Shown here: positions 1-40,528 of the stretch, piece after piece | Position numbering within the stretch: the first letter of the stretch is position 1 | Layout of the letters: each line of letters begins with the position of its first letter | Assembly (NCBI RefSeq): GCF_017599345.1 | Contig: NZ_JAGFVL010000022.1 | Coordinates: 1-40,528 of the forward strand | Length of the DNA: 40,528 nucleotides | Reading direction: 5' to 3' | Source of the DNA: Gracilibacillus suaedae | Lineage (GTDB): Bacteria; Bacillota; Bacilli; Bacillales; Amphibacillaceae | The notes under the pieces: model-generated | Seen by the model: only the letters and a program-made list of their open reading frames with translations | Database searches by the model: none | Told to the model about the DNA's origin: nothing | Made by a program: the position numbers and the translations under genes

Positions 1-86
1 AGCGCAGTATTCTGCCGGAGCGAATGACAACACTTCTCAAAAAACAGGATAGAACAACGCAAATCCATGTCCAGTTACTGCGCAGT
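1..86. repeat. Border-flanked palindromic element E1, right part, cut by window start
   Basis: The first 86 bases match the right end of elements E2 and E4: a B-module arm (GTATTCTGCCGGAGCG), a conserved subterminal stretch and the right border TTACTGCGCAGT at 75-86. The left part lies outside the window. It sits downstream of the ftsH terminator. Confidence 0.8.
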
Positions 87-116
87 TTATGGATTCTGCA
101 TTGCTTTCTTGAAGCG

Positions 117-155
117 TAAAAAAGCAGCTCCTTTTTAAAGTAGGAACTGCTTTTC
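117..155 (-). terminator. Intrinsic terminator of ftsH
   Basis: Read on the minus strand, AGCAGTTCCT pairs with AGGAGCTGCT around a 9-base loop and is followed by a T tract (A run at 117-122). It lies just beyond the ftsH stop codon. Confidence 0.85.
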
Positions 156-158
156 GTC

Positions 159-2183
159 TTATTGTTTATCTTTATCGTCGTCGGACTCTTCAGTTGATTT
201 GTCTTGGTCGAAATAGCTTTTTGAATCCTGGTCAAAATAGCTTTCTTCTTCCTTCGGTTGAATGTTTACTTTAAAGTCAGATGACTTGTTACCATCTTCC
301 TTTGTATCGTTCGTTTCTGTTGCAGATGGTTTTTCTTTACCATCTTGTTCAGAAACTACTGGATCTGGAAGTTTACCTTCTTCAAATAAACCTTTAATCT
401 GACCTGCATCTAATGTCTCAACTTCTAATAGAGTCTTCGCTACAAGCTCTAACTTGTCACGATTTTCTGTGAGAATTTGTTTTGCTCTGTTATAACATTC
501 TTGGATGAAGTTTTGGATTTCCTGATCGATTTCATATGCAATCGCATCACTGTAGTTTTGCTCATTTTGCATATCGCGACCTAAGAAAACTTGCCCTCCA
601 CCACTTCCAAATTGGAGAGGTCCAATCTTATCACTCATACCATATTCCATAACCATCTTACGAGCAATTCCGGTTGCGCGCTGGAAGTCATTGTGTGCAC
701 CAGTACTTGCTTCACCAAAGATGATTTCTTCAGCAACACGACCACCTAATAAACCGGTGATCTTATCGAACAACTCTGGTTTTGTCATAAAGTATCGATC
801 TTCACGCGGTAGCATGACAGCATACCCACCTGCTTGACCACGAGGTACAATCGTTACCTTATGTACCATATCTGCGTCATCTAGCACCATACCAATAATC
901 GTATGTCCACTTTCATGATATGCGACAATATTACGTTCTTTCTCCGATATAACCCTACTTTTCTTAGCAGGACCAGCGATGACGCGATCAATTGCTTCAT
1001 CAATATCTTCCATACCGATCTTCTCTTTATCATGTCGTGCTGCAACAAGTGCTGCTTCATTCAAGAGATTTTCGAGGTCTGCACCTGAGAAACCTGGTGT
1101 ACGCATAGCGATTGTCTTCAGATCAACATCATCTGCTAATGGTTTATTACGTGCATGAACACCTAATACGTCTTGACGACCTTTCAAGTCTGGACGATCC
1201 ACGGTGATTTGACGGTCAAAACGCCCTGGACGTAATAACGCAGGGTCTAAAATATCTGGTCTGTTAGTTGCAGCGATAATAATAATTCCTTCATTCTCAC
1301 CGAAACCATCCATTTCAACGAGCAATTGGTTTAAGGTTTGTTCACGTTCATCGTGACCCCCACCTACACCAGCTCCACGCTGACGACCTACTGCATCTAT
1401 CTCGTCAATAAAGATGATACATGGTGCATTTTTCTTCGCATTTTCAAATAAATCACGTACACGGGATGCACCAACACCGACAAACATCTCCACGAAATCC
1501 GAACCACTTATAGAGAAGAACGGAACTCCTGCTTCACCTGCAACAGCTCTGGCAAGTAATGTTTTACCTGTACCAGGAGGTCCTACTAGCAAAACCCCTT
1601 TTGGAATTTTTGCACCGATAGCAGAGAATTTGCGTGGATCTTTTAAGAAGTCAACTACTTCTACTAATTCCTGCTTCTCTTCATCCGCACCAGCAACATC
1701 TCTGAAACGAACTTTTTTCTTTTCTTCATTGTACATTTTCGCCTTACTCTTACCAAAGTTCATGACACGGCTACCACCGCCTTGCGCTTGGTTAAGCAAG
1801 AAGAAAAATAGAATGAATATAATAACAAATGGAATCATGGTTGTTAAAAAGGTAACCCATCCACTTGGTTGTTCTTCTTCTTCTACCCATAATATCCCCT
1901 GTTCATTAGCAGTTTCTTCAACTTGTTCAATAATACCTGGGCTATCTAGGATATTGGTCATAAAGGGTTTATCATCTTGCTCTAACTCCCCTACCACACG
2001 TATTACACCATTGGAAGGGCGCATTTCCATTTCTTTGATTTGGTTATTTTCCAATGCTTGCATAAATTCGTTTACTTTTAATTCTTCAGCCTGGTTGTTT
2101 TGGCTGCTGAATACTGATATGATCCCTATCACAACTAAAAAGATTACGAAATAGAGGATCACATTACGTATAATCCGATTCAT
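159..2183 (-). CDS. ftsH: ATP-dependent zinc metalloprotease FtsH
   Basis: Membrane-anchored AAA+ protease that extracts and degrades membrane and cytosolic proteins. The 674-residue product has two N-terminal membrane segments (about 7-25 and 110-131) around an extracytoplasmic domain, Walker A GPPGTGKT at 201-208, Walker B IIFIDE at 256-261, the second region of homology ([20 protein letters not shown]) and the zinc-binding HESGH at 423-427. This is the full family architecture. A strong Shine-Dalgarno (GGAGGAGG) precedes the ATG. The C-terminal tail is acidic and contains the duplicated motif SYFDQD; such tails vary among FtsH proteins. It follows hpt and ends at a strong terminator, as in B. 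subtilis. Confidence 0.97.
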
Positions 2184-2219
2184 TGCCTACCTCCTCCCGA
2201 AACGAGAAAACTATAGTAA

Positions 2220-2249
2220 ATAGTATCATATTGCAAGACTTTATGACAA
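2220..2249 (-). promoter_or_regulatory. Candidate sigma-A promoter of ftsH
   Basis: TTGTCA and TACTAT lie 18 bases apart in the hpt-ftsH gap. Neither hexamer is perfect. ftsH has its own promoter in B. subtilis, so the position is plausible. Confidence 0.4.
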
Positions 2250-2274
2250 CTAATTACAACTGACGTTTGCTTGA

Positions 2275-2820
2275 TTATTCTTCTCCACCATAAACTTCTG
2301 GTTTTAAAATACCGATATATGGTAAGTTTCGATATTTCTCTTGATAATCTAATCCATAGCCCACCACAAATTCATTTGGCACTTCAAAACCTACCACATC
2401 TGCTTTAATATCAACAGTTCTTCCTTCAGGTTTATCTAATAATGTGACAATTTTAATAGAATTTGCCTGGCGGTACTTAAATAAATCAACTAAATAACTT
2501 AATGTAAGACCACTATCAATGATATCTTCAATAATTAAAATATCACGGCCTTCTACCTTTGTGTCTAAGTCTTTCACGATTTTAACTTCACCAGAGGAAC
2601 GCATTTCATTCCCGTAACTTGAAACATCCATAAAATCCATTTCTAGGTGTGTATCAATCGAACGTAAAATATCCGACATAAAAGGTAATGCACCTTTCAA
2701 CACACCAACCGCTAACGGAAACCTTCCTTCATATTCTTTGGTTAACTGTTCACCAAGCTCTTTACATTTCGCTTGTATTTGCTCTTCGGAAATTAATATT
2801 TCCTTTATTTCATCATGCAT
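2275..2820 (-). CDS. hpt: Hypoxanthine phosphoribosyltransferase
   Basis: Purine salvage enzyme that joins hypoxanthine (and usually guanine) to PRPP to give IMP (GMP) in the cytoplasm. The 181-residue protein carries the PRPP-binding signature [12 protein letters not shown] near residues 95-106 and the expected family length. The gene starts 11 bases after tilS with an AGGAGG ribosome site. The tilS-hpt-ftsH order is the conserved Bacillus arrangement; in B. subtilis HprT and TilS also act together on ftsH transcription, which is known for that species and not shown here. Confidence 0.95.
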
Positions 2821-2831
2821 CTTGCTGCCTC

Positions 2832-4238
2832 CTATTCATTTGAATCTGTATATGTTAATGAAATATATTTCCCAACAGAACCTTCTTGTTCTATTTCCGC
2901 TTTCTTTAAACCAACAATCCATAGCAAAGTTCCATCAGCACCGAATATGAGTGGCCAGCTGTCTCGTAAAAAAACAGGAACCTTCTCATCAATAAATATA
3001 TCTTTTACCTTCTTCCGACCATTTAACCCTCTCACCTTGATACGATCCCCTGGCATTCTTACTCTCATACTCAGTGGGAATAATGATTCACATTCGATCG
3101 GGATATGTAAAGTTTGATTATCTTCATGGATGGCTCCAGAGGTATAAGTAGTTTCAAGGGTGGCACCGTTCGGTAATAGCATTACACCGGGAACCTTTAT
3201 GAATTGGTGGACTTTCCATTCCTTTTTGACTTGGGAGAGAAAGTGGATACGCAATTCTTGGTAATTTTTTGTTACTTTTAAGGATTTTGGAAAGTCTAAA
3301 GTAACATTACTCTTTTCTTGTTCTAATAATGCAAAAAAAGCTTTTTCATGTTGTGTAGATAAATCTGTCGGTACTTCTTGATAAAGATAGTTTAATATTA
3401 GATGAAAGGCTCGTCTTTGTAAAGCTATCGGGTAAGATCGAAAAGCATCAATATTAAAAAATACCGTGTCTTTTTTACATGTTACAACTTCATGCCACAT
3501 TGCTTTGGATTGTGCTTGGAGGAATTCTTCATCCTCCGTCAAACGCTCTGTCATTTCCTGTACATGAAGATGGACGTGACGATCTTGCTGCTTGAGCAAT
3601 GGTAAAACATGCAACCGGAAGAAATTGCGTGTATAGTCCATGGATTGGTTTGAAGGATCCTCCCTGGGAACGATCTCGAGCTCTCGGCAATATTGGTAAA
3701 TTTCATTCTTAGATAAACATAATAAAGGCCTAATGATATGTCCGTTTGCGAATTTTCTTTTTACTGGAATACCAGTTAAAGCAGCTGGATTAGACTGACG
3801 TACCAATCGCATTAATACAGTTTCTATCTGGTCATCACCATGATGTGCCAAAGCTAAAAAATCAGATCCTGTTTCTTCCATAACTTCTTCAAATACTTGA
3901 TATCGCAAAATACGGGCTGCTACTTGTGTTCCTTCTTTATGTATTTCTTTTCTCCTGTTCACATCTACCTGCTTGCCTATAAAAGGGACGCCTAATTGTT
4001 CACAAACCTGTTCAACGTATTGAACATCTTCTGCAGAATCTTCCCCTCGCAAACCATGATCAATGGATATTACCCTAACTTGTACATCCCATAGTTTCTG
4101 CAAGCTTACTAAATAGTGTAGTAATAACAAAGAATCTGCACCACCTGAAACACCTACTAACACCTTTGCACGCTTGTGTAGTAATTGATGTCTCTTCATA
4201 AATGGCGTTAATTTATCATAAAGGGTTGTTTTACTCAA
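2832..4238 (-). CDS. tilS: tRNA(Ile)-lysidine synthetase TilS
   Basis: Converts C34 of the CAU-anticodon tRNA-Ile to lysidine using ATP and lysine, an essential decoding step. The N-terminal PP-loop motif SGGADS is present, followed by the TilS substrate-binding regions and a C-terminal domain. The reading frame opens upstream at an ATG (4253) with no ribosome site. A TTG at 4238, preceded by GGTGGTG and giving [10 protein letters not shown], fits better and is chosen here (468 residues). It is followed closely by hpt. The exact start is moderately sure; the identity is firm. Confidence 0.92.
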
Positions 4239-4304
4239 ACACCACCACCCCATCCAATCTTGTTTACATTATTTTAACATAATATGAATGATAAAATCTT
4301 TTTA

Positions 4305-5249
4305 TCACATAAAAAATGTAACATAAAGATAACAGGCACCTCCAATAGTTAATATACTACCTATTTCAAGAAAAGGATATAATGCTTCATGAGGGCTCTT
4401 TGCTTTTTGATGACGTCTTCTCTTATCTCTTTTAGACTTCTGATGAATAAAATAATTCAACAAAAAATCTTTTATCTGTTCAGCCTCTGTTATCGAATTA
4501 TTAATGAGCATCAGTAATAATTTTCTCAATGGATCGATTGCCACTGCCTGATTGATTTTCTGTTCTAATGTTTTTTTAGGATTACTTCCTTTAGTAAAAC
4601 CATTTGGATAATAGACTCGCAAGATCACCATTGCTAGCGCGAAGAGATCGTAACCTGGGTCAGCTTTACGTGAACCACATTGCCAATAAGCACGATCATA
4701 GAATTCAGTATACTCTTTGATCGCTCTACCTTGTAAGGTTGTCCCACCGACATCAACCCATCTTAATTGAACGGGCTTACGTGATACAATTAAATTTTCT
4801 ATCTTTAAATCACCAAATACATACCCCTGCTGATGTAATACATGTAAATCATTAGCAAATTTGATCAAAAGAGATACTAACCATTCATGACCATTCCTTC
4901 TAATAAAATCATGCAAGGACTCACCAGATATATATTCCATTACATAAAATGAATAGGTAAAGCCATTCTGAGCCTGATAATCATCCACATCTATCAAAGA
5001 AGGTCCAAGGTGATAACCTTGAACCGCTTGGAAGGATTTCAATACGTTTACTTCAGAACTCACAGAAGCACTTTGTTTACTGATTTTCAGTGCTACTTGT
5101 TTTTTTTCGTGTACACAAAGGTAAACTGCGCCAATCGCACCACTACCCAGTTTTTTTACGACATGGTAATGGTGACGGTGCCATTTACCTTTGACAATTT
5201 GTCCTTTTCTTAACTGAATATCAGGCTTCTTCGATGTCTGTGTAATCAT
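4305..5249 (-). CDS. yabT: YabT-like serine/threonine protein kinase with C-terminal membrane anchor
   Basis: Hanks-type kinase of 314 residues. It has a glycine-rich loop GSGAIGAV at 35-42, the VALK lysine at 55, GDLKIEN at 146-152 in place of the usual HRDxxxxN, and DVG at 166-168 in place of DFG. One hydrophobic segment ends the protein (about 297-312). B. subtilis YabT has the same plan, lacks an extracellular sensor domain, binds DNA and phosphorylates RecA during sporulation; those roles are carried over by homology. The ATG at 5249 has a GAAGGAGA ribosome site and gives the best start, overlapping yabS by 29 bases. An in-frame ATG at 5285 lacks such a site. Confidence 0.9.
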   Translation of the reverse strand: MITQTSKKPDIQLRKGQIVKGKWHRHHYHVVKKLGSGAIGAVYLCVHEKKQVALKISKQSASVSSEVNVLKSFQAVQGYHLGPSLIDVDDYQAQNGFTYSFYVMEYISGESLHDFIRRNGHEWLVSLLIKFANDLHVLHQQGYVFGDLKIENLIVSRKPVQLRWVDVGGTTLQGRAIKEYTEFYDRAYWQCGSRKADPGYDLFALAMVILRVYYPNGFTKGSNPKKTLEQKINQAVAIDPLRKLLLMLINNSITEAEQIKDFLLNYFIHQKSKRDKRRRHQKAKSPHEALYPFLEIGSILTIGGACYLYVTFFM

Positions 5250-5955
5250 CGCGTGTAAATCTCCTTCGTAACGTCTTCTTGCCAAATTGATACATAGCTT
5301 CTTTTAAAGCTGGTCCAGTTGGTGTAATACCTCCGCTTGATATTTTAGCAAAAATAGAAGTGATAGAATCTAGCTTTGATGTCCAATCTACTAATTGTTG
5401 AATCGGCTTCTTTCGTCCAGGAAATTGATATACAGCAAAACGACTCCGCCCAATCCTTGCATTCATACTGATGGAAAGATCAATAAGAGCTTCTTGAACA
5501 GTTGGTAGTTTATTGGTCATGCTGGCACTTGTATCAACAAGTACTAACACTTCTAAATCACATGTCTCTCCTAATTCATCGACTACTTCCATAACCTCCC
5601 CGCGCTGTTCTGGGGGTAATTCTTCCATTGTTTTTTCACTACCTAAGATTTGCTTTAATTCATTATTCACAACTCCTTGCAACGTTTCCGTCATCGCCTG
5701 CTTGGTAACAGTTTGAACGGTTTGTGCTAATGCATCCTGATAAACAATTTGACTAACCCCTTGTCCGTTTTCAGAGATTTCTTCTACTTCTTCCAATCCT
5801 TCAGGTTGTTCTGTATGATCATCTTCTAATATGCCAATGACATTAACAGTAATTCCTTGTTCGGCTACTAAACTAGCTACTAATGCTGGATCTTCTCCTT
5901 GGTTAGAGCAACCATCCGTAATTAAAAGAATTTGTTTAAGTGTCCCAGTTTTCAT
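5221..5955 (-). CDS. yabS: von Willebrand factor A domain protein YabS
   Basis: A 244-residue protein with VWA-type segments: ILLITDGCSNQG near the N terminus and, later, LEVLVLVDTSASM, whose DTSAS is a MIDAS-like metal-binding motif. The biochemical role is unknown. In B. subtilis the gene lies between spoIIE and yabT, as here. The start has GGAGGG six bases upstream of the ATG. The 3' end overlaps yabT, so the two are probably translationally coupled. Confidence 0.85.
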   Translation of the reverse strand: MKTGTLKQILLITDGCSNQGEDPALVASLVAEQGITVNVIGILEDDHTEQPEGLEEVEEISENGQGVSQIVYQDALAQTVQTVTKQAMTETLQGVVNNELKQILGSEKTMEELPPEQRGEVMEVVDELGETCDLEVLVLVDTSASMTNKLPTVQEALIDLSISMNARIGRSRFAVYQFPGRKKPIQQLVDWTSKLDSITSIFAKISSGGITPTGPALKEAMYQFGKKTLRRRFTRDDYTDIEEA

Positions 5956-6038
5956 GCATTTCCCTCCTATTATTGGTCATTGATTATTAGTAAGGTTCGC
6001 CAATATTGGGGGGAATTATACGTTTGACTTGCTGTTCA

Positions 6039-8495
6039 TTAGCTAATGTCTTCTCTTTCAAATTGCCGAAAGGAACGAATAGGTGCCCATTGTGGTTGAT
6101 TTTCCGTAATTTGAGCTACCAATACCGTCATATCGTCTTCAATCTCACCACTTTGAGTTCGAATCACCTCTTCCAGTAATAAATCAGCGATCTCTTGAGG
6201 TTCTTTTGTTTCCATTTCCAGCAGTTTTCGCTTCAACCATAGATCGACATTCTCTATGTCTTTCGGACCTTCAAAAATCCCATCACTCATCATAATTAAG
6301 AAATCTCCTGCTTTTAATTGTGCACTGACAACATCAACTTCTACCTCCTGAATAATCCCGATGGGAAGGTTACTAGCCTCTATCTTCTCTACAGCATCAC
6401 TCCGCATAATAAAACTAGGAGTAGAACCTACCTTCAAAAAGCGAACGACTGCATGGTGGAGATCAACCATTGCCAAATCTAATGTTGCATAAATCTCTTC
6501 ATTTGTTCTGAGTGCTAAGATGGAGTTGATCGATTTAATTGCTACCTGCTCATGTAAACCAGATTCTAAAATTTGTTGTAATAACCGTAATGTTTCGGTA
6601 CTTTCTTCATGTGCTCTGTCTCCATTTCCCATCCCGTCACTAATAGCTAAAGCATATTTTCCGGCACCAAGCTCCATTGATTTATAGCAATCCCCCGATA
6701 TTAATCCTCCTCCTTTGGCTGCGTGTGCCACTCCAGTATCAATGACGAATTTTCTGGCAGAACCAAAGGTAAAAAAGCTATGTCCTTTTGCTAAAGGAGA
6801 TAGATCTTCTGTAACGACAATGATCGTTTCGTCCAATATATCAGAAAGAATAGGTGCGATCAGTTTGGCAGCTTCTCCATGGTATTGCTGGAACGCAATC
6901 ACCATTTCAATATCGATGTTTCCTTTCTCTAAACTATAAATATCTAATTTTTCTAGTTCAATCCCTACGTGTTTTAACGCTGCAACTATTTCAATTTCCT
7001 GTTGCTCATGGTTTTCTTTTTCTTTGAGAATTTCACTAGCAAAATTCTCCATAACTTCTGATACACCACTTAATTGATCTGCGACAAAACGTCTGCTTTC
7101 TAACACTTGTTTCTTCAGTTGTTTGTTTGCTTCAAAAAATGATAGTTCTTGTTGCATGGTATCGATCACTTTACGAGATTTAATACAGTGATTTTCAAAC
7201 TGTCTGTTCGTTATATTATTTAATTGATTATCTGACTCCAATTGATCTTTGACATCTCGCATTAAATCATATGTTTTATCAAATTGTTGTACCCAACAGG
7301 TTTCTTTTTTAAAGCATGTTTGACAAGTTTTTTCTGTGACATTACTTAAATAGTAGTCCACTTCTAGATCCTGTTCCTGCCATTGATTGGATTCTGTTTG
7401 AAAGCTGCGAGATAACGCTTTAAATACATTGGAGAACCGTTCGACTCGATGGGCAGTAACATTACGAACCTTTTGCAAATATTGCTCCTGCTCATTAGTA
7501 TGTTCAACCGTTCCTGGAATATATTTAGCAATCTGTTTAATCAATTTGCTTGGTGTTATTAAAAACAATAATATCGCTATGGCTGATTCCATTAATGCTG
7601 TTGCCAGATAATCAAAGGATTCGCCATATAAACTGATTAACAACGTACTAATTAATAAACCTAAACTGACAGCCAGTTTTCTTCCTTCTTTCAGTAACCC
7701 ACCTAACAAGCCTGAAAAAGCTAATAAACTCATTTGAAACATATTGGCGATACTAGCAAGGCTCAATATTAATCCTGCTACAACTCCAACAGTGGAACCA
7801 ATTGCTGCACCACCAACCAAGGCAAGGAGCAATACTAAATATCGTGCCAAAACCTGTTCCATTTGCGCATCATAGATTTCTACACCAATTACTCCAGTTA
7901 GTACCGAAGCTAATAAAATGATAAAACAAACAATTTCTTCATTTTTTAAGAGTGGTTTATATCTTTTTGGTGATAATAATGGAATACTTTGCATAAAGAT
8001 TAGTAATAGAACAGCTGCCAATATCCCTTCAACAAGAGCAATGACCCATTCCAGATATGTTAGCTTTGCTGTCATCGCATAGATACTTATTCTAGGAATA
8101 CTTGCTGCAAAAAAGACGAAGAACGGTAAGATCCTCTCGACCGACTTCGATTGATAGATAAAAAAGGAGAGGACTATTAAGATAGAAATTGATAAAAATA
8201 TATAGAAGCTATGTGATAGACTGTATGTAAAAGCTCCTATTAATGAGAATGTAATAAGTGGAAGTACTTTGTCCCGACGTAAAAACCAGACTGCCGCAAC
8301 AAAAGCGATCACAAATGGTGAAAGTGTCGATAAGATGACAGCTCTTCCTAATAGAAAACCGATAATACAAATAAGCAAACCTTTCTCAAACAATAAGCTT
8401 GTCCAATGTTGGCCGATCTTTTGGCGTAAGTTATTCATCATAGGATGAGAACTAGAAAAAAAAGATTTTGGTTTATTATCCGTATATGTGTTCAT
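6039..8495 (-). CDS. spoIIE: Stage II sporulation protein E, PP2C-type phosphatase
   Basis: Membrane phosphatase that dephosphorylates SpoIIAA to release sigma-F in the forespore and that also acts with FtsZ at the polar septum. The 818-residue protein has about ten hydrophobic segments in residues 38-330, a central regulatory region, and a C-terminal PP2C domain with the metal-binding stretches SDGMGNG, MMSDGIFEGP and DDMTVLV. Length and architecture match the family (about 827 in B. subtilis). GAGGAG precedes the ATG. It leads the spoIIE-yabS-yabT cluster and has a Spo0A-type promoter upstream. Confidence 0.97.
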   Translation of the reverse strand: MNTYTDNKPKSFFSSSHPMMNNLRQKIGQHWTSLLFEKGLLICIIGFLLGRAVILSTLSPFVIAFVAAVWFLRRDKVLPLITFSLIGAFTYSLSHSFYIFLSISILIVLSFFIYQSKSVERILPFFVFFAASIPRISIYAMTAKLTYLEWVIALVEGILAAVLLLIFMQSIPLLSPKRYKPLLKNEEIVCFIILLASVLTGVIGVEIYDAQMEQVLARYLVLLLALVGGAAIGSTVGVVAGLILSLASIANMFQMSLLAFSGLLGGLLKEGRKLAVSLGLLISTLLISLYGESFDYLATALMESAIAILLFLITPSKLIKQIAKYIPGTVEHTNEQEQYLQKVRNVTAHRVERFSNVFKALSRSFQTESNQWQEQDLEVDYYLSNVTEKTCQTCFKKETCWVQQFDKTYDLMRDVKDQLESDNQLNNITNRQFENHCIKSRKVIDTMQQELSFFEANKQLKKQVLESRRFVADQLSGVSEVMENFASEILKEKENHEQQEIEIVAALKHVGIELEKLDIYSLEKGNIDIEMVIAFQQYHGEAAKLIAPILSDILDETIIVVTEDLSPLAKGHSFFTFGSARKFVIDTGVAHAAKGGGLISGDCYKSMELGAGKYALAISDGMGNGDRAHEESTETLRLLQQILESGLHEQVAIKSINSILALRTNEEIYATLDLAMVDLHHAVVRFLKVGSTPSFIMRSDAVEKIEASNLPIGIIQEVEVDVVSAQLKAGDFLIMMSDGIFEGPKDIENVDLWLKRKLLEMETKEPQEIADLLLEEVIRTQSGEIEDDMTVLVAQITENQPQWAPIRSFRQFEREDIS

Positions 8496-8521
8496 TTATA
8501 TCACTCCTCTGTCCACATTAA

Positions 8522-8582
8522 ATCACATCTCCTCTCGATTTTTTGTCAAAACAAGGAAGATGCCGTTCTAAAAAGTTCGACG
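8522..8582 (-). promoter_or_regulatory. spoIIE promoter with Spo0A boxes
   Basis: On the minus strand TTGACA (8549-8544) is followed after about 21-22 bases by an AT-rich -10 candidate (ATTTAA/TTTAAT), the over-long spacing typical of Spo0A-activated sigma-A promoters such as B. subtilis spoIIE. On the plus strand TTTGTCAAA at 8542-8550 is one base off the 0A box TTTGTCGAA. A second box-like CGTCGAA (minus) lies at 8575-8581. Binding is inferred. Confidence 0.65.
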
Positions 8583-8701
8583 CTATTCTTTATATAAAGA
8601 ACCAAACGACATTTTCTTCTCACCTTGCCTTTGACTTCTTTCAATAATTTTGACAGACCGTGTTGATACAGAAAAGATAATAAGAAATTTGAAGTTGTTT
8701 G

Positions 8702-8730
8702 TTGACAGATAGGTAAAGCTGTTGTATTAT
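8702..8730 (+). promoter_or_regulatory. Sigma-A promoter of tRNA-Met
   Basis: TTGACA (8702-8707), a 17-base spacer, and TATTAT (8725-8730). Initiation would fall about 35 bases before the mature tRNA. It is near consensus and correctly placed. Confidence 0.88.
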
Positions 8731-8773
8731 ATTTTTTGTGTCTTTCAAATAAGACAACTTTCTTTTATACGGT

Positions 8774-8847
8774 GGCGGTGTAGCTCAGCTGGCTAGAGCG
8801 TACGGTTCATACCCGTGAGGTCGGGGGTTCGATCCCCTCCGCCGCTA
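8774..8847 (+). tRNA. tRNA-Met (CAT anticodon)
   Basis: The 74-base cloverleaf has acceptor GGCGGTG paired with CGCCGCT (two G-T wobbles), D arm GCTC/GAGC, anticodon stem TACGG/CCGTG with loop TTCATAC, T arm GGGGG/CCCTC with TTCGATC, and discriminator A. CCA is not encoded (TAA follows), so it must be added after transcription. The identity could be elongator or initiator by anticodon alone; a G1-U72 acceptor end rather than an unpaired C1-A72 argues for elongator. In B. subtilis a tRNA-Met and a tRNA-Glu sit at this locus; only one tRNA is seen here. Confidence 0.95.
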
Positions 8848-8853
8848 TAAGGC

Positions 8854-8886
8854 AAAAGACTTAGGCAAATGCCTAAGTCTTTTTTA
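8854..8886 (+). terminator. Intrinsic terminator of tRNA-Met
   Basis: AAAAGACTTAGGC pairs with GCCTAAGTCTTTT around four bases, followed by further T residues, seven bases after the tRNA. Confidence 0.9.
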
Positions 8887-8932
8887 TATAAACTAATACA
8901 CTCGCCAACTCTATTATTCAATGTAAATACAG

Positions 8933-9386
8933 ACTGCGAACTAATGGAAATTTCCGAATTGAGACTTTCTTCCAATCTGATTTTTGCTTGAGTGCTTGCA
9001 TACGCTACGACAAGATACTTCGCTTTCCACGGGCATGGCCTCAGCCTCCTCAGAAAACAAAGAACGTTTTCTTGCGGGGTCTTCGGACACGTGCTGGTCC
9101 CGTAGGAGTCTACGTATCTTGCCTTCGCTTTGCGTAGTGTTCTGATTGTTGAAAGAAGTAACACCGAGAAATGGTTACCGAGTATTTCCTCTTACAAAAG
9201 GTAGAATTATCTACATAGCGGAGGCAGAATACGGAGACTCCTGTGGGACAGCGAGAGCTGAAGATCCACTTTGCAAAGTTAGCTGAAGCCGAGCCCACGG
9301 AAAGCGCAGTATTCTGCCGGAGCGAATGACAACACTTCTCAAAAAACAGAATGAAACAACTCAAGTCCATGACGTTACTGCGCAGT
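8933..9386. repeat. Border-flanked palindromic element E2 (B-type interior)
   Basis: The 454-bp element has left border ACTGCGAACTAA (8933-8944) and right border TTACTGCGCAGT (9375-9386). The interior holds two consecutive palindromic units. The first runs from about 9001 (ACGCTACGACAAGATAC) to about 9140 (reverse-matching GTATCTTGCC...GCGTAG). The second runs from GGCAGAATAC near 9224 to GTATTCTGCC near 9310. It fills most of the 726-bp gap between tRNA-Met and yabR. Open frames crossing it resemble no protein I know and are treated as fortuitous. Confidence 0.8.
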
Positions 9387-9479
9387 AGCAGTATATGTAT
9401 TTTGTGTTAATATGTTTATTCGCGAAGGATACTATAGTTAAACCAGTACCTCCCTTCTATAGACTTACCCCTTACAAAG

Positions 9480-9514
9480 AAAAAGCTACCGATCATTTGA
9501 TCGATAGCTTTTTC
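9480..9514 (-). terminator. Intrinsic terminator downstream of yabR
   Basis: The minus strand reads AGCTATCGATCA, two bases, TGATCGGTAGCT, then TTTTT. One pair is G-U on this strand but a mismatch on the other, which supports minus-strand use for yabR. Confidence 0.8.
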
Positions 9515-9573
9515 TTTATGATATATAATTACGAGTCACATCCGTCTTCTTTACGTTACATAGACAGCAAGTT

Positions 9574-9984
9574 TTAGCCTTTTCTCGCCCCTCGTCCTCC
9601 GCGTTTTGATTCTGTATGCTTTTTAAGCGTCGCTAAGCGATCTTCAGAATCTTTTAAGAAACGATTCATTTTTTGTTCAAATGATTCGCCTCTTTCGCGG
9701 TTATTTTTTGGATTTCCTTGATTTTTGCGACGATTAGATGGCGGTGGATTGTCTTTTGCTTTTTTAATGGACAAACCGATTTTACCATCATCTTCGACAT
9801 TAAGAACCTTAACTGTTACTTCATCACCGACAGTTAGGTGTTCATTAATGTCTTTTACATAATTATCGGCAACTTCACTAATATGAACTAGACCTGTTTT
9901 ACCTCCAGGTAATTCAATAAACGCTCCAAAATTAGTGATTCCTGTTACCTTTCCCTGCAACTTGCTGCCTACTTCGATTGACAT
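9574..9984 (-). CDS. yabR: S1-domain RNA-binding protein YabR
   Basis: A 136-residue protein with one N-terminal S1 (OB-fold) RNA-binding domain (about residues 4-72; GKVTGITNFGAFIELPGGKTGLVHISEV is the diagnostic stretch), then a basic, low-complexity tail. Similar small S1 proteins (YabR, YugI) associate with RNA or ribosomes, but the precise role is not settled. A good AAGGAGG site lies upstream of the ATG, and a separate sigma-A promoter overlaps the end of divIC, so it can be transcribed on its own. Confidence 0.88.
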   Translation of the reverse strand: MSIEVGSKLQGKVTGITNFGAFIELPGGKTGLVHISEVADNYVKDINEHLTVGDEVTVKVLNVEDDGKIGLSIKKAKDNPPPSNRRKNQGNPKNNRERGESFEQKMNRFLKDSEDRLATLKKHTESKRGGRGARKG

Positions 9985-10031
9985 AAAAAAATTGCTCCTC
10001 CTTAAATTTTAAAAAAATATACTACAACTAT

Positions 10032-10061
10032 ATTATAGCCAAGCAATTAAAACGGTGTCAA
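10032..10061 (-). promoter_or_regulatory. Sigma-A promoter of yabR
   Basis: TTGACA (10061-10056) and TATAAT (10037-10032) on the minus strand with an 18-base spacer. The -35 box overlaps the divIC stop codon. Confidence 0.8.
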
Positions 10062-10435
10062 TAAGATGGATCCTCTTCTGGTAATTTAAAGACGATCTCT
10101 CCTTCTTCCGTAAAGAAATAATTCGTTTTTGCAATTTGCAACAAATATTCTTCATCATTTAAAAGCTCTATTTCTTCAGTCAGTTTCTTTTCTTCATTTT
10201 GAAGAGTAGTTAATTCTTCGGAAAGCTCCGTATATTCCTGTTGCATATCCTGATATTTCAGACGTTGATTAATATGAAAAGTAACGAGGCTAACCATGGT
10301 GACGGAGACAATTATGCCAAATAACATTAATCTACGGTATAACTTCTTTTTTCTGCGTTTTTGCCGTTTTACTTGAGCGTCGTATTGTTCAATATAGGCG
10401 TCATTGATACGAGATACCTTGTTTCGTTTAGCCAT
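10058..10435 (-). CDS. divIC: Cell-division protein DivIC (FtsB-like septum former)
   Basis: Bitopic divisome protein that works with DivIB and FtsL at the septum. The 125-residue sequence has a basic cytoplasmic N terminus, one membrane segment (about 34-52), then a long coiled coil with glutamate/leucine heptads (about 58-100) and a short C-terminal domain ending in acidic residues. This matches B. subtilis DivIC in size and design. It follows yabQ in the conserved yabP-yabQ-divIC order. Confidence 0.93.
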   Translation of the reverse strand: MAKRNKVSRINDAYIEQYDAQVKRQKRRKKKLYRRLMLFGIIVSVTMVSLVTFHINQRLKYQDMQQEYTELSEELTTLQNEEKKLTEEIELLNDEEYLLQIAKTNYFFTEEGEIVFKLPEEDPSY

Positions 10436-10462
10436 AATTCACCAGTGCCTCCCTTGTGGAAT

Positions 10463-11026
10463 TTATTCTTTCTTTCTTATTTTACTATAAAATCGATAAA
10501 AAGGATGTAGATATTTTTTTGCATTTTTTGGTAACAATGGCTGGAGGATAGAAAGAATCAACTTTACCGGCCATCCCAATATTTTTAATAGTATCAATAG
10601 CAACGAATATAAAGCTGTAAATACTTTGCTAATAGATACTACTATTAATGATACGATAAATACTATGGGCTTTACAACAAAAATTTCTATTATTCGGTAT
10701 AGGAAGCGATAAATACGAAGTACAATCCGAATTAACGTATCTACGATGCGTCCAAAAGCCTGTTCAAAAAGGCTTTTGAACATCGCATAACCACATAGCA
10801 CTGCTAAAAAGATATAGAATCTTAAAATTCCTTCATTGACGAAGAACAATATAAAATATAGAATCACCGCTTGTATAAGCCAAAAGAGAATCTCCAAGAC
10901 ATATTTCCATAGTATGCTGGAGGTCCACAATCGTTCCAGCCGTTTGAACGTATGATAACTAGCACCAAGGTAGACACCAGATACTATCATCGTTATGATT
11001 GTGATAAATTGTGTGCTTAATGTCAT
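10463..11026 (-). CDS. yabQ: Spore cortex biosynthesis membrane protein YabQ
   Basis: A 187-residue, very hydrophobic protein with about four to five membrane segments (near 5-22, 40-62, 67-85 and two within 105-150) and a basic C terminus. B. subtilis YabQ localises to the outer forespore membrane and is needed for cortex formation; that role is taken from the family. The start ATG overlaps the yabP stop (ATGA), so the pair is translationally coupled. Confidence 0.9.
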   Translation of the reverse strand: MTLSTQFITIITMIVSGVYLGASYHTFKRLERLWTSSILWKYVLEILFWLIQAVILYFILFFVNEGILRFYIFLAVLCGYAMFKSLFEQAFGRIVDTLIRIVLRIYRFLYRIIEIFVVKPIVFIVSLIVVSISKVFTALYSLLLILLKILGWPVKLILSILQPLLPKNAKKYLHPFYRFYSKIRKKE

Positions 11027-11322
11027 TTGAATAGCTTGCTAAACAATCCTTTAGCCTTCTCCCCATGTTGCTCGTCCAAATAAGATAATTCATAAATCTT
11101 ACCCTTAATGGAAACATGGCCGGATTCTACATCGAGGTTTTTCATTTGCAAATTATCTCCACGAATAACTAGATAACCCATAACGGTTTGCAGTAGAAAC
11201 TCTTCACTATCAAAGCTATCAACTTCTTTGACTCCATCTATCTCCAAGAGACGACGATTAGTCATTTTCACATGGTGTTCCATTTGCGGTGCTGGCATCG
11301 TTTTTTTATCATAGTAATTCAT
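11023..11322 (-). CDS. yabP: Sporulation protein YabP
   Basis: A 99-residue YabP-family protein, recognisable by HVKMTNRRLLEIDGVKEVDSF and a beta-rich body. It is thought to act in the mother cell during sporulation with YabQ; its molecular function is unknown. It starts with a strong GGGAGGG site and overlaps yabQ by four bases. In B. subtilis the pair is under sigma-E; a CATATATT near 11350 resembles a sigma-E -10 but no convincing -35 was found. Confidence 0.9.
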   Translation of the reverse strand: MNYYDKKTMPAPQMEHHVKMTNRRLLEIDGVKEVDSFDSEEFLLQTVMGYLVIRGDNLQMKNLDVESGHVSIKGKIYELSYLDEQHGEKAKGLFSKLFK

Positions 11323-11392
11323 TAGTTTTTCCCTCCCTTTTATCCATCACTAATATATGAATAAAGGGACAAGTTTAGAACTTCATAGAACA

Positions 11393-11653
11393 CTATTGAT
11401 TGATATATTCCTCATGTTTAATGGTATATAAATTACTTGCTTCATCTTTTTTTACTGTTTCTTTTAAATCATCAATTTGAATTGTTAATAGTTTCTGACC
11501 AAATTGAATCTTCATTTCATCACCTGTCGCTACATTAGTAGCAGCTTTCGCAACATTACCATTGATAAGAATTCTACCTTGGTCTGCAATTTCCTTTGCT
11601 AGGGTCCTTCGTTTAATTAAACGAGAAACTTTTAAAAATTTATCCAGTCGCAT
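11393..11653 (-). CDS. rqcP: RqcP (YabO), S4-domain ribosome quality-control factor
   Basis: An 86-residue Hsp15-like protein with an S4 RNA-binding domain at its N terminus (MRLDKFLKVSRLIKRRTLAKE). In B. subtilis RqcP binds stalled 50S subunits with RqcH and allows alanine tailing of nascent chains. Length and sequence fit that family. It begins 24 bases after yabN, in the yabM-yabN-rqcP-yabP-yabQ-divIC run. Confidence 0.92.
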   Translation of the reverse strand: MRLDKFLKVSRLIKRRTLAKEIADQGRILINGNVAKAATNVATGDEMKIQFGQKLLTIQIDDLKETVKKDEASNLYTIKHEEYINQ

Positions 11654-11677
11654 CGATAATTCCCTTCCTCTACATTG

Positions 11678-13135
11678 TCATTCATTTTCAAGACGCTTTG
11701 CCTCTTCCCAAAATTGGTCCAATTCATCTAATGTGAAGGATTCCCATGCTTGTTCACTTTCCTTCACCTTTTGCTCTACGGATTGAAAACGATGTATAAA
11801 TTTTTGATTAGTTCGCATTAAAGCTATTTCTGGATTAATTTTATAATATCTTCCTAAGTTAATCATTGCAAATAGTATATCTCCAAATTCTTTTTCTTGC
11901 GCATCGAAACTTTCATGTTCTCTTGCATTTTTTAATTCTTCTAACTCTTCATAAACCTTTGCCCAAATTGGATCTGGTTCACTCCAATCAAAACCTACTT
12001 TAGCTGCTTTTTGTTGGATCTCCTCTGCTAGTAATGTTGCTGGTAACCCTTTGTTCAATTCAGATAAAATGGTTTGCTGTTGTTCTCTCTTTTCTTCCTT
12101 TTTGATTGCTTCCCAATTTTGGATTACTTCGGTTTCATCCTTAACCTCTAATTTACCGAAAACATGGGGGTGACGTCGGATCATTTTTTCTGTGATATTA
12201 TATATTACGTCATCAATGGTGAAAAATCCTGCTTCTTCTCCAATTTGACTATGTAACATGATTTGCAGTAGGACATCACCAAGCTCTTCCGCCACAGCTT
12301 CATCATCTTCATTGTCTATGGCTTCGATCACTTCATAAGCTTCTTCAATTAAATATTTTTTTAATGTTTCATGTGTTTGTTTTTGATCCCACGGGCATCC
12401 TCCAGGTGCTCTTAAAGCTGCAATCACTTCTTTCAAACGATAAAATTGGTGATGAAGTTTTTCTTTGTCTATTGGAGGGATGTATACACTCGTTAAGTTA
12501 CTTAGCTGCATTTGCTGATCTAACTCGACTAATGGTAGTTCTTTTATCGACTCTTCTTTACTGCCAACTGCTTCCACTAAAAAAATAGGATAATCTGCTG
12601 GTAAGTCCTCCAACAAAGTTAGCTTCACCTCTGATGCAATAAAAGCATCATATACTTGGCAAAAAACAAGATGTTGTTCATATTGTAGGTGACGACGGTT
12701 AAATGATGTCGCATCTACAAATTGAAACCCTTCGATCGGATCTATTTTTAATGCAGAAAATAAATCATCTAAAAAACTTTGACCACCAACAATCTCTACC
12801 TCCACATTCTGATGTTGTATTAATAACTGTACGGTTTGCTCAGCAAGCATTGGGTGACCTGGCACGGCATAAACAACGTTCCCCTTCTCGCTAGCTGTAT
12901 CTATTAATGTTCTAACAATTTCAAGATACACAGCATCAAAATGATCATGCTTTTCATAGATGTCATCAAACGAATGAAAATCTACCGATTCCTTTTGTAA
13001 TGCCTGAATTACCGGGTGATCGAGCGTTCTTACATAACAAACTTTTTGTTCGCTTGTGAGTTTTCGATATATTCCCAATGGGAGCTGATTAATATCTCCT
13101 CCGCCAAGACCAATAATTTCGATAAAAGGTTTCAT
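11678..13135 (-). CDS. yabN: YabN: fused tetrapyrrole-methylase-like and MazG pyrophosphohydrolase
   Basis: The 485-residue fusion has an N-terminal SAM-dependent methylase-like domain (about 1-225; IIGLGGGD and VYAVPGHP motifs) and a C-terminal MazG nucleotide pyrophosphohydrolase region (from PGGCPWD, with EEAYEVIEAI and EELGDVLLQ carrying the metal-binding acidic residues, then a second MazG-like repeat). MazG proteins hydrolyse NTPs or (d)NTPs, a housecleaning role; the methylase substrate is unknown. The chosen ATG at 13135 has AGGAGA seven bases upstream and leaves an 11-base gap to yabM; an upstream ATG at 13162 would overlap yabM. Confidence 0.92.
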   Translation of the reverse strand: MKPFIEIIGLGGGDINQLPLGIYRKLTSEQKVCYVRTLDHPVIQALQKESVDFHSFDDIYEKHDHFDAVYLEIVRTLIDTASEKGNVVYAVPGHPMLAEQTVQLLIQHQNVEVEIVGGQSFLDDLFSALKIDPIEGFQFVDATSFNRRHLQYEQHLVFCQVYDAFIASEVKLTLLEDLPADYPIFLVEAVGSKEESIKELPLVELDQQMQLSNLTSVYIPPIDKEKLHHQFYRLKEVIAALRAPGGCPWDQKQTHETLKKYLIEEAYEVIEAIDNEDDEAVAEELGDVLLQIMLHSQIGEEAGFFTIDDVIYNITEKMIRRHPHVFGKLEVKDETEVIQNWEAIKKEEKREQQQTILSELNKGLPATLLAEEIQQKAAKVGFDWSEPDPIWAKVYEELEELKNAREHESFDAQEKEFGDILFAMINLGRYYKINPEIALMRTNQKFIHRFQSVEQKVKESEQAWESFTLDELDQFWEEAKRLENE

Positions 13136-13146
13136 GTTCTTATCTC

Positions 13147-14715
13147 CTATCCTTTCTTCCACCTATTTAATAGTGGGATTGGTGCAAGTTCTTTCCTAGT
13201 TAAAATACGCCACTTAACAACCACAATAGCATAGACGATAAAGCCGATTATTACACTCCCTATTACAAAAAGGAATAGAGCTAATCGATTATCGAATGAA
13301 ATAAAATAGAAGGCTGTCTTTTTTAAAATAGCTAACACAACCGCCATCAATAAACTCGCTATTGTTAACTTTGTCCAAGGGATCACAAATAATCGATCTC
13401 CGCTTAATATCGAACGGAGCAATAAAAAATTCATCATACATATAATAATTACGGTACTAACGGTTGCTATAGCAGCTCCATCCATTCCCCATAAAGGAAT
13501 AAGGAAATAGTTCAGCACCATTTTAACCCATAATCCTAAAAAAAGGATAATTGCCGTCCACTTCATATATCCAAATCCTTGCAAAGTAGAGGCGATCGTT
13601 ACTGTTAAAGAAGTAAATAATAGAGAAATCGTTAATATTCGCAAACTAGAAGTACCTATTTGATTTTGAAAAAATAACTGGTTCACTTCAGGAAATAATG
13701 TAAACAAACCTACAGTAGCTCCTACGGAAAGTAATACACAATATTTGGTTGTTAATCGAAGTTTTTCGATGGTTTTTTCTCTACTAATTTGCCAATTAGT
13801 TTTTGTTACTTGTGGAACCAATGCCATTGCAAATGATGAGCCAACAACGGTTACTAGTTGTAATAACGGTTGTCCTCTATCAAAGACTCCCTTTGTTGTT
13901 GTAGCTTCTCTTAATGTTTCACCAAATTTAAGCAACCCTGGAACCATTGTAAATGCATCAGCAAGCTGCATAAGCAATAACAACATATGATTCATACTGA
14001 TGATAAGTCCAGCAACAATGATCGGGGAGATTAAGTGACTAATGGGTATACTTCGCGATGAATGGCCGTCATTCCATATGCTACTTTTTTTAGCATATAA
14101 ATAAATGAAAATAAAAGATATACTCAATGCGATAATACTTGCTATCATTGCTCCATCCGCGATTTTGTATACGTGTAGGTGCCCTTGATAAATCAGTATA
14201 GCTGTGAGGATAATGATGGTAGCGCGTAATAACTGTTCGATCATTTGCGAATAAGCGGTCGGTTCCATCCATTGATCTGATTGGGTGATCCCTCTAAATA
14301 GGGCAACAAAGGGAATAAACAAAAACACCCAAGAAACGTGACGAAGTGGATCAGTTAACATACGATCTCCCATCCAGTTAGCAAAAACAGGACTTAATAA
14401 AAAAAGCGTAAGAAAGAGAAATATTGCAAAACCCATCATAACAGTAAAAATCAATATGTACATCTTTTGGTTGTGTTGTTCTTTTCCATTCTCGGCTAAA
14501 AACTTAGAGATCGCAGCGGGGAAGCCATATAAAGCAAACATAAAAGCAATCCCTAAAATCGGGTATACTTGCTGATAAATATAGAATCCCTCATCACCTG
14601 TTAAATTTTGTAATGGTATCCGGTAAAAGGCGCTGATCACTTTGCTTAGTATGCCTGCTAAAAGGAGTGCAAAAGCTCCTCTATAAACTTGATTATTTTG
14701 TTTATCATTATTCAT
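13147..14715 (-). CDS. yabM: YabM, multidrug/oligosaccharidyl-lipid/polysaccharide (MOP) superfamily transporter
   Basis: The 522-residue protein has about fourteen hydrophobic segments and the SpoVB/MurJ-like N terminus (YRGAFALLLAGILSKVISAFYRIPL). Members flip lipid-linked sugars; SpoVB acts in cortex synthesis and related Amj/MurJ proteins flip lipid II, but the substrate of YabM is not established. It heads the yabM-yabN-rqcP-yabP-yabQ-divIC cluster, with GAAGGAAG as ribosome site. Confidence 0.88.
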   Translation of the reverse strand: MNNDKQNNQVYRGAFALLLAGILSKVISAFYRIPLQNLTGDEGFYIYQQVYPILGIAFMFALYGFPAAISKFLAENGKEQHNQKMYILIFTVMMGFAIFLFLTLFLLSPVFANWMGDRMLTDPLRHVSWVFLFIPFVALFRGITQSDQWMEPTAYSQMIEQLLRATIIILTAILIYQGHLHVYKIADGAMIASIIALSISFIFIYLYAKKSSIWNDGHSSRSIPISHLISPIIVAGLIISMNHMLLLLMQLADAFTMVPGLLKFGETLREATTTKGVFDRGQPLLQLVTVVGSSFAMALVPQVTKTNWQISREKTIEKLRLTTKYCVLLSVGATVGLFTLFPEVNQLFFQNQIGTSSLRILTISLLFTSLTVTIASTLQGFGYMKWTAIILFLGLWVKMVLNYFLIPLWGMDGAAIATVSTVIIICMMNFLLLRSILSGDRLFVIPWTKLTIASLLMAVVLAILKKTAFYFISFDNRLALFLFVIGSVIIGFIVYAIVVVKWRILTRKELAPIPLLNRWKKG

Positions 14716-14852
14716 CTTGTTCTTCCTTCATTTTCAAAATTCCTTGCCATTATAACACAGACACATTACAGGTAGATAAAAAAGCTCCACCCAAAGACCA
14801 AAAGAAAAAAGATACAGTAATGTACTGTTTAGCTACTTCAAAGTAGATACAT

Positions 14853-15092
14853 ACTGCGACATTTATTGAGCGGACATTTAGTGCGTTATTTGAATGAAAA
14901 TCACCTGTTTTCCGATGTTAGCGGACATTGAATACCTTATTTGGTTCATTTCAGCCTCAATTAGCACTATTTTTGATGAATAGCGGAATAGATGTCTGCA
15001 ACCACCCTAAAAACGGCACTTTTGTCACAAATAACGGAACAAATGTCCGCACTAAGGCCAGATTTACTTGGAAGTCCAAGTTACTTCGCAGT
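14853..15092. repeat. Border-flanked element E3 with GCGGACATT-type interior
   Basis: The 240-bp element has left border ACTGCGA (14853-14859, preceded by AGATACAT) and right border TTACTTCGCAGT (15081-15092). The interior differs from E2/E4. Inverted arms containing GCGGACATTT at both ends surround related internal copies (AGCGGACATT, AATGTCCGC). It lies in the 444-bp gap between ptsG and yabM; apart from this and the ptsG terminator I see nothing in that gap. Confidence 0.75.
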
Positions 15093-15112
15093 CTAAATTC
15101 TTTAATTGATTG

Positions 15113-15154
15113 TAAAAAATACACGCGTTTCGTTGTTTTTGAAACGCGTGTATT
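15113..15154 (-). terminator. Intrinsic terminator of ptsG
   Basis: A perfect 14-bp stem AATACACGCGTTTC / GAAACGCGTGTATT with a nine-base loop, followed on the minus strand by a T tract, six bases past the ptsG stop. Confidence 0.9.
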
Positions 15155-15159
15155 ATTTA

Positions 15160-17181
15160 TTATTGATTAATTTGGAAGATGCCTTTGTCTTCTTTGTTAA
15201 TGTTACCCGTCTTGTTTAATTGGATTGATTGGCCTTCTGCTAAGTTAGTAAAGATCACTGGTGTTACCGTTGATGGTGCATTATTGCTTATAAAGTCTAG
15301 GTCGACTTCCATCAAGGTTTGACCTTGTTTTACTTCATCGCCTTCTGCCACTTTAGCTGTAAACCCTTCTCCTTTTAGGTTTACCGTGTCGATACCGATA
15401 TGGATTAGAATTTCTGTTCCATTATCAGCTTCAATACCGATAGCATGTTTTGTTGGGAAGATATTAATGATTTTACCATTTACAGGTGACACAATTTCAC
15501 CGGCTGTTGGCTTCACTGCGAAACCGTCTCCCATCATTTTTTGGGAGAATACTTGATCAGGTACTTCAGATAACGGCATTACTTCCCCTTGCATTGGACT
15601 AACAAAATCAAGGTCTCCCACTACATTATTGTCAGATGGTATAGCCTCTTTTTCAGGCTCCGCTTTTTTCGTTGGCGTTTTCCCATCCATAATGTCTTGC
15701 ATTTGTCCTCTAATCGTATCAGAAACTGGACCGTAAATAGCTTGGATATTGTTACCTACTTCCATTACGCCAGAAGCACCTAGTTGTTTTAAACGGTCTT
15801 TATTTACTTTGCCTTTATCATCTACACTTACGCGCAGGCGTGTAATACAAGCATCAAGGTTCGTAATATTTTCTTTTCCACCCATAGCTTCTAGAATTTC
15901 AAATGGACGGTCGTCCACTTCTCCGTCTTCCTCGGCATCTTGTGCTTCATCTTCACGACCTGGAGTTGCTAAGTTGAACTTCTGAATCGCAAATCGGAAA
16001 CCAAAGTAGTAGATAACAGAGAAAATTAAACCAATGATGATTACCCACCACCAGTCCGTACGGTTAGGCATAATTCCGAACAGGATATAGTCGATTAAAC
16101 CACCAGAGAATGTCATACCTATTTTTACATCTAATAAGTACATGGTCATAAATGATAAACCTGCGAAAACAGTGTGAATCGCAAACAGTAATGGTGCTAC
16201 GAACAAGAATGAAAATTCAAGTGGCTCTGTAATCCCTGTTAAGAAAGAGGTTAAGGCTGCAGAGAACATGATACCTCCAACCACTTTCTTTCTCTCAGGT
16301 TTTGCTGTATGATAAATCGCTAACGCTGCAGCTGGAAGACCGAACATCATGAAAGGGAATTTACCAGTCATAAAGTTACCAGCTGTAAAATCTACACCGT
16401 CTTTAAGCTGTTCGAAGAAGATTGTTTGATCCCCTCGAACAATCTCGCCTGCTGCACTTGTATAAGAACCAAATTCAAACCAAAATGGTGAATAAAAGAT
16501 GTGGTGTAATCCAAACGGAATTAAAGCTCGTTCAATAACACCAAATACAAACGTTGAAAGAGTTCTGTTTGTTTCTAACATAAAGTGAGAAACAGCATTT
16601 AATCCTTCTTGAGCAAATGGCCATACTAAATACATCACAATACCTAATAATAATGATGTAAACGCAGTAATAATTGGCACAAAACGTTTTCCAGCGAAGA
16701 AACCTAAAAATTGCGGTAATTCAATATTAAAGAACCGGTTATACATATAGGCGGCGAGTATACCAACTATAATACCACCGAAGACACCAGTTCCTAAGGT
16801 TGGAATCCCTAGCACACTTTCATATGCAGCCTCTTCTGTCATCCCTTCTGTGATACCACCAAATACACTCATCGTTACATTCATAATTAAATACCCGATG
16901 ATAGCAGCTAAACCTGCAACACCATCACCTTTTGCTAAACCGATTGCAACCCCGACAGCAAAGAGTAATGGCAAGTTATCGAAGACGATACCACCCGCTT
17001 CAGACATTACCTCTAGAACTTTTTGAACAATATCATTTCCGAACCATGGGAATTTTTCTACCCATTGGTCTTGAGCAAAACTTGTACCGAATGCAAGTAA
17101 AATACCAGCAGCTGGTAATAATGCTACCGGTAGCATCAATGCTTTCCCTACTTTTTGCAGGGTACCAAATAAATTGGACAT
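15160..17181 (-). CDS. ptsG: Glucose-specific PTS permease EIICBA
   Basis: Imports and phosphorylates glucose. The 673-residue protein has domain order C-B-A: a polytopic EIIC (about 1-405, with the ITEPLEF substrate-site motif at 317-323), an acidic linker, EIIB with phosphorylated Cys445 in LDACITRL, and EIIA with His579 and the phospho-accepting His594 in ILIHIGID. The best start is the ATG at 17181, nine bases after AGGAGG; a TTG two codons earlier is too close to it. The gene lies behind glcT and a RAT/terminator switch, which supports glucose specificity over N-acetylglucosamine. Confidence 0.93.
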
Positions 17182-17249
17182 GATCAATTTCCTCCTCTTG
17201 TTTTTTCATACATGCAACAGCTCTCATTCATGTCATATACGTAAGCAAA

Positions 17250-17349
17250 TAAAAAAGGCATGAGTAAAAGGTTTTCTGATTTAGGAAAATGATAGAAGTA
17301 TACACTTCTCCCCTATCTTTTCCTAAAACAACCTTTTTACTCATGCCTG
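17250..17349 (-). terminator. Conditional terminator in the ptsG leader
   Basis: On the minus strand GGCATGAGTAAAAAGG (from 17349) pairs with the complementary CCTTTTACTCATGCC ending at 17257, followed by TTTTTTAT. The arm-to-arm span also contains an inner pairing around a GAAGTGTATACTTC hairpin. The upstream arm overlaps the RAT, so only one of the two structures can form. Confidence 0.88.
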
Positions 17350-17367
17350 ATCGTATCAGTAACACGT
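17339..17367 (-). promoter_or_regulatory. RAT: GlcT-binding ribonucleic antiterminator
   Basis: The 29-base stretch directly after the glcT stop begins ACGTGTTACTGATACGATC and ends CAGGCATGAGT, closely resembling the B. subtilis ptsG RAT as I remember it. It shares AGGCATGAGT with the terminator stem. Under glucose, dephosphorylated-PRD1/active GlcT would stabilise the RAT and let transcription reach ptsG. Confidence 0.88.
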
Positions 17368-18210
17368 TTATGATTGCGTTAGTCGCTGTAGATGAATCGT
17401 TAAATACAACACCTCTGATTCATCAACTCGTATATGTAATTGTTGTTGCATTACTTTGATCAATTTCCAAGCAAGATTATAGCATACTGGATAAGTTGTT
17501 TTCAAGACTTTTGCTAAATTTGTTTGTTCACCTAGTTGTTCCCCTTGATAAGCCCTTTCAATTGCACGGTGGAGATGCTGTATAAGACGGTTATAATTAA
17601 TATCATTCCGTTCCAACTCGATATTTAAATTTTCTTCAATGATGGTTACTAATTTCGAAATAAGTTGATGATGACGGTTCATATCATGGATGGTTTTATT
17701 CGTTACAGCACTATGAATGTGCAATGCTATAAATCCAACTTCTCCTTCAGGAAAAGTTACTCCAACTCGCTCTTGAATTACTGAAACAACTTCTTGAGCT
17801 ACCTGAAATTCTTTCGGATACAATGATTCGATCTCAAAGAGAAAAGGATTAGAAAATTGTACATTTTGGTGTGCACGGCTAATTGCAAACGATAAGTGAT
17901 CAGTTAAAGCAACATGGATATGCTCATGGAGTGTTTCGTCCATTCTTGTCTCAATTAATAGCATAATCTCATGCAACACTTCCATAACTTGTGGATCAAT
18001 ATATGACACCAATTGTTTATATTGCGCCTGTTCTTGCTCATCCTTTAACAGAAATGTTTTTTCTGCCTGTTCTTGCGGTACAATATCTCCCTTGTTCTTA
18101 CCAAAACCAATCCCTTTACCGATTAAGATAACTTCCTTATATAATGGGTGGGACGCGATAATCACATTATTATTTAGCGCTTTCTTAACCGTCATTTGTT
18201 GCTCGTCCAA
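17368..18210 (-). CDS. glcT: Transcription antiterminator GlcT (BglG family)
   Basis: RNA-binding regulator of ptsG. The protein has an N-terminal co-antiterminator domain (TVKKALNNNVIIASH...KGIGFGKNKGD, about residues 7-60) and two PTS regulation domains with the conserved histidines (HEHIHVALTDH and ALHIHSA in PRD1; LIQHLHRAI and TIHLQRL in PRD2). It matches B. subtilis GlcT along its length. Start: the TTG at 18210 is preceded by AGGGAGGTGG and gives MDEQQMTVKK (280 residues). The upstream ATG at 18234 lacks a ribosome site, though a start at the ATG of MTVKK is also possible. The stop codon abuts the RAT. Confidence 0.93.
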   Translation of the reverse strand: MDEQQMTVKKALNNNVIIASHPLYKEVILIGKGIGFGKNKGDIVPQEQAEKTFLLKDEQEQAQYKQLVSYIDPQVMEVLHEIMLLIETRMDETLHEHIHVALTDHLSFAISRAHQNVQFSNPFLFEIESLYPKEFQVAQEVVSVIQERVGVTFPEGEVGFIALHIHSAVTNKTIHDMNRHHQLISKLVTIIEENLNIELERNDINYNRLIQHLHRAIERAYQGEQLGEQTNLAKVLKTTYPVCYNLAWKLIKVMQQQLHIRVDESEVLYLTIHLQRLTQS

Positions 18211-18381
18211 ACTCTCCACCTCCCTTTCCACCATAACACATTACACTATTGTACTAAAAACCTCCAAAGATATCACCTATAATGAGTAAACGGAGCAGGA
18301 ATAATGTCCCATTCATTATTTCAAATGAACTATAAAACTCGATATCTGGATTCTTATTACAAAATAACTCGTATTCTCAAC

Positions 18382-18435
18382 AACTGCAAATTAGATACAT
18401 ACTGCGAAAACTGCAAATTAGATACATACTGCGAA
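18382..18435. repeat. Exact 27-bp tandem duplication at the left end of E4
   Basis: Two identical 27-base units (AACTGCAAATTAGATACAT plus ACTGCGAA) lie head to tail at 18382-18408 and 18409-18435. Each contains the first bases of the border, so E4 has one and a half left borders. This could reflect slippage or repeated insertion/excision at the border. Confidence 0.9.
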
Positions 18436-18898
18436 GTAATGAAAATTTGTGGAGTGAGGCCTTCTTCCATTCTGATTGATGATGAGTGCTAAGTCGACGC
18501 TGCGGAAAAATACTCCCTTTCCGGGGGCACGGCCTCAGCTAACTTGGTGAAGAAAACCACTTCACCAAGTGGATCTTCGGCTCGCGCTGTTCCCCCAGGA
18601 GTGTCGCATTTTTCCGCAGCTTAGTGTGTATTTCTTATCAAGTAAGAAGAAATTCACAGATATATTCCCAAAAGTTCTCTTCTTTCGATCATCAGAATAC
18701 TACGCTTAGCGGAGGCAGAATACGGAGACTCCTATGGGAACTTACGCGAGTCCGAAGACCCCGCAGGAAAGCGACTTTTGCTTTCCGAGGAGGCTAAGGC
18801 CGTGCCCATGGAAAGCGCAGTATTCTGCCGGAGCGAATGACAACACTTCTCAAAAAACAGAATGAAACAACGCAAGTCCATGCACGTTACTTCGTAGT
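18401..18898. repeat. Composite border-flanked element E4 (A module plus B module)
   Basis: The 498-bp element has full left border at 18428-18439 and right border TTACTTCGTAGT at 18887-18898. Two large palindromes follow each other. Module A is 18499-18620, with ends GCTGCGGAAAAAT / ATTTTTCCGCAGC and a perfect 11-bp apical stem at 18542-18552 / 18560-18570. Module B is 18714-18829, with ends GGCAGAATAC / GTATTCTGCC. Module A is almost identical to E8, and module B to E1 and E2. It fills most of the 766-bp gap between spoVT and glcT. Confidence 0.85.
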
Positions 18899-18936
18899 TT
18901 ATATATTTAGCGCACCATTTTTACTTCTAAACATAA

Positions 18937-18967
18937 ATAGTATAGAAGCATTAAACTTCTATACTAT
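18937..18967 (-). terminator. Terminator-like hairpin after spoVT
   Basis: A perfect 12-bp stem ATAGTATAGAAG / CTTCTATACTAT with a seven-base loop, nine bases after the spoVT stop. The following T tract on the minus strand is weak (TTATGTTT). Confidence 0.65.
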
Positions 18968-18976
18968 CCGTTGTTC

Positions 18977-19513
18977 TTATTCCATTTGTTTAGCGAGGAA
19001 GGTTGCTGCCGCTTGGGCTGCTTTTTTCTCTGCATCACCAAAATCCTTATTCTCCCTTGTAAACAACACCATACAACCAATCGGGTCTCCGCCTGCAATG
19101 ATTGGCTGAAGTAAATATGCCTCTAATTCCTCGTCTTTATTTTCGATAATCTCTAATGTGTTGGTTTTCGTTTCGATAATCGAATCACGACTATCCATTA
19201 ATTGATCAATCTTTTTTGATATGTGCTTACCTAAGTAGTCTTTTTTCGATTCACCTGCAACAGCAATAATTTCATCTCTATCACTAATAAGTACCGATAA
19301 ATCTAAGGAATCAAATAATGCCTCCGCATACTCAGTTGCGAAATCACCTAGCTCACTAATGGGAGAATATTTTTTTAAAATCACTTCACCGTCACGATCC
19401 ACAAAAATTTCAAGTGGATCACCTTCACGAATCCTTAGTGTTCGGCGAATTTCTTTCGGGATAACAACCCTTCCTAAATCATCAATACGACGTACAATTC
19501 CTGTAGCCTTCAT
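18977..19513 (-). CDS. spoVT: Stage V sporulation regulator SpoVT
   Basis: Forespore transcription factor that tunes sigma-G-dependent genes. The 178-residue protein has an N-terminal AbrB-type swapped-hairpin DNA-binding domain (MKATGIVRRIDDLGRVVIPKE) and a C-terminal GAF-like domain, as in B. subtilis. The ATG at 19513 matches the family N terminus and sits about nine bases after GTGAGGT; another ATG three codons earlier is too near the ribosome site. A clear sigma-G promoter lies upstream. Confidence 0.96.
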   Translation of the reverse strand: MKATGIVRRIDDLGRVVIPKEIRRTLRIREGDPLEIFVDRDGEVILKKYSPISELGDFATEYAEALFDSLDLSVLISDRDEIIAVAGESKKDYLGKHISKKIDQLMDSRDSIIETKTNTLEIIENKDEELEAYLLQPIIAGGDPIGCMVLFTRENKDFGDAEKKAAQAAATFLAKQME

Positions 19514-19592
19514 ATTAATCATTTACCTCACTTTCTATAATTGAGCAGTACATACAATTATTTCTTTATCAGAAATAATTATGTTGTAAGGT

Positions 19593-19622
19593 TAGTATGA
19601 TTAATTAAAATGGAAACTATAC
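19593..19622 (-). promoter_or_regulatory. Sigma-G promoter of spoVT
   Basis: GTATA (19622-19618), an 18-base spacer and CATACTA (19599-19593) on the minus strand fit the B. subtilis sigma-G consensus (gHATR, 18, CATwMTA) exactly as I recall it. It is about 80 bases before the start codon. Confidence 0.8.
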
Positions 19623-19648
19623 CTTTTTTCGGAGATAATTTCATAATT

Positions 19649-22600
19649 CTAGGCTACAGGTGTTTGTTTCATCTCACTTAATGTCTGGATAAACTCCTCT
19701 AAAATCTCATATCGCTTGATATATTGGGACTTATCAAAGCGGAACTCCACTTTTAACTTGCGATTCTCCGTACCTAATTGAATTAACCTGCCATATTGAT
19801 TGGCAAATTCAAATAATTTCGCACCATCTAATTCCTGGCTTCTCTCTTCTTCTACTATTACTTCTATTTTTTGCTTTCGTTCGGTGATCGCTTCGATTCG
19901 TTCCTTCTTGGACATCATTTTTAGTGTTGATACATGGAAAAGATTTTCAACTTCTTCTGGGTAATCGCCAAAACGATCGATCAGTTCATCTCGTAAATCA
20001 TGGACATCTTCTTGTGAATAAATAGCTTGGAATCGTTTATACATATCAACCTTCTGTTTTTCATCCGGTATATAATTATCTGGAATATAGGCATCGATTT
20101 TTAAGTCTAACTCCACTTCAAAGGGCTGTACTTCTTCGACAGCTTTGCCTTGTTTTTTCGCTTCCACAGCTTCATTCAACATCTGAGAATACATATCAAA
20201 ACCGACAGAGTCGATAAAGCCGTGTTGCTGGGCACCTAAGATATTACCAGCACCTCGGATAGATAAATCACGCATAGCAATCTTAAACCCTGAGCCTAAT
20301 TCAGTGAACTCTTTGATAGCCTGTAACCTCTTTTCAGAAACTTCCGTTAAAATTTTATCTTGCTGATAAGTGAAATAAGCGTAAGCAACACGATTAGAAC
20401 GTCCTACCCGGCCACGTAATTGGTATAACTGACTTAACCCCATACGATCGGCATCATAAACGATTAAGGTATTGACATTAGGAATGTCTACCCCTGTTTC
20501 AATAATCGTTGTACTCACTAATACGTCTGCTTCCCCTTCTAAAAAGGAAAACATCACATTCTCCAGTTCAGATTCATTCATCTGTCCATGTGCAACAGTT
20601 ACCCGGGCATCTTCTACTAATGCTTGGATGTCCTGCGCAATTTTATCGATAGATTCCACTCTATTATATAGAAAGAATACTTGACCACCTCTGGATAACT
20701 CACGTTCAATCGCTTCCCTTACTAAAGGTGCATTATACTCCATGACATACGTCTGAATCGGAAAACGATTCTCTGGTGGTGTTTCAATCACTGATAAATC
20801 ACGAACTCCTAGCATCGACATATGCAATGTTCTCGGTATTGGTGTAGCGGTTAAGGTTAATACATCTACATTCGTTTTTAATTGCTTAATTTTCTCTTTA
20901 TGTTTTACACCAAAACGTTGCTCCTCATCAACAATAAGTAGTCCCAACTCCTTATAACTAACATCCTTAGATAATAATCGATGGGTTCCAATCACAATAT
21001 CTATCGTGCCATTCTTTAAACCTTTTAATGTTTCTGATTGCTGTTTTCTTGTTCGAAAACGGCTTAACAAACCAATATTAATCGGGTAATCCTGGAACCT
21101 CTCCATTACCGTTTCATAATGCTGCTGCGCTAAAATAGTTGTAGGAACCAATATCGCCACTTGTTTACCATCGGCGATTGCCTTGAAAGCTGCACGAATG
21201 GCAACCTCTGTTTTACCGTAACCAACATCTCCACAAAGAAGGCGATCCATTGGCTGCTCTTTCTCCATATCTTGCTTAATTTCTTCGACACAGCGTAATT
21301 GATCCTCTGTTTCCTGATATGGGAACGATGCTTCGAAATCTCGTTGCATTTCAGTATCTAGTGAAAAAGCATACCCTTTAGCAGCTTCTCTTTCTGCGTA
21401 TAACTTCATCAAGTCATCTGCAATGTCCTCGACTTTGGATTGTACTTTGCTTTTGACCTTCTTCCAGTCATTACCGCCTAACCGGTATAATTTAGGCTCT
21501 TTACCTTCTGAACCAACATACTTCTGCACCAAATCTATTTGATCTATCGGTACGAAAAGCTTATCATCCCCTGAATATTTAACAAGCATAAAATCTTTAT
21601 GCAAACCATTCACTTCTAATGTTTCAATCCCTATATATCGACCAATACCATGGTTAGCATGTACGACATAGTCACCGACTTGTAATTCTTGATAACTCTT
21701 AATCCGCTCAGCATTCGATACTTTTTGTTTACGTTTTTTTCTAGTTGTTTTTTGTTTAAACAACTCATTCTCGGTTATAACGGCAATTTTATGCATTGGT
21801 AATTCAAAACCACCACTAATGTTGCCAATGGTGATTACAGGATGCTTTATAGGTAAGTCTGGTAATGTCTCGCTCATTGTGGCACTCATCTGATAATCTT
21901 CCAGAACAGATTGAATTTTTTCCATTCTACTTTGATTTGGTGCCAAAATAATAACGGAGAATTCCCCTTTATCCCATCGGTCCATTTCGTTTTCTAATAA
22001 ATTCATTTGCCCATGAAATTGTTGCATTGCCCGGCAGGAGAGATTCACAATATTAGCTGGATTTGTGTTTGGAATATGGCGTAAAAAGACAGAAAGGTAT
22101 AACCGCTGCTGCTTCATATTATTCCAAACTTCATGCCAATCAAACGATAACCTAGAATCACTGACAGCTTTACCGCGTTGCAAATTATCTTTAAGCCATT
22201 CTTGTTCTTCGTTATCCAAATGAGAGGCGGTTTCCTGAATTCTACTCATTTCATCTAATATAATAAATCCGTCTTCTGGTAAATAATCTAGTAAACTATA
22301 GTTATCATCGTAGAAAAACCCTGCATATTTTCTTATTTCCTGAAAACGTTCACAATGATTTAGACGATCTATGTCCGCTGTAATCGTCTCCGTAAGAACT
22401 TGTTGATCAGATTTATTCTTAACCTTTTTCAACGTTTTATTTAGTGACTGTTCTAGTTTTTGAGCTGTAGCGACTAGGTCACTATCCTTTAGCAACAATT
22501 CTGTCGTAGGGATAACTGTAACCTGTTCTTGTTTTTCTAATGAGCGTTGTGACTCTGCATCATAGTAACGAATCGAATCGATTTCATCGTCAAATAATTC

Positions 22601-23182
22601 AATCCGAAGTGGTTGTTCTTCTGTTATAGGATAGATATCTAAGATTCCACCACGCAAACTAAACTCACCAGGGCTTGAAGCCATATCCTGACGGAGATAA
22701 CCCATCTCAACTAAATATTCTAAGGTTTGGTCAATGTCAATAATCTGCTCGAGCTCGAAATCAAGTTGATAGGTTTGCCAATACTCCATAGGCGGTAGCA
22801 TCCGTTTTAAAGCTGCTACTGGAGCAATCAAAATCGCATTATCAGCATTAAGCCAATTTGTCAGTGAGGTTATTCGTTGGCTTAATAATTCCGGACTTGC
22901 GACCGCTAGTTCAGAAGCAAGCAGCTCATTGACAGGATAAAGATACACATTTTTCTCTTCCGAAAACTCTAACATATCTTCATATAGTTGTTGGGCTTGT
23001 GTTAATTGATGGGTTATAATTAATGTTTTCTTTTGAGTAGCTTCTTGAATCAGAGTTGTAAACATACTTCTGGCAGATCCAGATAAACCCGAAACTAGTT
23101 GTTCTTTTAAGCCGGATTCAACCCCATTAATAATGGAATAGACATCATCACGGTTTTGTAAGTATCGTTTTATTTCATACAT
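19649..23182 (-). CDS. mfd: Transcription-repair coupling factor Mfd
   Basis: ATP-dependent translocase that removes stalled RNA polymerase and recruits UvrA. The 1177-residue protein has the UvrB-homology N-terminal region (APGEFSLRGGILDIYP), an RNA-polymerase-interacting domain (QELQVGDYVVHANHGIGRYIGIE), RecG-like helicase motifs in the middle (GDVGYGKTEVAIRAA Walker A; IVDEEQRFG) and the C-terminal TRCF domain. The ATG at 23182, after GGGGGAG, gives MYEIKRYLQNRDD, which aligns with the usual N terminus; the open frame extends 30 codons further without a ribosome site. Confidence 0.96.
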   Translation of the reverse strand: MYEIKRYLQNRDDVYSIINGVESGLKEQLVSGLSGSARSMFTTLIQEATQKKTLIITHQLTQAQQLYEDMLEFSEEKNVYLYPVNELLASELAVASPELLSQRITSLTNWLNADNAILIAPVAALKRMLPPMEYWQTYQLDFELEQIIDIDQTLEYLVEMGYLRQDMASSPGEFSLRGGILDIYPITEEQPLRIELFDDEIDSIRYYDAESQRSLEKQEQVTVIPTTELLLKDSDLVATAQKLEQSLNKTLKKVKNKSDQQVLTETITADIDRLNHCERFQEIRKYAGFFYDDNYSLLDYLPEDGFIILDEMSRIQETASHLDNEEQEWLKDNLQRGKAVSDSRLSFDWHEVWNNMKQQRLYLSVFLRHIPNTNPANIVNLSCRAMQQFHGQMNLLENEMDRWDKGEFSVIILAPNQSRMEKIQSVLEDYQMSATMSETLPDLPIKHPVITIGNISGGFELPMHKIAVITENELFKQKTTRKKRKQKVSNAERIKSYQELQVGDYVVHANHGIGRYIGIETLEVNGLHKDFMLVKYSGDDKLFVPIDQIDLVQKYVGSEGKEPKLYRLGGNDWKKVKSKVQSKVEDIADDLMKLYAEREAAKGYAFSLDTEMQRDFEASFPYQETEDQLRCVEEIKQDMEKEQPMDRLLCGDVGYGKTEVAIRAAFKAIADGKQVAILVPTTILAQQHYETVMERFQDYPINIGLLSRFRTRKQQSETLKGLKNGTIDIVIGTHRLLSKDVSYKELGLLIVDEEQRFGVKHKEKIKQLKTNVDVLTLTATPIPRTLHMSMLGVRDLSVIETPPENRFPIQTYVMEYNAPLVREAIERELSRGGQVFFLYNRVESIDKIAQDIQALVEDARVTVAHGQMNESELENVMFSFLEGEADVLVSTTIIETGVDIPNVNTLIVYDADRMGLSQLYQLRGRVGRSNRVAYAYFTYQQDKILTEVSEKRLQAIKEFTELGSGFKIAMRDLSIRGAGNILGAQQHGFIDSVGFDMYSQMLNEAVEAKKQGKAVEEVQPFEVELDLKIDAYIPDNYIPDEKQKVDMYKRFQAIYSQEDVHDLRDELIDRFGDYPEEVENLFHVSTLKMMSKKERIEAITERKQKIEVIVEEERSQELDGAKLFEFANQYGRLIQLGTENRKLKVEFRFDKSQYIKRYEILEEFIQTLSEMKQTPVA

Positions 23183-23308
23183 AATGCTCCCCCTAAATAC
23201 CTTAAAACTAATATATGTTGATTTCTTCATTAATTGCCAAAACGCACAAAAATGCTTTGGTGAACATACCAAAGCTTATTGTGTAATTAAAGGAGAGTTG
23301 AGGTTATC

Positions 23309-23539
23309 CTATTGAATAAAATAATCTAACTCATGGTACTGTGGATTTTGATCTAATAATTGTTGGCAATTTTCACAAATAGATTGAAGTGTAACAGTCT
23401 GATCTTGCTGATAATTCATCAGTTGGTTCTTTTCCTCTGTCGATAACAAATTCCAACCTATCTTTTCTAAATCCAACATCTGTGGTCTCAATCTCCCGAT
23501 TTCTGTACCACAATGTTTACACGTGTATAACAAAGTCAT
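23309..23539 (-). CDS. fin: Fin (YabK), anti-sigma-F factor
   Basis: Small zinc-binding-type protein (76 residues) with CKHCG near the N terminus and CENCQ near residue 56, the two cysteine pairs of the Fin family; the ending NPQYHELDYFIQ is also typical. In B. subtilis Fin is made under sigma-F and inhibits it, helping the switch to sigma-G. The second of two adjacent ATGs (23539) aligns with the B. subtilis start and is eight bases after AAGGAGG. It lies between pth and mfd, as in B. subtilis. Confidence 0.92.
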   Translation of the reverse strand: MTLLYTCKHCGTEIGRLRPQMLDLEKIGWNLLSTEEKNQLMNYQQDQTVTLQSICENCQQLLDQNPQYHELDYFIQ

Positions 23540-23580
23540 CATTCGCGCCTCCTTATCAGAAAGCTATCGTAATTAGTTGT

Positions 23581-23610
23581 TATTCTACCCCGTATAGGTA
23601 AAATCTATAC
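23581..23610 (-). promoter_or_regulatory. Sigma-F promoter of fin
   Basis: On the minus strand GTATA (23610-23606), a 15-base spacer and GGGTAGAATA (23590-23581) match the sigma-F pattern (GywTA, 15, GGnrAnAnTw) at all but one position. It would give forespore-specific expression of fin. Confidence 0.75.
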
Positions 23611-23653
23611 TTAATGATGACTTATTTATACTGTAAAACGTATTAGAACTAAT

Positions 23654-23685
23654 AAGACTTTCGCTATTTCTTGGCGATAAGTCTT
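23654..23685 (-). terminator. Imperfect hairpin after pth
   Basis: AAGACTT/TCGC pairs with GCGA/AAGTCTT with small internal mismatches, directly after the pth stop codon. It has no good T tract on the minus strand, so it may be an attenuator or RNA-end stabiliser instead of a full terminator. Confidence 0.4.
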
Positions 23686-23688
23686 GTT

Positions 23689-24249
23689 TTACAAATTATA
23701 CTCATTCATTACTCTTGGAAATGGCTGCTTTAGCCACGATTCCATTGCATCAGCTGCATGATCAATCGACTGTTTTAATATGTCCTGATCTTCTTCATCA
23801 AATTTCCCAAGAACATAATCAATTACAGACATCGGGGTATCCGGTCTGCCGATTCCAAAACGTAATCGGTTAAATTGCTTTGTACCTAATTGATCAATAC
23901 AAGAGCGAACACCATTATGACCGCCATGTCCACCAGTTTGTCGTAGCTTAATTTTACCCAATGGTAAATCCAAATCATCATAGACAACCGTCACTTCGTC
24001 TGGTTGAAGATTGTAAAAATCCATTAATGGCCGAAGTGATTCACCTGACAAATTCATAAAGGTTTGCGGTTGAAGTAATATGACTTTCTCTCCCTCGACA
24101 GCTTCCAGCGTAAAGTGCCCTTTGAATTTACTTTTATTTAATGTCCAGCCATGACGATTAAGTAGTTCGTCGATTACCATAAAACCAACATTATGTCTTG
24201 TTTGCTGATATTTGATGCCTGGATTTCCTAAACCTACGATACATTTCAT
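23689..24249 (-). CDS. pth: Peptidyl-tRNA hydrolase (SpoVC)
   Basis: Releases peptides from prematurely dissociated peptidyl-tRNA. The 186-residue protein has the N-terminal signature VGLGNPGIKYQQTRHNVGF, with catalytic His20, and the conserved FMNLSGE and DDLDLPLGKIKLR segments. Length is standard. In B. subtilis the same gene is spoVC, in the ctc-spoVC-fin-mfd order seen here. Confidence 0.96.
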   Translation of the reverse strand: MKCIVGLGNPGIKYQQTRHNVGFMVIDELLNRHGWTLNKSKFKGHFTLEAVEGEKVILLQPQTFMNLSGESLRPLMDFYNLQPDEVTVVYDDLDLPLGKIKLRQTGGHGGHNGVRSCIDQLGTKQFNRLRFGIGRPDTPMSVIDYVLGKFDEEDQDILKQSIDHAADAMESWLKQPFPRVMNEYNL

Positions 24250-24307
24250 AGCATAAAGACTTCCTTTAACTATTTTTTTCTTCCTTATAGTTTAACATAA
24301 AAAACGG

Positions 24308-24339
24308 TGAAAAGACGCAACTTTTGGTAGTTGCGTCTT
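24308..24339 (-). terminator. Terminator between ctc and pth
   Basis: A perfect 10-bp stem AAGACGCAAC / GTTGCGTCTT followed by TTTTC on the minus strand. It lies 185 bases beyond ctc and about 60 before pth, so it could end ctc transcription or attenuate read-through. Confidence 0.65.
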
Positions 24340-24524
24340 GATTATTCATAAGAAATTTACAAAAAGTAATGTCTAGCTCCAAGCGATATATCTTTTGCGA
24401 TTTTCTTTTATCAACGGTACTAAATGTCAGTAACCCCTAATACAAAGATAAGTAGAGGTTACAAACGTTAACAACCTGTTTCATGATTAGTGGAAGGCCA
24501 TACCCTACTGATCACAGTCTCACT

Positions 24525-25163
24525 TTATTCTTCACTGTCTCCGTGCTCTTGTTTATCTCCATTAATAACTTCTGGTTCTGCCGGTTCATCGACAGCGGAG
24601 TCTTCTGCTGGTTCTTCATCAGGAACTAAGATAGAAACAATAGTTGTTCCCTCATCCTCTAGGATGTCATAATTTCTTCCTTCTTTTAAATCTGAAACTA
24701 AAATACTATCCCCTACAGCTAAATCTGAAACATCGATTGTAATCTGCTCAGGAATATCATTAGGTTTCGCCCTAATAGACAAATCATATAATGGTTGTTG
24801 CAGAACGCCACCTTCTTTAGCACCGATTGCTTCACCTTCTAACACTATTGGAACTTGTACATCCATTTCTTCTTTCATGTTAACAGCATAAAAGTCTGCA
24901 TGTACTAATTGATCTTTTAATGGATCAATTTGATAATCATGCAACATTACATCAACGGCATCACCATCTATTTGTAATGAGATAATCGCATTTTTACCTT
25001 CATCTCTTACTGTTTTTAATAATTCAATACTGTCTACTGCCACTGTTTTTGGTTCTACTTGATAACCATAAATAATCGCTGGTACTTCTCCTGCCGTTCT
25101 AATTGCTCTTGTATTAGAAGTTTTTAAATTCTCTCTTTTTTTTGCCTGCAAAGTTGCTGCCAA
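24525..25163 (-). CDS. ctc: Ribosomal protein L25/general stress protein Ctc
   Basis: The long (TL5/CTC) form of the 5S-rRNA-binding protein: an N-terminal L25 domain (about 1-90) and a C-terminal beta domain, ending in an acidic proline/glutamate-rich tail. The TTG at 25163, after GGAGGGT, gives MAATLQAKKRENL, which aligns with Ctc proteins (212 residues). The reading frame extends upstream across the promoter to 25253 but without a ribosome site. It lies directly after prs and has its own sigma-B-like promoter. Confidence 0.93.
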   Translation of the reverse strand: MAATLQAKKRENLKTSNTRAIRTAGEVPAIIYGYQVEPKTVAVDSIELLKTVRDEGKNAIISLQIDGDAVDVMLHDYQIDPLKDQLVHADFYAVNMKEEMDVQVPIVLEGEAIGAKEGGVLQQPLYDLSIRAKPNDIPEQITIDVSDLAVGDSILVSDLKEGRNYDILEDEGTTIVSILVPDEEPAEDSAVDEPAEPEVINGDKQEHGDSEE

Positions 25164-25202
25164 AATAATCACCCTCCATAGAAAATAACTGATATTAATA
25201 TA

Positions 25203-25230
25203 TTTCCCTCGAGTGTGATCGGCTAAACCT
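25203..25230 (-). promoter_or_regulatory. Sigma-B-type promoter of ctc
   Basis: AGGTTTAG (25230-25223), a 14-base spacer and GGGAAA (25208-25203) on the minus strand resemble the sigma-B consensus RGGxTTRA-N14-GGGTAT. ctc is a classic sigma-B gene in B. subtilis. The -10 is not perfect. Confidence 0.65.
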
Positions 25231-25245
25231 CTTTTTTCAGAAAAC

Positions 25246-26193
25246 TTAATCAAATAGAATACTTACAGATTGACGTTCATGTACACGAATTATCGCTTCA
25301 CTAATTAAAGGCGCTACTGATAATTGCGTAACTTTATCTATTTGTTTTGCTTCTTGTAATGGAATACTATTCGTTACTACTAATTCTTTAATTCTTGAAT
25401 TCTCTATTCGTTCGATTGCAGGCCCAGATAGTACTGGATGGGTACAACAAGCATATACTTCTGTTGCTCCATTTTCAATTAAAGCATTTGCTCCTAATGT
25501 AATCGTTCCTGCTGTATCGATAATATCATCGATAAGAATCGCTGTTCTTCCCTCGATATTACCTACAATATTCATCACTTCCGCAACATTCGGGCGTGGT
25601 CTACGCTTATCAATGATTGCAATCGGTGCTTTTAATCTATCCGCTAATTGTCGTGCGCGTGTTACCCCACCATGATCAGGTGACACTACTACGATATCCT
25701 CTAGACCTTTTTTACTCCAATAACTAGATAAAATCGGAACACCGACTAACTGATCAACTGGAATATCAAAGAACCCTTGAATTTGTGGTGCATGTAAATC
25801 CAACGTAATAACTCTGGTAGCACCAGCTGTTTGCAGTAAGTCTGCAATTAATTTGGCTGTAATTGGCTCACGTGCGCGTGCTTTACGATCTTGTCTGGCA
25901 TATCCATAGTAAGGCATCACAATATTAATCGATTTTGCCGAAGCTCTTTTTAATGCATCGATCATAATCAAAAGCTCCATAATATGCTGATTACCTGGTT
26001 CACAAGTTGATTGTACAACATATACATCACAACCACGGATACTTTCTTCTATATTTATTTGAATCTCACCATCACTAAATTTTGTTACCGAGCTTTTTCC
26101 TAACTCCACCCCGATATTAGCTGCAATCTCTTCAGCTAGGCTTGGATTCGAGTTTAATGTAAATACTTTTAAGGATGAATCCTTATAGGACAT
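25246..26193 (-). CDS. prs: Ribose-phosphate pyrophosphokinase (PRPP synthase)
   Basis: Makes PRPP from ribose 5-phosphate and ATP for nucleotide, histidine and tryptophan synthesis. The 315-residue class I enzyme has the catalytic flexible-loop region [11 protein letters not shown], the pyrophosphate-loop region [16 protein letters not shown] and the PRPP-binding [19 protein letters not shown] lies six bases before the ATG. It is 28 bases after glmU and surely co-transcribed with it. Confidence 0.97.
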
Positions 26194-26221
26194 TTGTATA
26201 CCTCCATGTGATTTTTAATAA

Positions 26222-27586
26222 TTATTTATATTTCTTTGCGTATTGCTCTTTGTTAACTTGTTTTGCTCGGCCAATAGATAATGCATCACCTGGTACATCT
26301 TGATTGATGGTCGAACCTGCTGCAACTAATGCTCCTTTACCAATGGTAATTGGTGCGATTAAGTTAGCATTACATCCGATAAAAGCATCATCTTCTATCG
26401 TTGTTTTAAATTTATTCTTCCCGTCATAATTAACGGTAATCGCTCCACATCCAATGTTTACGCCGCTTCCTATTTCTGCATCGCCAATATAACTGAGATG
26501 TGGAACTTTACTTTTATTATCTATCTTTGACTTTTTAATTTCAACAAAATTACCTACTTTTACATCGTCACCAATCGATGCATCTGGACGAATGTGTGCA
26601 AAAGGACCAACTTGAACGTGCTGACCAATATAGCTTGAGGTTGCGACACTATGACGGAGTACAGTATTCGCTCCAATATGGCAATCATTTACTTCTGAGT
26701 TCGGTCCAATTACCGCCTCATCTTCTATAGTCGTGCTTCCTTTTAAAACACAACCGGGTTCAATTACAACATCTGTTCCGATTTTTACATCTGTACCTAT
26801 GTAAGTATTGGCAGGGTCTATAAGGGTCACACCATTTCTCATATGTTGTTCATTAATTCGCTTTTTCATAAGCATTTCTGCTTGAGATAATGCAACACGA
26901 TCATTAACACCAATTGTTTCTTCAAAATTATCTGTCTGATAAGCAGCTACTTTTCTGCCTTCTTCTTGAGCGATTTCGATCACATCTGGTAAATAATACT
27001 CGCCTTGAGCATTATCATTGGATACCTTCTTTAGTGCTTCAAATAACCATACATTATCAAAGCAATATGTGCCTGTATTGATCTCTTGAATCATTTTTTC
27101 CTTTTCGGTTGCATCTTTTTGCTCTACAATTTTGTTAACTTGATTATTTGCATTTCTTACAATTCGTCCGTATCCAGTAGGCTCCTCTGCATGGGCAGTT
27201 AAAATAGTGACTGCAGCACTTTCCTTCTCATGATGGTTCAATACCGCTTGTATGGTGTCTCTCGTTAATAATGGTGTATCACCGCAAACTACAATGGTAG
27301 TACCTTTTTTATTGGCTAAATATTTTTCAGCTTGCTGTACAGCATGTCCTGTTCCTAACTGTTCTTCCTGTATAACAAATTCACATGTTTGTCCTAATTG
27401 TTCCTGTACTTTCTCAGCTCCAAAGCCAACAACAGTCGTTATACTAGCAAGATCTAATCCTTTCAATTGATCAACCACATGCTGTACCATTGGTTTTCCT
27501 AAAACAGGATGGAGAACTTTATATAATTTAGATTTCATTCTTGTTCCTTTTCCTGCAGCTAAAACAATTGCGTACCGATTTGACAA
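26222..27586 (-). CDS. glmU: GlmU: bifunctional UDP-GlcNAc pyrophosphorylase/GlcN-1-P acetyltransferase
   Basis: Makes UDP-N-acetylglucosamine for peptidoglycan and teichoic acids. The 454-residue protein has an N-terminal nucleotidyltransferase domain ([19 protein letters not shown]) and a C-terminal left-handed beta-helix of hexapeptide repeats with [12 protein letters not shown]. The TTG at 27586, six bases after GGAGGG, gives [12 protein letters not shown] and aligns with B. subtilis GcaD; an upstream frame start at 27610 has no support. A sigma-A promoter lies upstream, then element E5. Confidence 0.96.
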
Positions 27587-27669
27587 GATAGTCCCTCCGT
27601 TCTTCTTCACCTCTTGTATATTTATGTGAAAAGGATCTGCTCATTTTGTACAATAATATCCCAATTATG

Positions 27670-27698
27670 AATATATACGAAAACAGGTGTATTTTCAA
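27670..27698 (-). promoter_or_regulatory. Sigma-A promoter of glmU-prs
   Basis: TTGAAA (27698-27693) and TATATT (27675-27670) on the minus strand with a 17-base spacer, about 85 bases before the glmU start. Confidence 0.7.
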
Positions 27699-27768
27699 TA
27701 AAGATGGCATAATTTAAATATCTATAAAATATCGATCGCTTACTGATACTAAGGAATAATTGATACAT

Positions 27769-27970
27769 ACTGCGAAGTAATGAAAATTTCCGAAGTAGGG
27801 CTTTCTCTCAATCTGATTTTTGCTTTGGCATACCCTCCGGCAAGATACTGCGCTTTCCACGGGCACTCACATTATCCTCGGAAAGCGCAGTATTCTACCG
27901 GAGCGTTATTCTGTGCACTCTCTGTGGGAGAAGGGACAAGAGCAGATCCTCAAGCGAGTTACTTCGTAGT
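27769..27970. repeat. Short border-flanked element E5 with single hairpin
   Basis: The 202-bp element has perfect left border ACTGCGAAGTAA (27769-27780) and right border TTACTTCGTAGT (27959-27970). The interior keeps only the outer B-type arms, 27835-27858 and 27880-27903 (about 21 of 24 positions pair), around a short loop. It looks like a deletion derivative of E2-type elements. It lies between the spoVG terminator and the glmU promoter, within a 471-bp gap. Confidence 0.8.
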
Positions 27971-28013
27971 TTATGGATTTTGCGGATATATTTTATATTC
28001 GATGACAAAAAAT

Positions 28014-28048
28014 AAAAAGCCTAATCAAAAGAATTGATTAGACTTTTT
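28014..28048 (-). terminator. Intrinsic terminator of spoVG
   Basis: AAAAAGTCTAATCAA pairs with TTGATTAGGCTTTTT on the minus strand, followed by more T residues, nine bases after the spoVG stop. Confidence 0.85.
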
Positions 28049-28057
28049 TACTCTTTT

Positions 28058-28348
28058 TTAAGAAGCTCCTGCTTCTTCATACTCTACTTCAGCTTCTCCA
28101 GCACGATGATACTCTTCTAAAACAGCATCTTGAATTTTTGCTCTGGTACCAGAGTTAATCGGGTGTGCAATATCCCTAAATTCACCATCCGGCGTACGTT
28201 TAGAAGGCATTGCTACAAACATTCCATTATTCCCATCAATCACTCGAATATCATGGACCACAAATTCATGATCTAATGTAATGGATGCGATAGCTCGCAT
28301 TCTTCCATCGGTATTCACGCGGCGTAATCTTACGTCAGTTACTTCCAC
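28058..28348 (-). CDS. spoVG: Septation/RNA-binding regulator SpoVG
   Basis: A 96-residue SpoVG protein ([24 protein letters not shown] is the family N terminus). Homologues bind nucleic acid and affect septation, sporulation or virulence. It starts at GTG with a strong GGTGG site. The terminal residues are acidic. A sigma-H promoter and a very AT-rich upstream region (a likely AbrB target, as in B. subtilis) precede it. The yabJ gene that normally lies between purR and spoVG is not present; the gap is only 166 bases. Confidence 0.96.
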
Positions 28349-28391
28349 TATGTTTCACCACCTTTTCCCTTTTTAAGAACTTATTATCTTA

Positions 28392-28418
28392 ATTCAACAA
28401 AATTTTTAAAATTCCTGC
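28392..28418 (-). promoter_or_regulatory. Sigma-H promoter of spoVG
   Basis: On the minus strand GCAGGAATT, 11 bases, GTTGAAT fits the sigma-H consensus RnAGGAwWW-N11-RnnGAAT. The flanking DNA is nearly pure A+T. Confidence 0.85.
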
Positions 28419-28514
28419 TTAAATTTTAAAAAATATTATCTTTTTAAGGAAATTTTCTTATAAAAGGCGGTGAATGACATAATTCGATATAATCAGACCT
28501 TTTTACACGATCCT

Positions 28515-29333
28515 TTAGTACTGCTCAAAATAGTTTCCTTTTAATACCTCTATTTGTTTACTATCAGAATCTACATTTTTGATTTGCAACAAAGAAGTAT
28601 AATCATCTACTACACGATCTTCTTCTTCATCCTCTGCCTCTGCCAGTACACCAATCGCCTTCACATTGGCATCAAATTCTTGCAGTAAGTTTTTCATGCC
28701 ATTTATCGTACCACCAGCCTTCATAAAATCATCGATGATACAAACATTTTCTCCAGGTTTCAGACTACGTTTAGACAACACCATCGTCTGAATTTTTTTA
28801 GAAGAACCGGACACGTAGTTGATACTTACGGTTGAACCTTCCGTGACTTTCGGGTCACGACGAACAATGACAACAGGAACATTTAAAAACGAGGCTACAG
28901 CATAGGCTAAAGGAATCCCTTTCGTTGCTACCGTTACAATGGAATCAATGTTTAATCCTGCAAAACGAGAAGCAAAAAGCCTACCAACATCTCTAACCGT
29001 ACTAGGTGTACCTAAAATATCGCTCATAAACAAATAACCACCAGGCAAAATCCGATTAGGATCTTCCAGCTCTTCACATAACTTATTGATCATGGATTCA
29101 CTTTTTTTCACCGAGACATTAGGCACATATTTTACACCACCAGCAGCACCGGAAATAGATTCTAAATAACCTATCCCATCTTCTTTGAACATGTGGTTGA
29201 TAATCGACAAATCTTCACTAATCGAAGACTTAGCAGCACCATATGTATCAGAGAAAAAGGGAAGAGAAATTAATTCCATTGGATGTTCAACTAAATAATT
29301 GGTCATCGCAACTAGACGATCACTTCTTTTCAT
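28515..29333 (-). CDS. purR: Purine operon repressor PurR
   Basis: A 272-residue repressor with an N-terminal winged helix (about 1-73) and a PRPP-binding phosphoribosyltransferase-like domain carrying VCIIDDFMKAGGT. PRPP binding releases it from purine genes in B. subtilis. It is 54 bases after ispE and probably co-transcribed with it, as in related genomes. Confidence 0.96.
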   Translation of the reverse strand: MKRSDRLVAMTNYLVEHPMELISLPFFSDTYGAAKSSISEDLSIINHMFKEDGIGYLESISGAAGGVKYVPNVSVKKSESMINKLCEELEDPNRILPGGYLFMSDILGTPSTVRDVGRLFASRFAGLNIDSIVTVATKGIPLAYAVASFLNVPVVIVRRDPKVTEGSTVSINYVSGSSKKIQTMVLSKRSLKPGENVCIIDDFMKAGGTINGMKNLLQEFDANVKAIGVLAEAEDEEEDRVVDDYTSLLQIKNVDSDSKQIEVLKGNYFEQY

Positions 29334-29387
29334 TACTACACCCCAAAATCCGAATATTTTGTGGTAAATATAACATTTTATACGTGT

Positions 29388-30257
29388 TTAATCAAGTCTT
29401 TGATGACAACCTAATAAGCGTACCACATATACTTCTTCACAAAATCCCCTCAAGCTGTTATAAATTCGATCTGCTCTGCTCTCTTGTTGCACTAGCCCAA
29501 ATACAGCTGGACCGCTCCCACTCATCAATACAGCATCTGCACCAGACCGAAGCATTTGTTGCTTTATTTGTTCTACTTCCGGATTTTTAGGTAATGTTAC
29601 GGTTTCCAATACATTTTTTAACCTATTACATACGCCTTGATAATCAGATTGTTTTATCGCCTTAACCATTCCTTTTGTGTCAGGATGCTCTAAATCGTCT
29701 AATTGTAAAGACTTATACACAGATTGTGTAGACACACCTTGAACAGGCTTTGCCAAAATCACCCAGCATTGAGGAGGTGGTGGCAATTCTATAATGGCTT
29801 CCCCTCTCCCTTTGGCAAGAGCTGTTGAATTATACACACAAAAAGACACATCTGAACCAACCTCTGCTCCTAAAACAGCTAATTCATCCAGCGTTAAATT
29901 AAGCTTCCATAACCGATTTAATCCTCTTAATGTTGCAGCAGCATCACTGCTCCCGCCGGCCAGTCCTGCTGCCACTGGAATTTGTTTATCTATTTTAATT
30001 CGGACACCTTCTTTTACATCATAACGGTCCTTTAGCAATCTTGCCGCTCGATATGCTAAATTTCTTTCATCATTAGGAACAAAACGGTTTTCTGATGCCA
30101 CCTCTATTTTGTGTTCTTCTAACAAAAAGAATTCAATTCGATCAGCCAAATCTACTGTAGTCATTACCATTTCAACTTCATGGTATTGATCTGGCCGTTT
30201 ATAAAGTACATCTAAGGTTAAGTTTATTTTAGCCGGGGCTTTTTCTATCGTATACAA
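29388..30257 (-). CDS. ispE: 4-diphosphocytidyl-2-C-methyl-D-erythritol kinase IspE
   Basis: GHMP kinase of the non-mevalonate isoprenoid pathway. The 289-residue protein has [10 protein letters not shown] at the N terminus, the ATP-binding [20 protein letters not shown] and the C-terminal glycine motif [13 protein letters not shown]. It starts at TTG with AGGTGA six bases upstream. It lies between sspF and purR, the conserved position. Confidence 0.96.
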
Positions 30258-30279
30258 AGTCGCTCACCTACTGACTATT

Positions 30280-30308
30280 TTATATTCAGGATTTTTACTA
30301 TATGTAAA
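30280..30308 (-). promoter_or_regulatory. Candidate sigma-A promoter of ispE-purR
   Basis: TTTACA (30308-30303), 17 bases, ATATAA (30285-30280) on the minus strand, just after the sspF terminator. The -10 is imperfect. Confidence 0.45.
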
Positions 30309-30334
30309 GATACCATAAAAGCAAATAAAAGCGC

Positions 30335-30367
30335 AAAAAGGACAAAGTCTTAGACTTTGCCCTTTTT
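30335..30367 (-). terminator. Intrinsic terminator of sspF
   Basis: AAAAAGGGCAAAGTCT pairs with AGACTTTGTCCTTTTT on the minus strand, with a one-base turn as drawn, so the real loop opens several pairs. The hairpin includes the last codons and stop of sspF. Confidence 0.75.
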
Positions 30368-30529
30368 TAAACTCTCTTCTGCCATTTGTACTGCTCTTTT
30401 CACCATATTACCGGCATCTCGTGCGGTAATTCCACCCCAACCATCTTTTTGCACCGTGTCGTAAAAACCTAATTCTTTAGCAAGCTCTTCTTTAAACCGA
30501 TCGGACATTACCCCTCGTCTTCGACCCAT
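30350..30529 (-). CDS. sspF: Small acid-soluble spore protein SspF (alpha/beta-type, minor)
   Basis: A 59-residue DNA-binding spore protein. The sequence begins [20 protein letters not shown] and contains [20 protein letters not shown] and [13 protein letters not shown], clearly matching B. subtilis SspF, including the conserved GGI and [10 protein letters not shown] parts; it lacks the longer second helix of the major SASPs. It starts at ATG after an AAAGGGAG site. It is usually transcribed by sigma-G; no convincing sigma-G promoter was found here. A 7-bp hairpin lies in the leader. Confidence 0.95.
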
Positions 30530-30547
30530 CTGAAGATAACTCCCTTT

Positions 30548-30566
30548 CTGTCGTGTTTTACGACAG
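30548..30566 (-). other. Leader hairpin before sspF
   Basis: CTGTCGT pairs perfectly with ACGACAG around five bases, ending just before the sspF ribosome site. It could affect message stability or translation. Nothing else is recognised in 30567-30706. Confidence 0.5.
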
Positions 30567-30706
30567 TCCTATTTTATGTTTGCAACTGATTATGATACGA
30601 GGTAATAAAAGGGTGAAAGACATCTTGTTGGCACTTTAAATTGCATGAGCAATCACATGCTTAGATGATATCACAATTACTGCATTATTAACCGAATTAG
30701 ATAAAT

Positions 30707-31065
30707 ACTGCGAACTAATGAAAATTTCCAAAGTGAGGCTTTCTCCCAATTCTGATTAATGATGAGTGCTCACATACGCTCCGGCAGAATACTGCGCTAT
30801 ATTAAGTGTTCTGAATTAGGGATTGGAAAGGTTTACCCAGAATATATACGTTTTGCTCCCCTCTCTTTTTTTCCAGAACACTATTCTAAGCTGCGGAAAA
30901 ATGCGACACTCCTGGGGGAACAGTGCGAGCCAAAGATCCACTTTGCAAAATGGTTTTCTTTGGAGGCCGTGCCCCCGGAAAGGGAGTATTTTTCCGCAGC
31001 GATGGTTATGCACTCATCAAGAAAAGAATGGAAGAGAGCAAATCCATATCCAGTTATTTCGGGGT
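30707..31065. repeat. Mosaic border-flanked element E6
   Basis: The 359-bp element has left border ACTGCGAACTAA (30707-30718) and degraded right border TTATTTCGGGGT (31054-31065). The right subterminal region, reversed, repeats the left one of E4/E8 (TCTTCCATTCT and GATGAGTGC), so the element is a long imperfect inverted repeat. Inside are a truncated B-type arm (to about 30800), a nested 78-bp insert bounded by AGTGTTCTG / CAGAACACT, and module A in the opposite orientation (30890-31000). It lies between veg and sspF. Confidence 0.75.
30805..30882. repeat. Nested 78-bp insert with inverted ends inside E6
   Basis: It is bounded by perfect 9-bp inverted repeats AGTGTTCTG (30805-30813) and CAGAACACT (30874-30882). 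It interrupts what is otherwise a junction between B-type and A-type sequence. No other copy was seen in the window. Confidence 0.55.
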
Positions 31066-31097
31066 TTATAAATTATGTGTCGTTTTAATTTTTACCA

Positions 31098-31126
31098 TAA
31101 AAAAAGCAGTAAACATTGTTTACTGC
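31098..31126 (-). terminator. Intrinsic terminator of veg
   Basis: GCAGTAAAC pairs with GTTTACTGC around a short loop, followed by seven T residues on the minus strand; the stem overlaps the veg stop codon. Confidence 0.9.
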
Positions 31127-31383
31127 TCACCTGAGACCGCTTCTAACTCTTCCGTAAAATTCAGTTCAACTGTTTCAGTGAGAATATCTGCATAACTATA
31201 AGATACACGTTCAAATGCATTCTCTTGTTGATCAAGTTCAACGATAAAAACAGAAGGATATGTTTCTGCTAATGTTCCGTAACGCTCAATGGTTTTCTTC
31301 CTTCCACCATTTGCTTTAATTCGTAGACGTTTGCCGACATTTCCATCTAAACCTTGTTTGATTTCAACCAATGTTTTAGCCAA
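31120..31383 (-). CDS. veg: Veg protein
   Basis: An 87-residue protein matching B. subtilis Veg along its length ([20 protein letters not shown] and [15 protein letters not shown]). Veg stimulates biofilm formation by opposing SinR in B. subtilis. The TTG at 31383 after GAGGTGGAG gives MAKTLVEIK, the family N terminus; an ATG at 31398 would add five residues and overlap the ribosome site. A very strong sigma-A promoter precedes it. Confidence 0.95.
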
Positions 31384-31406
31384 TACACTCCACCTCACTA
31401 AGATTT

Positions 31407-31435
31407 ATTATACTACATTCTTGTCCAACCGTCAA
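31407..31435 (-). promoter_or_regulatory. Strong sigma-A promoter of veg
   Basis: TTGACG (31435-31430), 17 bases, TATAAT (31412-31407) on the minus strand; B. subtilis Pveg is a similarly strong promoter at the same site. Confidence 0.9.
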
Positions 31436-31533
31436 TTAAAAATATTCCATTATACCAATATTAATCAAAAGCTGTCAACAAAAAAATTTGGAAGTTATGT
31501 GTTTAGCTTACCTTTTTTTAAGAAAATTATGTA

Positions 31534-33008
<1,475 letters not shown>

Positions 33009-33118
33009 AAAAGGCTCCTCCATTCTTGCTTATTATAGCTTTTATACGTTACGAATGATCAGCTAACTTCTGAGTAGAAGCTTTGCTATTTAACACTCAT
33101 AGCCTTTCTCATTTTAAC

Positions 33119-33155
33119 ACAAAAAAGCTTACCTTTGTTTAGAAAGGTAAGCTTT
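33119..33155 (-). terminator. Intrinsic terminator of yabE
   Basis: AAAGCTTACCTTT / AAAGGTAAGCTTT forms a perfect 13-bp stem with a six-base loop and is followed by a T tract on the minus strand, just past the yabE stop. Confidence 0.9.
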
Positions 33156-33159
33156 ACAA

Positions 33160-34407
33160 TTATTCCACAATTCTTACTTGAACTGTTTTCATACCATAGC
33201 TCTCAGCTTTTTGCTTGGTTGGCATATGAAGATCAATTTTATTCCCTTTGATATTGCCGCCAGTATCTCTAGCGACTGCATATCCATATCCTTCAACCCA
33301 AACTTTCGTACCTAAAGGAATTACGCTAGGGTCTACTGCTATAACTCCATTTGGATTTGCTTTTAAATCATATCCAGTAGAAGTCTTACCTCTACCATCA
33401 CATGATGGACAGTCCCAATTGTATGCTGTCGCTTTCATGTAAAGGGTTTCACCCTCTTCTTCATTGTCACCTCTGGATACTGTTTCGGTTGCCGTTCCGT
33501 TACTATTAGAAGATGTATCCGCAGAAGCTGTTGTCGTCGTTTTTGGCTGGTTTTCTTTCGTACCAATTGCTACAACTTTTTCTTTACTTTCCTTTTTCAC
33601 TTCTTCTTTCACTAATTCACGGGATACTTCTTCCCCATTTTCTAATACAACTTCATAGTGTTTTTCAATTAAACCTGGTTCACCTTCTGATACTACTTCT
33701 TCTTTTCCTTTTTCAAGTGAACTATCGTTTCGTTTTACCAAACTAAAGTCTTGCTCTTCTTCTACAACATCTGTTACTTTTTCTACTCGTGTAATTTCGA
33801 TATCGGTGCTCTTGCTTATTGATGCAGTCTGTTCTGGCTCCACACGATCTAATTCATCTAGTTCAATGTCATATTCCGCTAATAATTCCTGAACAGATCC
33901 TCCAGTCGTCCAGACTTGTTGTTCTTCACCAGCATCATTAATGACAACTTGAAAAGCTTTATCGATACCAATTACTAAGTTATCATCTATTTCTGTATTA
34001 GCTGCTAATGATAATTGATCATTTTCTGTTAATTCTATATCTTGTTCTGCCAAAAATTCTTCAACTGTATCACTAGTTGTATAATATGTTTGTTCATTGC
34101 CATCTATGCTGACTATGACTTGATTTGCAATTGTATGCTCGATTTTCATATCTCTATTTACGAGGTCACTTAATTCATGTGAAAGTTCATCATGCTCTCC
34201 CACTTCAATTGCAAGTTCATTTAGAACATCTTCGACAGTATTAGCATGTGTACGGACTGTCGTTGATTCATCTTCTTGAACAACTGTAACTTCTGCTTTT
34301 GATAATTCATAAAATGATATACAGATAAAGCCGATAAATGCAAATAAAGAAAGTGCGTATATGAAGTCTTTGTTGTTCAATAAGTGACTAATTTTAAGAC
34401 GTTTCAT
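33160..34407 (-). CDS. yabE: YabE: cell-wall protein with DUF348, G5 and 3D domains
   Basis: A 415-residue secreted or membrane-anchored wall protein. It has one hydrophobic segment (about 13-32), three DUF348 repeats (each with a V(E/Q)(D/E)(V/F/L)L core, in about 38-185), a G5 domain (about 190-270), a serine/threonine linker and a C-terminal 3D domain with conserved aspartates (AVDPSVIPLGT, ARDTGGNIKGNKIDLHMP). The 3D domain resembles the catalytic double-psi barrel of RpfB/Sps-like lytic proteins. A CPSC pair sits in its first loop. The ATG at 34407 follows AAGGAGGG. In B. subtilis yabE encodes a putative autolysin controlled by an antisense RNA; no evidence for that RNA was sought beyond inspection here. 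Confidence 0.92.
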   Translation of the reverse strand: MKRLKISHLLNNKDFIYALSLFAFIGFICISFYELSKAEVTVVQEDESTTVRTHANTVEDVLNELAIEVGEHDELSHELSDLVNRDMKIEHTIANQVIVSIDGNEQTYYTTSDTVEEFLAEQDIELTENDQLSLAANTEIDDNLVIGIDKAFQVVINDAGEEQQVWTTGGSVQELLAEYDIELDELDRVEPEQTASISKSTDIEITRVEKVTDVVEEEQDFSLVKRNDSSLEKGKEEVVSEGEPGLIEKHYEVVLENGEEVSRELVKEEVKKESKEKVVAIGTKENQPKTTTTASADTSSNSNGTATETVSRGDNEEEGETLYMKATAYNWDCPSCDGRGKTSTGYDLKANPNGVIAVDPSVIPLGTKVWVEGYGYAVARDTGGNIKGNKIDLHMPTKQKAESYGMKTVQVRIVE

Positions 34408-34438
34408 GAACTCTTCCCTCCTTTTTACTCGCCGTTGT

Positions 34439-34467
34439 ATTATATAAAGATCCTTTTTCAGTGTCAA
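34439..34467 (-). promoter_or_regulatory. Sigma-A promoter of yabE
   Basis: TTGACA (34467-34462), 17 bases, TATAAT (34444-34439) on the minus strand: both hexamers perfect. Confidence 0.88.
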
Positions 34468-34479
34468 ATGGAGTTATGA

Positions 34480-34529
34480 AAACTAAAGAGCAGCAAAACC
34501 CTTGAATTCAAAGGGTTTTGCTGCTCTTT
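34480..34529 (-). terminator. Long-stem terminator after tatD
   Basis: A perfect 19-bp stem (34485-34503 with 34511-34529) with a seven-base loop GAATTCA; T-rich sequence follows on either strand. A smaller ATGCTGC / GCAGCAT hairpin overlaps the tatD stop at 34581-34599. Confidence 0.8.
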
Positions 34530-34598
34530 TCCACAGAATATTTCAGTTTGTTTACATTACCGTAACATTGCCTGAAACATATGCTGCTAAAGGCAGCA

Positions 34599-35369
34599 TC
34601 AGTTTATTAGACCGAAAAATCTTTTGGCATTTTCAGTTGTTTGCTTACTTATTTCTTCATAACTTACCTCACGCAGTTCTGCTATTTTTTCTGCAACCAA
34701 CTTCACGTAGGCAGGCTCATTTCGTTTTCCTCGATTTGGATGTGGCGCGAGAAATGGACAGTCTGTCTCGATCAATAAACGATCTTCCGGTACATACTTT
34801 GCTACTTCCTTCGGTAAAGTAGCATTTTTAAACGTTACTGGCCCACCTAGTGATATATAAAAGTTCATTTTTAAGCATGCATCAACATAGTCAACAGAAT
34901 CATTGTAGCAATGCATGATACCTCCAACTTCTTCTGCTTTTTCTTCCTGCAACACTTGGATAATATCTTCTGTCGCTTCCCGATTATGAATAATAATAGG
35001 TAAATTAACTTTTTTGGCTAACTGAATTTGCTTGCGAAAAACTTCTTTTTGTACATCTTTCGGAGATTTGTCCCAATGGTAATCTAGGCCCATTTCACCT
35101 AAAGCGACTACTTTTGGATGAGAGGACAATTCTTCTAACCACTCTAGTTCTTTGTCAGTCATATCGATAGCATCGACTGGATGCCAGCCAACTGCAGCAT
35201 AAATATCGTCATATTGTTCGGCCATCTCAATTGCTTTCGGGATCGTTTCATGATCAAATCCAACAATGACCATATTTTCGACACCGGCCTCTTTCGCTCG
35301 ATGTAATACTTCCTCACGGTCTTCATCGAAATGCGATACGTTTAAATGAACGTGTGTATCAAATAACAT
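34599..35369 (-). CDS. yabD: TatD-family metal-dependent deoxyribonuclease YabD
   Basis: A 256-residue TIM-barrel hydrolase with the metal-binding FDTHVHL at the N terminus, GEMGLDYHW, HNREA, HCYND and TDCPFLAPHP, all TatD signatures. Homologues act as 3' exonucleases or in DNA quality control; the exact role in Bacillus is unclear. AAGGAGG lies six bases before the ATG. It follows metS, separated here by element E7. Confidence 0.94.
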   Translation of the reverse strand: MLFDTHVHLNVSHFDEDREEVLHRAKEAGVENMVIVGFDHETIPKAIEMAEQYDDIYAAVGWHPVDAIDMTDKELEWLEELSSHPKVVALGEMGLDYHWDKSPKDVQKEVFRKQIQLAKKVNLPIIIHNREATEDIIQVLQEEKAEEVGGIMHCYNDSVDYVDACLKMNFYISLGGPVTFKNATLPKEVAKYVPEDRLLIETDCPFLAPHPNRGKRNEPAYVKLVAEKIAELREVSYEEISKQTTENAKRFFGLIN

Positions 35370-35437
35370 ACTATTCCTCCTTAAAAAAACAAACTAAACT
35401 GATTCTACTCTGCTCATTTCATTCGTAGTAGATACAA

Positions 35438-35704
35438 ACTGAAGTAGCTTAGTTGCAAAGTTAACAGGACTTCTCTTCCCTGGATATAGTCGTTTATCCT
35501 CGGAAGAGAGGATCTTTTCCACGGAACAGAACGGCGCTTCCGGGGATATCCTTTGCTGTTCCGAGGATATCGCCTTCTCTTCCCTGGATATAGTCGTTTA
35601 TCCTCGGAAGAGAAGATCTTTTCCCTGGAAGAGAAGCCTTTTTCCTCGGAACAGATCGGCGCTTCCGGGGATATCTCTTTTCCATATCCACGTTACTTCG
35701 CAGT
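35438..35704. repeat. Border-flanked element E7 with tandem-repeat interior
   Basis: The 267-bp element has a shortened left border ACTGAAGTAG (after GATACAA) and right border TTACTTCGCAGT (35693-35704). The interior is built of direct repeats: an exact 39-base copy at 35471-35509 and 35575-35613, and a near-exact copy (one change) at 35522-35550 and 35647-35675. A minus-strand open frame across it would be an arginine/lysine/proline-rich repeat peptide; I treat it as non-coding. It fills most of the 404-bp metS-tatD gap. Confidence 0.78.
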
Positions 35705-35724
35705 CTATTTTTCTGCGCATAAAT

Positions 35725-35768
35725 AAAAAGTACACACACGTTTCAAATGGTATGTGTGTATACTTTTT
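35725..35768 (-). terminator. Intrinsic terminator of metS
   Basis: On the minus strand AAAAAGTATACACACA pairs with TGTGTGTACTTTTT with one bulge, followed by ATTTAT. It starts five bases after the metS stop. Confidence 0.8.
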
Positions 35769-35773
35769 GATAT

Positions 35774-37771
<1,998 letters not shown>

Positions 37772-37820
37772 TCATTGTAGCGATTTTTCGAACATTTTTC
37801 CATTATAAAGTGAGACTTCG

Positions 37821-37894
37821 AGCAATGGGAAGGGTATCCCACTGCTTAATAGCGAAAATTATTAGAGTTAACGTCCGTGATCCCCCAGTTAACT
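37821..37894 (-). other. Two leader hairpins upstream of metS
   Basis: As minus-strand RNA, AGTTAAC / GTTAACT (37894-37888 and 37872-37866) is followed by AGCAGTGGGA / TCCCATTGCT (37846-37837 and 37830-37821). One pair of the second is G-U only on this strand. No T tract follows and no known riboswitch or T-box motif is visible. Confidence 0.45.
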
Positions 37895-37988
37895 TCCTTG
37901 CAGTTCTGAAACTTTAAGTAAATCTTATGGACGGTTAAACCGTGATAAATACATTGTCACCATTTTATTTACGTTTAAAACATCTAAA

Positions 37989-37997
37989 ATTGTCGAA
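37989..37997 (+). promoter_or_regulatory. Upstream Spo0A-box-like site near abrB
   Basis: ATTGTCGAA differs by one base from the 0A box TTTGTCGAA. It lies about 120 bases before the predicted abrB transcription start, so its role is uncertain. Confidence 0.4.
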
Positions 37998-38072
37998 AAG
38001 TCTCTACCAAACTATAGACTTGTATTTCTTCAAATTTTTTATAAAAGCTTGAAAAAAATGAGAAAATTAAGT

Positions 38073-38101
38073 TTGACAATAATGGCAACTAATGGTATTA
38101 T
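38073..38101 (+). promoter_or_regulatory. Sigma-A promoter of abrB
   Basis: TTGACA (38073-38078), 17 bases, TATTAT (38096-38101). The predicted start of transcription is about 38108. Nothing beyond this promoter, the 0A sites and the metS leader is recognised in 37727-38156. Confidence 0.88.
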
Positions 38102-38111
38102 AACGCTATAG

Positions 38112-38130
38112 ATGTCGAATATTGCCGAAT
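38112..38130 (+). promoter_or_regulatory. Tandem Spo0A boxes of abrB
   Basis: ATGTCGAAT and TTGCCGAAT sit 10 bases apart, just downstream of the predicted start of transcription. B. subtilis abrB has two 0A boxes at the same place, through which Spo0A-P represses it. Confidence 0.85.
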
Positions 38131-38156
38131 TTATTTATCAAAGGGGAGAATAAATA

Positions 38157-38435
38157 ATGAAATCAACAGGTATTGTGAGAAAGGTAGACGAGCTTGGTCG
38201 TGTTGTAATTCCGATCGAACTACGTCGTACTTTAGGAATTGAAGAAAAAGATGCTCTTGAAATTTATGTCGATGATGAGCGTATTATTTTACAAAAATAT
38301 AAACCAAATATGACTTGTCATATTACTGGTGATATCTCTGACGACAACTTTACATTAGCGGATGGAAAGCTAGTACTTAGTCCTGAAGGTGCTCAGACAC
38401 TAGTTGACGAAATCCAAAAGAAATTGAACAAATAA
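38157..38435 (+). CDS. abrB: Transition-state regulator AbrB
   Basis: A 92-residue DNA-binding tetramer that represses stationary-phase genes during growth. The N-terminal swapped-hairpin domain (STGIVRKVDELGRVVIPIELRR) and the C-terminal multimerisation region are complete. It is the only protein gene on the plus strand. AAAGGGGAG precedes the ATG. It shares a terminator with rsmI. spoVG, with its AT-rich sigma-H promoter, is a likely target in the same window. Confidence 0.96.
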   Translation: MKSTGIVRKVDELGRVVIPIELRRTLGIEEKDALEIYVDDERIILQKYKPNMTCHITGDISDDNFTLADGKLVLSPEGAQTLVDEIQKKLNK

Positions 38436-38442
38436 GATACAT

Positions 38443-38477
38443 AAAAACCCTGTTTCAGTGATTGAAACAGGGTTTTT
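38443..38477. terminator. Bidirectional terminator between abrB and rsmI
   Basis: A perfect 15-bp stem AAAAACCCTGTTTCA / TGAAACAGGGTTTTT with a five-base loop; A and T runs on both sides let it serve both converging genes. Confidence 0.93.
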
Positions 38478-38487
38478 ATTTGCAGTT

Positions 38488-39354
38488 TTACTCCACATGA
38501 TAAGCACTGTATACTTCTCTTTTTGTAACATTGCGATCTTTTGCTACGGTTTTGATGGCTTCCTTACTTGCACATCCCTCTAGTTCGATCACTTTTTCGA
38601 CATGTTCTTTTAAGGTAAGGTCTGTCCACCAATTCGTTTGTGGATGATCCTTAATTCCTTCCACAACAATACAGCATTCACCTTTTATCGATTTATCTGC
38701 TATCCATTCTGCTATTTCTGGTAATGTCCCTCTAATAAATTCTTCGTATCTTTTGGTTAACTCCCTTGCTATTGCTACTTGTCTAACACCAAGCGATTCC
38801 CCTAACACCTTAATTGTCTCCTCAATACGGTGTGGTGATTCATACAAGATAAACGTTGTATCAATGGATTGCAGTAATTGTAGTGCCTGTTCACGATCTT
38901 TTTTCTTACGTGGTAAAAAGCCATAAAAATAAAAATGATCAGTTGGCAATCCTGAACCAACTAATGCTGATAATGCAGCATTTGCCCCTGGTAAAACAAC
39001 AACTGGAAGATCTGCTTTGATTGCAGCTTGTACCACTTCATATCCTGGGTCTGAGATTCCTGGCATACCTGCATCACTTACTAGAGCCAGATTTTGTCCA
39101 TTACTTAGCATCTCAAGAATTTGACCCTGTCTTGCCATTTTGTTATGTTCATGGTAGCTGATCATCTTTTTCTTCAATTCAAAATGGTGTAACAGCTTCC
39201 CGGAATTTCTAGTATCTTCAGCTAAAACAGCATCAACTTCTTCCAATATGCGTAATGCACGAATCGTAATATCTTCTAAATTGCCGATTGGTGTCGGCAC
39301 CACGTATAATGTGCCTTTTTCTGCATCAGTTTGGTAGCTCTTCTGTATCTGCAT
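38488..39354 (-). CDS. rsmI: 16S rRNA (cytidine-2'-O)-methyltransferase RsmI
   Basis: Methylates the ribose of C1402 in 16S rRNA. The 288-residue SAM-dependent tetrapyrrole-methylase-fold protein has LYVVPTPIGNLEDITIRAL and LVSDAGMPGISDPG, the family signatures. The ATG at 39354 has GGAAAGG about nine bases upstream; two earlier ATGs in frame are badly spaced. It overlaps yazA by 29 bases. Confidence 0.94.
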   Translation of the reverse strand: MQIQKSYQTDAEKGTLYVVPTPIGNLEDITIRALRILEEVDAVLAEDTRNSGKLLHHFELKKKMISYHEHNKMARQGQILEMLSNGQNLALVSDAGMPGISDPGYEVVQAAIKADLPVVVLPGANAALSALVGSGLPTDHFYFYGFLPRKKKDREQALQLLQSIDTTFILYESPHRIEETIKVLGESLGVRQVAIARELTKRYEEFIRGTLPEIAEWIADKSIKGECCIVVEGIKDHPQTNWWTDLTLKEHVEKVIELEGCASKEAIKTVAKDRNVTKREVYSAYHVE

Positions 39355-39631
39355 ATACGCCATACCTTTCCGTTTGGTTTTCTTCAATCCATAATTCCTT
39401 TTGCTTTCTAGTAAGCTTTTTAATTTTTGCTTCTAACTGCAATGCTTCTGATTTTGTCTTACATGGTTGCTGGTACTGCAATTGAAATGGAGCTCTACCT
39501 CTTGTATATTTAGCACCTTTACCTTGTTCATGCATTTTCAATCTTCGCTTGATATCGGTTGTATAGCCTGTATATAAAGTTTCATCCTTGCATTTAAGAA
39601 TATAAACATAATGATTATTTTTTTCTTCCAT
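39326..39631 (-). CDS. yazA: GIY-YIG domain protein YazA
   Basis: A 101-residue single-domain GIY-YIG protein ([17 protein letters not shown], then R and E residues of the fold in [18 protein letters not shown]). Such small proteins are related to UvrC/SLX1 nucleases, but no cellular role is established. It overlaps yabB by 17 and rsmI by 29 bases, so the three form one translation-coupled unit. Confidence 0.92.
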
Positions 39632-40361
39632 ATAATATACCTTCTACCTCTTTTGTATATTTTCCCTTTTCATCGAAAGCATATAATGGTGGCAGTAGCT
39701 TGAGATCTGAATTTCCATCTCTAATTCCTTCTATTAATAAAATGTTTGCTTCTTTTCCTTCTTTCGGGTATACAAAACGAACACGCTTAGGTTCTATTTT
39801 ATATTGCCTGAATAAAGTAATAATATCGACAAAACGTGACGGACGATGTACCATGGCTACTTTCCCACCTGATTTTACAAGCTTACTACACGATTGTACC
39901 ACATCTTCTAACGTACAATAGATTTCATGTCTTGCAATTGTTAGATAGTCATTATGATTTTGGTGGTTTTTATTCACAGTTCGAAAATAAGGTGGATTAA
40001 CGGTTACTAAATCAAACTTGTTGTTTTTAAAGTGATCTGGCATATCTTTTAAATCGCCATGGATCATATCAATTTGATCGCCCAGTTTATTTAACTCAAT
40101 ACTGCGGCATGCCATGTCATATAGCCGTGCTTGGATTTCTACTCCTGTAATGGGGACGTTAGATTGTCTTGATAATAACAATGGAATGACGGCGTTACCT
40201 GAGCAAAGATCCAGTATTTTTCCTCTTGTTTTTGGTGTTGAAGCAAAGTCTGCCAGTAGCACAGCGTCGATGGAAAAGGCGAACTTAGTCGGGCTTTGAA
40301 TAATTTTCATGGTTTGATCTACTAACAGATCATCAATTCGTTCGTCTTCTTTAAGCTGCAT
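39615..40361 (-). CDS. yabB: YabB: TrmN6-like tRNA methyltransferase
   Basis: A class I SAM-dependent methyltransferase of 248 residues with motif [14 protein letters not shown] and the N6-adenine-type catalytic NPPYF. It resembles TrmN6, which methylates A37 of tRNA-Val in E. coli, and B. subtilis YabB; the target here is inferred. The ATG at 40361 after GAAGGGGA gives [13 protein letters not shown], like B. subtilis. The frame stays open into element E8, but that extension is repeat sequence, not protein. Confidence 0.9.
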
Positions 40362-40392
40362 TTGTTTATCCCCTTCAATAAAGTGCATAGTT

Positions 40393-40528
40393 GATACATA
40401 CTGCGAAGTAATGAAAATTTGTGGAGTGAAGCTTTCTTCCATTCTGATTGATGATGAGTGCTAAGTCGACGCTGCGGAAAAATACTCCCTTTCCGGGGGC
40501 ACGGCCTCAGCTAACTTGGTGAAGAAAA
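40393..40528. repeat. Border-flanked element E8, left part, cut by window end
   Basis: It begins GATACAT then ACTGCGAAGTAA (40400-40411) and continues with sequence that differs from E4 at only about two positions up to the window end. It stops in the apical loop of module A. It lies upstream of yabB. Confidence 0.85.

Follow-up and report, generated by a model that had tools for sequence, protein, structure and literature searches.

Bacterial intergenic repeats are often taken for dead MITEs. Judged by architecture, the closest known kind to the elements described here would seem to be composite repeats such as pneumococcal BOX. PMC3049150 describes BOX in Streptococcus pneumoniae and S. suis as composite intergenic repeats with constant end modules, variable middle modules and predicted folding; in S. 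suis the same boxB modules lie within two kinds of ends, and boxD also occurs in some boxAC-flanked elements. Correia elements, ERIC and BIME/NIME, covered in part by PMC3049150, are also intergenic and short, and are mosaic or have inverted ends; for bcr1, of the bcr family, PMC2267715 gives a length of 147-167 bp. In searches of open-licence papers on Gracilibacillus, on Oceanobacillus intergenic repeats, and on repeats and recombination in general, we found no earlier description of frames such as those reported below.

The window, that is, the whole stretch of 40,528 nucleotides analysed here (contig C19), comes from a salt-loving Bacillus relative, Gracilibacillus, coded G000 in our comparisons; G014 is a close relative that matches G. 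lacisalsi DSM 19029. An earlier note had described eight intergenic elements in the window with shared inverted ends and unrelated interiors, a description that largely stands. Border-like 12-mers do lie where it placed them, the window holding 16 matches with up to two mismatches against 3.4 expected and a maximum of 9 in 100 shuffles. Nor are such sequences equally common elsewhere, as whole-genome searches gave 71 matches to the left-end 17-mer and 77 to the right-end 17-mer, with 3 for each reversed control. The G000 genome carries at least about 130 border sites, and a pair search with a limit of 1.3 kb recovered 44 complete frames, non-coding, with inverted ends and 145-589 bp long. Their orientation to genes is constant, the right end adjoining the 3' end of a gene in 41 of the 44. 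Each border is larger than its 12-base core and extends about 16-18 bases outward. Within the outer left border (50 classed ends), positions out2 (48/50), out4 (50/50) and out6 (50/50) are near-invariant and out1 and out3 variable; collecting these sites by likeness to the consensus inflates their conservation, not its unevenness. To the eye the left border might pass for dif- or loxP-like, a reading that we set aside. Border pairs, mostly of 470-590 bp, also occur in G. lacisalsi, G. orientalis, Oceanobacillus bengalensis and a Virgibacillus. In G000, 22 of 128 contig ends fall at most 486 bp inside a border, as is expected if fillings include long identical copies, and the frames may explain many contig breaks of this draft genome.

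All eight window elements read on the + strand. E4 (18428..18898) is a complete frame, with its left core at 18428-18439 and its right core at 18887-18898. Inverted repeats together with DNA folding place an A-type hairpin at 18499..18620 (repeat I5) and a B-type hairpin at 18713..18830 (repeat I10), neither assigned to a strand, and the outer left border carries a 27-bp tandem duplication (18382..18435, + strand) that is absent from G014. E2 (8933..9386; cores at 8933-8944 and 9375-9386) has an A/B-type hairpin filling, E5 (27769..27970) a short B-type hairpin and E6 (30707..31065) a B-A filling. E3 (14853..15092) contains the D filling, or GCGGACATT class, and E7 (35438..35704) the E filling, or tandem TTCCGGGGATATC class. 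E1 (1..86, right core 75-86) is the right part of a frame and E8 (40393..40528, left core 40400-40411, A-type filling) the left part of another; both are truncated by the contig ends, their loci L018 and L044 stopping at base 1 and base 40528 though expected to continue. The E8 filling is 98% identical to E4 over 117 bp. The 74-bp filling of E1 is 100% identical to L109, another contig-start copy, a match that we discount because both lie at contig ends and contigs break within identical repeats, so that it is partly expected. The claim that the best copies have exactly reverse-complementary 12-base ends did not survive, since no window element has both 12-mers exact. E4 and E5 combine an exact left core with one mismatch in the right, E2 has one mismatch in each, and E6 has one in the left core and a degenerate right core, TTATTTCGGGGT. 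In E3 and E7 the right core is exact (15081-15092 in E3) and the left end breaks within the core, in E3 after ACTGCGA.

Behind the same core sit fillings unrelated in sequence. A, B and C are hairpins, related but with differing stems, and D and E are unrelated to them. The description of the interiors as unrelated thus stands for D (E3) and E (E7) and falls for the palindromes: E4 matches its own reverse complement at 67% identity, which suggests that A-, B- and C-type palindromes form one superfamily with different outer stems. Ten recognised layouts among 47 elements show that the border is not tied to one interior class, and interiors occur in both orientations.

Comparison between species separates the position of these frames from their content. 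In the window region (about 45 kb), at least one border end is present at the same eight of eight sites in G000, G014 and G002, with no additional clear border site in the region in any of the three and no clean empty site in its aligned gaps. G016 lacks a frame at the E5 and E6 sites, which are not cleanly empty, and in G010 and G015 this border is absent from the region and another border is present. What the frames contain, by contrast, changes from genome to genome. The E2 site has A/B-type filling in G000, C-B in G014 and D-B in G002; the E3 filling has no blastn match to the same-site fillings of G014, G002 and G016; in G014, with a right border only, the E5 site holds C-B, in G002 it holds A and B, and in G016 it has no clean element; the E6 site holds B-A in G000 versus B-C in G014; and at the E7 site the E filling of G000 and G014 gives way to hairpins in G002 and G016. 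D, E and A/B/C fillings thus replace one another at orthologous sites. Between the window and G014, layouts differ at E2, E3, E5, E6 and E8 (the last judged on 129 bases) and agree at E4 and E7, E1 being cut off. Among 16 further orthologous pairs, the class differs in six (L149, L166, L104, L133, L113 and L100), one is collapsed in G000 (L167), two are partly changed (L155, L159) and seven keep their class; as pairs were chosen by filling or border, the nine changed of 16 are not an unbiased rate. The G014 partner of L104 shows no border above threshold, and those of L133 and L113 have one end only.

Several fillings resemble copies in their own genome more closely than their orthologs. The best own paralog of the E3 filling is 92% identical, against no match to the ortholog; the corresponding values are 91.7% against 83% for E4 and 98% against 77% for E8. 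For E7 the G014 ortholog is the nearer match (79% over 243, against 72% for the best paralog in its own genome), and E2 gives a mixed picture, matching a paralog at 83% over 431 and the ortholog at 99% over 110. We considered and rejected the 99% match of the right E2 hairpin to G014 as orthologous retention, this hairpin being nearly as similar between many sites. In a tree of 49 B-hairpins, grouping by species was weak (15 changes against a shuffled mean of 17.6, with values as low in 8 of 200 shuffles), and with so weak a signal we do not claim strong species-wise concerted evolution or homogenisation.

The borders themselves are split. At swapped orthologous sites, counting only borders found in both genomes, core positions 1-6 are no more alike (identity 0.70 left, 0.80 right) than between non-orthologous borders (0.72 and 0.84), whereas outer positions 9-18 reach 0.82 and 0.70 against 0.50 and 0.36 (permutation p 0.0005 each, n=5 and 9). 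The exceptions are the left end of L155, with a core of 12/12 and only 2/10 at outer 9-18, and the right end of L104, with 5/10. Mantel tests within the genome link the inner arm to core 1-6 (r 0.19 and 0.22, p 0.001 and 0.002); for core 7-12 and the outer blocks the correlation is not significant (p 0.051 to 0.944). In these comparisons the inner half of the 12-base core goes with the filling and the outer sequence with the site, which places the point where fillings are switched within the core or directly beside it on the outer side. At left ends there is a further correlation, of core 1-6 with outer 1-8 (r 0.18, p 0.010), so this point may be a few bases farther out than the core.

On balance we think it probable that the frames are composite repeats, old, bounded by TIRs and now static, in which ectopic recombination between copies replaces the contents, the switch lying at or near the core. 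Sited just past gene 3' ends, these non-coding frames seem to have stopped moving, and a small pool of hairpin and repeat modules, common to the copies of a genome, would supply fillings that are replaced in place. The inner core and filling would travel together while the outer border remains with the site. Ectopic homologous recombination or gene conversion among copies is the most likely mechanism; the near-palindromic nature of the contents is a probable cause of breaks or stalled forks, and borders and arms, the sole homology left at each edge, would limit the tract. Counting against this explanation, the edge homology shared is about 12-40 bp, short for RecA-type recombination. RecA-type repair rather than a dedicated recombinase presumably performs the exchange, hairpin cleavage may initiate it, and the frames may originally have arrived by transposition. 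Among the three ideas of the earlier note, the best fit is a palindrome-capturing recombination site, with fillings that change inside resident borders. A mobile container finds no support in a region where three species share the same bordered sites, and we rejected whole-element mobility after searches for newly occupied sites, for borders joined without a filling and for widely spaced border pairs gave nothing convincing.

It is doubtful, though worth weighing, that a recombinase or transposase acts at the core (TTACTT|CGCAGT) and exchanges whatever DNA two inverted cores enclose, as in recombinase-mediated cassette exchange. The position of the switch point agrees with this, as do the unrelated fillings behind one core, and the uneven conservation of the outer left border could be that of a protein-binding site. 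However, the earlier note saw no transposase encoded in the window, and border-pair searches in G000 and G002 found no transposase or recombinase linked to a border; no convergent unlike-end pair was found from 589 bp up to the 1.3-kb limit in G000, or, among 93 of 127 sites in G002, of 515-4,667 bp. The interiors of the fillings are rearranged too, with chimeric hairpins, equally frequent A-B and B-A layouts (6 and 6) and C-A-B, none of which core-to-core exchange would make. We consider improbable a dedicated, gene-free cassette system with its crossover site at the core, in which hairpin cassettes of noncoding DNA would be swapped among about a hundred docking frames, fixed and oriented, by gene 3' ends.

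Different subfamilies of ordinary MITEs with common TIRs, moved in trans, could have landed at the same sites in different species, and the many noncoding, TIR-bounded copies, their similar pairs in four other taxa and the tendency of arms to be specific to a filling class as far as the core are in keeping with this. We nevertheless regard it as quite improbable: no new clear site distinguishes the three species in the region, a search for joined empty borders in 17 genomes gave six matches in four genomes, all reading like ordinary right ends, and the outer border at swapped sites is mostly the old one, so no whole TIR element was re-inserted. Differential loss from multi-module ancestral frames, each lineage keeping another module, would make exchange only apparent. 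Composite layouts of the required sort exist (C-E and C-A-B in G000, D-B at the E2 site of G002), but we hold this to be very unlikely, as the E3, E4 and E8 fillings are closer to same-genome copies than to their orthologs and inner core variants track filling, not site. Repeated insertion into one favoured host repeat, as the earlier note also proposed, is possible for D and E, which are also found without borders. That all modules are mobile REP-like hairpins inserted by a Y1 transposase is least probable of all, despite a B-like hairpin without this frame in G045 (a different family, four copies read), since every A/B place checked (47/47) has a border no more than 413 bp away, the old filling and the inner core give way jointly rather than being interrupted, and the only Y1_Tnp match in the genome covers positions 2-50 of 121 within a 62-aa frame, for which reason we also rejected a REP/RAYT system.

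As DNA, E4, the element tested, folds core to core into one hairpin (-107.2 kcal/mol, z -10.8). Stem mispairs in 47 elements comprised 93 G-T and 84 A-C with no strand preference, and the Rfam matches at the elements all fell short of the gathering score (tsr24, 30.2 and 28.5 bits against 50). An RNA function behind the folding is disfavoured, there being no G-U bias, in a test run without a positive control, and no Rfam family above gathering.

Position and content are separable here, the frame being inherited along with its site while the filling is replaced. Sequence alone therefore suffices to measure how often short noncoding repeats recombine ectopically, which donors they use and where the breakpoints fall. 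The swapped fillings are a natural record of the shuffling of bacterial non-coding DNA. They also urge caution, in that two repeats may occupy an orthologous intergenic site without being homologous inside.

Set beside known systems, the frames, at which no Rfam family scored above gathering, can be likened by description to Correia, ERIC and BIME/NIME repeats and, again by description, to the bcr repeats of the Bacillus cereus group, which are likewise intergenic, structured and found in Bacillaceae. With MITEs they share noncoding sequence, TIRs, high copy number and strong folding. They differ in that the interior is not constant, no autonomous partner was found among the sites examined, and positions are common to three species, with no target duplication seen in aligned gaps, which had no clean empty site. 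Like BOX, as described in PMC3049150, the frames have constant ends and variable middle modules, a likeness of architecture only. Unlike BOX, they hold sequence-unrelated filling classes, measure 145-589 bp, face gene 3' ends with their right end in 41 of 44 cases, and show replacement of the filling inside a resident outer border at orthologous sites.

The frames occupy fixed sites. Across the orthologous region in two comparison genomes, G014, which belongs to the host genus Gracilibacillus, and G002, the border matrices match the same eight sites (E1 to E8), at least one end each, and the matrix scan finds no further border site in that region of either genome; the top reversed-sequence score of the interspecies scan was 17.7, in G002. 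In the window itself the scan gives one extra weak match (9.7), within a gene. G016, whose contig spans only part of the region, has E2, E3, E4 and E7, G011 has E3, E6 and one weak additional match, and G012 has three right-type matches at other places, while the scan of the region gave zero border matches in G010 and G015. Read by eye at sites E3 and E4, the elements of G015 have two hairpins and those of G010 are reduced or rearranged; both genomes show a different border there, containing ATAATATGGATTATGT, so the frames vary among clades of the genus. The two-hairpin architecture recurs in other genera (G028 and G036), where the borders are related or altered. A Virgibacillus and Oceanobacillus bengalensis have border pairs of 526 and 585 bp. 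Small GGGGCGAGTAATCGCAG-type and CGAAGAAAATGTGTATTTCATTTTCGAGG-type pieces lie in or beside hairpins at L221, L226 and L227 (G028) and at L235 and L238 (G036). A 71-bp frame in G. boraciitolerans (L206, 3013-3083) is nearly without filling.

Read outward, left and right ends have TTACTTCGCAGT in common, beyond which the left end continues into ATRTATCTACTNYGAAT and the right end into TTATGKATNNTGTGCA. Genome-wide, 17-mers of the two ends match 71 and 77 times, and their reversed controls 3 times each. Position weight matrices found at least 134 border sites in the window and 86 fetched stretches, which derive from the best 100 of 159 places, so that a few of the weak sites may have been missed; most accepted sites score 20-55, with background maxima on reversed sequence of 0.5 (left) and 11.1 (right). 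Removal of two redundant readings left at least 61 left and at least 71 right ends, which pair into at least 44 frames of 145-589 bp and leave 44 ends without a partner. Outside the window 39 ends are unpaired, and 20 of them have a contig end within 486 bp on their inner side; with both ends of the window contig (C19), 22 of the 128 contig ends of this 4.65 Mb, 64-contig draft fall at most 486 bp inside a border, and the assembly thus often breaks at fillings. Among the other 19, four partners stood clearly above shuffles (L126, L133, L140, L149) and one was marginal (L110); for the rest none was found within 1.3 kb. At 18382-18435 the outer left border of E4 is duplicated in tandem (27 bp), a duplication that G014 lacks.

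The ten window ORFs scanned with NCBIfam include ftsH, hpt, tilS, spoIIE, a spoVB-like gene, mfd, glmU, a tatD-family gene and metG, all of which lie on the minus strand. A match to the Rfam Ysr141 model at 21039-21297 runs antisense to mfd, scores 37.5 bits against a gathering score of 196 and probably reflects shared mfd coding sequence. With frames drawn left end at left and genes taken from a simple ORF caller, the right-end neighbour is transcribed toward the element in 41/44 frames, and divergent genes flank just one of the 44. Up to 160 nt beyond the ends, terminator-like hairpins were seen at 47/67 right ends (shuffled 8/67) and 20/57 left ends (shuffled 11/57). In G002, a complete genome, the orientation of 62 of 73 elements agrees with the replichore if a switch near 2.45 Mb is assumed. 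This also fits the direction of the genes, which is confounded with that of replication.

Fillings fall into five classes. The hairpins differ in their outer stems (A GCGGAAAAAT, B GGCAGAATAC, C GCCCACTTCC) and share an inner part; neither class D (GCGGACATT) nor class E (tandem CTTCCGGGGATAT) is related to these hairpins. The layouts of 47 elements were B and C-B (10 each), A-B and B-A (6 each), E (5), D (4), C-E (2), and C, A, C-A-B and none recognised (1 each); because the motifs are fuzzy, some halves were missed. The two interior orientations, A-B and B-A, are thus equally common, and an inverted alignment outscores the direct one in 4/12 interspecies comparisons of framed sites, clearly at L135 and at E8 (G014 versus G002). 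A and B hairpins stood near a border in 47/47 places checked and none elsewhere (the first look scored 40 of 160 candidates). Border-less D and E do exist: at the threshold used, two of 12 further D copies had both ends and three had one, and a single border end was found among eight E copies. At L272 (contig C14), E-type units form a tandem array without borders. E4 DNA has matches in 36 of 61 genomes searched, within the family and outside it, filling D in 7/41 and filling E in 3/41. Rfam tsr24, an S. aureus small RNA, matches a B hairpin (9198-9318, 30.2 bits) and an A hairpin (18502-18617, 28.5 bits) below its gathering score of 50.

E4, the sole element folded whole, folds as DNA into one long hairpin that reaches from one core to the other, at -107.2 kcal/mol (shuffles -57.0; z -10.8). 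Stem mispairs over 47 elements number 93 G-T and 84 A-C, hence there is no sign of selection for one RNA strand.

At orthologous sites the contents change. E3 holds filling D in the window and hairpins in G014, G002 and G016, whose fillings give no blastn match to it; E7 holds filling E in the window and G014, and a hairpin in G002 and G016. Window and G014 layouts differ at E2, E5 (right border alone found in G014), E6 and E8 (first 129 bases compared) and agree at E4 and E7, E1 being cut off. Compared with each other, the genome's own paralogs are the closer match for E3, E4 and E8 and the ortholog for E7, with E2 mixed. Of 40 G014 stretches, 25 match one of 106 stretches of the draft genome, and 16 were classed: six different, one collapsed in the draft genome, two partly different and seven the same, counts that are no rates because stretches were picked by filling. 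The other nine comprise three one-sided matches, five D copies aligned straight through and one match in two blocks. The threshold was exceeded by no border in the G014 partner of L104 and by a single end in each of the partners of L133, L113 and L167.

Where the exchange stops was read from five left and nine right borders found in both genomes at sites with different filling classes in the draft genome and G014. Identity at outer positions 9-18 was 0.82 (left) and 0.70 (right) against 0.50 and 0.36 for non-orthologous borders (p 0.0005 each), whereas core 1-6 was no more alike than between non-orthologous sites (0.70 versus 0.72; 0.80 versus 0.84). Outer 1-8 was intermediate (left 0.78 versus 0.74, p 0.34; right 0.79 versus 0.71, p 0.03). 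A gapped version with more ends gave 66/80 and 78/100 identical positions at outer 9-18, with two clear exceptions (L155 left end, 2/10; L104 right end, 5/10). Within the draft genome, core 1-6 tracks inner-arm likeness and blocks further out show no significant correlation, right outer 9-18 (p 0.051) and left core 7-12 (p 0.062) coming near; left core 1-6 also correlates with outer 1-8 (r 0.18, p 0.010), which would allow a switch slightly outside the core. At a cut-off of p<0.03, column pairs were linked in 43/55 (left) and 87/120 (right) inner-inner comparisons, in just 3/121 and 3/192 of inner versus outer 9-20, and in 1/33 and 7/80 of inner versus outer 1-8, the right value slightly over chance, with 3/10 for right core 1-6 versus outer 1-8. 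From identity, correlation and column pairs together, filling and inner core travel jointly and the outermost border remains.

Simple concerted evolution is counted against by the B-hairpin tree, in which species are intermixed (15 changes against a shuffled mean of 17.6, with counts this low in 8/200 shuffles); because of this intermixing the module sequence seems constrained or anciently shared. Exchange of fillings by a dedicated recombinase is possible. We propose ectopic recombination between near-palindromic repeats, which would replace contents inside static borders, on the grounds that the borders stay while contents move, that switches fall where shared sequence ends, and that inversions and internal chimeras occur. 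Its putative trigger is hairpin cleavage, an activity of SbcCD-type nucleases.
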